A DNA stretch of 64,000 nt, taken from assembly GCA_027627225.1 (NCBI GenBank), contig CM051028.1:27084912-27148911 (forward strand), read 5' to 3'. A program made the translations under genes and the position numbers. The notes under the pieces are model-generated. The model was not told where the DNA came from, made no database searches, and worked only from the letters and a program-made list of their open reading frames with translations. Shown here piece after piece: positions 1-64,000 of this stretch; the first letter of the stretch is position 1; each line of letters opens with the position of its first letter. This DNA is from Congeria kusceri. Lineage: Eukaryota > Mollusca > Bivalvia > Myida > Dreissenidae.

Positions 1-911
1 TGTAGTGCCAAAAACAAAGTGATTTTAATACTACAAAACAAACCTGGTAATTAAAATAGTACCCTGTAGTAGTACGAACAACTTTGTCTTTTTGCTACAA
101 CAAACCAAAAACTGGTAATAACAAAAGTATTGTATGTGGAGAGTAGTAGTAGTATTACGCTGGCTGTTCGCCTTTCTTGTTTTAGTAGAGTTCTAATAAT
201 GTAGTACCAAAAACAAAGTGATTTTAATACTACAAAACAAACCTGGTAATTAAAATAGTACCCTGTAGTAGTACCAACAACTTTGTCGTTTTGCTGCTAC
301 AAACCAAAAACTGGTAATAACAAAAGTATTGTATGTGGAGAGTTGTCTGATGTCTATACGCCTGTTGTTTGGTTTTAAAAGTCGCCTATTATTCTCAATT
401 TGTTTTAATACTTAAAAACAAGATTGTACAAAACGCGTAAGGTTCATAGAAATAATACCCGCGGTTTACGAGTTTATTTGTGTATGTGGAGAGTTGTCTG
501 ATGGCTATACGCCTGTTGTTTGGTTTTAAAAGTCGCCTATTATTCTCAATTTCGTTTTAATACTTAAAAACAAGATTGTACAAAACGCGTAAGGTTCATA
601 GAAATAATACCCGCCGTTTTCTGGAGAGTTGGTCGACGGCTATCCGGCCATTGTCTGGTTTTCAAAGTCTCATTTTATATCCGCTGGCTAGCACAACCGA
701 TACAGTTGAATACTACAATAACAGTACTAAAAAGTGAAGTGATCGGGCGGGACTCATGAAACTGCCTTATAACAAATCTTTTCTAGGTTTTATTTAAGAT
801 ATAGCACAACCGATACATGTTAATACTATAAAAACAGAACAAACAAGTGCAGTCATTTGGTTTATGGAGGAGCTTTTTTCTAGTACTTTTTTGTCGAAGA
901 GCCGTGCTTTG

Positions 912-1537
912 CTACCAATGTGTATGTCGGACATCAATTCCACTGTCTTTGAGTGTTTGTATTGCACGATTTTGATCAGTCATGTAGAAACCTTGTGTGT
1001 ATCCGACAATAACGGTATATTTGGTTTTGCTGACGAACTGTTTTAATAGTTCGGCACAACGATGAGAATCCAGTGTACAAGGTATGTAATGGCTGTATAC
1101 CAACAAACACGGCCTATTAGAAACACCACATTGTTTACGAAACGACATCTCCATGTTTGCCAAAAATGTATTTTTCTCTGTTTTATATGAATCATGTGCG
1201 AATTCCCGTCGAAGTCTTCCGTCCGGATCTACAAGTCTTGCTTCACCATGAAGGCAATTATTTCTACAATACATTACTCAGTTTGTAACAAAATATCCCT
1301 CCGTTATGTTTATTTCCGTTAGTGGCTTTGACTCTAACCATTTAATGTAGTCACTGAAATCTGCCATGACAGCTAAGTCATTTCTCTTTAATTCTTCTTC
1401 TGACATCAGGCACGCCATAATAAATTGCCTTTTGTGAAAGTGTACGTCGTTGATAACTTTTCTGTATAAGTTGTTCGCTTTTCTTCCAATCCTGCACCAA
1501 TGTTGTAGTGCTCTGTATACTGAGTCGTCTGTGGACA

Positions 1538-1538
<1 letters not shown>
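912..1538 (-). pseudogene. Deaminase-like gene, copy 1 (one internal stop)
   Basis: This is the longest copy. From the ATG at 1538 ('MSTDDSVYRALQHWCRI') about 86 codons are open, then a TGA at 1278-1280, then 120 more codons to the stop at 912. The C-terminal half holds 'CLHGEARLVD' (H-x-E) and, about 50 residues later, 'YSHYIPCTLDSHRCAELL' (P-C-x6-C). The predicted order strand, P-C helix, strand 'YTVIVGYTQ', helix 'NRAIQTLKDSG', strand fits the cytidine-deaminase fold, where H and two C bind zinc and E is the proton shuttle. The C-x6-C spacing is longer than the usual C-x2-4-C, so the family call is inference. An in-frame ATG lies farther upstream across a (CTA)n run that would encode poly-Thr; I take the ATG after that run as the likelier start. 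Confidence 0.55.

Positions 1539-1582
<44 letters not shown>
1539..1582. repeat. (TAG)n microsatellite
   Basis: About 14 perfect TAG copies (CTA on the coding strand) lie directly upstream of the ATG of deaminase copy 1. Read in that frame they would give a poly-Thr run. Confidence 0.95.
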
Positions 1583-2353
1583 GCTGGCTGTTCATCATTC
1601 TTGTTTTAGTAGAGTTCTAATAATGTAGTACCAAAAACAAAGTGATTTTAATACTACAAAACAAACCTGGTAATTAAAATAGTACCCTGTAGTAGTACCA
1701 ATAACTTTGTCGTTTTACTACTACAAACCAAAAACTGGTAATAACAAAAGTATTGTATCTGTAGAGATGTCTGATGGCTATAGGCCTGTTGTTTGGTTTT
1801 AAAAGTCGCCTATTATTCTCAATTTCGTTTTAATACTTAAAAACAAGATTGTACAAAACGCGTAAGGTTCATAGAAGTAATACCCGCGGTTTTCGACTTT
1901 ATTTGTGTATCTGGAGAGTTGTCTGATGGCTATACGCCTGTTCTTTGGTTTTAAAAGTCGCCTATTATTCTCAATTTCGTTTTAATACTTAAAAACAAGA
2001 ATGTACAAAACGCGTAAGGTTCATAGAAATAATACCCGCCGTTTTCGACTTTATTTGTGTATCTGGAGAGTTGGTCGACGTCTATCCGGCCATTGTCTGG
2101 TTTTCAAAGTCTCATTTAATATCCGCTGGCGAGCACAACCGATACAGTTGAATACTACAATAACAGTACTAAAAAGTGATGTGATCAGGCGGGAGTCATG
2201 AAACTGCCTTATAACAAATCGTTTCTAGGTTTTATTTAAGATATAGCACAACCGATACATGTTAATCCTATAAAAACAGAACAAACAAGTGCAGTCATTT
2301 GGTTTATGGAGGAGCTTTTTTCTAGTACTTTTTTGTCGAAAAGCCGGACTTTG

Positions 2354-2772
2354 CTACCAATGTGTATGTCGGACATCAATTCCACTGTCTTTGAGTGTTT
2401 GTATTGCTCGATTTTGATCAGTCATGTAGAAAACTTGTGTGGATCCGACAATAACGGTATATTTGGTTTTGTTGACGAACTGTTTTAATAGTTCGGCACA
2501 ACGATGAGAATCCAGTGTACAAGGTATGTAATGGCTGTATATCAACAAATACGGCCTATTAGAAACACCGCATTGTTTACGAAACGACATCTCCATGTTT
2601 GCCAAAAATGTATTTTTCTCTGTTTTATATGAATCATGTGCGAATTCCCGTCGAAGTCTTCCGTGCGGATCTACAAGTCTTGCTTCACCATGAAGGCAAT
2701 TATTTCTACAATACATTACTCTGTTTGTAACAAAATATCCCTCCGTTATGTTTATTTCCGTTAGTGGCTTTG
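2354..2772 (-). pseudogene. Deaminase-like gene, copy 2 (5'-truncated)
   Basis: The frame is open through 'SKPLTEINITEGYFV' into the H-x-E and P-C-x6-C half and ends at the same '..RHTHW' terminus as copy 1. The codon that is TGA in copy 1 is AGA (Arg) here. The first ~65 codons are missing: the coding sequence is joined at about 2773 directly to the noncoding repeat ('ttacgctggctattcgcc'). The first internal ATG is at 2716 and leaves 120 residues including both putative zinc motifs. Probably a non-functional remnant, although a 120-aa product is formally possible. Confidence 0.5.
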
Positions 2773-3548
2773 AATTACGCTGGCTATTCGCCTTTCTTGT
2801 TTTAGTAGAGTTCTAATAATGTAGTACCAAAAACAAAGTGATTTTAATACTACAAAACAAACCTGGTAATTAAAATAGTACCCTGTAGTAGTACCAACAA
2901 CTTTGTCGTTTAACTACTACAAACCAAAAACTGGTAATAACAAAAGTATTGTATCTGGAGAGAGGTATGATGGATATAGGCCTGTTGTTTGGTTTTAAAA
3001 GTCGCCTATTATTCTCAATTTCGAATTAATACTTAAAAACAAGATTGTACAAAACGCGTAAGGTTCATAGAAATAATACCCGCGGTTTTCGACTTTATTT
3101 GTGTATCTGGAGAGTTGTCTGATGGCTATACGCCTGTTGTTTGGTTTTAAAAGTCGCCTATTTTTCTCAATTTCGTTTTAATACTTAAAAACAAGATTGT
3201 ACAAAACGCGTAAGGTTCATAGAAATAATACCCGCGGTTTTCGACTTTATTTGTGTATCTGGAGAGTTGGTCGACGGCAATCCGGCCATTGTCTTTTTTG
3301 AAAGTCTCATTTTACATCCGCTGACCAGTACAACCGATACAGTTGAATACTACAAGAACAGTACTAAAAAGTGAAGTGATCGGGCGGGAGTCAAGAAACT
3401 GCCTTATAGCAAATCGTTTCTAGGTTTTATTTAAGATATAGCACAACCGATACATGTTAATACTATTAAAACAGAACTCACAAGTGCAGTCATTTGGTTT
3501 ATGGAGGAGCTTTTTTCTAATACTGTTTTTTCGAAAAGCCGGACTTTT

Positions 3549-3967
3549 CTACCAATGTGTATGTCGGACATCAATTCCACTGTCTTTGAGTGTTTGTATT
3601 GCACGATTTTGATCAGTCATGTAGAAAACTTGTGTGTACCCGACAATAACGGTATATTTGGTTTTGTTGACGAACTGTTTTAATAGTTCGGCACAACGAT
3701 GAGAATCCAGTGTACAAGGTATGTAATGGCTGTATATCAACAAATACGGCCTATTAGAAACACCACATTGTTTACGAAACGACATCTCCATGTTTGCCAA
3801 AAATGTATTTTTCTCTGTTTTATATGAATCATGTGCGAATTCCCGTCGAAGTCTTCCGTGCGGATCTACAAGTCTTGCTTCACCATGAAGGCAATTATTT
3901 CTACAATACATTACTCTGTTTGTAACAAAATATCCCTCCGTTATGTTTATTTCCGTTAGTGGCTTTG
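3549..3967 (-). pseudogene. Deaminase-like gene, copy 3 (5'-truncated)
   Basis: Same deletion junction as copy 2 and an almost identical protein, with H-x-E and P-C-x6-C intact and no internal stop after the junction. It differs from copy 2 by only a few bases, showing that the truncated unit itself was amplified. Confidence 0.5.
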
Positions 3968-4743
3968 AATTACGCTGGCTATTCGCCTTTCTTGTTTTAG
4001 TAGAGTTCTAATAATGTAGTACCAAAAACAAAGTGATTTTAATACTACAAAACAAACCTGGTAATTAAAATAGTACCCTGTAGTAGTACCAACAACTTTG
4101 TCGTTTAACTACTACAAACCAAAAACTGGTAATAACAAAAGTATTGTATCTGGAGAGAGGTATGATGGATATAGGCCTGTTGTTTGGTTTTAAAAGTCGC
4201 CTATTATTCTCAATTTCGAATTAATACTTAAAAACAAGATTGTACAAAACGCGTAAGGTTCATAGAAATAATACCCGCGGTTTTCGACTTTATTTGTGTA
4301 TCTGGAGAGTTGTCTGATGGCTATACGCCTGTTGTTTGGTTTTAAAAGTCGCCTATTTTTCTCAATTTCGTTTTAATACTTAAAAACAAGATTGTACAAA
4401 ACGCGTAAGGTTCATAGAAATAATACCCGCGGTTTTCGACTTTATTTGTGTATCTGGAGAGTTGGTCGACGGCAATCCGGCCATTGTCTTTTTTGAAAGT
4501 CTCATTTTACATCCGCTGACCAGTACAACCGATACAGTTGAATACTACAAGAACAGTACTAAAAAGTGAAGTGATCGGGCGGGAGTCAAGAAACTGCCTT
4601 ATAGCAAATCGTTTCTAGGTTTTATTTAAGATATAGCACAACCGATACATGTTAATACTATTAAAACAGAACTCACAAGTGCAGTCATTTGGTTTATGGA
4701 GGAGCTTTTTTCTAATACTGTTTTTTCGAAAAGCCGGACTTTG

Positions 4744-5162
4744 CTACCAATGTGTATGTCGGACATCAATTCCACTGTCTTTGAGTGTTTGTATTGCACG
4801 ATTTTGATCAGTCATGTAGAAAACTTGTGTGTACCCGACAATAACGGTATATTTGGTTTTGTTGACGAACTGTTTTAATAGTTCGGCACAACGATGAGAA
4901 TCCAGTGTACAAGGTATGTAATGGCTGTATATCAACAAATACGGCCTATTAGAAACACCACATTGTTTACGAAACGACATCTCCATGTTTGCCAAAAATG
5001 TATTTTTCTCTGTTTTATATGAATCATGTGCGAATTCCCGTCGAAGTCTTCCGTGCGGATCTACAAGTCTTGCTTCACCATGAAGGCAATTATTTCTACA
5101 ATACATTACTCTGTTTGTAACAAAATATCCCTCCGTTATGTTTATTTCCGTTAGTGGCTTTG
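4744..5162 (-). pseudogene. Deaminase-like gene, copy 4 (5'-truncated)
   Basis: Its 120-residue product from the internal ATG is the same as that of copy 3, and the surrounding 1195-bp unit is nearly identical. It shares the 5' deletion with copies 2 and 3. This is the best evidence for recent unit duplication or gene conversion. Confidence 0.5.
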
Positions 5163-5938
5163 AATTACGCTGGCTATTCGCCTTTCTTGTTTTAGTAGAG
5201 TTCTAATAATGTAGTACCAAAAACAAAGTGATTTTAATACTACAAAACAAACCTGGTAATTAAAATAGTACCCTGTAGTAGTACCAACAACTTTGTCGTT
5301 TAACTACTACAAACCAAAAACTGGTAATAACAAAAGTATTGTATCTGGAGAGAGGTATGATGGATATAGGCCTGTTGTTTGGTTTTAAAAGTCGCCTATT
5401 ATTCTCAATTTCGAATTAATACTTAAAAACAAGATTGTACAAAACGCGTAAGGTTCATAGAAATAATACCCGCGGTTTTCCACTTTATTTGTGTATCTGG
5501 AGAGTTGTCTGATGGCTATACGCCTGTTGTTTGGTTTTAAAAGTCGCCTATTTTTCTCAATTTCGTTTTAATACTTAAAAACAAGATTGTACAAAACGCG
5601 TAAGGTTCATAGAAATAATACCCGCGGTTTTCGACTTTATTTGTGTATCTGGAGAGTTGGTCGACGGCTATCCGGCCATTGTCTTTTTTTGAAAGTCTCA
5701 CTTTACATCCGCTGACCAGTACAACCGATACAGTTGAATACTACAAGAACAGTACTAAAAAGTGAAGTGATCGGGCGGGAGTCAAGAAACTGCCTTATAG
5801 CAAATCGTTTATAGGTTTATTTAAGATATAGCACAACCGATCCATGGTAATACTATTAAAACAGAACTCACAAGTGCAGTCATTTGGTTTATGGAGGAGC
5901 TTTTTTCTAATACTGTTTTTTCGAAAAGCCGGACTTTG

Positions 5939-6565
5939 CTACCAATGTGTATGTCGGACATCAATTCCACTGTCTTTGAGGTTTTGTATTGCACGATTTT
6001 GATCAGTCATGTAGAAAACTTGTGTGTATCCGACAATAACCGTATATTTGGTTATGCTGACGAACTGTTTTAATAGTTCGGCACAAAGATAAGAATCCAG
6101 TGTACAAGGAATGTAATGGCTGTATATCAACAAACACGGCCTATTAGAAACACCACATTGTTTACGAAACGACATCTCCATGTTTGCCAAAAATGTATTT
6201 TTCTCTGTTTTATATGACTCATGTGCGAATTCCCGTCGAAGTCTTCCGTCCGGATCTACATGTCTTGCTTCACCATGAAGGCAATTATTTCGACAATACA
6301 TGACTCTGTTTTTAACAAAATATCCCTCCGTTATGTTTATTTCCGTTAGTGGCTTTGACTCTAACCATTTAATGTAGTCACTGAAATCTGCCAAGACAGC
6401 TGAGTAATTTCTCTTTAATTCTTGTTCTGACATCAGGCACGCCATAATAAATTGCCTTTTGTGAAAGTCTACGTCGTTGATAACTTTTCAATATAAGTTG
6501 TTCGCTTTTCGTCCAATCCAGCACAAATGTTGAAGCGCTCTGAATACTGAGTCGTCTGTGGACAT
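5939..6565 (-). pseudogene. Deaminase-like gene, copy 5 (early stop)
   Basis: Full-length relative of copy 1. The start codon is at 6565, but a TGA at 6488-6490 interrupts the frame where copy 1 reads Arg-Lys. After it, 168 codons are open from the internal ATG ('MACLMSEQELKRN') through H-x-E and P-C-x6-C to '..RHTHW'. Read together with copy 1, this copy shows that the two halves belong to one frame: the linker 'GYFVKNRVMYCRNN' has no stop here. Confidence 0.55.
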
Positions 6566-7189
6566 AGTACTATTCGCCTTTCTTGTTTTAGTAGAGTTCT
6601 AATAATGTAGTACCAAAACCAAAGTTATTTTAATACTACAAAACAAACCTGGTAATTAAAATAGTACCCTGTAGTAGTACCAACAACTTTGTCGTTTTAC
6701 TACTACAAAATAAAAAACTGGTAATAACAAAAGTATTGTATCTGGAGACTTGTCTGATGGCTATACGCCTGTTGTTTGGTTTTCAACGTCGCCTATTATT
6801 CCCAATGTCGTTTTAATACTTAAAAAACAAGATTGTACAAAACGCGTAAGGTTCATAGAATTAATACCCGCGGTTTTCGACTTTATTTTTTGTATCTGGA
6901 GAGTTGGTCGACGGCTATCCGGCCATTGTCTGGTTTTCAAAGTCTCATTTTATATCCGCTGGGTAGCACAGCCGATACAGTTGAATACTACAATAACAGT
7001 ACTAAAAAGTGAAGTGATCGGGCGGGAGTCATGAAACTGCCTTATAACAAATCGTTTCTAGGTTTTATTTAAGATATAGCACAACCAATACATGTTAATA
7101 CTATAAAAAAATAAAAAACTCACAAGTGCAGTCATTTGGTTATGGAGGAGCTTTTTTCTAGTACTTTGTTGGCGAAAAGCCGGACTTTG

Positions 7190-7790
7190 CTACCAATGTG
7201 TATGTCGGACATCAATTCCACTGTCTTTGAGTGTTTGTATTGCACGATTTTGATCAGTCATGTAGAAAACGTGTGTGTATCCGACAATAACGGTATATTT
7301 GGTTTTGCTGACGAACTGTTTTAATAGTTCAGCACAAAGCTGAGAATCAGTGTACAAGGTATGTAATGGCTGTATATCAACAAACACGGCCTATTAGAAA
7401 CACCACATTGTTTACGAAACGACATCTCCATGTTTGCCAAAAATGTATTTTTCTGTTATATATGACTCATGTGCGAATTCCCGTCGAAGTCTTCCGTCCG
7501 GATCTACAAGTCTTGCTTCGCCATGATGGCAATTATTTCGACAATACATGACTCTGCACTTAACAAAATATCCCTCCGTTATGTTTATTTCCGTTAGTGG
7601 CTTTGACTTTAACCATTTAATGTAGTCACTGAAATCTGCCAGACAGCTAAGTCATTTCTCTTTAATTCTTCTTCTGACAGCAGGCACACCGTAATAAATT
7701 GCCTTTTGTGAAAGTCTACGTCGTTGATAACTTTTCTATATAAGTTGTTCGCTTTTCTTCCAATCCTGCACAAATGTTGTAGCGCTCTGT
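7190..7790 (-). pseudogene. Deaminase-like gene, copy 6 (several frameshifts)
   Basis: The most decayed copy. Compared with copy 5 it lacks one base near 7348, two bases near 7456 and two bases near 7640. The start codon region is replaced by TAG repeats. The C-terminal 'ALKDSG..RHTHW'-like end is still readable. Confidence 0.5.
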
Positions 7791-7805
7791 ATACTGAGTC
7801 GTCTG

Positions 7806-7823
7806 TGGTAGTAGTAGTACGCT

Positions 7824-7901
<78 letters not shown>

Positions 7902-8004
7902 CGCTGGCTAGTAGTAGTAGTAGTACGCTAGTAGTAGAAGTAGTAGTAGTTAGTAGTTAGTAGTAGTAGTAGTAGTGTTTGTAGTAGTAGTAGTAGTAGT
8001 AGTG

Positions 8005-8088
<84 letters not shown>

Positions 8089-8105
8089 ATAGTAGTAGTA
8101 GTACG
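7806..8105. repeat. Long interrupted (TAG)n microsatellite
   Basis: Roughly 300 bp of TAG repeats with interruptions such as 'tacgctggc' and 'tggtag'. It sits where the other long units have a short TAG run beside the deaminase start, so it is an expanded version of the same tract. Confidence 0.95.
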
Positions 8106-8315
8106 CTGGCTATTCGCCTTTCTTGTTGTAGTAGAGTTCTAATAATGTAGTACCAAAAACAAAGTGATTTAAATACTACAAAACAAACCTGGTGATTAAA
8201 ATAGTACCCTGTAGTAGTACCAACAACTTTGTCGTTTTACTACTACAAAACAAAAAACTGGTAATAACAAAAAGTATTGTATCTGGAGAGTTGTCTGATG
8301 GCTATACGCCTGTTT

Positions 8316-8875
8316 TTCAGAACAATGAAGCAAGTCAGTCTGCTAATGCAGCAACACAACAAACACCTTTTGATTCATTCTGTGAAGCTAAAGGTGGGCA
8401 CATTTTAAAACAGGTAAAACTTGCAAAACCAAGGAAAACACTAAGCACAGTTGTTGGTGGCAAGGCAATTACAGAATTCAGTTGTTAACGCAGTTGAATT
8501 TCATTTTGCTTCTCAAAACGAAAACAAACAAACAAAGCAAACTGCTCATAAGTCATTACACGATTTTGAAAATGCATTGACTGTTCCCAGCACCTTTGGC
8601 ATTCAGCGAAAAAGAAAACAGCCAGCTATTGAGCAGTTGGATAGCTCTGACTCAGATGGCACTGAGGTTCCTGACTCTTGACAAGTGCATAATGTGCAAC
8701 AAGGTCTACCCTCCTAACAATAACACAAAACTATCTCACATTAACATTGTCAAGTGTGGTTGCTGTGATTTGTGCCATGGATGGGTACATCTGGCTTTCT
8801 GTTCACCCACTAAAGTATTGAGGTTAAGTGATACCTTCCGTTGTCCTGGGTGTAAATCAGAAAACTTATGAGTTC
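8316..8875 (+). pseudogene. 3' fragment of a pogo-like transposase with PHD-like finger
   Basis: Broken frames encode 'TVVGGKAITEF', a Ser/Asp-rich linker ('QLDSSDSDGTEVPDS') and a Cys/His finger with 'CIMC', 'CGCCDLCHGWVHLAFC' and 'FRCPGC'. The downstream element at 11.0-11.4 kb has the same order: 'VVGGKALEG', an acidic linker, then C-x2-C, 'CDVCDHWMHLKYC' and C-x-C-C. This is therefore the C-terminal end of a related transposase whose catalytic part is absent. The reading frame changes at least twice. Deaminase-array sequence ends abruptly at its 5' edge, near 'ctgtttttcag'. Confidence 0.6.
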
Positions 8876-9260
8876 AACACATGTAAATACAACTGTAAAT
8901 ATGTTAAAGCTTATATAAAAAAATATCAAAACAGTTTAGATATACTTTAAATAGTTTGAGGTTTTATTTGGACAGTGGTGCTTAACTTTTTTGAACAGTA
9001 TAGTGCAGTGGATTGTGAGTGGATTGCGACCGTCGAAAATACCCCACGTGACTTGCAGAACATAACCGGTGAGTGTCGGCCATTTTAGTACAATGTAAAC
9101 AAGCATAAAAGCTTTAGCAGTTTCTTTTTCGTAAAATATTATTTAAAATAAAACAATTTCTAGATGCATACATTGGTTTTGTATGTTTAACCTACATTAA
9201 TATTGCTATTTATTTGAAAACCACTCATCGTCGAAAATACCCGACACGAGGATATTGTAT

Positions 9261-9282
9261 CATGGAGTAACCAGTTCTCGAG
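9261..9282 (+). repeat. Left terminal inverted repeat of pogo-like element
   Basis: About 21 bp that match the right end (11800-11821) in reverse complement with one mismatch. It ends in CTCGAG, the core also found in the inner repeat pair. Confidence 0.75.
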
Positions 9283-9399
9283 CTAAACCTATTCTCGAGC
9301 TATTACGTAGTTTCCAGTTGCGCCTGAGTATATGACGTATTTTGACATTAGGAAACACCACTTCACAGTAAACATTGCGTTCTTGACAGCCACACAAAA

Positions 9400-11419
9400 A
9401 TGAGCAACTTACTTCGAATTAAGGTACGTAAAGTCACAAGTAATCATGAGAGTACTTATTTTTCCATATTTTCACTAAATCCAAATTTTGTATCGCACAA
9501 AAACTGTATTAAATTCATTTTTCACTGATTACAAATGTTCGTCTGTTGTTATTCCTGACCTACATTGTTTTGCAAGTCACCGATTGTATAAATCTAAACC
9601 CTATAATACATTTTGTAGGTTACAAAACACCAATTAGACAATGGTCATTGTTATTTAGTGGAATTAGTTTCTAATTAATTTCTAATTAATGTTGATATGT
9701 TTTCAGTTCAAACCAGAGAGCAAAAGGGGTCATTTGAGACGGTATTTCCCCACAAGCATGACAAATGCTTATCAAATGGTAAAGGAAAGGGATGTATCTG
9801 TGTATATGGCAGCTAAACTCTATGGAGTTCCAATAACCACACTGCGAGACCGGGTTGACAATAGAATTTCAATTGACACTGTCAAATCTGGGCCAGAACC
9901 TGTTTTGAGTCTTGAAGAAGAACAGAGTCTATGCAATCATTTGAAGTGTTTGGCAGAAGTGGGTTACGGGTATACACGGTCTGAAACTGTTACTCTGGCC
10001 CATGAGTATGCAGTGTCTATAGGAAAAAGGGCCATAGATGAGCCATTCACCATGAGATGGTTTTATGGTTTCATGAAACGTTGGCCGGACATGAAGGTTG
10101 TGCAACCTTCAAGTTTGTCAGAACAGAGAGCACGTTGTACAAATGAAACATCAATTAAAAACTATTTTCAGGAACTGGCTAGAGTAATAGAAGAATACAA
10201 AGTAGTGAATAAGCCTCAAAATATATATAATATTGACGAAAAAGGAACTAACACTGAGTTTAAACCCCCAAATGTAGTTTCTGCAAAAAATTGTAGAGTA
10301 CAGCTAGTTATTGCAGAAAGGTCCAAGACAATAACTGTAATTGGTGCTGGTAATGCTTTGGGAACCAGTATTCCACCATTTTTTGTTTTCCCTGGCGAAA
10401 GACTGGTTGATGGGTTGATGTCAGGCAGGAGCGGATGGTGTAATGACAAAAACTGGTTGGTCTAATTCCGAGACATTTGAACATTACTTAAAAAATCACT
10501 TTGTCAAATATGTTCAAGGTAGAAATCAAACTGAAACATTATTGGTTTTATATGATGGACACAGAAGCCATATTAGTTTGGAGCTAATTAACTGGGCAAA
10601 AGACAACAACATTGTATTATTTGTATTGCCACCCCATACATCCCACTTATTACAACCTATGGACATCGGCTGTTTTGGCCCATTTCAGCGAAAATACAAC
10701 CAGGAGTGCACAAGGTTTGCAAGGGAAACACACAGAGTTGTAACCAAATATGATGTATGTGCTCTTGCTTGTAGAGCATATTCAGCAGCTATGTCTCTAT
10801 CTAATTTGCAGTCATCATTTAAAAAGGCAGGCATTTTCCCTCTTCTTGATGCACAGTCAATGATTGACTCGTTAGGTACAAGCCTCAAACCTTCCACTCT
10901 TTACAACTTGGCAAATGTAGTCGACACTGTATCACATGAAAGTGAGGATTCTTACTGCAACAAGAACAGTAATGATCAGTTTTTTTCTAAGAGAAAGGCA
11001 GTTGTATGTGAAAAAGTAACAAAAAAAATGCTGTTGTTGGTGGAAAAGCATTAGAAGGTAACACAGTAACAGAACTCAATCAATATCTTAATGAAAGCAA
11101 CAAAAACATGGGTACAAGATTAACAAAAAATTGTAAAACCTCAAAAGCTCAATTTATCCCTATTCCAGAACATCCCATTGATTTGCAAAGTGACGTAAGT
11201 GACACTGAAAACACACCAGATGTTGATGCTGTTGATGATAAGGACGTATGTTGTGGATGTAGTAGTTTTTATGTACCAAGACATTTATTGGATGGCACTT
11301 TGCATATCACTTCATGGGCTCAATGTGACGTATGTGATCATTGGATGCACTTAAAATATTGTTCCAATGTAAGGGTTGTGAGAAAAGATACATTGTTCAA
11401 ATGCAACTGTTGCTTGTAG
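9400..11419 (+). pseudogene. Pogo-like DDE transposase, one intron, two frameshifts
   Basis: Exon 1 is 9400-9423 ('MSNLLRIK', donor gtacgt). Exon 2 starts at 9707 after 'ttttcag'. Domains in order: an HTH of psq type ('MAAKLYGVPITTLRDRV'); a CENP-B-like second HTH ('FTMRWFYGFMKRWPDM'); and a DDE_1 catalytic core with 'YNIDEKG' (first D), 'LVLYDGHRSHIS' (second D) and 'LLQPMDIGCFGPFQ' (third D). The end is an acidic linker and a PHD-like finger ('CDVCDHWMHLKYC'). A one-base shift near 10423 moves the frame before 'GVMTKTGWSNSE', and a second near 11028 moves it back, so the copy is broken unless these are sequence errors. The transposase would cut and join the element's ends in the nucleus. 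The C-terminal finger is an addition to the minimal pogo protein. Confidence 0.8.
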
Positions 11420-11799
11420 CCAAATGATGTGTTGAAAACCGATATAAAAACTATGAAAATGAAAATAACAAAACAAAATTGCAAAAAAACTAAGTTTTAA
11501 TAAAATGTATAGCACTTACCTGTTTCTTGAACTGTTTGTGTCCGGCTAATAAACAGGATATGAACAGTAGGGTTGTCTTTTCAAGCAATATATAAATAGC
11601 TCGAGAATAGGACAGCCATCTTGGAATTCCATGCAGATGATGTATTATATTATTAACTACAGCAGTCGCATTTAACAGGTAATATTGAAATAAATTTGCA
11701 TGAAATCGACAGAATATTGATTTTTCTTAATAAAAATAACATTTTTTCATTAAGTTTTGTGTACTATTGCATTTATAGAAAACATAGAATTTTATTGTG

Positions 11800-11821
11800 T
11801 CGAGAACTGCTTACTCCATGA
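11800..11821 (-). repeat. Right terminal inverted repeat of pogo-like element
   Basis: Reverse complement of the left end with one mismatch (g for c in the middle). Confidence 0.75.
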
Positions 11822-11969
11822 CATACCTTATATTTAAAGGGACTTGTTTACATATTTTTGTATTTAATGTAGTATGCCATTCATTGTATTAACTTTACAT
11901 ATTTAAGCATCGAAACTAAAAAGCTCAAGATTAATGACGAGAAAACAACAACATAAAAAACGAAAAGAA

Positions 11970-12052
11970 AAAAGTTGCTCCCACCGGGGTTCAAACCTCC
12001 GACCTCTAGATCAAAGGGCAACCGCCTTAACCACTCGGCCATTCCAACCTTT
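11970..12052 (-). repeat. tRNA-derived sequence (Ser/Leu-like pseudo-tRNA or SINE head)
   Basis: The minus strand reads 'aatggccgagtggttaaggc' (A box of a long-variable-arm tRNA) and, about 45 nt later, 'ggtttgaaccccgg' (B box), followed by a T run. The acceptor arms pair at only about four of seven positions and the T stem has a mismatch. I therefore do not call a functional tRNA. Confidence 0.6.
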
Positions 12053-14077
12053 AAATATCGGGATGTATTATATATTTTATTATATGATTGTGTAATTTAT
12101 GTAAGCGATCCACGTGTTGTCCACTGAAAATTATTCCAACGTTAAGTGTTACAAACGCTTTATGATTTTCTAACTTTCCACTGATGATTACTCATTAACA
12201 AAACGGTATTTACAGTATGTCCTTTGTGTTATTTCGCTCCTATATATATGCTATTTTTTCAGTGTGGGAATCTGTGACAAAAAGTTGGAAAATTGTCAGT
12301 TGGCCAATCTGTCAACTGGTCCATTTAAATAAATAAATACACTAAACTAATGAACCCACAATTAAAACAAATTATACTGAAAACAATTTTGCTTTCAGAC
12401 GAATTACCTGCTTCGCAATGGTGGCTCTTGGGCCTCTTTGGATGACAATAAGGTCTTGGACTTGATCACGTTCATCACTGACAAACCGGTTGCATATTAA
12501 TATGGACAGATTCATCTAATTTGAATTTGTCATTTGGACAGATGAAGGTAATCAAATATACATTGGATGTAGTAAGACTTGGTCAGAACATGCAGTTCAC
12601 TTCTGTTGATGTGAGCAAGTTAGTAACACATTGTTTAAGCAGTTTCTGCATAACACCATTACAGAGATCAAGTACTATTCTGCAACTCTGATTTAATAAT
12701 TATTATTATGACTCAGCATGACTCAGCATTTTCTGTGTAATATTGTAACAGTAATGTAAAATTGGAGTGTAAAGTACAAAATTTATTGCATTTCTTTATA
12801 TGACTACAATTATTAATTGAACTACTTTCTTTGATCTAAACTTCTCACATAAAAAATAATAGTAAGTTTAATTTACGTACATTCCAGCTGCCAGTGACAT
12901 ACATGGTCTGCTTTGAACAACACCATTATCATTATTGGGTAGGGTGCAGCATCAAACTTTGGCTAAGGAATTTGACTGAGATAAAGAACAGTGGATAACA
13001 AACATTCTACTAATCATTAATATTATGAAGACTTCTTAAGTAAACATGTGTGATAGGGACTGGGAAGTTCCAATTTATGAAGTTATTTTAATTATTATAA
13101 CCACAAGTTTTAATAACAAGTGTACAATATGGTTTATTAAAAAACAAACAACTTAATGACACACACTGTTTAGTGCTACTTAATTGTTTTACATTTTTCA
13201 TGTTTGTGTGAAGATATGCAAAGGTATTTTTAAAGATGTGATGCAACATATATATGATGCTAACAAATTGCATGTAATTAATATATATAATCTTGACTGA
13301 ACCATAGTTTTCTTTTATTTGCAAAATTAAATGTAAAAATTGTGTGAGGATAACAAAGAAACCATTTCATCAAGGATGCTTTTGGAAGCATAATATTGTC
13401 AAGTACGTGTTGCTGTTTTTTTATATTTCAGTGTGTTTACACTTTTTACTGGAATTGTCTTTGATTTTGTTTTAATTTCCAGTTCGAATAAGATTTCCAT
13501 GTGGTTTATATGTTTTAAAATATTTAGTTGTATCTAAATTAAGGTCATTGAAATGTGGAAATTTCAATTTGATACTAAATGTCTAATACCAGTATTGCTG
13601 AATTATTAACTTTTTTAATTTTGTTGCACGCGTTTTATTGCATGTATGATGGTGGATGATGATAATATTCATAAATAACTTACATATTGATAGAAAGCAT
13701 TTGTAACTGTTTTCAGTGGCAATTCACTTTACAATAAATGATTGCATTTCTTAGCTTTTTCTTGGTTACTGTCACATCACTGGTATGTTGTTAGTGACTT
13801 TTTATACAAACCTATAAGATTTCAATGTGACATGTCCTTTAATGTTTTTAGCTATAAACTCGTAACTGATTTAAATATTAATAAAAAATGAAGACATTGA
13901 AAGATCATATAAACCTTTGTTTGCATAAATAGTGTATACATTCCCTTGATGATTTTCTATTGCTTCTGTTATATTTATCCCAGCTTTTGGGATTGTTTTA
14001 TTATAATTTGGTTCTCAAACGTAGTAAATGTTTTGAGAAGATATAATTAGATGTAGTTATTAAAAATGAAGATGTGT
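12053..14077. other. AT-rich stretch, no gene recognised
   Basis: No frame resembles a known protein and no repeat with clear edges was found. A short segment at 12400-12490 ('ttttgctttcag' followed by an open frame with 'NYLLRNGGSW') could be a decayed exon, but nothing joins it. Confidence 0.5.
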
Positions 14078-14175
14078 ACACTTTCTTGAATGTTGTTGCA
14101 AATTGCACATCCTTTTGAAATTAAGCACACTTTCTTGAATGTTGTTGCAAATTGCACATCCTTTTGAAATTAAGC
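14078..14175. repeat. Tandem duplication, 49-bp unit
   Basis: Two adjacent copies of a segment starting 'cactttcttgaatgttgttg' and ending 'gaaattaagca'. Confidence 0.95.
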
Positions 14176-14208
14176 ATTAAAATAAACAAGTGTGGTTATC
14201 AATTCCAA

Positions 14209-14790
14209 AGATATTGACAACATCGTTGAAAAGATATCGGACCAATGTAGGCTTGCTAGCTGGAACGATATTGGCCCGATGTCTATCCGATATACGTCCG
14301 ATAAACAATGCTCCGATATCTATCCGATCAAATGCCGATGAGCAAAACATTGAGCGGATAGATATCGCTCACGAAATCTGTCCGATATTGTTGAAAACAT
14401 ATCTAATAGATATCGGACCAACGTAAGCTTGCTAGCTGGAACGATATTGGCCCGATGTCTATCCGATATACGTCCGATAAACAATGCTCCGATATCTATC
14501 CGATCAAATGCCGATGGGCAAAACGTTGATCGGATAGATATCGCTCAGGATATCTATCCGAGATTGTTGAAAACATATCTTATATATATCGGACCAATGT
14601 AGGCTTGCTAGCTGGAACGATATTGGCCCGATGTCTATCCGATATACGTCCGATAAACAATGCTCCGATATCTATCCGATCAAAGGGCGATGGGAAAAAC
14701 GTTGATCGGATAGATATCGCTAACGATATCTATCCGATATTCACAACATCTCGGATAGATATCGGACCAATGTAGGCTTGCTGGCTGGGT
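14209..14790. repeat. 176-bp satellite rich in GATATC/ATCCGATAT words
   Basis: The landmark 'gatatcggaccaatgtaggc' (with variants) occurs at 14233, 14409, 14585 and 14758, so three full units and a partial one. Each unit is packed with near-palindromic 'tatccgatat' and 'gatatcgg' words, and 'ggcccgatgtctatccgata' recurs. The last partial unit ends at 'ggctgggtacc'. Confidence 0.92.
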
Positions 14791-14829
14791 ACCAAGTCTT
14801 TGATAAAGTGTCTGCTTACAGGAAAAGTT

Positions 14830-15045
14830 AAAGCGACATTATAGTCGGTATGCCAAATGCCAAATAGTGACCTGACCCCAAAAAATAGTACGCACAAAAT
14901 GTTTTTGCATAAAATGGTTCTTTGACATGTCCCTTCTAAGAAACCAAATGATGCAACTTTGTGATCATCGAGCATTTTGACATATTCAAGATGGCTTCCA
15001 AGATGGCTGCTAAGATGGCGGCCGAAATTTTAAAATCGACATCTG
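14830..15045 (+). repeat. Dispersed repeat, copy in plus orientation
   Basis: Shares an ordered series of words with the reverse complement of 18815-18990: 'gcataaaatg', 'acatgtccct', 'gatgcaactttgt', 'gagcattttga' and the 'aagatggc' run at the end. It is a member of an interspersed family; no coding capacity is seen. Confidence 0.75.
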
Positions 15046-17575
15046 TCCTTTAAATGACATGAAAACAGGAGAAAACAAAATCAGTTTGAGCATATGCATT
15101 GTGTTTGTTGTTTGCAACACCATAAAAAACATTTTCTTCAAACATTTTAAGCAAAACACCAGTTGAAAAATAACAAATGGCCGACACAGTAGCTTCCAAA
15201 AGTTATTATTTATCAAATAAAATATATTTGTAAACTGTTTATAGAATTTGAGTACACAATAAGTGTTCGTATGGTATTTATAAATATTAGAATGAAAGTA
15301 ATAACACGAGTTCATGTGATATCAATATTTAGCTCTTTGAATGGCAGTGTTTGTAAAAACATTAAATTCATGATTATCTCCCTAAGTAGTTATTTTGTAA
15401 TAAATTTTCAATAGTTATGTTTTGCAGAGTATGTCTTTCCTGCATTATAACAACTATAACATGACAATTCTTGGCATATTGTGAAGGCAAGTACCAATTA
15501 CTATTTTATCTGCACCTAGAAATGATTAAAGGTGCTAACTCTGGAGGTATGTTGTTACTTTAAAGTAATGGCGCTGGCGTCAACACATACAAGTGACTTC
15601 AAAGATTTCATATCACAAATTCAGTCGGAAGAACTGGAAAATCACATGTAGCAATACTTGATCGATGTATCATCCTCCGGTCGGTGTATATTCTGACCTC
15701 CAAATGGTACTGTACAAAAAGTCATGAACAACTACTGGCGGAATGTCTTTGACCAATATTACCAATACAACATTAAGAGTAGCAAATGAACACACTATAG
15801 GAAGTCAGAAGACTGCAATCAATCAAAAACTGAATCCTACGACACCACTACCGTCTCAACATACTGTCCTGACAAACACAGCCATCAGTGTCCACCTGAA
15901 AAATATGTTTTTGATCATTACAAAGACAGACTCATGGGGTTACCCATTTCCCTTAGCCACATTTTGATAATCACTAGTTTTTCCTGGTAGCTATATTTCG
16001 GTATGTTTTGAAGGGCTCCTAGTTTGTTCCGGTGTTGTAAAATGCATATAGTATTCCTAATTTTAAGCGGCTGTGGTATATGGTATTTATTATCTTGTGT
16101 TCTCCATTCTATGTGTGCAAAATTGAAATTAGGTCAGGATACAAAAAAAATAACAAATCATCATTACCCAGTTGCATAAAATCAGTGAATTTTATGTGAA
16201 TATAAGAATTTTAAAACAGGAAAGAAGTCTCAGTATCAAGAGATCTACAAGAATACTGTGAGGACAGTTCACTTAAAAGATATTTTCTTGTGGTTGAAGG
16301 CCTATAATGAAAGTTACATATAGTAAAATACATAACGATTGTCATGGTTATTTTTTACAAAGCCTGTGGACCTTCTGTTTGATGTTTTTGTTTGTATTGT
16401 GCACGTTTGAATATAGTTTTGATTAATACACTAAAAGTCTTATATTAACTCACCTGCTTGATTAATTGTCGCATATGATATTTTGACATACCATTGCTTA
16501 TCAGCCAAGGATATTAGTAGAATTGATACTTGCCAAATAAATTATATGAAGTGGGGAAGTCATATATATATTTCAAAACTAGAATTCTGAATACAACGGT
16601 GAAATGAATTCTCCTGAACCTCTCCAATTACGTTTTTTTGTCAATAGTTACTTGTAAAAAGAAATTAACATCTTACAATCTCTAAAATTGTTAAACGTAT
16701 TCAACTGTCAACCTGTTAATGAACATTACATTGAAATACCATACCAACGTGCAGAAGATGCAAAATTGCCACAGAAAGAACAGCGGCATCGGTAAAACTA
16801 AAACAATTCAACACTTGGTTACATATAAATATCTATGACAAAAATGCTGTTTGAAAATATAATCAAAATGACATAACCCGGTGAAAACTCATCAACAATC
16901 TTGCAATATGTTAATTTCCTCTTTGTATGAAAGCCACGAACAGTTGTCATTGAATTACTACCAGTAGTTGCACTGCATATTAGGGACACAGAATAATCAA
17001 AGGCCAATAGCACATAGAGGCAAAATATAACAGTGTGCTCATTTTCTTCTTTTCTTCTGGTACGCTCACCAGGTATTGTATTGAAATCTAGCAATTTGTT
17101 TTTTAGAAATAGCTCTGTCCAGGATAATGCACTAACTCGCTTGATTTACGGTGACTTTAGAGCAGTCCTGATATATACTGGCTGCTATGTTTATTGTGTA
17201 CGAAATATGTATTTGCAGAAGAACACAAGGGGACATTTATTTAAAAAATGCCTTTGCATAAACTGAGGTCTGATGGCATCTCAGGCAAACATGCAGTCTC
17301 ATTATTCCGACATACATCTGCCTAAACTGCATGCTGGTGTTTGCTGTATGCTAAAAACGATGACAGAAACACGGAACCAGTTACTTAATGATTCGCGTTC
17401 CTTGCAATAAAAACGATTTTCAGCTTTTAATAAATAAATACAAATATAACATGATTCATGAATAAATTCCTAGTTTTTACATTTGACTTCCTAGTTTTAT
17501 ACTAGTTTTCTATTATTTTAACTACTAGGTTTTGTACAGACTGTTGAAAAGCCTGTGATATTCAGACATGCATTT
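15046..17575. other. AT-rich stretch, no gene recognised
   Basis: Contains only short frames without recognisable motifs, and no tandem repeat. Confidence 0.55.
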
Positions 17576-17737
17576 GAAGGAAAGCATTTGACCCAGCTCC
17601 ACCTAACATAGATCCTATCAGCTTTATACGGATCAAGAATCCAATGTCAAAGATTGAAGGACAGCATTTGACCCAGCTCCACCTAACATAGATCCTATCA
17701 GCTTTAGACGGATCAAGAATCCAATGTCAAAGATTTT
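17576..17737. repeat. Tandem duplication, 80-bp unit
   Basis: Two copies beginning 'gaaggaaagcatttgacc' and 'gaaggacagcatttgacc', each running to 'aatgtcaaagatt'; they differ at only a few positions. Confidence 0.95.
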
Positions 17738-18027
17738 CATCCCAACAACAAATCTTGATGACAAATCCCCTGCCCCAATTTTGTCATGCAGCTTATCTGC
17801 CTACGGTTATTCATCAGAGCAACCATGTGTAATTTTGCGTTGTGTTTGTAACTTGGCTCGCCACAATATTTTGCAACTGTAAAAACAGGTTGACAAAAAA
17901 GCAAGTCAACAATTAAGCGATGATGATAGTTCTAGTGATACTGAATGCGAAAACGAAAATTTAATTGGTTATCATGGTTTTGTAAGATTTTGTTGCGTAT
18001 TTCTTGCATATCCATATTTAAATAATT

Positions 18028-18370
18028 ATGCCCCCGTCGAAGGTGACGGGTGTATTGGTTTGTTAATGTAGGTCGGTCTGTCAGGTATTTATGCTCTATA
18101 AGTCCGTCAGTTTTCAACTGATCATCACCAAAGTTCATAAAATTGTTTCTGGACATAGTTGTGGCCCTTGAACTATCTAATGCTATGAACATGTTTTAGG
18201 TTGCAATATTTTATCCCAGTTCGATGATTAACCCAATCACCCCCAGGACCTTGATTTATATAAAATTGGATTCTATTAGCAGTTTACACCATCTGTATCC
18301 AACTTGATATTTAAACCTAGAGGGGACAAACTCTTTTACAAACAGCTCTTGTTCAATTACAAAACATTTA
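18028..18370 (+). repeat. Interspersed repeat starting 'gcccccgtcgaaggtgacggg'
   Basis: Begins with 'gcccccgtcgaagg' followed by a 'ggtcggtctgtcagg' segment, a pattern I know from many bivalve intergenic regions. Noncoding. The right edge is approximate. Confidence 0.6.
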
Positions 18371-18596
18371 AACATATTTTACATAACTATTAATAATATT
18401 GTGGCAAAAATGGTGTATTTAAAATGATCAAACCACCTAAACACCACTTTACTGATTTGGCGGCCATTTTGTCGGCCAATTAAAAAAATAAATCCTTTAT
18501 ATAAAAATCAGTTGCATGTTTGTCAATACATTTTCTAACAACACATGCATTACATACATTCAGAAAATTGTAGTTACGCTACATATTAGTTTAAAC

Positions 18597-18787
18597 CTAT
18601 GTATTTAAGCTAAATTGCATCCAAAGCCTTAAGCTTACTGAGACACTCTCGAGTCCGTTTCCTTGGAAGAACCAGTACTTGACGTCTTTGGGGGATATCT
18701 TGAGTACGCTCCCAGAGTGGGGATCGAACCCGGGACATCCCGGTCGCTAGGCGGACACCATATCTACTACGCCACCGCGACCTCGCT
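18597..18787 (-). repeat. tRNA-derived SINE, family A
   Basis: The minus strand has an A-box-like 'gtggcgtagtagatatgg', a B box 'gggttcgatcccc', then a body with 'aagtactggttcttcc' and 'ggaaacggactcgagag'. The body matches the plus strand at 47700-47815 almost base for base, so the two are copies of one family. Confidence 0.8.
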
Positions 18788-18814
18788 ACGCTACATATTG
18801 AAAGATATATGCCA

Positions 18815-18990
18815 ATTTTAAATTAGTGGCGGCCTTCTTGGTGGCCATCTTGGTGGCCAAATTGAATATTTCAAAATGCTCAATGATGACAAAGTTGCAT
18901 CATACAGTTTCTAAGTAGGGACATGGTATGGAATCATTTTATGCAAAAACAATTTTGCGCACTACCGTTTTGGGTTTATCGACCGTCATA
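18815..18990 (-). repeat. Dispersed repeat, inverted copy of 14830-15045
   Basis: Reverse-complement similarity to 14830-15045 through the words 'tcaaaatgctc', 'acaaagttgcatcat', 'agggacatg' and 'attttatgc'. A 'ggcggccttcttggtggcc' block stands at one end. Confidence 0.75.
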
Positions 18991-19559
18991 CTGACCATTA
19001 ATAATAACTGAGCCTTGAAGTGTGCATGTAGGATCTTTTATATCAACTATTATGAAATTAAACAGGTGACATTGACAATATAACTGGAAAGCAGACAAAA
19101 AAACATAATCATGTCGAAGAAAACGCAAAAATAAAAAAATCAACCGATACGAGTGTCGACTTTTGCATCGTTTATTAGTGTTGTGTAACGTAAAATAACT
19201 GTTGAGTCAATGTATATACATGTATTGGACTTTCCGGCTTACAGCCGAAAAATTACTGCAAAGTAACTAATTACGCGTTTAAACAACAATGGTTTGTATT
19301 CACATTTCTTACATTTTAAATCGAAGTATATGGTATTTAACTTTATCGGGTTGTTTAGTTTGTGTCACTATGTCAAGTGTAAGATCGTACATACACTCTT
19401 ACTATTTATTATTTAGAAAAAAAATGTGCCAGTACAAGAACATAGTAGATTTATAGGTCGTTTAGTCAATTATAAATTAGAAGTCGTGAAAAACAGCAAA
19501 TATTTGGAATTTGTATCACCTGGAATTTAAGTTTGGGAATATTTACAATGACAAAAAAG

Positions 19560-19745
19560 AAGACTGTGTACAATTGGTATTAAACATAACCTTTTATAAC
19601 ACAATATGGATTTGTATTCAAACTTTTAATTAAATAAGAGGAAAAGAATAAATCAAGTCTGTGTACACTTGGTATTAAAATTAACTCCCTTTTTAAACAC
19701 AATATGGATTTGTATTTAAACTTTAAATTAAATAGGAGAAAATCA
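19560..19745. repeat. Tandem duplication, ~96-bp unit
   Basis: 'gtgtacaattggtatt' at 19566 and 'gtgtacacttggtatt' at 19662 begin two diverged copies, both running through 'acaatatggatttgtatt' to 'aattaaata'. Confidence 0.85.
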
Positions 19746-19962
19746 TAAATACAAACGACACAAAAACATACTCACGTAAGTCGAAATTTGTTTCTAAAAT
19801 GCAATAGGTGCTACGCCACAACTCACTTTTATAACGAACAACCATATATCCTACACAGATTTAAAAGTTTGAAAAGATAAACTATGTATGAATAAAAATC
19901 AAACAACATAATTATTATGTTAATACATCATTAGTGATAGTATTTATTATATTATTATTATA

Positions 19963-20030
19963 GTAAGTAGTAGTAGTAGTAGTAGTAGCAGTAGTAATAA
20001 TAGTAGTATTAGTAGTAGTAGTAGTAGTGT
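19963..20030. repeat. Imperfect (TAG)n microsatellite
   Basis: TAG repeats with CAG, TAA and ATT interruptions, directly before the TG-rich tract. Confidence 0.9.
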
Positions 20031-20775
20031 ACGTGTGAGCGGGGGTTGTGCGTGTGTGAGAGTGTGTGTGCGTGCGTGTGCTCGTTTGTGTGTGCGTGCG
20101 TTCATGTGTGTGTGTTGGTGTGTGCGTGCTTGCATGCGTACCGTACGTATCTGCGAGCCCGTGTGCTTGCGTGTGTTTGGGTGCGCACGTAACTAAGAGT
20201 GAGTGGTTGTGCGTAAGACTGTATATACGTGTGCATGTTAGTGTGTACGCAAATGTATATAAAGCATATGCGCTTTGTCCGCATGTCTACAAATATCGAT
20301 TTAATGCGTGCGTAAATACACGCGTGTGAATGAGTATGAGTACAAAGGTGAGATTTCGCATGCGAAAAAACCGCGTATACTGTAGAAAGCGTGTGTGATT
20401 GCGCGTGTAAGTACGCACATAATTAGAAGGTGTGTGTGAATGTGCGCATATGTACGAATATAACGAATAATGCGCGTGTGTTTATGCGCGTGCAAACGTA
20501 TGCACGCAAAAACGTAGATAGCGTGTGAGATTATATACGTGTATACGTATAAAAGTAGAATGTGATTATACGCTTTGTTACGCATACAAATAGAAAGCGT
20601 GCGTGATAATACGCATGTATACGTATATAACTCGAAAGCTTGTGTGCTTTTACTCGTGTATACGCATATCAGTAAAATGTTTATGACCGCGAATGTGAGT
20701 GCTAGCACGCGTGTGTACGCATCTGATAAGAGTGCGTGTGTGATTATGCACGTTGTATACACTTTTAAAAAGTAA
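20031..20775. repeat. ~740-bp TG/CG/TACG alternating purine-pyrimidine tract
   Basis: Starts as near-pure TG/CG alternation ('gtgtgtgtgcgtgcgtgtg') and grades into degenerate repeats such as 'agaaagcgtgtgtgatt' and 'acgcgtgtatacgtat'. Purine-pyrimidine alternation and CpG density are far above the surroundings. Open frames in it are composition artefacts. The tract has the composition expected of Z-DNA-prone sequence. Confidence 0.85.
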
Positions 20776-21279
20776 GTATACGCATGTAAACAAAGAAATA
20801 GTTAAAAGACCAACACATATTAAACACATGTACTCAGTTAAGTACATAAACTTAAAATAATGTACATTTTAACAAATTTAATGAAATACAAAAGAAGAAA
20901 ATAAAGACTGAAATGGTGAAGTAGAACAAAGTAATTGTCCTCCACGTAAAGTAAATAACAATATTAACCGACAAAAGAGACAAAACCCACAAACTTCTAT
21001 GAAATGTCTGAAGACTGTATGAAATGTCTGCAAAAATGTTTAGAAGCGTGTCTAAAACCCTTTTATACAGTGAAAACATACGCTACTCAGTTGGTTTATG
21101 AGGACTGAAGGTTAATCAAATAATAAGGAAAAAAACTACATAAACTGTCACTCTAAGAACTGAATAAACTGTCACTCTCGTGAGTTCACAATGGAGTGAT
21201 TCTGAGCTATCGACGCCGGCTTGTGCTGGAAGAAGCCCTGTCAGCGTAAGACTGCGGTGCGCCTTTCTTCGGCCACGGC
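20776..21279. other. No gene recognised
   Basis: AT-rich. If the adjacent LINE continued to ORF2 it would lie here on the minus strand, but no endonuclease or reverse-transcriptase motif is visible. Confidence 0.5.
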
Positions 21280-22099
21280 TTATTGGGCCACGTTCTGATA
21301 CTGTTCATAGCCAATTCTCTCCGATCGTTTTCTGGCTCTAAATCGTGCATACAGTTTCCCCTTGAAAAACCAAGCACGTTCAACCAACTCAGGTTCTTTC
21401 AGCCTCACAGACGCCATGTCTTCTGCGTTCTTTTTTGTAAGGTCTTCATTCACGTAAATGCCAGATCCTTTTAGAAGTTTTGCGTTTTTCATCACATCGA
21501 ATTTGATTTGGCGCCCTACGAACTTGACGATGACCGGTATAGCCTTCTCTCTGCTATATTTTCCCAGTCGATGGGCGACATCTATGTCTTCTTTTTATAC
21601 CCGTAAACCAAGTTTGGTGCTCAAAAGAGACGCTACTTGTTCAGTGAACGCTGTAGAGGACTGGATCTCAGTGTCACCTGGCAGACCTGTGATACGCAAA
21701 TATATTCCTGCGGCTGTATTGCTCAAGCTCGTTAAAGCATTCTGCGTTCGAGTGTTCCGATTCACACAACTTTTTATTCAGAGCTTCGATTTCCTTGTTT
21801 TTGCTATCGAGTTGATTACGCATCGATTCAATCTCCTTAGCCTGATCGAACAAGCTGCCTTCCATAATTTCTATTCTCTTAACTACAGAACCCAGCAGCT
21901 TATCTTTCAATTCATCTACTGTTTCTCTAATTATTGTTCGGATTACGGATGTATCGTCTTTTGTTAGTACAGTGGAAAGTTTAAGACTGATTTCATCAAG
22001 CCGTTTTTCTATAGACAGCGGTGTTGCATCTTCAACAGTGCGTTTTTCGTTTTGCTGATTTATGATGGCGGGTATCGTTTTCTGTTTAGGACAGTCCAT
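21280..22099 (-). pseudogene. LINE-type ORF1 protein, broken
   Basis: From the ATG at 22099: an N-terminal region, a long coiled coil ('IESMRNQLDSKNKEIEALNK'), then 'FNELEQYSRRN', the hallmark entry to the RRM-like domain of L1-type ORF1 proteins. A one-base shift follows near 21710 (the next frame reads 'LRITGLPGDTEIQ') and a TAA lies near 21600. After it comes 'DIDVAHRLGKYSREKAIPVI', 'VKFVGRQIKFDVM' and 'LKGSGIYVNEDLTKKNAE', the conserved C-terminal part. Such proteins bind element RNA. ORF2 is absent, so this is a dead fragment. Confidence 0.8.
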
Positions 22100-22778
22100 T
22101 TTTTTTTTTTCCTCTTAGGAGCTTTTTTCGTGTTCTGCCCCTTTAAAGTTTCAAACACAGGTGTCCATGAAGCTAGTGTCCGTTAGATCATTCGCTGTAG
22201 ACGAGTGTTGATGTTTATTCATGATTCTTTACAATAACAGGGTGATAGCCCACATGAAGCAATTAGGATAATACCTAATCGTATTAAACGCCGGCTTTTT
22301 GCTAGCTATTTACACAATAAACACTTACAGCGTGACGAATATGACTGAATCTAAATCGTTATATGCGTCTATTTTGCTTTCTCCCAACTTGTTCACACCC
22401 TCCCATCAATGCAAAGAACAAAGTTGGAGAAAAAAGCTTTTCAAGATCACATACGTCTTTTTACTTTGCAGTAATAACATGTGTTCTGCCAGTAGACTTT
22501 CAAATACACCATTATCCACTCAGAGTATGTCACATCCTTTCACACACGTCTGATAAACCAAAAAAAAGTATACATGTTAAAACGTTTTGTTTACTCGCAA
22601 ACTGGAAACGGAAACAATACATAATTTGACACATAATAATTGGTAAATAACAATATATTCATTAAAACTATTATGGATAATAAACTAAAACTAATAGTAA
22701 GAATACTGATCTCTTACCATGAAACAATTAATCGTTGGTAATAATTTTTTTTTTTTAAACCTATTATTACAAACTTAC
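22100..22778. other. No gene recognised
   Basis: AT-rich, with only short frames without motifs. The region would be the start of the intron after the PHD-like exon at 22779-22878. Confidence 0.45.
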
Positions 22779-22878
22779 CAGTTCCACACGTCCTATGAGT
22801 CCATCTATTGCAGCCGTCGCACATAATGGCCTGCTGGGTCTGTCGCATAACCCGTGTGCAAAATACACACAAAGCCAT
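22779..22878 (-). CDS. First coding exon of an unidentified PHD-like zinc-finger protein
   Basis: From the ATG at 22878 the frame reads 'MALCVFCTRVMRQTQQ' then 'CDGCNRWTHRTCGTG' and ends at a good donor (gtaagt). C-x2-C, C-x2-C-x3-H-x2-C is a PHD/treble-clef half-finger. It resembles the N-terminal finger of uncharacterised, transposon-derived proteins common in molluscs and lancelets. No following exon was identified on the minus strand. Two TGACGTCA-like words lie 400-570 bp upstream. Confidence 0.5.
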
Positions 22879-24204
22879 TGTAAGTCCACTAGCACACACG
22901 ATAAGTAACTCAATCTGTGCATTGTTTAATTCAATTTGAAAATATAATCCGCCGTTGTTTTCAATAATAAAAAACGTTTTTATGTTTATTTGCTCACTTG
23001 TACATAGTGTACGAAAGTGAAAGTATAAACTGCACGACAACGCAAGTAAAACGTATTTTATTGCACGAACAGGTATTAACACAATGCTTTGAGTGTTTGA
23101 AGTTAATCATGATCATATTGTTATCATGGTTAAACATGGTTTTAATAAGAATATACGGAAATTGTCCTTGTTTGGAAATAATTTCATTCATCCGCGGACT
23201 ATATCTCAGTGTTTGTACCATTTAGCTAAATAATGGATAGTTATCAGTTCCCAGTTTAGAGGTCAGACGAAAGCAGTGACGTCACATTCTATGTATAGAA
23301 TGGTGCTTACCCATCATGCACAGCGCGAAATCACACAGGTTAGTTGCGAGAAGCGACACCTGGTTGACAGAATGGTGTGCAAGTGATTTTCAAAAAGAGT
23401 GCCTCTAAAAGCTGCGTTTTATGCATTCTATACACAGAGGATAACGTCACACGCCAAACCTCTGTACTTAATCGCATTATTTCGCCCCAAACGGCGAAAT
23501 GTGCTTACGCATGAAGTAATCCCGCGTACGAAAGTTGTTTCATGAAATGACTTTATTGATACCATTAATCAGACTAATATTCAGTTAATACTGACAGTAG
23601 AATATAATTCTGTAAAATAAAATACCAGTAGTTCGTGTTTAAAGCTGTTTAGCGTGTTTATTATTAAAAGCTACTTTCACCTTCGTTTTGTGTAAAAATT
23701 CAAGGTTAGATGCCATTAAATCCAATTCCCATGGGGTCCCATTATATCTTCCGAAAATTGCAATAAAAAGATATTGCATGTTTCTTCTAAGAAAATGCGT
23801 CTCACCTGAATGCAGACACCGGTAGAAACTAGGGTTTTGGCAGTGATATTTTGACAAAAGCCCAATGCCGCAGTAAACACACCTCAAAAGCTCATCTTTC
23901 ACGTTAGCCTTAAAACAAATGCACACAAACGTTCCAAACACACAGAGGATATTAGAAATAACCACAAAAGGCATGTCTGATATTGCTAAATTCTTTTCAT
24001 AGCAGAAGAAAAAAGGAACTCTAGTAAAATGCAATATTTCGAATGTAAAACGGAGGGAAACGCATTGATTTACTGGTATCTAACCTCAATGCGATGTTAA
24101 ATAAACCATTGTGAGCTATGCTAGAAAGCATCGCATACCCATAGTGCTTAGAGCGTGAGTACACAGGTCTTTCAGACCGGTGTAGACACATCGGCGTTTT
24201 ATGG
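22879..24204. other. Upstream region of the 22.8-kb exon; no gene recognised
   Basis: A frame at 23639-24034 (minus) is open for 131 codons but matches nothing I know and has no convincing splice context. The palindrome 'gtgacgtcac' at 23276-23285 looks like a CRE half-site pair. Confidence 0.4.
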
Positions 24205-25390
24205 CGCATACTAAAACGCGGACCGATCTGCGGACGATCTAGTTTATGTAGTAACTGCGGACCACATAGACAAAGAAGGATTATCGGAAACTGCGGACGA
24301 TATACACAAAGAAGGAAATCGGCTGTACTGAATGTGTAAATGGCCTGTGTATACAATCAGACTTTGATTTTATGTTTCTCGATATTAGCAGACCCGTTAA
24401 ACGTATAGGAAAATAAAAAAATAAGTGATAGTTTATTTCTTTATTCATATGGTCCGCATTTTTCTACTTTGTTCATACATTCCTCAGTTTCCTTCTTTTT
24501 CAAATGGTTCTCAGTTTCTCGATATTAGCGCACCATAGCAAAATTAAGAAATCAGTGATAGTTTTCTTCTTTATTCATATGGTCCGCATGTTCGTTCTTT
24601 TTTTAAATGGTCCGCAGTTTCTCGATATAAGCGCACCCGCTAAACGTACAGCAAACTAAAGAAATCAATGATAGTTTTCTCTTTACTCATATGGTCCGCA
24701 GTTTCTCGATATAAGCGCACCCGTTAAACGTATAGAAAATAAAGAAATCAGTGATAGTTTTCTTCTTTATTAATATGGTCCGCAGTTTCTTTCTTTGTTA
24801 AATATAAATAAATCAGTGATAGTTTTCTTCTTTATTCATATGGTCCGCAGTTTCTTTCTTTGTTCATATGGTTCGCAGTTTCTTTCTTTGTTCATATAGT
24901 CCGCAGTTTCTTTCTTTATTAATATGGTCAGCAGTTTCCTTTTTTATTTATATAGTCCGCAGTTTCTTTCTTTGTTTATATGATCCGCAGTTTCTCGATA
25001 TAAGCGGACCCGTTAAACGTAGAGCAAAATAAAGAAAATGAATGATAGGCTTCTTCTTTATTCATATGGTTGTCCGCATTCTTCTTTATTCATATGTTCC
25101 GCATGTTTCCTTCTTTGTTCGTATGGTCCGCAGTTTCCTTCTTTGTTCATACGTACCGCAGTTTCTCGATATTAGCCAACCCGTTAAACGTTTAGCAAAA
25201 TAATAGTTTTCTTCTTTCTTCATATGGTCCGCATTTTCATTCTTTGTTCATGTGGTCCGCAGTTTATCGATATTAGCGGATCCGTTAAACTTATAGCAAA
25301 ATAAAGAAATCAATGATAGTTTTCTCTTTATTCATATGGTCCGCAGTTTGCCGATATTAGCGGACCCGTTAACGTATTCATGTGCCCTGT
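24205..25390. repeat. 'ggtccgcagtttctcgatattagcg' repeat cluster
   Basis: About ten diverged copies of a ~100-120-bp unit built from 'ttctttattcatatggtccg', 'cagtttctcgatattagcg' and 'acccgttaaacgtat'. At 24205-24360 related words appear in inverse orientation ('ctaaaacgcggaccgatctg'). The reverse complement of that edge reappears at 57067-57092, so this is an expanded member of a dispersed family. Confidence 0.8.
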
Positions 25391-25556
25391 ATTTGTTGTG
25401 TGTGTTTCGAAGTGTATGAGGTCCTTCCGCGCCTGAGGCTGCATTATGTGAGGACCCGGAGTGTGTCCTAGCACTCCTACCTAATTAACTTACCAGAGAC
25501 TCACGAAAGTTGGGACGAATTTTGAATCATAGCTGCAATTTCCAGCTATTTATTTT

Positions 25557-25745
25557 TTACTGAAAGATATTTAATTTTGGTGTGGTCTTGTGCTGTGGGG
25601 GGGAAACCTGAGTACCCGGAGGAAACCCCACCTGTCCGGTATGTGACCACCAACCAAACTCACATGCGCCGAGTGGGAAGCGAACCCGGGACGCGTAGGT
25701 GAGAAGCGAGTGTACCAATCCATGCGCTAGCCGGACAGCCATAGT
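25557..25745 (-). repeat. tRNA-derived SINE, family B
   Basis: The minus strand starts 'atggctgtccggctagcgca' with a tRNA-like A box, then the B box 'gggttcgcttcccac', then a body with 'ggggtttcctccgggtact', a segment found in SINEs of several marine invertebrates. Confidence 0.8.
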
Positions 25746-25865
25746 GTATTTGTTAAAATAAAATTTAGTTTATCAACAATGATGGGAAATGAACTGATAA
25801 GTTGAATTAATAAATGAACTGATAAGTTGAATTAATATATTTAATTATTATAAGTATATAGATCT

Positions 25866-25882
25866 ACTCTCTCTCTCTCTCC
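25866..25882. repeat. (CT)n microsatellite
   Basis: Eight CT copies followed by 'ccggttttatggccc'. A longer CT tract stands at 56786-56814. Confidence 0.9.
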
Positions 25883-26084
25883 GGTTTTATGGCCCAGAAC
25901 TACGGTTCCGCCTCTCAATAACGCAATGGGGACAAGTATAACCAAATACATATTTACAGCGAAAATCCCATTTTTATGATGAAACAAACGATACAATGTC
26001 ACTCTAACCATTTATACTGCAGAACGAAGACAGATTACATACATAAATCAAGACAACCTTGTGGGGCCAATTCACATATTCCTT

Positions 26085-26330
26085 TCACATGTCCCTCGTA
26101 TGCATGAGGACCATCACACTCGCATACTCTCGATCTCTCAATGTCCTCACAACCTTGTGGGGGCAATTCGCTTTTTTCTTTCACACGTCCCTTAACTGCA
26201 CGAGGACATAATACTCTTTATGTCCTCACAATGTCTGAGCTTTCGTTGATATTTTTTTCTCTTTCACACGGCCCTTGACTGTGTGAGGACATAATACTCT
26301 CTTATCCTCACAATAGTACAACGCAGCTTT
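26085..26330. repeat. Three diverged copies of an ~85-bp unit
   Basis: Each copy holds 'tgtcctcacaa', 'caattc' or equivalent, 'ctttcaca.g.ccct' and 'gaggacataatactct'. Noncoding. Confidence 0.75.
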
Positions 26331-28684
26331 ACGCACCATACACCTACATGCAAATAGATCCAGGACAAAGTGGTATCAGCATGAACGAATTGGTTATTAC
26401 TTCAAAGAATGTTCAGTTTCTTTGGAGTTTAACGCCTGTTCAATAGTATTTCAGTCAAATACAGGTCGCATATTCCATATATTTGCATTTTGTCTAACAG
26501 GCCAATGACCAACCAGTCAGGACACCAGCGTTTTTGAGTTATTTATGTTGCTTGTTTGTGTGCCTGGTCATAAGTAGCAACTATTCACAGCTAAAGCCAT
26601 GGTCATGGACCAAAATAACTTGCATACAAGCTTTATGATCTTGTTTTATTGTGCAATTATATTAACCTGTCAAAATTTTCATAACTTAACGACTCTAGGT
26701 AAAGTATATACGCAACAAAACGAAATAAGCCAAAATTTCAAAATTTAAGGGTCATAATTCTTTAGTTACTAGCGAAACGTGATGCCATGATCGTTAAATA
26801 GATGGAATTACGAACTCGACCGATTATGAGACTCTCATAAATTAAAATAGTGCGTGCGGCAATTGTAACATATGCACATTTTGGCAGGTTAATAAAACAC
26901 ATAATACCATTACATGTCTTTCGGACTATCTTATCCATAACACAATCATATTGGTTTTAATTGAATTACAAGATACACAATCAAATATATATTTATTGTT
27001 TATTTGTGCAAATAAGTACAATGTCGACATTTGACATCAATTTCAATAAACCAAAGAAATCATACAAATCACACTACAATAAAGCCATATATAATGTACA
27101 TGTCTCTGTTTAACCACAATGTTAACTTTTTTCTATGCCCTTTTCTTGGCCCATTTTTGTCCAACTGTCATTCTCACATTTCCTACAACTAGGGTAATGC
27201 ACTTTCTTTCTTAAAACCCCTCTGTCTGTTCCGCAAGCCAAACAAACGTAATTCTAACCCTAGCCTTGCATTTTATAGTTGAAAAACAACTTTCATTTTC
27301 GATTTTTTCAGAACTCAACAAGAGGGCCATAATGCAGGCCGTCAACTGACTTTTGGTGAAAATATAGGAATTTTTTGTCCAAAATATGAGGTTTGAATAT
27401 TATTATTACCAACATATAGGAATTTGACGATAAAAATCTGCTTGGTCAAGCGTTTTGTCAGTAACCATTTCCTTACTTGAGCGCATTATAAAAACTCTTA
27501 CTTCTAACAACAGGAAAACACAATTCAATGCAGGCTTTACACTTTACCAAGAAACATATCATTGTTAAAAAAATAAAATTCACTCAGTACGGCATATGAC
27601 AAAGTTGACCACCACAAACTTGTTTTTAAGTTGAAAATCAGGATGTTTGAGGTTCGTATCACCTCAGATGTAGAAGGCTTTTCAAACCGAGTATAACAGG
27701 AATGAGTCCTATGGTCAAGTTTCTTTCTCCATGTAGCTTAATATTCATGACCTAATGGTAACTGTGGATCTGTATGCATCTTTTTTCAGCTTACACCCTA
27801 GTGTCCTCAACATTCAAATAACACACAACATCACAATACCTACAAATAACTTGCAAAATAAAGAATCATGGAAAAATAAGAATTTTCAATACCAAGACAA
27901 ATGTGAGGTACTCAGAATACACAGGAAAAAGAAACTGGTCATAGTCAATATAACTTACATAGCACCACACTCAAAACCACAGAAAATACAAAATATCTTG
28001 ATCATTTATAACTACTATATTAAACCTCATATGGTCATCCTGCATAATAAACAATGTAAAAAACAAGGCAAAAACAGTCTGAGATGCATACTATTCTGCT
28101 ATGTGGCACCCTTGGCAAAACTGCATATTCATTCTTTAAAGATGCAAAAAAATTCTTGTTTTACTAAACTGCCCTAGTTCATAATGTAATGTAATAGAGA
28201 TGTGTCTGCCTTTTTAAACAGTATAACTTTGACAGTATAAATTTACATTTGAATCCGTAAACAGTCAATATCGATCACCTGAGTTATGGACTAATCAAAA
28301 CAAACATTTTGTTCATTTTGTGTGTGTGAAAGCAGCATGGCCCATATTCGAACTCGTCCGAGATTTCATCAATACAAAGCTACCAACCAAGTTTCATGAA
28401 GAAATGACCAAACATGTAGTGTTTTCTAATGCAGCCTCTAATGTTCACAAGCTTTTTAAAAAAATACCAATGGTAACCTTTTCTTTTTGACCTCACATTA
28501 CCCATATTTGAACTCCTCCAAGATTTCACCAATAGATAGTTCTCATGTGATGTCATAACAGTGGAAATTGGTATGTGGTAGACTTATTATTTGTGTACCA
28601 CTGGAAAGCTGAGACCTTTGTCTATATGTTTTATTCCATTCAAAATTAATATGAAAAAGATATAATCAAAATGGTTACATTATA
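26331..28684. other. No gene recognised
   Basis: AT-rich. A 140-codon frame at 27755-28177 (plus) is Lys/Ile/Asn-rich, has no motif and looks like chance. Short stretches resemble dispersed repeat modules ('agatttcatcaatac'). Confidence 0.5.
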
Positions 28685-28890
28685 AAAACCAGGTTTTTTT
28701 CTCAGGTTTAGGGGCCTGGCCTTATAATTTAGAGGAAATTTTCATGACAAAACGTCCAAAAGGGGAAAGAAATTGTAAGATTAACTTTGAATTTCTGGAA
28801 AAGTGCAATTTTTCTATGGGAAAGGGGCCTTTTTGCTAGCGGAAGCGGCCTTATAAGGCCCCTTTTATATAAGGAAAAAAAAAACTGAAA
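28685..28890 (+). repeat. Dispersed repeat, copy 1 of pair with 54150-54365
   Basis: Both copies run through 'ggtttaggg', 'ggcctggcctt', 'gggaaagaaattgtaag', 'aactttgaattt', 'aaaggggcctttttgctag', 'ggaagcggcctt' and 'ataaggaaaaaa' in the same order and orientation. Confidence 0.88.
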
Positions 28891-29349
28891 ACTGATATAT
28901 CGGGATTACAGTGAAAAAATCGACAGATTCAAATTTCTCATTTTTTATAATGCGTAAGGAAACAAGAACCATGTGCAAAATATGAATTTCAAGAGCTTTC
29001 CAACGATGTTTAAATCATAAAAATCGGACCAAGAATAAGAAAACAAAACGAAATTTCGCCCCTTTACAGTCTATAGCAAAGGGTCTTGTTTTTACACTCC
29101 AACATGGCCGCCAATGAAAGGGATTTCCAGTGATTTTCACTTGTGTGGGAACTATCTACATTTGTATAACTGAAATAATGACCATGTTTTATGAAGATTG
29201 GACCAAAAATGCAGCCTCTAGTGTGTTCACAAACATTTTCTTTTAATAGCAATGGTGACTTAGTTTTTGACCCCACATGATCCATATTGAAAATTGTCCA
29301 AGATTTCACCAATACAATGCAACTGACCAAGTTTTATGAAGATTAAACT

Positions 29350-29460
29350 AAAAATGTAGTCTCTAGAGTGTTCACAAGGCAAAAGTTGACGACGCACAAC
29401 GACGGACGAAGACTGGTCACAATAGCTCACCTTGAGCACTTAGTGCTGAGGTGAGCTAAA
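29350..29460 (+). repeat. Tail of a dispersed repeat ending 'ggtgagctaaaaa'
   Basis: 'gacgacgcacaacgacgg..', then 'gctcaccttgagcacttagtg' folding against 'gctgaggtgagc'. The related segment at 35940-36035 ends 'gctcaggtgagctaac'. Common in bivalve genomes. The body to the left (28310-29350) repeats 'agatttcaccaatac' modules. Confidence 0.7.
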
Positions 29461-29561
29461 AATCAATAACTGCCCAAATAATAGAATAAAGCGGTGCCTC
29501 AGAAACTAAACATTAGTTTTTTTAGCCTTAGTGTGAGTGTATCATAATGGCCACACAAATT

Positions 29562-29797
29562 TTATGGCAACAATTCAGCAACAACCTTTTCTTTCTTCTT
29601 CATTTCTGTTTGGGCAATTGCCCACACCTGGTGTTTTAATTTCAACCAAGGTAATGATTTTAAGTTTGTATCCCCATTTGTTAGCTGGAACCTGACAACC
29701 TCTGCCTTACAAGGAGGCTTTTTCTTTCGCACGGCTTCTTGCACTAGAGGCTGCATCTGCACCTTCTCCAGGCTGGACCAGATTCTCTTTTTTGACA
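29562..29797 (-). CDS. Exon 20: terminal exon, helical/Myb-like domain
   Basis: 236 nt from acceptor 'aaaattttcag' to TAA at 29562-29564, phase 1. Encodes 'IWSSLEKVQMQPLVQEAVRK' and 'LKSLPWLKLKHQVWAIAQTE'. W..E..PLV and LPW..LKHQV resemble the C-terminal end of recombinase-like proteins in fish and molluscs, as I remember the family. Confidence 0.65.
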
Positions 29798-30521
29798 CTG
29801 AAAATTTTGCCAAAATGTAAATGATTAACAATCTAGAGGTTACTCTTTTAAACTTAAGACAATCTCAAATCCAGATTACACATCTGACATGCTATTGAAT
29901 CATACTATTCCCACCAACATGCTAGGTTCTTTAGCAGAGCCCAGAATTATAACAAGAGCCCCGGAAAACGGACGTCAAGCTCGACAATCCTCTGTTTTTT
30001 ACTGCATAAAGGCAGTGTTTATTCAAATACGGCTCTGACAGTGCACAGAAGACGACACATAGGTCATATTCAGGCAACCTTCCCGTCAGCTAATCGAATG
30101 CTAGCTTTCACGTTTTTGAGTTTTAATATATCAAAAAAGAAATTCTATGTTTTAACTGACCTACAAGTATGTGCAATTACAAAGAATCCTGTATTTTTAT
30201 AACTCACTGAAACTCCATAGCAATGACTTTGTGACTTATTAATATAAAACGAATAAAAATATCATATTTTTTTTACACGAAGTCTCAGTCTTCCATAGGT
30301 TGCATGATGCAGTTTAAATTTAGTGTCTGACAAATTAAGCAATCAAATGGCTAAAATTTAAATTTAGGTAATAATGGCGAGTTTAGAAATTCCCTTTATT
30401 GAAGAATAAAAAACTGAATGGGTTGTCCTCAGATCTTCCAGTTTAAGAAGATTGTGCGATTTAGTCAGAGCGGTGAACACCCTTAAATGCAGAAAAAGCA
30501 CAATGAATTCTTCAACAATAC

Positions 30522-30593
30522 CTTGAACCATTCTTTTCTTTGATGGTGGAGCCTTGCAGGGTACATCGTCCTCGTCAGTGTCCGACTGAAGAT
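30522..30593 (-). CDS. Exon 19: cassette copy C
   Basis: 72 nt, phase 1 to 1. Encodes 'LQSDTDEDDVPCKAPPSKKR'. The three cassettes sit in ~360-bp units that also repeat the surrounding intron ('tgccgcacaatgtctatgtc', 'gaaaatggaaatactgt'). Confidence 0.65.
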
Positions 30594-30883
30594 CTGAAAA
30601 GGAGAGCAGAATAGAACATAACAGATTCAATTTATGTTTCAAACAATGGTTTCATAAAAGAAAATGGAAATACTGTAGCATTTGTGCCAGCAAGAGAAAA
30701 TGCTTTTTTTTTTGTATTACAATTTTATCAAGAATTCTGAAGAAGGAAGACCATTTTCAAATGCCAACACATTTTTGTCTGCCGCACAATGTCTATGTCA
30801 AATGAAGGTCAAGGTCAAAGTACATGTCAGAGTGGAGAACCCTCTTAAATGCAGAAAAAGCACAATGAATTCTTTAACAATAC

Positions 30884-30955
30884 CATGAACCATTCTTTTC
30901 TTTGATGGTGGAGCCTTGCAGGGTACATTGTCGTCGTCAGCATCCGACTGAAGAT
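30884..30955 (-). CDS. Exon 18: cassette copy B
   Basis: 72 nt, phase 1 to 1, same splice sites as copy A. Encodes 'LQSDADDDNVPCKAPPSKKR'. 'APPSKKR' could act as a nuclear-localisation patch. Confidence 0.65.
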
Positions 30956-31247
30956 CTGAAAAGGAGACCAGAATATAACATAAATGATTCAATTGAAGTT
31001 TCAAACCGGTAAGTTTTTATAAAAGAAAATGGAAATACTGTAGCACTTGTGCCAGCAAGAGAAAATGTTCTTTTATTCGTAATACAATTTTATCAAGAAT
31101 TCTGAAGAAGGAAGACCATTTTCAAACGCCAACGCATTTCTATCTGCCGCACAATGTCTATGTCATGTGAAGGTCAAGGTCAAAGTACATGTCAGAGTGG
31201 AGAACCCCTTAAATGCAGAAAAAGCACAATGAATTCTTTCACAATAC

Positions 31248-31313
31248 CTTGAACCATTGTTTTCTTTGATGGTGGAGCCTTGCTGGGTACATCGTCCTCG
31301 TCCGGCTGAAGAT
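31248..31313 (-). CDS. Exon 17: acidic/basic cassette, repeat copy A
   Basis: 66 nt, phase 1 to 1, acceptor 'ctccttttcag', donor gtattg. Encodes 'LQPDEDDVPSKAPPSKKTMV'. Six bases shorter than copies B and C. Confidence 0.65.
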
Positions 31314-31949
31314 CTGAAAAGGAGACCAGAATATATATAATATAAAGGATTCAATTGAAGTTTCAAACCGTGTTTTTATAAAAGAAAATGGAAATACTGT
31401 GGCATTTGTGTCAGCAAGGGAAAATGCTTTTTTTTCTAAATACAATTTTATCCAGAATTCTAAAGAAGGAATAGAACATATTCAGACGCCAACGCTTGTC
31501 TGTCTGCCGCACAATGTCTGTCATGTGAAGGTCAAGGTCAAAGTACACATACCAACTGACAAGCTCTGTGGCAAGAAAGTTTTTGAATATGAAGACTCCA
31601 TCCAAGAATAAATAAGTTTCAAGAATTTGGATACCGGTATATCACTGTCAGAATTTCTACATATAGGATACATGTCTTAATTCCATGTAACAGAACTGAC
31701 ACCCTGTGCCTTTTCATAAAGTTTTCAAATTATCATTCCTGGTTTACAGAGTAGGTGTGACATCTGTGAATATACTGTAAATATATATGTTTTTTCAAAG
31801 CAATAACTTTTATCTAGAAGTACACAAGGTGAATGTTCAAAAAAATGTTGATACTGCACTCTGGTGATGTCAATAAAATTCTTTTAGAAGTATCCAATGC
31901 CTTTTATTATACCTCGATGTTAATAAGATTTAGTATAATAAGTAATTAC

Positions 31950-32009
31950 CAAAGTCCTCATCAGCACCATCCTCATCATTTTCTCCATCTTCTTCACTTT
32001 CTTCGAAAT
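31950..32009 (-). CDS. Exon 16: acidic exon
   Basis: 60 nt, phase 1 to 1, acceptor 'cattctgcag', donor gtaatt. Encodes 'FEESEEDGENDEDGADEDF'. Being symmetrical it can be skipped without changing frame. Confidence 0.65.
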
Positions 32010-33092
32010 CTGCAGAATGAACAATATATTGTTTTTATTCAACCACACCATCTCCAACAAGCTGGTGGTTGGTATAAGGACCACAACTCCAGCATTCTTT
32101 ATTCAAATCAATACAACAACTAGTTTGTTTTTGAAAAAAAAATGGCATGTCTTTTCCCACCACTGCCCAACGATCCCACCCCTTTGTAATGGGACTGGAA
32201 ATATGAAAAAAAATTACCTGGTGTAAGTCAACAAAGCAAAAAAATATTGACAAAATTGCATACTAAGCTTAATACTAAGTATTTTATGATAAATTTACAA
32301 AACAGTTCGAATTTTATATGCCTCTCGTAGATTTCATAACAGCTTTTGATCAAGGTGGTTCTTTTAAGAAATATGAAACATGGAGATATTTATTTACTAT
32401 TTATGCCCCATAGTCCCAGTGTGTATATAGTAATAATTTTGTTTCCAAATCATTTTCTTCTGATTTCTGATGTCTCAGATTTTCTGTATAGATTAAAAGA
32501 AATCAACAAAATCCTTTTTTTTAGATGAGTGAGTTTCTGATTAGGTTTCTATACATATTTATAGCAAACATTGTCCATTAAAATCTGGAGTCCCACATTA
32601 ATTCATCACTGTCATAAGAAACAAGGAGATAGACATTTCATTATTAAGTTTACGAGCAGTCAGTTTTTCAGCCAAATCATTTTAACAACTGTACCATATT
32701 TCTGTACTGAGCAATACATGAGAAATACATATTCACTTCTGACTCAGAATTTCTTTATGTTTTAAATTTGTTTTCATTACATTGCAAAATAGGCAATTCA
32801 CAACTAGACAAAAACACCTTAAACTAAACTAGCCCGTGAAAAGACCACTGATGCCAAAGACTAAATAATTAAGCACTGCTCTTAATGGACCACGGTCGGC
32901 GATCTCATTGGCTGAAAATGTAGGTTATATTCTTAAGTATCAATTCTCAATTTAGTATCTTCTGCCGGTACTGAGAAAATGTGTGGACACTGAGAATTTC
33001 TTTTTTTTTTTACGACATAACACACACATAATGGACAAGTAACACCTAATGCCTCACACCCACTATTCTTGTAGCTAGAAATCAGAAATTAC
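32010..33092. other. Intron 15, nothing further recognised
   Basis: AT-rich. Short frames without motifs. Confidence 0.5.
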
Positions 33093-33288
33093 CTTCAAGA
33101 TTGATGTCATCCAAGCTACGTCCTGCAAATTGAGCTGCCTTGCCTTCCTCTATGGACATGAGAAGTCGTGACACCTTTGCCAACTCTATCACATCGTCCT
33201 GAAGACGGTAAAAGCGTCTGTGCACACTCAGTTCGTGGCCCATGTGACGCGCCAACTCCCCCAATTCTGACTCGGACAGATTGAAAAC
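33093..33288 (-). CDS. Exon 15: recombinase-like core, GH and nucleophile-position Tyr
   Basis: 196 nt, phase 0 to 1, acceptor 'tttgttccag', donor gtaatt. Encodes 'ELGELARHMGHELSVHRRFY' then 'RLQDDVIELAKVSRLLM' and 'EEGKAAQFAGRSLDDINLE'. L-x-H-x-G-H followed 9 residues later by Tyr matches the LGH..Y end of tyrosine recombinases. Confidence 0.82.
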
Positions 33289-33536
33289 CTGGAACAAATG
33301 CAGCATTTACCAATAATGATATTGATAACATAACTAAGCTAGACTGCATGTATATAGGTAAGTTGCAGTCAATTTTATTCACATCATAATTCCTGAAAAG
33401 AAATAACTGCACATAAATCTCAAGTGCCATGTGATTAGGAAGTGGGTTTGTTTGTATGGTTTCAATGTGCACTGACAGAATGTACCAAAACATCATCATC
33501 TGCAACATATCACTGATAATTGACACTCTAGCTCAC

Positions 33537-33659
33537 CTGTGACACAGTGGCTAGGTATTTTCTTAGCTTTGTGCTGGTGATTCTTTCTGGGAATTGCAGC
33601 TCACAGGCCTGTACTGTCCTTCTGATGCAGTCACTTCCCCTCTTAAAGTTGCTGTCTCC
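33537..33659 (-). CDS. Exon 14: recombinase-like core, box B Arg
   Basis: 123 nt, phase 0 to 0, acceptor 'cctttcag', donor gtgagc. Encodes 'FPERITSTKLRKYLATVSQ'. This aligns with the H-x-L-R-H-x-x-A-T motif; the catalytic Arg is present, and the first His position holds Thr. Confidence 0.78.
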
Positions 33660-34738
33660 CTGAAAGGAAACAAGTAGTGACATCGAAGCATAAGAGAAAT
33701 CACTTGCTGCTGAACTGGTTTTGGAGTTTTCAAGAGTTACAGACAAGCTTTTGAGATCATTGGATTTATAACTAGTGTTGGTAATTGGACCCTAAATTAC
33801 AGGACTGATTTAAGGATACTGAAATGATAGACCATCTATTATTCATGTTCTGGTGAGTATTTACTCCAATGTTATTCATGATGTGCTTTCACAATAAAAT
33901 TAAATAATTTTACAGCATATATTACAACATCTAGTACATGTAAAAGTAATAATATTTAACTTTTGATTCTTTGAACAATCATTATATTTTTCGGCCCTAG
34001 GCTGACTGATTTCTATTTTGAATTCCGTTCTACTTACAGTGCTATGTCAAGGTCGTTGACATTGTTACAGAGCATTCTAATTGATCAGCAAAATTGTGTA
34101 CGGAGATATTTCCTGAGATTAGAACTTTTCCCTATTTATTGAGAATAATCAATTTCTATGCAGGTATATCCAAATGGCAAGCATGAAGTCATTCGATGGA
34201 TTTACTTTTAAACAATCATTTCCTTGCTAGCCTGGTTTCAAAGACTACAAATTTCGGAACCAAACAGCCATTTGATCTGTTTGTACTTTGGTACTGGCTC
34301 CTTTGGCGGCCTGTATGACTAAATACCAAACACGAGTCATATTGGGAAAAATGAATGAAGATTTCAAATGTGAATATTTTTTAATGGAACACAAAATGAA
34401 ATGAAAACACAGTTGACCGTAATTCTTCACATTCAAGATGCTAATGTAGTAGTGACCAAAATGTTGCAGTTTTCCTTTACACATTATAAAAACAACATTT
34501 AAAGTATTGGTGTCATTTATGTAAACATTTCATGTTATATGGCCAAGAACCTTTTCTAAAAATACTTCTTGATGTTTTCCTTTGTTGTTATATAATTTTG
34601 TAAACACAGAGAACATTAGGACGGAATTACCTAATTCATTTTCCAGACTTTTCACAGACTGTGGGAACCAAGTAACAAAGTTGAGAACAAACTAGAGTTT
34701 ATCAAATTTATAGTGCAAAGACTGTAACTCTGACATAC

Positions 34739-34883
34739 CTGTGCAAATACATGCGGATTGCAACTTTTCACCCCTCCTTCTGCCCTTTTGTCCACCAAAG
34801 CTTGTATGGCTGCCACCATTGTTTTGGTAAGAAGAACAGGCACGCGCTTGTACTGCTTTCCAACAACTTCTACCAAACTCATT
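34739..34883 (-). CDS. Exon 13: recombinase-like core, hairpin Lys
   Basis: 145 nt, phase 2 to 0, acceptor 'tttctag', donor gtatgt. Encodes 'SLVEVVGKQYKRVPVLLTKT' then 'MVAAIQALVDKR'. The pattern 'GK-x-x-K-R-V-P-V' fits the beta-hairpin Lys followed by 'vPl'. Confidence 0.75.
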
Positions 34884-35087
34884 CTAGAAAAGAAAACATT
34901 CAGTTAAATAATGTATCCTTTCGAAAAAAACAACAACAAGTGTATATTCTATTCCAAATCCTCCAACAATAATTTGATGGTTATAACCATTACCTGGAGG
35001 AATCCAAAACATAGTTAAAACCAGAAACTATGGTCAATGGTCTACGACTCTGATATCACTGATAAATAGAAGAAAACAAAGAACAAA

Positions 35088-35125
35088 CATCCCCCCCCCC
35101 CAAAAAAAAAAAAAAAAAAAAAAAA
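35088..35125. repeat. C run followed by A run
   Basis: About 12 C then about 25 A in intron 12. The A run may be the tail of a retroposed repeat; length may be unreliable in assembly. Confidence 0.85.
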
Positions 35126-35456
35126 CAACATAGGTCACTTGAAAGCCAAGGTCAAATTTACACAACTGCTGGAAAAGGTCTTGTGGCAAGGATATTCATG
35201 TACATATATAAAAAGAATCCACAAAGGGATAAAAAGTTATAGCCAACATGCTGCTGCCACAGACACCCTAACTATGTTAATACCCAATTTTTTACATGCA
35301 AGGACATGTCTCGAGAAAATCTTAACAATCAAGGTGCATACTAATGAAGTATATTGTTTCCTGCTTAGAAGTGATAGTCAGCTGTCGATTATCCAGGACT
35401 GCTCTACAGGTATCCGTCTAAACTACCAAAATGCATTTAAAACTAAATCAACTTAC

Positions 35457-35695
35457 GTCTTCATCAAATGCTTTTCTATTGGTTGCAATGTTGAAACAAG
35501 TTCTTGGTTTTCTCTTCCCCAAGCAGGTCGACCTACAAACTGTGAAATTAGCATCTTTGACCCCTCACTCGCCCGTCTTTTGTTGAAAAGTATGACTCTA
35601 GCGACTGTTACTTCTGCAAGCGCATTCCAGTGACTTGCGCATGGGCAGTCCAGCAACAAACTTGTCCTTTCAACGGTGGTAGTCTCTAAGTAGTT
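35457..35695 (-). CDS. Exon 12: recombinase-like core, box A Arg
   Basis: 239 nt, phase 0 to 2, acceptor 'gtttgcttcag', donor gtaagt. Encodes 'WNALAEVTVARVILFNKRRA' then 'SEGSKM'. The 'RR-x-S/G-E' segment fits the first catalytic Arg region of tyrosine recombinases. Confidence 0.78.
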
Positions 35696-35934
35696 CTGAA
35701 GCAAACAAGAATAAACTGTAAAGGAGCCATACTTATGGAGTATATATTTTATGGCAACTTTAACCCAACACTGATCTGCAGAAAAAATACAGCATCATTT
35801 GCGTACACAAGTTTTTTTTTGAAGATTTGACCTACTGACCTAGTTTTTTGAACCAACATGACCCACTTTTGAAGAATTTATAAAGACAAGCATCCTGACC
35901 AAATTTCATGAAGATCTGATAAAAAATGTAGACT

Positions 35935-36260
35935 CTATTGCATACACAATCTATAACTGTTGATGACGCACGATGCCGGACAAATGATGATCAGAAGAGC
36001 TCACATTGAGCACTTCATGCTCAGGTGAGCTAACAAATTGTTAGAGGAACACTTGATTATGCTATTATGCTTGGACAAGAATATTTTTAAAGTTTTTCAA
36101 GTTGCCAAGGCAACCAGAATTCTACATGGAATTCTTTGAATCACTTTGGTACAGCTTCGTGCAAGGAACATCCCTGCCAAGTTTCACGAACATTTGCCAA
36201 GCGGTTTAGGACGATATGTTATTTGAAGTTAAGGTAAAATGTTGAGGTGAGCTAATAGAC
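35935..36260 (+). repeat. Dispersed repeat with 'gctcaggtgagcta' end
   Basis: Related to 29350-29460: 'gatgacgcacgatgccggac', 'gagctcacattgagcac' and 'gctcaggtgagctaac'. A second tail 'ttgaggtgagctaatag' follows at 36242. Confidence 0.65.
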
Positions 36261-36324
36261 AGATTACAACTTGAGGTACAAAATTGCATCTACTGGTTCA
36301 CATAATAGGGATAATTTTACTCAC

Positions 36325-37169
36325 CACATATTTCAAAAGATCCTCTGTCAATGGTAGAAGTACTTTCTTGTTATATTTCCTTTCTGATAGTGTGTGATGT
36401 GCAAGAGAGGAGACTGCTTCAGAGAATTCCTCAGTATACAGGCTGATAAACTGATCTGTTTACTGGGTGTAATACAATCATCAATATCAGCTGACTCTAG
36501 ACCAGTTAGAGATCTCAGTTCAATTTTGACTCTTCCAAGAATTCTTAATTTCTCTCTGACTTGACAAGCACGTTGGAGGCCAAGCTTTCGTAGTTGCACC
36601 TTTCCAAACAGTAGTAGCAGTTTGTCATTCTTCACAGCACGGCTGACATCGTCCATATGAAAGCGCTTCACAACATGATCAATGAATTCTTCACTGTCTG
36701 ATCCAAACACATCTGTTCCTAAAGCCCCTTGAAGTATGTATTCTGCTGAACGGACGCAATCACCTGCCGATTTTTTTACCTCTACTGCATTACTGACATT
36801 GATTTTCTCTTCTTTGAAAGAACAAGTTTTTACATGTCTCCAAAGTTCAACTTTTTTTAAAGAATGTCAAACAATATGGGCAAGGAAGATAATTGCTGGC
36901 AGAACTTCCCTTCTCTTGTGCTGGGCGCCTTCCAACATAAAAAACACCCTTCTTTTTTATCAACACACTAATGTTATGGTTGAAGTTTCCCAGGTTCCGG
37001 TATTTTGCAAACACCCTCTTTCTCTTGGCTGAATCATCTGCGGAAATTTCCTTGGATGCGGATGGCAGCTGCCCAATCTCTGGGACATCTTGATGAGCCT
37101 TTTCCAAATGTCTTGCCATTTTACTAATGGATTTTTCGCAGAAGAAACAGCAATGCTTTTTCGAGTAGT
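36325..37169 (-). CDS. Exon 11: C2H2-type fingers and recombinase N-terminal domain; two opposing frameshifts
   Basis: 845 nt, phase 1 to 0. The first finger is 'CCFFCEKSISKMARHLEKAH' (C-x2-C-x9-H-x4-H). Then comes 'RNLGNFNHNISVL' and a second finger 'CPYCLTFF..ELWRHVKTC'. After it lies a helical region with 'KLGLQRACQVREKLRILGRV', like the core-binding domain before tyrosine-recombinase cores. One extra A in an A7 run near 36857 and one missing A in an A3 run near 36463 move the frame out and back; total length is still correct for the splice phases. Real mutations or homopolymer sequencing errors are both possible. Confidence 0.72.
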
Positions 37170-39014
37170 CTCGTTATTCTGATTCTGTTACTGTCTGTAT
37201 AACAATTTCTGGAGAAAAAATTACTAAGGCATTTAGTATATCTGTATATGGTGGCAATCCTGTGCATAAATTCAAAATGTGTATGGTTTACATTCTTGGC
37301 ATCAGACGATGACAATGCAGACATGTATGAGTTTTTGAACAATTTACTCAGTTGGGTGGTACATGTACATCCTGTCGTTTGTAACTGTGTTTTCCCATAC
37401 TGACAGAAGAGGACCCAACCTTAGAATAATACATTTTCTTCATTGTTATTCCATCGTTGACAAAAAGGCTTTGTAATATATTTAACAATAGAAATGAAAG
37501 TCCATATAAGTTATGCAAATACACTCAACAATGAAGTTAACCAGTTTACATAATTTATGCAGATTCAAAAGAAAAATAAAACAAAACATGCTGCGTTCAG
37601 ATTTACACCATGCAGGCTTGCAACACTAGCATTTAAGCCTACCATTAAAGACTGAAAGACTCTCTGACTTGCAGGTTGGTATGGAAGTAATTGTTGAATC
37701 TAGAAATAATTTGGTCACATGAAATAATATCGGACAAAAGCTGTGAACAGTATTTTCCATGATGCCAGATTTACTGGAGTATATTCTCAAATCAAGAGAC
37801 AGTTTTAGAACATCTGTTGAGTCTGTGGATAATTCTTATTGATAGAAGTTATTAAAACACAACTGCACTAAGTGGAGACAGAAAAAGACAAGTGCATATT
37901 TTGTTTGATTGTGTAAAGTGATGAGGATAGATACACATACTTAACACCGCATTACTTAACCTGAAGACCTACTACAGGTAATATACATGATCTTTACAGG
38001 TCTTTGCGCGACCACATTGCCAAAACCATGCATTTGTTTCCTACAAGAAGACTCCATTTCCAAATGGACGGAATGTGCTGAGTAGTTACGAATGAGGAAA
38101 ATGGAAATCACTAGTGGGCCATGCCGGAGATGGCAGTGTTTTTATGAGTAAAAATGATCGCTGTTTCCTGAAGATCTTTGGAGTAACTGGGAAGAGACTG
38201 GATGGAGCTTAAAACATGACGTAGAATTGCCTATTCTTGTAATTGAACATTTTACAGTCTGGATGGTACTTTGCTGATTTTGATTTCCCATTTCAGGTCT
38301 GCTTTACTAAACTTGTTTATCTCCGCATGAAATTCACATATATTTATTTCTGCAAATTTCCTAGTTTTTTTTTCACACTTCTTCCCTGTTTTGTAATCAC
38401 TGCAATATACTACATAGGTGTTTACGTAAAAGACAAAACAGCAGTGTAAGGAATACATTTACGCAAGACTGGAGTAGAGCATGGAAAAGCACAGATACAA
38501 GATTGGGTTTACAACTTGATAAGGGTAAACTGTCTGAAAACACACGTGCATGTCCACATTTTCGATGTCAGATGTGAAGAATGTACACCATACTCAGTTC
38601 TAATTTTGGCACAGGATGGCTTCAATACAGAAGACTTGTATGTATATAATATATAGCACTGACACACTGGAAAAAAATACAATTGTGTGCCGAATTTCAC
38701 AACAAAAATGTAAAATTCATAAGGGACTTTTCTTGAGCCTTTTCACTATCTTCAGGAACCAATTTCTGTGAAGACATAAAATTTCGTGGGTACGAAATTT
38801 TGTGACAATTTTCCATTTCTGAATTTCATGGGTACATAAATTTGTTGGTTTTTCGTTTTCTTAACAAGTTGACAGAGCATGCTGTTATATTCCTTGAATT
38901 GAATTTGTGGATATGTCAACTCATGAAATCCCACAAAATGAACCCAGCAAAACTTATAAATCACAAGCAATTTGTACTAAAAAGCACATTGTTGCTGCAA
39001 TATGTAGGATTTAC
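37170..39014. other. Intron 10, nothing gene-like
   Basis: A segment at 38770-38860 ('tttcgtgggtacgaaattttg' and variants) looks like a diverged dispersed repeat. No exon was found. Confidence 0.5.
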
Positions 39015-39069
39015 CTTCTTTTTCTGGAATAGATCCTGTTGTTGAATCCGCAGATACCTTTATTGGGCC
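39015..39069 (-). CDS. Exon 10: short linker
   Basis: 55 nt, phase 0 to 1, acceptor 'ctctcaaag', donor gtaaat. Encodes 'GPIKVSADSTTGSIPEKE'; the split codon joins exon 11 as Asp. Confidence 0.55.
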
Positions 39070-39406
39070 CTTTGAGAGAAAAAGTATATATAATTATTCA
39101 TATAATAACAACAGACAGGTATATCTGTTTTATTTTGAATATTTATACCAATAATGAAAATTACTCATAACATACGATTTGCTAAACTTTTAACTTGCAG
39201 TTTCAATTGTCTTTGTTCAAGTTACACAAAAGCTACATTGAGCATAATATGTCAGTTCTTGCAGAAAGCTGACTCATGAGTGACTACTATCTGTATACAC
39301 AAAGAACAAAGCACTTACAGATGAATAGACATTCCTTATAAACCATGAATGTATTCTAAACAATATAATCTCTCTAATACCAATAAACAAATCTGGCATA
39401 GCTCAC

Positions 39407-39531
39407 CGGTACTTCAATTATTTCTGAGGCTTCAGAATCTGATACTGTTTCAAGGTGAAGATCACCTGCTGATCCTACTACATTCAATAGCAAGTCGTGA
39501 GGATCTGTATGGTCATCATGATCAATGAAGA
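39407..39531 (-). CDS. Exon 9: acidic linker
   Basis: 125 nt, phase 1 to 0, acceptor 'ttttaacag', donor gtgagc. Encodes 'FIDHDDHTDPHDLLLNVVGS' and 'ETVSDSEASEIIEVP'. The intron before it holds the 100-bp satellite. Confidence 0.65.
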
Positions 39532-39885
39532 CTGTTAAAACACCTGTTGGGCAAAATTAGTCTTGCATCTATTACTGACAAAAAACTAAGTATTAGACAT
39601 TACACTATTCTTAGCAGTATAGCCAAAGACCACAATCAACTCCATTCATTTATGAAGTCGGTAAACTACACTTGTGCAAAGTGCCTTGCAGTTCAGTACC
39701 TTGCAGTAAAAGAACAACTTTTCTACATGCAACACTTTGTCTCAACAACGTATGTTTTAAACTGTCAACTCTGAACAAAAGTGCCAAACTGTCGCAATAT
39801 TTGTCTGTCAGACATTCGATTAAAACACCACGAAGAAAATGTCTTATTTTAACTAACAAATACCAGTAAGACATTATCCATCAAT

Positions 39886-42740
39886 TTCATTCAGAGTCAC
39901 CAAGATTTGCATGACAGCATCACTTATACACTGAATAAATACAAAGATTATAACTACCCACTCACAAACTGTAGTTATTCACTCACTTCATTCAGAGTCA
40001 CCACGATTTGCATGAGAGCATCCCTACTACACTGAATGAATACAAAGATTATAACTAGCACTCACAAACTGTAGTTATTCACTCACTTCATTCAGAGTCA
40101 CCAAGATTTGCATGAGAGCATCACTTATACACTGAATTAATACAAAGATTATAACTAGCACTCACAAACTGTAGTTATTCACTCACTTCATTCAGAGTCA
40201 CCAAGATTTGCATAAGAGCATCACTTATACACTGAATGAATACAAAGATTATAACTAGCACTCACAAACTGTAGTTATTCACTCACTTCATTCAGAGTCA
40301 CCAAGATTTGCATGAGAGCATCCCTACTACACTGAATGAATACAAAGATTATAACTAGCACTCACAAACTGTAGTTATTCACTCACTTCATTCAGAGTCA
40401 CCAAGATTTGCATGAGAGCATCACTTATACACTGAATGAATACAAAGATTATAACTAGCACTCACAAACTGTAGTTATTCACTCACTTCATTCAGAGTCA
40501 CCAAGATTTGCATGAGAGCTTCACTTATACACTGAATGAATACAAAGATTATAACTACCCACTCACAAACTATAGTTATTCACTCACTTCATTCAGAGTC
40601 ACCAAGATTTGCATGAGAGCATCACTTATACACTGAATGAATACAAAGATTATAACTACCCACTCACAAACTGTAGTTATTCACTCACTTCATTCAGTCA
40701 CACCAAGATTTGCATGAGAGCATCACTTATACACTGAATGAATACAAAGATTATAACTACCCACTCACAAACTGTAGTTATTCACTCACTTCATTCAGTC
40801 ACACCAAGATTTGCATGACAGCATCACTTATACACTGAATGAATACAAAGATTATAAATAGCACTCACAAACTGTAGTTATTCACTCACTTCATTCAGAG
40901 TCACCAAGATTTGCATGAGAGCATCACTTATACACTGAATGAATACAAAGATTATAAATAGCACTCACAAACTGTAGTTATTCACTCACTTCATTCAGAG
41001 TCACCACGATTTGCATGAGAGCATCACTTATACACTGAATGAATACCAAGATTATAACTACCCACTCACAAACTGTAGTTATTCACTCACTTCATTCAGA
41101 GTCACCAAGATTTGCATGAGAGCATCACTTAAACACTGAATGAATACAAAGATTGTAACTACCCACTCACAAACTGTAGTTATTCACTCACTTCATTCAG
41201 AGTCACCAAGATTTGCATGAGAGCTTCACTTATACACTGAATGAATACAAAGATTATAACTAGCACTCACAAACTGTAGTTATTCACTCACTTCATTCAG
41301 AGTCACCAAGATTTGCATGAGAGCATCACTTATACACTGAATGAATACAAAGATTGTAACTACCCACTCACAAACTGTAGTTATTCACTCACTTCATTCA
41401 GAGTCACCAAGATTTGCATGAGAGCATCACTTAAACACTGAATGAATACAAAGATTATAACTACCCACTCACAAACTGCAGTTATTCACTCACTTCATTC
41501 AGAGTCACCAAGATTTGCATGAGAGCATCACTTATACACTGAATGAATACAAAGATTATAACTAGCACTCACAAACTGTAGTTATTCACTCACTTCATTC
41601 AGAGTCACCAAGATTTGCATGAGAGCTTCACTTATACACTGAATGAATACAAAGATTATAACTACCCACTCACAAACTATAGTTATTCACTCACTTCATT
41701 CAGAGTCACCAAGATTTGCATGAGAGCATCACTTATACACTGAATGAATACAAAGATTATAACTACCCACTCACAAACTGTAGTTATTCACTCACTTCAT
41801 TCAGTCACACCAAGATTTGCATGAGAGCATCACTTATACACTGAATGAATACAAAGATTATAACTACCCACTCACAAACTGTAGTTATTCACTCACTTCA
41901 TTCAGTCACACCAAGATTTGCATGACAGCATCACTTATACACTGAATGAATACAAAGATTATAAATAGCACTCACAAACTGTAGTTATTCACTCACTTCA
42001 TTCAGAGTCACCAAGATTTGCATGAGAGCATCACTTATACACTGAATGAATACAAAGATTATAAATAGCACTCACAAACTGTAGTTATTCACTCACTTCA
42101 TTCAGAGTCACCACGATTTGCATGAGAGCATCACTTATACACTGAATGAATACCAAGATTATAACTACCCACTCACAAACTGTAGTTATTCACTCACTTC
42201 ATTCAGAGTCACCAAGATTTGCATGAGAGCATCACTTAAACACTGAATGAATACAAAGATTGTAACTACCCACTCACAAACTGTAGTTATTCACTCACTT
42301 CATTCAGAGTCACCAAGATTTGCATGAGAGCTTCACTTATACACTGAATGAATACAAAGATTATAACTAGCACTCACAAACTGTAGTTATTCACTCACTT
42401 CATTCAGAGTCACCAAGATTTGCATGAGAGCATCACTTATACACTGAATGAATACAAAGATTGTAACTACCCACTCACAAACTGTAGTTATTCACTCACT
42501 TCATTCAGAGTCACCAAGATTTGCATGAGAGCATCACTTAAACACTGAATGAATACAAAGATTATAACTACCCACTCACAAACTGCAGTTATTCACTCAC
42601 TTCATTCAGAGTCACCAAGATTTGCATGACAGCATCACTTATACACTGAATGAATACACAGATTATAACTAGCACTCACAAACTGTAGTTATTCACTCAC
42701 TTCATTCCGAGTCACCAAGATTTGCATGACATAATCACAC
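39886..42740. repeat. ~100-bp satellite, ~28 copies, with 11-monomer higher-order repeat
   Basis: The monomer is about 100 bp: 'ttcattcagagtcaccaag', 'atttgcatgagagcatcac', 'tacactgaatgaatacaaag', 'ttataactacccactcacaa' and 'ctgtagttattcactcac'. Marker variants ('cattcagtcacacc', 'attataaatagcac', 'accacgatttg', 'cacttaaacac') recur in the same order 1107 bp apart (for example 40691 and 41798). So a block of 11 monomers was duplicated. The array lies within intron 8 of the SET/recombinase gene. Confidence 0.95.
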
Positions 42741-43070
42741 CAGATGACAACTGAAATTATATACAACAGGGATCAATACTGTAGCAGTTTTAGCATGGGT
42801 GTTGAAAAGATGAATGCAGAATAATAAAACAGACATGTGTCTTTTTGACATGAACCCCCCCTGCCTGGGTATGGACACAAACTGATGTCATCTGTTAAAC
42901 AACATTACTGCATGAACTGCTGCCCTCACAACAAAATATGGAAGCAAATTTTGGGGTAGGTTTCAACAAATGCCTCAAGCCATGAAAGAGAAAGACTAAG
43001 CACCACACCTTTAAAACAGTACCTGTATATAATTCAAGAGCTAAGACAAATTTCAGATAATGATGGGTAC

Positions 43071-43155
43071 CTGCAGGTTCTGGTTCCCTATCAATTTCTG
43101 AACTGCTCTGGTCGCAGTACTCCTGCTTGCCCCTTGTTTGATTCTGCTCCACATC
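43071..43155 (-). CDS. Exon 8: acidic linker
   Basis: 85 nt, phase 0 to 1, acceptor 'tgttttag', donor gtaccc. Encodes 'EQNQTRGKQEYCDQSSSEID' and 'REPEPAG'. Confidence 0.6.
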
Positions 43156-43485
43156 CTAAAACAATATTTGTAAACTTTATTGCCATCACTTAATTAAATC
43201 ATTGAAAATGATTGTTTTGGATGCATTCCAGACCAGTAAAATACAGAATATTGTATTTAATCGTATGATCACTCTGGTCAATTATATTAGTGTACCGATT
43301 TCACAACAAATAAATCAATAGCATGTTTGCTTCAGGGTATTTGAGAATTAAATTGGGTTATGCCATTAAGATCAGTCTTTTTTTATCAGTCACTGTTGAA
43401 ACACCCTTATTCTGAAACTGTGGAATGTTGAAAGCTAATGAATCTGAGCAAGTTGGATCCTAGTTTCACACAATCCCTGCCCTAC

Positions 43486-45159
43486 CTTGCACTTTTCCTC
43501 TTTCTGAGCCTTGATCTCAGGAGTTGCGAGTTCTTCCCCTTGCCGAGTCTTGATGACCTGAGCGAGGTAGACTTTTCGTCTCTGAGCTTGATCATGTCCC
43601 AATTTCTGAGCCCCAATCTCCTCAGCTGTGCCATATTCCCCTTTCTGAGCCTTAATCTCCTGAGCTGTGCAACTTTCCTCTTTCTGAGCCTTGATCTCTA
43701 AAGCTGTGTCAACTTTCCCTGTCTGAGCTTCGATTTCCTGAACTGGGCCACCATCCTTTTTATGAGCCTTCATCTTATGAGCTGGATCATATCCCCCTTT
43801 CTGAGCCTCAATATCCTGAGCTGCGTCACGTTCCCCATTCGGAGTCTCCATCTCCTGTACTTGGTCATCTTCCCCGATCTGAGCCTCGATTTCCTTAGCT
43901 GTGACACCTTCACCTATTCTTATCTCCATCTCCTGTGCTGGATTTTGTACTCCTTTCTGAACCTCCATCTTCTTAGCTGGATCTTGTCCCCCTTTCTGAG
44001 CCTCCATCTCCCGAGCTGAGTTATCTTCACCTTTCTGAGACTCCATCTCCTCAGCTGGATCTTGTCCCCCTTTCTCCGCCATTTCCTGAGACTGGTCATA
44101 TTCCCCTTTCTGAGCCTCGATCTCCTTAGCTGAGACATCTTCACCTATCTGAACCTCCATCTCCTGCGCTGGATCTTGAACCCCTTTCTGAACCTCATTC
44201 TTCTGCGCTGGATCTTGTCCCCCTTTCTGAACCTCCATCTCCTCAGCTGGATCTTGACCCCCTTTCTGAACCTCAATCACCTCACCTTTCCGATCCTCCA
44301 TCTGCTGAGCTGGATCTTGTCCGCCTTTCTGAGCCTCCATCACCTCAACTGGATCTTGTCCCCCATTCCGAACCTCCATCTCCTCAGCCGGATCTTGTCT
44401 ACCTTTCTGAGCCTCAATCTCCTCAGCTGGATCTTGTCCCCCATTCCGAACCACCATCTCCTCAGCTGGATCTTGTCCCCCTTTCTGAGCCTCCATCTCC
44501 TCAGCTGGATCTTGTCCCCCTTTCTGAGCCTCTATCTCCTCAGCTAGATCTTGTCCCCCTTTCTGGGCCTCCATCTCCTCAGCTGGTGTCACAACCTTCA
44601 CCTATCTGAACCTCCTCCTGAGCTTGATCTTGTCCAAATTTCTGGGCCTCCATCTCTTCAGCTGTCACACCTTCATCTATCTGAACCTTTATCTCCTCAG
44701 CTAGATCCTGTCCCCCTTTCTGAACCTCCATCTCCTGAGCTGGATCTTGTCCCCCTTTCTGAGCATTTGAGCCCTCCATCTCCCCAGCTGTATCTTGTCC
44801 CCTTTTTTGGGCTGCCATCTCATCGGCTGAATCTTGTCCCCCTTTCTGGGCCACCATTTCCTGAGCTGTGTTATCTTCCTCTTTCTGAGCATCCATCTTC
44901 TGAGATAGGTCATCTTCCGCTATCCGAGCCTCAACCTCCTTAGCTGTGTCACCTTCACCTTTCTGGGCCTCCATCTCTTTAGCTGGATCTTGTCCCGATT
45001 TCTGAGCCTTCGTCTCCTGAGCCGAGTTATCTTCACCTTTCTGAACCTCCATCTCTCGAGCTGATGCCTCAATACACTGTGCTGGGTCATCTTTCTCTAT
45101 TCAAGCCTCGATCTTCTGCGATGAGTCATAGCTCCCTTTCTGAGCCTTGATCTCTCGAG
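43486..45159 (-). CDS. Exon 7: ~40 tandem copies of a 13-codon repeat
   Basis: 1674 nt encoding an acidic repeat of the type 'AEEMEAQKGGQDP' (39-bp unit), with variants such as 'AQEMEVQKGVQDP' and 'AKEIEAQKGEYDQ'. Predicted helical and highly charged; no known domain. A TGA at 45101-45103 stands where other units have CGA or CGG (Arg). An inserted base near 44590 shifts the frame. The exon ends at donor gtaggg in phase 0. Its length is one base more than a multiple that would fit its phases, as expected from the single +1 shift. Confidence 0.72.
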
Positions 45160-45829
45160 CTGAAAAATAGTTATCAACAAGTCAATGAGGATTGCAGTGG
45201 CAATACAAAAGTTCCCTACCGGTCTACAGCATCATTATTTGCAACGCTTTGTCACTACATGCAATTAAGAATATTTATTGAAAACTTTAACATTTTTTTA
45301 AGTTGAACAAGTATCATTAACCTGGCTTAACTACTTTTTAAAGTTTAGCAAAATCCCATTTTTAGTCTTTCTTTTTTTTGCATTTCTGTTACCATAGCAA
45401 ACACAATTTCCAAGGTATCAAAAAGAACAAACCTACAAATTATATTTCAAGAATTTGAACAAATTATTGCAACTGCTCATGAAGATGTCATATAATGGTT
45501 TCCTGACCTATTCCAAAGCCATTCTTACATTTTTGTTTGTGAATTACAGTATCTATAACACAACTAAGAACAAGTAGAACTATCAGGAGGCGAGTAGTTA
45601 TTGGAGCACACATTGGCATGGGCAGAAATTTGCATGAAAAATAAGGCCTGTCAATAAAATTGATTTATGATTTAACTGTGTGGAATTTCTATAGGAATTC
45701 AGACCAATAAGGAAGATGATGGTTATTTATTGTCTTTGATTTAAATGATAATGTTTGTGCCCTAGTTTATACAAAACAAATTCTGATTTGACATGTAACT
45801 GCTGATAGAATTATTAAGAAACTAGAGAT

Positions 45830-46500
45830 GTCACTAAACATTAGAAGCCCCCAACATTGCTTTAACACAGACACCCATCAATCATTAAAAGGCCTTTTAA
45901 TCTGTCATTTTTCAATAAAAAAAATCACTCTGAACTTGACCTTCGACTAGGGACTTCAAAATCAATAGTGGTCATCTGCTAGTCATGACTTACGTCCCGA
46001 CCAAGGTCCATGAACCTAGGCCCGATCATTTATTACTTATTTATCACACAAGAATTTTATGCCTATAGTAACTGTGACCTTGAAAGTTGAATTAAAGACC
46101 TCAAAATCAGTAAGGGTTTTCTACTGGCACTGGATAATGTCCCCACAAAGTTTTATGAACCTAGGCCCTTTTGTTCTCTTGTTATTGATTAGACACGGAT
46201 TTCTAGTTGATGGTAACTATGACATTGACCTTTAATCTAGTGACCTCATCATCACAAACCACCCTACCAATTTTCATGGACCTAAACCGAACCCTTCTCT
46301 GGTTATTAATCAGACAAGGTTTTCAGAAGACGGTCACTGTAACTCAAAATCAATAAGGGTAATCCACTGGTCATGAACAACATCCCTATAAAGGTTAATG
46401 AACCTAGGCCTAACGGCTATCTGGTTACTGATAGTTCAAGAATTTTGGGACTTACATATGTACGGACAACAGCAACACTAAGAACAGTGGGAGGCATAAA
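45830..46500 (+). repeat. Modular dispersed repeat with 'aacctaggcc' modules
   Basis: Four to five modules of ~110-120 bp, each with 'ctggtcatga', a 'ccct..aa..tt.atgaacctaggcc' segment and 'gttattgatt'-like text. Begins near 'ctagagatgtcactaaac' and ends near 'gggaggcataaaaac'. It fills part of intron 6. Confidence 0.65.
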
Positions 46501-46592
46501 AACATTAAAAAATGTCTGAGGACTACTCGCCTCCTGGTACTCATAACAAGTAATTTAGAACTTTTTTTCAAAGTAACTGTGACAAATGATAC

Positions 46593-46605
46593 CTTTTACT
46601 TCTGC
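46593..46605 (-). CDS. Exon 6: 13-nt microexon
   Basis: 'gcagaagtaaaag' between acceptor 'tttttacag' and donor gtatca, phase 0 to 1. It supplies exactly the phase needed between exon 5 (ends phase 0) and exon 7 (starts phase 1). Its residues 'AEVK' continue as 'AREIKAQKG', in register with the repeats. Confidence 0.5.
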
Positions 46606-46853
46606 CTGTAAAAAGGAAATTCAAACATTACTGCATACCGAGCATTTGCACATGCAGAAACACACACATAAGGATTTGTTATGATTCTACTTGTTAAGGC
46701 ACTAGCATAACCACTTATTGATAGATAGCTATGTATCCTAGAGATATTTCTACCAGCACTTTTAATGCCAAGCAGGAAAAAATCCTCATATATACATGTA
46801 AGATTGGAACTAATTTATTAAATTGCTACCATAACTTATTGAAACTGCAATAC

Positions 46854-46917
46854 CTTTTCCCATGGAAGCTCAGCCAAACCATAATCATAGGTTATTTCCT
46901 CTCCAACTTCAATATCC
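46854..46917 (-). CDS. Exon 5: SET domain end with catalytic YDYG
   Basis: 64 nt, phase 2 to 0. Encodes 'DIEVGEEITYDYGLAELPWE'. E-I-T-Y-D-Y-G contains the catalytic Tyr of SET enzymes. The donor (gtattg) is weak. Confidence 0.8.
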
Positions 46918-46969
46918 CTGCATAAAGAAAATGATAAAACCTGTTTCATATTAGGGTTTGTTTTAACAA

Positions 46970-47585
46970 GAGCTGTCCACGGACGGCGCGCTCGACTATT
47001 CAGTCACTCCACATATTCTATATCACCAATGGTTATTTAAGTATATGCATAAAAGCTACTTATACATGCAAAACTTTAATTCTTTCAGTCCAAAAAAGGG
47101 GCATTATTAGTAAATAAAATTTAACTCCACCAGTGGTAATTGAAGTATATGCATAAAAGTGGCTTGCACACAAAACTTTAACCAAATATTTTAAGTCCAA
47201 AAAGGGGCATAATCAGTAATAAATTTAGTCAAGAGTTATCTATCTTGACCGTATAATGCCCCTGAACATTGTGGTAAAGTTTTAACTCAATATCATCAGT
47301 GGTTATTGAAGTATATACATAAAAGTTGGCTTGACGCAAAACTTTAACCAAATTTTCTGAGTCCAAAAAGGGGCATAATTTGCATAAAAATCCACCCAGA
47401 GTTAAGTAACTTAGTTATTCCAATAGTTTTGATGACTAGGAAGCGTCATGTAAAGTTTCAATATAATATAAATGTAACGGTTTTTGAGAAATTCAGTACT
47501 TGCACGCAAAACTTTACGAAGTGTGGCGCCGACGCTTGGGTGAGTAGAATAGCTCTCCTTATTCTTCGAAATGTCGAGCTAAAAA
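46970..47585 (+). repeat. Modular dispersed repeat, 'acaagagctgtcc' family, copy 1
   Basis: Head 'acaagagctgtccacggacg'. Three modules follow with 'gaagtatatgcataaaag', 'gcacacaaaactttaacc' and 'gtccaaaaaggggcataat'. Tail 'gacgcttgggtgagtagaat' to 'cgagctaaaaac'. The same head and tail frame 51983-53210. Confidence 0.8.
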
Positions 47586-47639
47586 CTGCAGACATGTCAA
47601 TGCCTAAAACCTCATGATAAACGACCATAACTCACTCAT

Positions 47640-47815
47640 CCAAATGGAACAGAACTAGGTTAGGTGTCAAACGTTCCATGTTAGGGAGCGTTCTCTGGAT
47701 CTTTCCAACGACACCAAGTACTGATTCTTCCCAGGAAACGGACTCGAGAACGTCTCTATAAGCCTAAGGCTTTCGATGCAATCGAGCTAAAATAAATAAG
47801 TTTAAACTAAATGTT
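47640..47815 (+). repeat. SINE family A, headless copy
   Basis: 'ccaagtactgattcttccc', 'aggaaacggactcgagaacg' and 'gctttcgatgcaatcgagct' match the body of the SINE at 18597-18787 in the opposite orientation. The tRNA-like head is not seen. Confidence 0.7.
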
Positions 47816-47914
47816 CATGTTAGGCCTTTAGTATCAAAGAATTCCAAGCAAGGAAAGAAGAGAAGTGGAGATGACAAGATTTACAAGACCATCAAGCTGT
47901 TGATAAATACATAC

Positions 47915-48031
47915 CTTATGGCAAACAGTACAAGCTGTCCTTGAATCTCCTTCATCGATGCATTTCTTTCATTTTTGTTACCGTGGTTAACTAACCTCCC
48001 CAAGCGGCCTGATTCCCTGGAGGCATCAGTG
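47915..48031 (-). CDS. Exon 4: SET domain core with NH motif
   Basis: 117 nt, phase 2 to 2, acceptor 'cttaatttcag', donor gtatgt. Encodes 'CTDASRESGRLGRLVNHGNK' and 'QGQLVLFAIR'. The cofactor motif N-H-S is N-H-G here. 'DA-R-x-x-G-R-L-x-R-L-N-H' is close to KMT5A (H4K20 methyltransferase). Confidence 0.88.
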
Positions 48032-48116
48032 CTGAAATTAAGTTACAAAAACTGAATGAGAATCTAGTCACTGCAGATACACAAATAAAACTGACAAGAC
48101 CTAATTGAGTAGTATA

Positions 48117-48588
48117 TATACTACTCAAAGCTTGCTAAGCACCAGGATTTTGTATAGCGGTCATTTTTGCTGCTGGCTTTTCATGCTCCGATTGTTGGCA
48201 TTTTTTGAGAGCTTGCTGTATTGTCTTTATGGAGGTAGTTAATAATGCCCTTTGGTTACATCCACTCAACAATGACAACAGTTTGAAGTTGGTAAGGCGG
48301 GAAAAAGTCGAAACTTCAGTAGGAATTGAAATTTCTCAAACTTTATTGAAGGGTCAAGTTTGAGAAATTTCAACACCTACTGAATTTTCGACTTTTCCCA
48401 CCCAACCAACTTTAAACTGCCGTCATGGTTGATTGGACGAATCCAAATGGCATAATAACCTAATTCCAGAAAGGCAATATAGTATCCATTAAAAAAATGT
48501 GACAACCTGAATGACGAAAGGCTGACAAGAAAAAAATACTGCTATACAAAAATCTGGTGCTTAGCAAACTTTGAGTATATATATATAT
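48117..48588. mobile_element. ~460-bp foldback (MITE-like) element
   Basis: The two halves are imperfect reverse complements: 'ctactcaaagcttgctaagc' at 48121 against 'gcttagcaaactttgagtat' at 48560, and 'gaaatttctcaaactttat' against 'aagtttgagaaatttc' at the centre near 48340. TA-rich flanks on both sides ('agtatatata' and 'atatatatat') could be the target duplication. Lies in intron 3. Confidence 0.8.
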
Positions 48589-48649
48589 GATGTTTTGTTA
48601 AAAAGACCTGCATTTGGATTACTAGTCTCGAGGAATGGATTGGATTTTG

Positions 48650-48895
48650 TATTTTACGCTGTTTTTTGACAACGAGGTCATATCACGACGGCCAGTTCAC
48701 CTAACCAGCGCTCTCCGCAAGCTACTGAGTGCTCCCTCACATGAGTCAGCTGTGCGGGACAACTGAACACTAGACTTTGACGCAATGCCTAGGTTCAATT
48801 ATCAAGGAGAAAGTTTGCCGCTCCTGGTGGGGCTCGAACCCCTGGCCCTTGCATTCAGAGTCCCACGCTCTAACTCGAAGAATGAATCCTTCAGT
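48650..48895 (-). repeat. tRNA-derived SINE, family C
   Basis: The minus strand has an A-box-like 'gagttagagcgtgggactct' and the B box 'ggggttcgagccccacc', followed by a body through 'gaactggccgtcgtgatatg'. Confidence 0.65.
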
Positions 48896-49212
48896 TTTAG
48901 ACATGCAACCAATGCGTGAAAACATAGAGTACATTTACCACCCTAGTTAATCAGCTTACCCACCTTTAAGAGTAATAACAGAGCTCGGTAAACATTTTTT
49001 TCACCAGTAACCACAAAGCAGTCAACCAACATCAATATAATTACTAGCCCAAGAGTACTCTAAACGTTTCCAGGGTGTAACCAGGGTATAACTCTTCTGA
49101 ATAAATAACTAGCGTTATTTTAAATTATGCGTCTCATTACACATTAAATGCCTGTGTCAGTAATATTAGTAGTTATAAAAGTCATAAAATTTAGCTCTCT
49201 GAAGCCACTTAC
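48896..49212. other. Intron 3, no feature seen
   Basis: Unique-looking AT-rich intron sequence between the SINE and exon 3. Confidence 0.5.
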
Positions 49213-49363
49213 CATAATTTCTTTCCTCCAGAGGTAAAGAAGAAACGAAACCCTGTTGGAATACATTCCCGCCTCTCCCCTTCGGTTGCAGAAATTGTTT
49301 CTCCTGCATAGTGCAGGAGAAATGCCCCAGCACTCCTCCACTGGGTTGTAACAATTCCCCTTC
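49213..49363 (-). CDS. Exon 3: SET domain, N-terminal half
   Basis: 151 nt, phase 1 to 2, acceptor 'gtctctttag', donor gtaagt. Encodes 'GAFLLHYAGETISATEGERR' and 'FRFFFTSGGKK'. Corresponds to the 'G-x-F-x-x-E-Y-x-G-x-x-I' and Arg-Glu region of KMT5A-type SET domains. Confidence 0.85.
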
Positions 49364-50660
49364 CTAAAGAGACAGATGTAAATTTCAAAGTACCTGTACT
49401 TCAAATCATGCAAAATATAGGATTTAATTACACATTTCCAACATGCTCAAAAGGTGAAGTATCAGGGTGCCGTTTCACGGACACATCTACGCTAGCGTAA
49501 GTAGGGATATGCGAGAACTGCCTGACTGGTCATCCACCATAATACAAAATAAAACTTTTGTTGAATTAAATGTAAATTGCTGTATATAAAAAAATCAAAC
49601 CTTAGAAACAAATCATTATTAACCCATACTGGTAAATGAAAGTCATTTTCTTGGTTTAGGCAATAGGTAACAGACGAGTCCAAGTGAGCCAAATGTAATG
49701 AGGACAGTGGTAATTCCAAGTGAGGTGCCCAAATAGTAAGAAAGTGATGACTAAGCTAGCAATTAACTTACCCATTAAACCATGTATCCAAACTTTTGAA
49801 AAAAAATGTTTTTCTCTTCTAATAGAGATACACAGAGTTCCCAGACAGAAAAACTATATAACACAAGGAGATATCCATTGCAGTACAGAAGCACATCACA
49901 GTTAGACCTTTCAAATGATGTTAAAGATCCAAGTAAAGTGTTAACATCTTTTGTCAGTAAAAATATTGATGGCAGATTATCCATTTCTAAGCACATGTCT
50001 GACTACATCTAAATATAGGTACGGTGACATCACATCCTGTGCAAATGTCCTCATAACTTTTTACCAATCTGATTTTTGTTTACAAGTTCTACTCAGGCTC
50101 TATTTGTTTAAATTTATTTCTTTAGATAGATTTCTGATCTTTCAGGGATTTTTTCAAGATTTTTGGACAATGACCCATACTCATGGATAATCAGTTACAC
50201 ATGCTTATACAGCATCATAGCCACGCTGAGGCACACCTAGGCACCAGCTGCCTCAGTTAAAATTAGCAGACCAAAAACAGTTATAAAATACTTGAAAGTT
50301 AGATATCAAATAATGTCAGAATAATGTCAGTTGTCACATAGTCACAGAATTTGAGGCAATTTGAGGCACTTATGACTATTTTCGCACCATATAATTCCTG
50401 ACATAATACCAAATTTATTACGGTTCCATAAATTGTTTATGTTCTTCGAGGTCACAATATTAAACAAAGCCACTTTAATAAGCATAGTGTTTTACACTTC
50501 TTCTATGCATATGGTAAAATTATAACTTTATTGTTACTAAACTACTATGTATAACTGCAATAATTCGGGTTAATTTGTTTTAAAGCATGACTTAAGTGCC
50601 CTCCAAAACACAACAGAGACGTACTAGAGACGTACTAGGTAAAAAAAAATCCGAAAAAAA
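49364..50660. other. Intron 2, part without clear features
   Basis: Short chance frames only. Confidence 0.5.
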
Positions 50661-50663
50661 TAA

Positions 50664-51640
50664 TGATGTCTGTGGACAGCGCTCAACTATTCGGATCCTT
50701 GTCACAGACAAACTCTACATGTATGTATGACCAAGTTTCATTGAAAGTTAGAATCACAAATATTAAAAGTAAGATATAAAGTAGCACACATATTTTTAAG
50801 TATATTTTAAACAAAATCTTCTTTTAAATTATAGCCAACTGCCAGAATTTGAACTAAAAATTTCCTAGTCATACAGGGATATAACTTGTATCTAGGCCAT
50901 ACAGAGTTTCCTAACCTCATAGTGCTCTGGCCCTGAACACTAGTGTGAAACTTGTATAAAGTAAAAGGATTGAACAGCTTTCGAGATACTGCAACCTGCA
51001 TCAAAATTTTAACTTAAAATTTGCTGAAGAACTTAAAACATCAAATTCTAACTCAGGGGACATTAATTTATGTCTAGGGCCATACAGAGTTAGGTAACCT
51101 AACTGTGACAGTCACAACACTTGTGTGATGTGTCAAATCAATTTATGTTTTTTTAGATACAGCAACTTGCCACAAAACTTTATCTTTTCTATGTCAGTAA
51201 CATACTAGTAACATATACCAAGGGCCATACAAAGTTACAGGACGTGTTACATCCATGCATTTGTTTATAAATTCTGGAAGTCTGTAACTTGACCTTGAAC
51301 AGTTTTAAAGTTATTTCCATTTTCCACAAACTTTTTTGTGTACAAAGGGCAATAATTCTGCAAGTATGTTTGCCAGTGTTGTAGGACATGTCACAGGCAA
51401 GTATTTTTGAATCAGAAGCAGATTCTGAAAAATTTGCGACTTGTATCTCATAAAGTCTTTAAATTATATCCATTATATCCATTTTATGAAAACTTCATCC
51501 AAACTTCTATGTTTAATAAAGAGCAACAATTCTGCAGTATGTTTACAAGAATTATGGGGACTTGTAACAGGCAACTATTTTGTAATCATAAGCAAGTCCT
51601 AAAAGTCAGAGGCAATTAAAGGGGCCATACCTTTCGTGCA
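50664..51640 (+). repeat. Modular dispersed repeat, related copy 2
   Basis: Head 'gtctgtggacagcgctcaac' is like that of 46970. Modules repeat 'gggccatacagagtta', 'gtgtgaaacttg' and 'agatac.gcaacttgcc' at ~150-170 bp. The tail is not clear. Confidence 0.6.
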
Positions 51641-51785
51641 ACAGAAATATACATTAACAAGCATTATGGTAAAATTGTTATAAACTATTTGAAATGAGAA
51701 CACAAACATTCTTTTAAATTTTAAACTTGTTAAAATCCACATAATAGATGTTTAACGGCATGCCAAATTACTATACGTAAATTAG

Positions 51786-51822
51786 AAAATCTTTTTTGAC
51801 TGTCATAGTCAAAAAAGATTTT
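51786..51822. repeat. Perfect 15-bp hairpin
   Basis: 'aaaatcttttttgac' and 'gtcaaaaaagatttt' around a 7-nt loop. Confidence 0.9.
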
Positions 51823-51982
51823 ATCAACTATTACATTTGGCAAACAAATGCCTCTGAACATAAATGCTATTTTGTTATTCTGCAATATTTTGTGAGTAGG
51901 TTGAATTGTGCTTTGTAATTAAAATGTCTGAGATTTATAATTGTATCACTTTTGAACAGTTTAAGTTATTTCTATTTTATAA

Positions 51983-53210
51983 CAAGAGCTGTCGGAGAAC
52001 AGCGTGCTTGACTTTTCTTGTGCTTGTCAGACTTGCTAGCTTTTTTTCTAAACCAATCTGTCCTGATAATATTGTCGCCAATTAACCAGTAAAAAGTTAT
52101 TTCATTTCTCAAGTTACTAAATAAAAAGCATTTTTTTAAATTTTCAAAACAGTGACCTAGATCTTGACCCCACCAATCATGTGTAATGTAATGAAATGTC
52201 TCTCCAAATGCAGTCCCAAGTAAAATATTGCTTTAGGGTATCTATATATGAAAAAATCATTCTTGAGTAACAGAATGGAAATCTATTCTGTGGGAATGTA
52301 AAATGTCTAAGTGTAAAAAGGCCCCAAATTTTGACATATTTTAAACAAGAGTTATCAAAGTTGGCCTATGAATTTATTTTAATATCAGAAATAAGTATTT
52401 AAGTTTGAATGAAAACTCTTTTGTCATTCCTGAGAAACAAGCAGACTGAAAAACTTCAAACTTCAAAAATAGCTGGCATATAAAAGTCTAAGTAATAAAA
52501 AGGCCAATAACTTTACAAAATTAAAACACAAGTTACCTAACATGACAAATGAGTTTATTTTCATATGGGGTATAAATGTTTAAATTTAATGCCTCAAGCC
52601 ATTCCTGCCACACTAGCTTACGGAAATTTTAACTTAACCAAATAGCAGTCAAGGTAATTTTCTAAGTGTAAACTTTCCCTATGGGTTCATTTTAATTTAG
52701 GGAACTAATGTTTCATGTTTGAATAAAATCCCACAAGCCATTCCTGAGATACTAGCTTACCGAAAAACTTCTACCTGCCAAAACAGCTTGCACTATTACT
52801 ATTAGTTTCCAAGTTAAAAAAAGCCCCTAATTTTGACAAATTTCAAATTAGTTACCAAACTTGGCCATTGGTCATTTCAATATAAGCAACTAATGTTTCA
52901 AGTTTGAATAAAATCCCACAAGCCATTCCTGAGATACTAGCTTACCGAAAAACTTTAACCTGCCAAAATAGCATGCAATGTAAATTTTCTAAGTGTAAAA
53001 AGGCCTATAATTATGACAAATTTCAACCTAGAGTTACCAAATTTGGCCCATGGGTTCATTTTAACATGGGAAACAAATGCTTGAAGTTTGAAAGGAATCC
53101 CTCAAGCCATTCCTGAGAAACTAGCTTACCGAAAAACTTAAACCAAGGCAGACGCCGACGTGAGTAGAATAGCTTGCCTTTTCTTCGAAAAGTAGACCTA
53201 AAAACTAGAC
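51983..53210 (+). repeat. Modular dispersed repeat, 'acaagagctgtc' family, copy 3
   Basis: Head 'acaagagctgtcggagaaca'. Four to five ~150-200-bp modules follow with 'gccattcctgaga', 'actagcttaccgaaaaactt', 'ctaagtgtaaaaaggcc' and 'agttaccaaa.ttggccc'. Tail 'gacgccgacgtgagtagaat' to 'gacctaaaaact'. Fills intron 2 up to exon 2. Confidence 0.82.
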
Positions 53211-53267
53211 CCAATGCAAATAGCGAAGTTAATTGTATGCTCCGATCATGGGTGTATTAAAATTTAC

Positions 53268-53366
53268 CTTTCCCTGGAAAACACTTGATTTCAAACCCTG
53301 GTGGGTCATCATCCTTATGCAGCCATTGTTCAGCTTCGCTTACTGGCTTTACTCTTTTAGCACGAC
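53268..53366 (-). CDS. Exon 2: entry to SET domain
   Basis: 99 nt, phase 1 to 1, acceptor 'gatttcag', donor gtaaat. Encodes 'EAEQWLHKDDDPPGFEIKCF' and 'PGKG', the strand that opens the SET fold ('..GFEIKCFPGKGRGI'). Confidence 0.75.
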
Positions 53367-54149
53367 CTGAAATCCAAATCTTGATAAAGCAGTCTGCTTA
53401 AGCACACTTTGAAGCTTGCAGGCCTTTTTCTGAACATTTATAGGAGGGACCCTAGAAAAAGTTCAAAATATGCATGCCATTATACAAAGTGGCAGGGATA
53501 CTAACTGATAATTGTAGAAAAACTTATGAATCCCAATGGACTCGCGCCTTTTAAAACTATGCGTCCCAGAGAATTTTTATGAGTCCCGTGGAATAAAAAA
53601 TGACTAGTTCTAGAACAATTTAATCAAGTAAAATGCCATAGAACCATACTTTATAGAAATAATAAGGGAATAAGGTACATAAATGACAAAACTATAAGCT
53701 TAAAATTAACACTATGGCATTAATTGTTCAGCATCTAGCACTTGTCATATTAAGAATTATAACAAACACCGTCGCTTTTGACATACATGTCGCTCACAAA
53801 AAACATGCAAATCTAGCACGTGCGCGTTTCCCATGGTAACGTTCCATGTCAATATATGGAACATGTTAACTTTTATGTAGTCAGTCGAAATTTCAAAGAT
53901 CTATATTTTCATCTTCTTTTGTCTGTACACTATTTAATTTATCTATTTCGACCTTCTATCTATATAATTATCGAAGCAGACGTTAGGAACACCCTGTCAA
54001 TAAGGGAATTTTCATTTAAATGTTGTCTTTTTCCTAAAGTAAAGCAGATCATATATGATTTTAATCTAGTCTACAGTTTAAAACTATATAGTATAGCCAG
54101 CATATTTTTTACCTTATATAGCAGTCGCCGCTTAATGTGTCTTCCCCTC

Positions 54150-54365
54150 CCATGGTTTTTTCTCGGGTTTAGGGGAAAAGGCCTGGCCTTTAATTTTGGG
54201 GAAAATTACACGATAAAAAGTCCAGAAAGGGAAAGAAATTGTAAGTGTAACTTTGAATTTCGGGGAAAGGTGCACGATTTTAAAGAAATTTTCTGGGGGA
54301 AAGGGGCCTTTTTGCTAGTGGAAGCGGCCTTCATAAGGCCCCTTTGATATAAGGAAAAAAATCCC
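54150..54365 (+). repeat. Dispersed repeat, copy 2 of pair with 28685-28890
   Basis: Same ordered words as copy 1 ('ggcctggcctttaatttt', 'gggaaagaaattgtaagtg', 'aaaggggcctttttgctag'). A related end ('ccccaggccccttccccta') follows at 55308-55325, with the SINE palindrome between them, which suggests nesting. Confidence 0.85.
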
Positions 54366-54831
54366 TGCCTTACGAACTTTTTTCCTTCCTTGAAAAAAAT
54401 CCCCTCCTGTATTTACAAAATTTTTAACATTAGATCGGCTGTTTGTTTGATTTTTATAATTTTACGACATTAAACGTGTATAAACCCGGTTTATTATCCA
54501 TACAAAAATGAAATCGGGCGTGCTGGGCAAAAGGAACGATTTACAGCATAACAAACAAATGTATCACAATTGGAAACACTACACCGGTAAAATTCAAAAA
54601 CCTATATTGTACTATGGGTCTAAAATTTGAGATTTACATGATTCTTATGACTAATGAAAAAGCGGAAGTATAAGGTTTATAAGGTCTTAACAACTAATAG
54701 TAATTTTGTATATGGAGAAATTGGAAGAACAAATCTATGAACAGTAGACCTCTAAAATTTAGACTAAATGCAATCAGATACTGGTTCAAAGTGTATTCTT
54801 TCACATCATGTATTTTTGTACATTGTAAAAT

Positions 54832-55160
54832 ATTCCCATTGTGGCTTGGGATTTTTGCAGCTGGGTTACAATGGCGCCCAACGTAAAATAACCATCTGTG
54901 GTCTGCACTACATCCCACAGATGTCAAGGCAGAGGAAATTCGTGGAAGAATTTCATACATGGAGGGAGAGTATCTTCCACGAATTTCCTTCTGCCTTGAC
55001 ATCTGTGGGATGTCGTGCAGACCACAGTGGGTAATTTTACGTTGGGCGCCAATGTAACCCAGCTGAAAAAACCCCAAGCCACAATGGGAATTGAACCCGG
55101 GACCTCCCGGTTCATAGGCAAACGCTCTACCGCGTCACTATAAAAGCTAACTCTTATAGC
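54832..55160. repeat. Long palindrome made of two inverted SINE copies (family D)
   Basis: 54832-54949 and 54973-55091 are inverted copies of ~118 bp with few mismatches around a ~23-nt spacer ('gcttgggatttttgcagctg' against 'cagctgaaaaaaccccaagc'). The right copy continues into a tRNA-like head on the minus strand at 55092-55150 ('gacgcggtagagcgtttgcc', 'gggttcaattccc'). The left copy lacks a head. Confidence 0.88.
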
Positions 55161-55989
55161 AAGGCAGTATAAGTGTCCTTTATACATCACCCTAAAGTTA
55201 CAGTAATATTTGGCAAAATACAATGTTTTTCATGACGTAAAACAAGTGTTTTATTATATTTTCCCCTAATAAGTGATTGTCGTGCGAAAATATCCCCTCC
55301 TCAAAGGCCCCAGGCCCCTTCCCCTAATGGTGAAAAAAAAACACTGATAGCTCCTAGTCACGTAATAGTCACATTGATGTGCAACTTGGTTTTTATTAGC
55401 ATTCTTGGTCAAAATCGGGATAGTCTGGCTGCTGCCTCAATCTGATTGGTTGAAGTGATAAACAAGTTGCCATAATTGTAAGAAATTTCTACATACATGA
55501 AGATTAATACACAAGTTTAAATCGGAAATAAAAACTTATATTGGGTAATTTTCTGCACTTTTACAGCAGATTTAGTGTTGTTTATGTAAAGTATGTTGAT
55601 TAATAACTCTATTCTAGCAAATTATAAGAATTTATGAAATTTTTAATTTTCAAGTTTCCACCGCATAAATGGTCTTTCGCGGATTAGACGTTGCAGCGAA
55701 TTTAGCCCCATATAAAAAGTAGCTCTAAATTCGTTGCACGTGTGATTTAGTAGACTAATAGTGTCTATAGACTTTTGTTTATTGTTTGTTTATTTGGGTT
55801 TAATGGCACTTAAACACAGGAAAAGGTTATATCGTGTCGTATGCTAAATATGAAGTCTTAGATTTTAGAATACAAGTTAATCTCTTTTAAGAACCGGGTA
55901 TTGAATTATGATGTTCAATGGAACTGTTGTAAAGAGCTCTTTCAATGTATGTAATGTATTTACTAGGAAACTATAGACTACTGACTCAC

Positions 55990-56431
55990 CTAAAACTTTG
56001 ACTTCTTTAACTTTTGGATTCTTTTTTTGCAGTAATGTAAACTCTTTCCATCTTAATATTAGAGGATCTGTAGCTAATTTTTGCTCCCATGTTAAACTTA
56101 ATGATTTGGCACTTCTATTGGCATTGCATGCCAATTTTTTTGAACTTTCAGTCGATGTTGTGCTAGCTTAAAAAAATGGAGAACACTGGCTGTCACTATT
56201 ATGACACTTAGCACTGCAATTCGTGTCAGATCCTGTGTTATTTTCACTATATTGTGTAACAGAATCAGACCTGGTACTACCACTACTAATACTAGATCTA
56301 GTGTTAGTAACTTATATTTCGCCGTTATCAGTGACCTGGTTTGAATACAACGTATTTTTAGTTTTTAATTTCTGAATTCGTTTTCTTCTGATTTGATAAT
56401 CTTTTCTGTTCGATTTGTTATGTTTTCCCAT
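55990..56431 (-). CDS. Exon 1: N-terminal region, two in-frame stops
   Basis: The frame from the ATG at 56431 ('MGKHNKSNRKDYQIRRKRI') is basic, then Ser/Thr-rich. It is cut by TAA at 56312-56314 and TAA at 56168-56170. All of it lies in one frame with the conserved end 'EQKLATDPLILRWKEF'. The donor gtgagt leaves phase 1. An ATG at 56134, after both stops, could start an intact product. Confidence 0.6.
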
Positions 56432-56785
56432 AATCAGAATATCAGACTGTTAAAGAAATAAAAAGGTCAAAGAAAAAAATGGCTACGGAAGAAGCTCTCG
56501 ACGCATGTGCGGAATTCGTCTCACGCGCGTAATTGGTTCCACGCGTAATGTTTAGGCCGAAGAAAAGCATAAAACTGCAAAATTAGACAAAAACGAGATA
56601 AAATGATGACTCTCAGATGAATGTGGGGACATGGCTGGAAACTAAAAATAAATATTCAAGTTGAATTCCCTTAAACCTGGGCCAACCGCAATTCCGAGGA
56701 CATGGCAATGACCCCACTACGCATCCTTGGTCCCCACAACAAAGGTTTTTCAACGAAAAAATGTCCCCCCTATTCTATCCAGTAC

Positions 56786-56814
56786 TCTCTCTCTCTCTCC
56801 TCTCTCTCTCTCTC
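56786..56814. repeat. (CT)n microsatellite
   Basis: About 14 CT copies with one interruption, just upstream of the SET/recombinase gene start. Confidence 0.9.
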
Positions 56815-56999
56815 AAGATTAATTAGTTGTTTAACCTGAATATATTATAAACAAATAAGGAAACTTGTTTCTCAGATGTTTGTGTTATTATTATAAAAAA
56901 ATACCTTGTACAACTTAAAATTTAAAATACTTTTATTCAAGACAAAATGCACATCATAACGCGTAATCACTATCAAAACCACTCTGTGTTCAGTCACAT

Positions 57000-57110
57000 C
57001 CCATATGGTCTGCATTTACCTTCTATGTTCATATGGTCGCCCATACGTTCCTTTATCAACTATATTGTCCGCAGATTGGTCCGTGTTTTAGTGCGACCCG
57101 CTAGTCAGGA
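57000..57110 (-). repeat. Distal copy of the 24.2-kb repeat family
   Basis: 'gtccgcagattggtccgtg' and 'ttttagt' at 57067-57092 is the reverse complement of 24210-24235 with few mismatches. 'ttcatatggtcgccc' and 'ttctatgttcatatgg' precede it. Confidence 0.7.
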
Positions 57111-58090
57111 GTAGGCAACAAAAGTAGCAAACTCCTCGCAGCGGTTACCTCCCCTATCGGTTAACGGTAGAGATATGCTCGGAACCAGTCAAATCTCTGC
57201 GCGGAGGTTGCCTAGTCTGTTTCCCGGTTCGTACTATGATAGTACGCCTGGCACAAACCAAAACAATGTCGGCTGTGATGGTTTATCTCAGTTATGCAAT
57301 TTTACAAAAATTAGTCCATCTATAAATCGCACGACCTAGCTGATGCAAATTTATGTTAGATAACAAAGAATAAAGATTTTGTGCGTTGCGTGACACGTTA
57401 ATGCAAAAAAAGAGGAAAACACAAGTGGAGTGTATTTCGGACATAAAAATCCAGTGTGGGGTTTTGGATTAATGACTCGTTTCAATACAGTCAGTGTTTC
57501 ATTAAAACATATATTGGCCATAATGTGAAAACAATATTATTTAATAGTCTGAAACTAATATGCTAAATGAAACATAACACAATTATTTAATTTTGTTGAC
57601 ATGTTATTAGTGTTTATAAATGTATTATTCGTGAACATTTGTTATACAAGTTTACTATCCAAATAGTTGCTGTTGCTTGAATCCACTTGAATATACTTCA
57701 GCGTAATTGGGCACGCAATTCATGTTTATTTTCACTGGTTTGAGTTTATTTGAGAAATTGAATCAACAATCTGATGCATGTGTGTTCTACTGTTACTCTT
57801 GAAATTTGTTCACAATTCAATTTTGTTACACAGATACATCATTTGTCAAAGTAACTTCTTTGTGCAACAAAAGAATGACACAATGTAAAAAAAAAATTGC
57901 ACTGTTGGGAAAATACATGAAAAATTAAGACTACTGTCATTTTTTTCATTATTAAGATAAAACACTTTGCCAAAATGTAATTTTGTAAAGGTGCATGTTT
58001 CCTGATTACAAAACTGAAATAAAATTTCATTTATCTCACATACAAGTGTTGTTATGACTATTTTTGTACATCATCCGTAAAGGTGCAATA
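57111..58090. other. No gene recognised
   Basis: AT-rich. Short frames without motifs. Confidence 0.5.
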
Positions 58091-58227
58091 AATGTAATGC
58101 AAAAACAACATAAACAGTAATACCAACTATGAATTTTTATTATTAGGCTGAATACATAATGTCCATGTGTGCAGCCTAATTTTAAATACTAGTTGGTATG
58201 ATTGTTCATGTTTCTTGCATTACATTT
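58091..58227. repeat. ~137-bp imperfect foldback
   Basis: Arms of ~58 bp ('taatgcaaaaacaacataa' to 'attattaggctg', and 'cagcctaattttaaatac' to 'catgtttcttgcatta') around a ~21-nt centre. MITE-like. Confidence 0.8.
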
Positions 58228-58788
58228 TATTGATAGTTTTATAAAAATCAACTGTTCTTTATGTGACTTGTTTTGCCGCAACGATTTTTACATACAAAAA
58301 TGATACATAGTCAACAATTATTATGCCCCAATTTAGTTCTTAACCATACTCTAATGTGTAAAACGGTGTATATTTCAGCAATAGGAAAATTTATAGCGAT
58401 TGCTCGTAAATATCCACTTTAACATTAATTGAAATACCAGACTGACAAATGTACGAACCGACTGGGTTGGTTGTATAATTCAAATAATTAAACAATTGAC
58501 AACGCATATGCCCTTGTTTAACATATAGGATCCATCTTAATACATGCAATATATCCCTACTAGTGTGTCGACAGAAAATATATCTCAAATATTGATATTT
58601 TTTCCGTATTGTTATTCGTACACACCGCCGCCATCTGGAATTGCGTTCAGTTTAACATGGGTTTGGAAAAGACCCATAAACAATAACTTTGCTGTGAAAT
58701 TCGTTCTAAAGAAAGGTAGCATTTAATAAAAAACAAATTCATTGTGAAATATGTAGCCTGAAATCCAGCGAAATCCTCTTTTAAGAAA
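58228..58788. other. No gene recognised; left flank of the LTR element
   Basis: AT-rich. The last bases, 'gaaa' at 58785-58788, are the target-site duplicate. Confidence 0.6.
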
Positions 58789-59070
58789 TGTGGTGCCAGG
58801 CACCCGTCTAAGTTTAGTCGTGTGCCAGTCTACGCGTCACCAGTCCAGTGCAAGCAGATGCCAGTCGAGTGGGAACCGGTTTTGGGCATGCTGCAGACCA
58901 CTTTGGCGGGAAAGAGGATTCTGGAGTCTGGAGCAGTGCGAGATAGACGAACGAGAACCTACGCTTTGTGTGCGGAATAGACGGACACGTGCGACTAACA
59001 GTGAGTACCTGTACTATATCAGCATTCTTATTAGTGCCTGAATTATACACATAAGGGGAGAACCACTTCA
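58789..59070 (+). repeat. 5' LTR
   Basis: 282 bp, starts 'tgtggtgccaggcaccc' and ends 'gggagaaccacttca', i.e. TG..CA. The 83-codon frame inside it occurs identically in the 3' LTR and is not a gene. Confidence 0.95.
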
Positions 59071-59089
59071 ATGGTGTCAGAAGTGGGAT
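59071..59089 (+). promoter_or_regulatory. Primer-binding site
   Basis: 'atggtgtcagaagtgggat' directly after the LTR. It begins with TGG, complementary to a tRNA CCA end, and is the sequence type used by several Gypsy elements. I believe tRNA-Leu, but am not sure. Confidence 0.8.
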
Positions 59090-59448
59090 TTGTGTGAAGT
59101 CGTTTCTCGGGTGTTTTCAGGGCAAGTTTATAGAAAGTTCGCTGACCACGTGTAGTCTTTTGTTTCGTAGGATTTTAGGTTCCAGAATCGGGCCGTTAGA
59201 GCAGCAAACGGCGAGGAAAGTTATTCATTGTGTTGTTTCTTTTGTTTTTGCAACAGGTTTTTGTTAAAGACGGTTTTGTGTATTTTTTCATTATATAATT
59301 TGAATTTGGGTGTGGTTGTTTTAGAGAAGCGTCTGTTGCGCATGCGTGGCGGAAGTGTTGAGACATCCTGTTCCGGAATAGAAATATCATTGTTTACTTC
59401 GTCGTTCGTGTGTTTTGTTTTGTATTTCTAGTTTAATTCTTATTCGAG

Positions 59449-61389
59449 ATGGATAGCATGAGAACACCGCGGACGCAGTCGTGCGGCATTGGGGTGATAA
59501 GGGTAAACTTTGACCCTCCTCAAGTCCTGACGGCCATTCCGGGAGTGGGCCCGAAGCTGGCGGGGGCTATAGTACATCTTAGGGAGAACTCAGGTAACTT
59601 AAGCATAGAGACCCTGCAGGCAGTTATCAGGCGTCGGCTGAATGAGTCTGATCTGCGCATTTTGGACTTCTCTGACAATCTAAGTCTTGTCGGCGCAGCG
59701 CTTGATGGGGATAGGGTAAGTAGTGAGGATGAAGGCGCAAACTGGCCGCTTAGGAGTGAGTCTAGGGCGAATTACCGCACAGATTTGGCGAGTACGCCTA
59801 TCCCTGGTGTGGACACCAGTGCTCGAGCCAAGGTGAAGCCCGAGCTTGAAGCTGACATCACTGCACGATGGGAGGAGCTGCAGGCCATGTGGGAACACAC
59901 CCACGAGATGATGGTAAGCCACTTTACCCCCAAGTTGAAGTTGGCTCAACTGGAAACTGTTGGTGGTCGCAGTGTGCCGGCGCCCTTTCCGTTCAGCACG
60001 GCCGACCTATCGCTGGGTCTTCCCGACCCGCCGAGGTCAATGGGGTTGCCTCGGGCTACTGGTGTTTGCCATAGTGCGCCGTCGCCTGCACGGCGCACTC
60101 CGGCGGCCGCTGGAGCGGACGCTCGGGTCTCAGCACCTTTGCCGGGATTGCACCGGGACACTGATGTTGGTCACAATGCACCGGCGCCGGCAGCCAAGAC
60201 AGCTGCTGTCGACGATGCACGGCTTCTTTCGGACCCGCCAGCCCCATGTGGCCGTCCCATTCAGAGAGAGCGAGACGTGCTGGCCGGGCTTCCTAAGTGC
60301 CTGCAGTTTGATGGGCGCAGCAACTGGCTGGTCTTCCGGACGAGGTTCGAGCGCTATGCACGGCTGCGTAGCTGGACCGAAGAGGAATGCGCAGACTGCC
60401 TGGGTTGGTGCCTCACAGGTAAGGCCATAGAACTCTATGCTGTTATCACTGAGGGCAGAGGATCAGTGCCCTACGTGGAGCTGATGCAGCGTCTGCAGGA
60501 GAGGTTTGGGGCAACAGAGCTTCCGGCCACGGCGCAGGGCCGGTTCCAAGTCGCCCGGCAGGGAACCGATGAGACCATGGAGGAATGGTCAGACCGGATC
60601 CTCACGCTGGCAATGAAAGCGTTCCGTGAGCTACCTCCGGCGTACGCCACCCAGCAGGCAGTTGCCAGGTTTTGCCAGGGTCTTACAGACGGGGAGGCAG
60701 GCAAGCACGTAAGCCTGCAGCAACCCACTTCCATGGGGGACGCTATGAACCAGATTAAGATGTTTCAGTATGTGGACTCCGTTTGTACTCCCAACCAGAA
60801 GGGCGTGCACAAGGGAGGTAAGCATGAGGAGTTGAGGCGGGTACACGCCGTGCAGAGAGAACCCCTCCTGGAGGAGGCGGGTGGATCTGCCATGGACCAA
60901 CTGACCCGGATGGTGGAGAAGCTGCAGGGCGATGTAGCTAGGCTGTCCGAGAAGTTGCAGGGGGAGGTAACTAGGTTATCCGAAAAGTTGCAGGGCGAGG
61001 TAACTAGGTGGTCTGGAAGGTTGCAGGGTGATGTAGACCGGTTGTCCCGTCCTGGTGGGAATCAGGCCGTTGGTCCCTACAGTGGCCACGCGGACAGTGG
61101 CGCGCACAAGGGCAGCTATCGAGATGTTGGTGAGGGTGGCGGTCAACGTGGCCACCAAGGTGAGTACCCGGCAGGCGGTCCCTATCAGAGGGGCGCCCCG
61201 CGCGGAGGATATAACTACAGGGCCCCGAATCGTGGGGGTCGTCCTGGAAATGTGTCTGCTCAGGGCCCTAGTAGGAGACGCGGTGTTGCGGACCCGGATT
61301 CGGTATGTTTCAGGTGTCGCGGGTCGGGACATTTCGCGCGGGATTGTCCAGACAACACCGAGTCCCGGCCGAAACCTTTAAACGAGTAA
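59449..61389 (+). CDS. gag: Gag polyprotein with helix-hairpin-helix motif and zinc knuckle
   Basis: 646 residues. Residues ~24-60 hold 'LTAIPGVGPKLAGAIVHLRE', a helix-hairpin-helix-like motif (h-x-G-h-G-x-x-x-A). A Pro/Ala-rich spacer follows (to ~275). The capsid-like retrotransposon Gag domain, ~290-440, has 'WLVFRTRFERYARLRSWTEE' and 'MQRLQERFGA'. Next come three 11-residue repeats of the type 'RLSEKLQGEVT', a Gly/Arg-rich RNA-binding stretch and the CCHC knuckle 'CFRCRGSGHFARDCP' near the end. Gag packages element RNA in cytoplasmic particles. The frame is fully open. The ATG is about 380 bp after the LTR, a usual leader length. Confidence 0.9.
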   Translation: MDSMRTPRTQSCGIGVIRVNFDPPQVLTAIPGVGPKLAGAIVHLRENSGNLSIETLQAVIRRRLNESDLRILDFSDNLSLVGAALDGDRVSSEDEGANWPLRSESRANYRTDLASTPIPGVDTSARAKVKPELEADITARWEELQAMWEHTHEMMVSHFTPKLKLAQLETVGGRSVPAPFPFSTADLSLGLPDPPRSMGLPRATGVCHSAPSPARRTPAAAGADARVSAPLPGLHRDTDVGHNAPAPAAKTAAVDDARLLSDPPAPCGRPIQRERDVLAGLPKCLQFDGRSNWLVFRTRFERYARLRSWTEEECADCLGWCLTGKAIELYAVITEGRGSVPYVELMQRLQERFGATELPATAQGRFQVARQGTDETMEEWSDRILTLAMKAFRELPPAYATQQAVARFCQGLTDGEAGKHVSLQQPTSMGDAMNQIKMFQYVDSVCTPNQKGVHKGGKHEELRRVHAVQREPLLEEAGGSAMDQLTRMVEKLQGDVARLSEKLQGEVTRLSEKLQGEVTRWSGRLQGDVDRLSRPGGNQAVGPYSGHADSGAHKGSYRDVGEGGGQRGHQGEYPAGGPYQRGAPRGGYNYRAPNRGGRPGNVSAQGPSRRRGVADPDSVCFRCRGSGHFARDCPDNTESRPKPLNE

Positions 61390-61420
61390 AGGTCGGGCAC
61401 GGCGGCCCATGTCCGACCTT
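61377..61420 (+). promoter_or_regulatory. -1 ribosomal frameshift signal (slippery site plus hairpin)
   Basis: TTTAAAC at 61377-61383 reads T TTA AAC in the Gag frame, two codons before the Gag stop. After a 5-nt spacer an 11-bp stem follows (61389-61399 with 61410-61420, one G-U pair, 10-nt loop). The -1 frame entered at the site is the open protease frame. Confidence 0.85.
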
Positions 61421-62738
61421 GACTCCAGAGGCCAAAAAAGAGGGGACGCCCAAATCGAGAACCGCGGCGGCTAAGCAGTCGGTTCAACCGGAAGTGGTTC
61501 ACGTGAACCAGCTGGGTTCGACTTCGCAGTTTTGCATGAAGGTGCAGGTGGGTGACGTAATGGTTAATGCGGTAGTTGATTCGGCAGCTGAGGTCAGTAT
61601 CATTTCCGACCGGGTTTACAAGTCCATGAAGCGTCCACCTCCCAAGCTACGTGATGTCAAGTTGTTGACGGCAGGCGGGAAAATGTCCATGCAGGGTTCT
61701 GTTGTTGGCCCAGTAAAACTTAAGATTGGTAATTGCTGGTACCAGGAGCAGCTATATGTAGCCCCGACTGATACTGACATGTTACTTGGGTTTGATATTT
61801 TGGTCAATACGGGGAAGGCCATATTGAATATGGGGGATGCAACTCTTATCTTTGATGGGCAGGTTTTGAGCCTGGAGTTGGGGTCAACCGACGGGCGGTC
61901 ACGGGTCGCTGAAGTGAAGGTGGCGAGGAGACGAGTTATTCCACCTAACTCGGTGTTACAGGTAAAATGTACAATGACTAGATGTGAGGAAGATTATGTT
62001 GTGGAGGCGTTCGGGAACTCTAAGCTTCTTGTCCCTAGGGTGGTGCGGTCTGCGGGTTCGGACCCCATGCTGTGCCTGGTCAACCCTACGGACCGTTATC
62101 AGTTGGTAAAGAAGAACACCCTCATTGCAAGGGCGTACCCGGTCGCAGAGTACCTGTCCGGGGAGTCGCTACCATCCGACTCCGGAGGTATTCGTGTAGC
62201 AACTTGCTCTCTTTCAGGTGCTGCGCCGTCAGGGGCTGTTCCGGAACACGTTCGAGACCTGTACGAGCGTTCTTGCGAGCATTTAGATGAGTCGGAGAGG
62301 GGACAGCTGGCTGATCTGCTGACAGAGTACCAGGATGTGTTTGCTCGAGACGAGTTTGATTTGGGCACTTTCACTGCTATCTCTCATACTATCAATACAG
62401 GTGGGGCCCCGCCAGTTAAGGAGCGTATGCGGCGTACACCGGCATGCTTTGCAGGGGAGACCGACCAGGAGGCGGCCGCCCGGGATGCTGAGGAGAGCGT
62501 GGCAGCGGCCGACCGATGGGCAGCGGGGGTGCCGTCTCGGTCGACGGCCGGTAGCGAAGAGTCTACCCATCCACGGGGGGAGGACTTGGAGTGGAGAGTA
62601 CGGGCTTCGGGAAGCCGCGTCGAGCCGGGTGCCAGCCGAGAGGCTGGGGCTCGGGGCCGGCACGTCCTCTGGCTCTCGCCGCTGGAAGCGGGCCCGGCGG
62701 TGGAGGTCAGGGGTTACGAGAAAGGGCAAGTCGGGTGA
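61377..62738 (+). CDS. pol: Pol start: aspartic protease and truncated RT entry
   Basis: Expressed by -1 shift from Gag. Protease at ~61540-61860: 'VVDSAAEVSIISDRVY' (catalytic D-S-A), a flap region, and 'MLLGFDIL' (h-L-G-x-D). Then 'LADLLTEYQDVFARDEFDLG' and 'ISHTINTGGAPPVKERMRRT', the usual lead-in to a Gypsy reverse transcriptase. After 'PACFAGE' (~62455) similarity stops and the sequence becomes Ala/Arg/Gly-rich up to the stop at 62738. No Y-x-D-D, RNase H or integrase motif follows. The protease would cut Gag. Confidence 0.82.
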   Translation, partial: FKRVKVGHGGPCPTLTPEAKKEGTPKSRTAAAKQSVQPEVVHVNQLGSTSQFCMKVQVGDVMVNAVVDSAAEVSIISDRVYKSMKRPPPKLRDVKLLTAGGKMSMQGSVVGPVKLKIGNCWYQEQLYVAPTDTDMLLGFDILVNTGKAILNMGDATLIFDGQVLSLELGSTDGRSRVAEVKVARRRVIPPNSVLQVKCTMTRCEEDYVVEAFGNSKLLVPRVVRSAGSDPMLCLVNPTDRYQLVKKNTLIARAYPVAEYLSGESLPSDSGGIRVATCSLSGAAPSGAVPEHVRDLYERSCEHLDESERGQLADLLTEYQDVFARDEFDLGTFTAISHTINTGGAPPVKERMRRTPACFAGETDQEAAARDAEESVAAADRWAAGVPSRSTAGSEESTHPRGEDLEWRVRASGSRVEPGASREAGARGRHVLWLSPLEAGPAVEVRGYEKGQVG

Positions 62739-63342
62739 GTCCAATGAAAGGTCACGTGCGGAGGTGACCGTCCGTCACCAAGGCAAGCGGGGTGCGTCTG
62801 GGGACAGGGAGGGGGGCCCGACGAAGGTGCCGAGGACGGTATCTTCCTGCCCGATTGAACACTGCCGGGAGCCCTTCTGCCGGCAGCATGTGATAAGGTC
62901 GCATGTCCCGGAGATCTTTGATCTGAGGACCCTAGGCAGCGGGGACCTGGCTCGCAGGAGGCGGGCATGTTTGCTGGCCATCGGGGGTAAGGTGGTGCGC
63001 CCCGGAGCCTCGCTGAGGGATCTAGCGAGGTTTTGTTCGTTTATGAGCTTCCAGCCTCAGGGGGAGAGGGAGAGTCCCTCCCAGGTTGAGGCCGCTGAGG
63101 CCATTGCTCAGCTGTCAGGTGAGAGGGCGGATGCTATCCTCGACCTGGTGCATTGGAGTGTGCTAGGTTACCTGTGTGGTCATCTGACTTCCGGCGAGCG
63201 ACAGTACTTGCGGGAGACTTACCCCCTGTTGGCTGAGGAGAGGGAAGGAGTCTTGCCAGTGGCTGTGGACAGCCACTGCCATCTTGATAGGTGGGCCCGC
63301 AAGGTGGGTGTGGTCTTGGGAGGGGACATTTGGCGGCAGTGA
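62455..63342 (+). CDS. Extra 3' open frame with CCCHH finger and DSHCHLDR motif
   Basis: In the Gag frame, open from 62335 to the stop at 63342 with no ATG that is clearly used; the meaningful part starts after ~62740. It holds 'CPIEHCREPFCRQHVIRSHV' (C-x4-C-x4-C-x2-H-x4-H), a helical region ('LRDLARFCSFMSF', 'AIAQLSGERADAILDLVHW') and near the end 'VAVDSHCHLDRWARKVG'. D-S-H-C-H-L-D is the metal-binding N-terminal motif of TatD-type nucleases, but the rest of that fold is missing. Probably captured or alternative element sequence replacing RT-integrase. Function unknown. Confidence 0.5.
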   Translation, partial: GRPTRRRPPGMLRRAWQRPTDGQRGCRLGRRPVAKSLPIHGGRTWSGEYGLREAASSRVPAERLGLGAGTSSGSRRWKRARRWRSGVTRKGKSGESNERSRAEVTVRHQGKRGASGDREGGPTKVPRTVSSCPIEHCREPFCRQHVIRSHVPEIFDLRTLGSGDLARRRRACLLAIGGKVVRPGASLRDLARFCSFMSFQPQGERESPSQVEAAEAIAQLSGERADAILDLVHWSVLGYLCGHLTSGERQYLRETYPLLAEEREGVLPVAVDSHCHLDRWARKVGVVLGGDIWRQ

Positions 63343-63570
63343 GCGGGGGCGCCACTGCAGAGAAGGGGGCGTCCTGGTGTTACGAAAGAGCATCAGGACG
63401 TCGTTAGTCCGCACCGCGGCGGAGCAGCGCGTTGTAGTGTCCGAGCAAGTGTTGTGGCCGGATGCTGGTTCCGCACTGGGTAGTGCGAGGGGACCCCTAG
63501 TAGTGGGCGTCACAGGGTGGAGCGTTCTTCCTGGGATGCGACTGGGTTTCCCCAGAGGCAGGCTCCATCC

Positions 63571-63593
63571 TAAAAGAAGAAGACTGGGGGGAG
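63571..63593 (+). promoter_or_regulatory. Polypurine tract
   Basis: 'aaaagaagaagactgggggg' and 'ag' directly before the 3' LTR; nearly all purine, as needed to prime plus-strand DNA. Confidence 0.85.
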
Positions 63594-63875
63594 TGTGGTG
63601 CCAGGCACCCGTCTAAGTTTAGTCGTGTGCCAGTCTACGCGTCACCAGTCCAGTGCAAGCAGATGCCAGTCGAGTGGGAACCGGTTTTGGGCATGCTGCA
63701 GACCACTTTGGCGGGAAAGAGGATTCTGGAGTCTGGAGCAGTGCGAGATAGACGAACGAGAACCTACGCTTTGTGTGCGGAATAGACGGACACGTGCGAC
63801 TAACAGTGAGTACCTGTACTATATCAGCATTCTTATTAGTGCCTGAATTATACACATAAGGGGAGAACCACTTCA
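63594..63875 (+). repeat. 3' LTR
   Basis: 282 bp, no difference from the 5' LTR found by eye. Followed by the duplicate 'gaaa'. Confidence 0.95.
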
Positions 63876-64000
63876 GAAATATTGGATTTTATACTTTTTC
63901 AGCGGAATTTTCGTATCTAAAAATAATACTCACGTGGATTGTTTTATGGTTTTCCCCGTATTTCATCATCGTATTACTATATGCAAAGTAGATTGGTTCC

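Follow-up and report, generated by a model that had tools for sequence, protein, structure and literature searches.

The Congeria kusceri window (the whole stretch of 64,000 nucleotides analysed here) was proposed in a first-pass annotation to hold an intact gene of 20 exons, joining a KMT5A-type SET domain to a tyrosine recombinase (YR) core in one protein. This raises the questions of whether such a protein exists and whether the locus belongs to a mobile element, a host gene or two neighbouring genes. Our preferred reading, with a probability of about 0.58, takes the locus for a decayed copy from a family of YR mobile elements that carry a KMT5A-type SET domain of their own.

The SET and YR halves of the locus

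The features identified, all on the minus strand, are given in Table 1. When joined, the four SET exons (53366-46854) have AG/GT edges and matching phases, and give 143 open codons. The product matches Pfam PF00856 (2.2e-15) and keeps the motifs GRG, LGR-NH and YDYG, and the SET piece scores 97 bits against profiles made from homologues. Human KMT5A (PR-Set7, SET8) is its top match, both in the PDB (5.5e-19, next family 6e-07) and by sequence, so that the KMT5A-type SET domain of the annotation is confirmed. An ATG is present at 56431; no first coding exon was found upstream of 53366 by homology comparison, and candidate N-terminal exons near 56.4 and 56.1 kb had no homology support. This is consistent with the homologues, which mostly begin about 35 residues ahead of the SET core (median start of SET in fused homologues, residue 35, n = 95 proteins; Mya P0163 agrees).

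The four YR exons (35695-33093) are likewise in phase with AG/GT edges, and give 234 open codons. All six RKTRHY positions of the R-K-TxxR-H-Y signature are present, and the score against the homologue-derived profile is 266 bits; these results uphold the recombinase core. Identity to the Ruditapes homologue is 89% across 229 columns. No recombinase family was matched when the joined YR exons of the window were scanned against Pfam.

Table 1. Coding features and repeats of the SET-YR locus in window coordinates.
Feature	Position	Strand	Basis
Pre-SET exon, 99 nt	53268..53366	-	AG/GT, phase-compatible with next SET exon; aligns to Mya P0163 N terminus
SET exon a, 151 nt	49213..49363	-	63% identity to Mya P0163 here
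SET exon b, 117 nt, contains LGRLVNH	47915..48031	-	68% identity to Mya P0163 here
SET exon c, 64 nt, contains YDYG	46854..46917	-	Joined exons match Pfam PF00856
Exon of 39-nt tandem repeats, acidic, EMEAQKGGQDPAE-like, probable linker	43438..45170 (edges approximate)	-	Repeat register alone; without close homologue
Possible acidic linker exon, 137 nt, tentative	39407..39543	-	AG/GT edges; weak P0001 match (31%, E 1.2)
Exon with zinc-finger pair and most of core-binding domain	36325..37208	-	tblastn with Ruditapes P0001; exon reading
YR exon with Arg I (codon 35575-35573)	35457..35695	-	Exon reading, catalytic alignment
YR exon with candidate catalytic Lys (codon 34858-34856)	34739..34883	-	Exon reading, catalytic alignment
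YR exon with TxxR (Thr 33572-33570, Arg II 33563-33561)	33537..33659	-	Exon reading, catalytic alignment
YR exon with His 33237-33235 and nucleophile Tyr 33210-33208	33093..33288	-	Exon reading, catalytic alignment
362-nt unit, three in tandem, each with exon-like piece DLQSDxDEDDVPCKAPPSKK; linker before C-terminal part	30464..31547	-	
Last exon, possible C-terminal domain, ends at stop	29562..29797	-	By eye; weak profile match

Lesions in the window copy

The natural exon at 37208-36325 has the acceptor ATTTTTTCTCCAG, and its zinc-finger part scores 97 bits against a homologue-derived profile. It contains an in-frame TAA at 37176-37174, and its frame shifts at an A7 run (36858-36852) and returns at 36459; there, residues 555-615 of Ruditapes P0001 have no counterpart, a gap of approximately 184 nt. 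In the 39-nt repeat exon there is a TGA at 45103-45101 and a frame shift near 44602-44582. The apparent disabling differences are thus five in total (two in the repeat exon and three in this first YR exon), and they contradict an intact 20-exon gene; the whole open model was rejected on its stops and frame changes. AG/GT edges and matching phases hold for the four SET and four YR exons; the annotated fit of every phase does not hold for all 20 exons together, since phase fails at the two exons just described. Also, on the minus strand no stretch from 29.5 to 56.5 kb stays free of stops for more than 388 codons (1,164 nt), and therefore the open 1674-nt exon of the annotation does not exist. 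The window copy is very probably disabled, and probably a pseudogene.

Alternatively, the gene could be intact in the animal, the stops, frame changes and missing stretch being assembly or sequencing errors. One frame change falls in the A7 run, no lesion affects the SET exons or the last four YR exons, and the YR identity to Ruditapes is high. However, two stops (the in-frame TAA and the TGA), a frame shift away from any homopolymer and a loss of around 184 nt are improbable jointly, and we consider this explanation improbable as compared with decay.

At the 3' end, the C-terminal profile of the family gives a weak 7.7 bits on the last exon, against 5.3 for an unrelated piece of the window, and no BLAST match to a C-terminal domain was obtained in the window. 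A direct repeat of about 200 nt (28689-28881 and 54150-54361, 80% alike) flanks the coding part; it was rejected as the element ends, being too diverged and resembling a dispersed repeat whose end is rich in A.

The fusion family

Among the 169 retrieved homologues (isoforms counted), 95 have SET and YR together, with SET ahead of YR in every one of the 95. The fused records come from coral, bivalve, echinoderm and teleost, and their domain order is SET (KMT5A type), repetitive acidic linker, zinc-finger-like pair, core-binding domain, YR catalytic domain and C-terminal domain. The order and strand in the window agree with those of full-length homologues. The SET-YR architecture is almost certainly real: one protein joining both domains exists in the family, though not as an intact gene in the window.

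Two independent neighbours, a KMT5A paralogue at approximately 53-46 kb and a YR gene at 37-29 kb, would fit the weakly supported linker exons between the halves in the window, and also some bivalve records, as SET is missing from Ruditapes P0001 and scallop P0003 as annotated and YR is missing from Mya P0163, which has SET. Against this, the same order and strand are found in single proteins of coral, bivalve (Tegillarca P0152, SET incomplete), echinoderm and fish. In addition, SET and YR distances correlate, pointing to a joint history of both domains (trees with SET rows of 86 residues or more and YR rows of about 150 or more). A pair of independent genes is very improbable.

Relationships of the SET domain

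The SET domain is N-terminal in the fusion family and C-terminal in four retrieved KMT5A-type proteins (P0084, P0086-P0088). In the SET tree the fusion-family and KMT5A groups split at 100/99, and under midpoint rooting the KMT5A rows lie between two other groups, so that this tree does not establish a single origin of the fused SETs. The SET domain is somewhat more probably an active methyltransferase than not. Fish SETs have ND in place of the NH motif in 28 of 35 rows, and YNYG in place of YDYG in 12 of 35; both substitutions count against the preferred reading, of a mobile family.

SETMAR is known only from primates, and its DDE transposase follows a different kind of SET domain. The fusion family differs from it in having a tyrosine-recombinase fold, a KMT5A-type SET and a range of several phyla. 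The two are alike in that a SET domain is fused to a DNA-transposition enzyme, which in SETMAR is the Hsmar1 mariner transposase (PMC2203978).

Relationships of the YR domain

A structural match to tyrosine recombinases had been set as a test of the annotation, and it was obtained on the model of the 442-aa scallop homologue P0003, not on the window copy. The predicted YR fold of this protein matches XerH and Cre over the core-binding and catalytic domains. The seven best Foldseek matches have modest TM-scores (0.30-0.45), and the rmsd is about 5 A, which counts against the preferred reading. The family has R, K, R, H and Y as do XerH, Cre and lambda integrase, to which it adds zinc fingers, SET and intron-containing animal genes. 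In an alignment of 62 YR-containing rows, selected from 163 proteins with isoforms removed, the catalytic string RKTRHY is exact in 53, and the His of the HxxR of tyrosine recombinases is Thr in 58, the latter a point against the preferred reading.

Pfam PF00589 was matched in four of 31 members (best 8e-5), and five fused proteins gave no match to it at E up to 0.1. When PDB sequences were searched with a profile of 31 rows, three matches came up with E of 10 or below, and a recombinase was not among them. Sequence comparison barely registers the YR, a point against the preferred reading, and its kinship became visible through fold comparison only. Among viral folds, the top matches (three at E up to 0.001) are to integrases and VLF-1, and PHROGs gave weak matches alone for four proteins (0.024 or worse). 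A viral origin was rejected, as the four stretches matched in viral contigs included no relative by tblastn.

Animal YR genes of the Crypton/DUF3504 type (KCTD1, ZMYM2-4, QRICH1, WOC) are in some cases fused to host domains, animal Cryptons lack a C-terminal domain, and domesticated DUF3504 YRs have lost the catalytic Tyr and Arg II, according to PMC3212892, in which "SET domain" and "methyltransferase" have no occurrence. Unlike DUF3504 genes as described there, the fusion family retains both residues; DUF3504 was absent among the best 25 of 28 Pfam families for 31 members. The annotation had offered a Crypton-like mobile element or a domesticated descendant. Both options stay live, and any kinship to Cryptons proper is tentative.

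Mobile element or host gene

Near-identical copies of the family occur on different scaffolds of one fish, the shad Alosa sapidissima. The DNA of the window copy showed neither element ends nor empty sites or target duplications, which counts against a mobile reading. So do the introns in the genes of the family and the span of at least 24 kb of the one in the window, large for a Crypton. On balance, the family is somewhat more probably mobile, now or recently, than not.

The main competing explanation is a host gene family, in which an ancient single SET-YR fusion was kept as a chromatin or DNA-binding regulator and amplified by ordinary duplication, the catalytic residues serving folding, DNA binding or host recombination. 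The broad range from coral to fish, the introns, the joint history of SET and YR and the gene name rnf214 shared by two cyprinids are in its favour, as is the order of identities in the Alosa subfamily, which tracks the species tree as slow vertical descent predicts. It is weakened by the Alosa copies on several scaffolds, by the unrelated names on other copies (PAK1, NCK2a, nucleoporin p54) and by the retention of the catalytic Tyr and Arg II that domesticated DUF3504 YRs have lost (PMC3212892). We regard a host family as rather unlikely. If it is one, it is an animal family retaining tyrosine-recombinase residues beside a histone methyltransferase, unlike domesticated DUF3504 genes.

If the locus derives from a mobile family, as we prefer, this would be an animal transposon with its own chromatin writer, and a single protein would allow a test of self-shaping of insertion-site chromatin. 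Locating the element ends would fall to the zinc fingers and core-binding domain, and the catalytic Tyr would cut and rejoin DNA, by analogy with Xer and Cre. By methylating H4K20 or another lysine on a histone close by, the SET domain would open, protect or silence the site. More tentatively, and at less than even odds, the family may be an animal-wide YR transposon superfamily with a KMT5A-type methyltransferase in the recombinase protein, one that moves from chromosome to chromosome in present-day fish and perhaps across fish lineages, the mark preparing, protecting or silencing insertion sites.

In the Alosa subfamily, identities are 96.6-98.3% within Cypriniformes, 96.3-96.8% for Alosa and 90.5-92.0% for the cichlid. 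These values are suggestive of a possible horizontal transfer between Alosa and Cypriniformes, which is unproven because monophyly of Cypriniformes is not rejected by the AU test (p 0.0645). The same order of identities fits slow vertical descent too.

Database records of the family

The annotation knew of no description of the fusion. It is already present in databases, from corals to fish, labelled "uncharacterized" or KMT5A; among the open-literature matches listed, no description of a SET-tyrosine-recombinase fusion was met. The labels KMT5A, KMT5A-A or KMT5A-B are carried by Holothuria P0093, Anabarilius P0135, Dissostichus P0052 and P0162. As some KMT5A-named entries belong to the fusion family, studies citing "kmt5a" copies may concern this family.

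Domain architecture of the SET-YR family

Protein searches with the joined window protein and with the homologue P0063 (~7990 candidates with the most shared words scored in each) retrieved 88 and 83 partly overlapping proteins, respectively, and a search with the Mya SET retrieved seven; the combined set has 169 proteins. Using profiles built in this analysis, SET and tyrosine recombinase (YR) domains were found together in 95 of these 169, although the counts are not gene numbers, since the rows often represent isoforms of a single gene or truncated models. Among the 95, 79 have all five domains (SET, zinc-finger pair, core-binding domain, YR and C-terminal domain, CT), 14 lack CT and two lack the zinc finger. 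Another 42 have zinc finger, core-binding domain and YR without SET, and 32 have partial domain sets. SET lies ahead of YR in all 95, and the domain order is constant in all 79 five-domain proteins. Proteins with the complete order come from Acropora millepora (P0165 and P0166), Tegillarca granosa (P0152, SET incomplete), echinoderms (e.g. P0090-P0094) and teleosts. The Ruditapes protein P0001 as annotated lacks SET and the Mya protein P0163 lacks YR, an argument against a fusion shared by all bivalves.

The name "N-lysine methyltransferase KMT5A(-A/-B)" is carried by the SET-YR proteins P0093, P0135, P0052 and P0162 of Holothuria, Anabarilius and Dissostichus. A sea-cucumber sex-locus study reports two male-biased "kmt5a" copies within the candidate region (PMC9128100), and these may or may not be SET-YR. 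A zebrafish SET-gene survey gives, in its accessible part, setd8a and setd8b for the KMT5A class (PMC2200798). No prior description of the fusion was found in searches of an open-access library, Repbase and subscription papers being outside the scope. The closest analogues are Crypton elements and SETMAR (PMC2203978). In contrast to the domesticated DUF3504 genes, in which the catalytic Tyr and the second Arg have been lost (PMC3212892), the SET-YR family keeps both; "SET domain" and "methyltransferase" have no occurrence in that Crypton paper.

The Congeria kusceri copy

The first-pass annotation had proposed a 20-exon minus-strand SET-YR gene at 29562-56431. Its SET and YR exon sets are borne out, but stops and frame changes rule out the 20-exon open model. 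The four SET exons join into 143 open codons with the motifs GRG, LGRLVNH and YDYG, match PF00856 (Pfam, 2.2e-15) and have KMT5A chains as best PDB matches (5.5e-19 versus 6e-07 for the next family); the closest SET is that of Mya P0163 (63% over 118 columns). The YR exons give 234 open codons in which all six of R, K, T, R, H and Y are in place, closest to Ruditapes P0001 (89% over 229 columns). Both of these nearest relatives are bivalve proteins and point to a bivalve host. The last exon resembles the family CT profile weakly (7.7 bits), and BLAST for the family CT in this exon gave no match.

Features of the window
Feature	Position	Strand	Remarks
SET exons	53366-53268, 49363-49213, 48031-47915, 46917-46854	minus	AG/GT edges, phases compatible
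Exon of zinc-finger pair and most of core-binding domain	37208-36325		Apparent lesions relative to P0001
YR exons	35695-35457, 34883-34739, 33659-33537, 33288-33093	minus	In-phase joins
Last exon	29797-29562	minus	Terminates at the stop named in the first-pass annotation
Direct repeat, ~200 nt	28689-28881 and 54150-54361		80% identical, flanks SET-YR coding part
Tandem array	about 620-7366	minus	Units ~1195 nt, open frames 112-182 aa
Degenerate pogo/Tigger-like transposon	9686-11419	plus	HTH_psq and DDE_1 (7e-18), two overlapping frames
101-nt array	39886-42729		28 copies, 302-nt higher-order period
Inverted repeat	54832-55091		Arms 107 nt, 92% complementary, 46-nt spacing
Probable retroelement	59437-63846	plus	Gag-like 650-aa frame, zinc knuckle (1.5e-5)

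The phases, claimed to fit throughout, do not. In the 39-nt tandem-repeat exon, a TGA lies at 45103-45101 and the frame shifts near 44602-44582; both were deduced from the register of the repeats, since there is no close homologue over that exon. The zinc-finger exon has a TAA at 37176-37174 and a frame change at an A7 run (36858-36852), possibly an assembly error; the frame is restored at 36459, where P0001 residues 555-615 are absent. The longest minus-strand stop-free run in the region is 388 codons (1164 nt), so the supposed open exon of 1674 nt is impossible. Since homologues mostly begin ~35 residues ahead of the SET core (median of 95; also Mya P0163), the start placed at 56431 is without homology support. 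Because of five apparent disabling differences, we read the window copy, from its sequence, as a pseudogene.

Mobile element or host gene

We favour a mobile element over a host gene family, with a probability of about 0.6. Alosa sapidissima has 11 gene ids, on scaffolds of eight different lengths, forming two groups that are ~41-44% identical to each other and 72 to 98.8% identical internally. Between scaffolds, pairwise identity is as high as 98.4% (1251 aa) and 98.8% (755 aa), and five copies are nearly identical from the zinc finger through to the end. Over a 411-aa core, Alosa and three Cypriniformes share 96.3-96.8% identity, above the 92.0% of Gymnodraco and Trematomus in another subfamily. 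The post-YR linker of Phoxinus is closer to Alosa (92%) than to Anabarilius (86%), whereas its YR (99% versus 97%) and CT (92% versus 89%) are closer to Anabarilius. The tree nests Alosa with Phoxinus (support 94/90, node not starred).

A host gene family we consider rather unlikely. In an AU test, a clade of Cypriniformes was not rejected (p 0.0645), and the order of identities inside the Alosa-Cypriniformes subfamily is also compatible with the species tree. Element ends, target duplications and empty sites were not observed. Further records are annotated with the names of unrelated genes (PAK1, NCK2a, nucleoporin p54, rnf214), which may reflect insertion in or beside those genes, or merely read-through gene models. 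The ~200-nt direct repeat, present at two places only within the window, is probably a dispersed repeat, or could be an element end.

For the favoured mobile element, we propose that the zinc-finger pair acts with the core-binding domain to recognize the element ends, and that strand exchange, as in Xer and Cre, is catalysed through R, K, R, H and Tyr. The proposed role of the SET domain is to methylate neighbouring nucleosomes at H4K20 or another lysine, thereby opening, protecting or silencing the site; the CT may bind DNA or chromatin.

SET state and shared history with YR

The SET alignment has 35 rows plus human KMT5A, and includes the window, Mya and a few rows without YR. All 35 conserve the Asn of NH, both Tyr residues of YxYG, the Asp of CxD and the Arg of LGR. 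The His of NH is D in 28 rows and H in seven, the window among the latter, and the Asp of YDYG is replaced by N in 12. By these residue counts, the window SET retains the KMT5A pattern and fish SETs are somewhat altered. Pairwise SET and YR distances are correlated (r 0.825, 31 proteins; teleosts alone, r 0.715, 21 proteins; in either case none of 5000 permutations reached the observed value); species kinship alone also produces some correlation of this kind. Five KMT5A-type rows split from the remaining SET rows at 100/99; midpoint rooting places them between two other groups and thus does not establish a single origin of the fusion.

Other elements in the window

The 101-nt array lies in the intron separating the SET and YR halves. 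In the retroelement, the gag-like frame is followed by overlapping frames of 487 and 339 aa, as if frame-broken. The ~1195-nt array has six copies of its best repeats; four of the six are 93-97% alike, or better depending on the part compared. One of its frames has a weak AID/APOBEC-like deaminase likeness (XOO_2897-deam 0.0012, SNAD4 0.0053, NAD1 0.0091), all matches being under the Pfam cut-offs.
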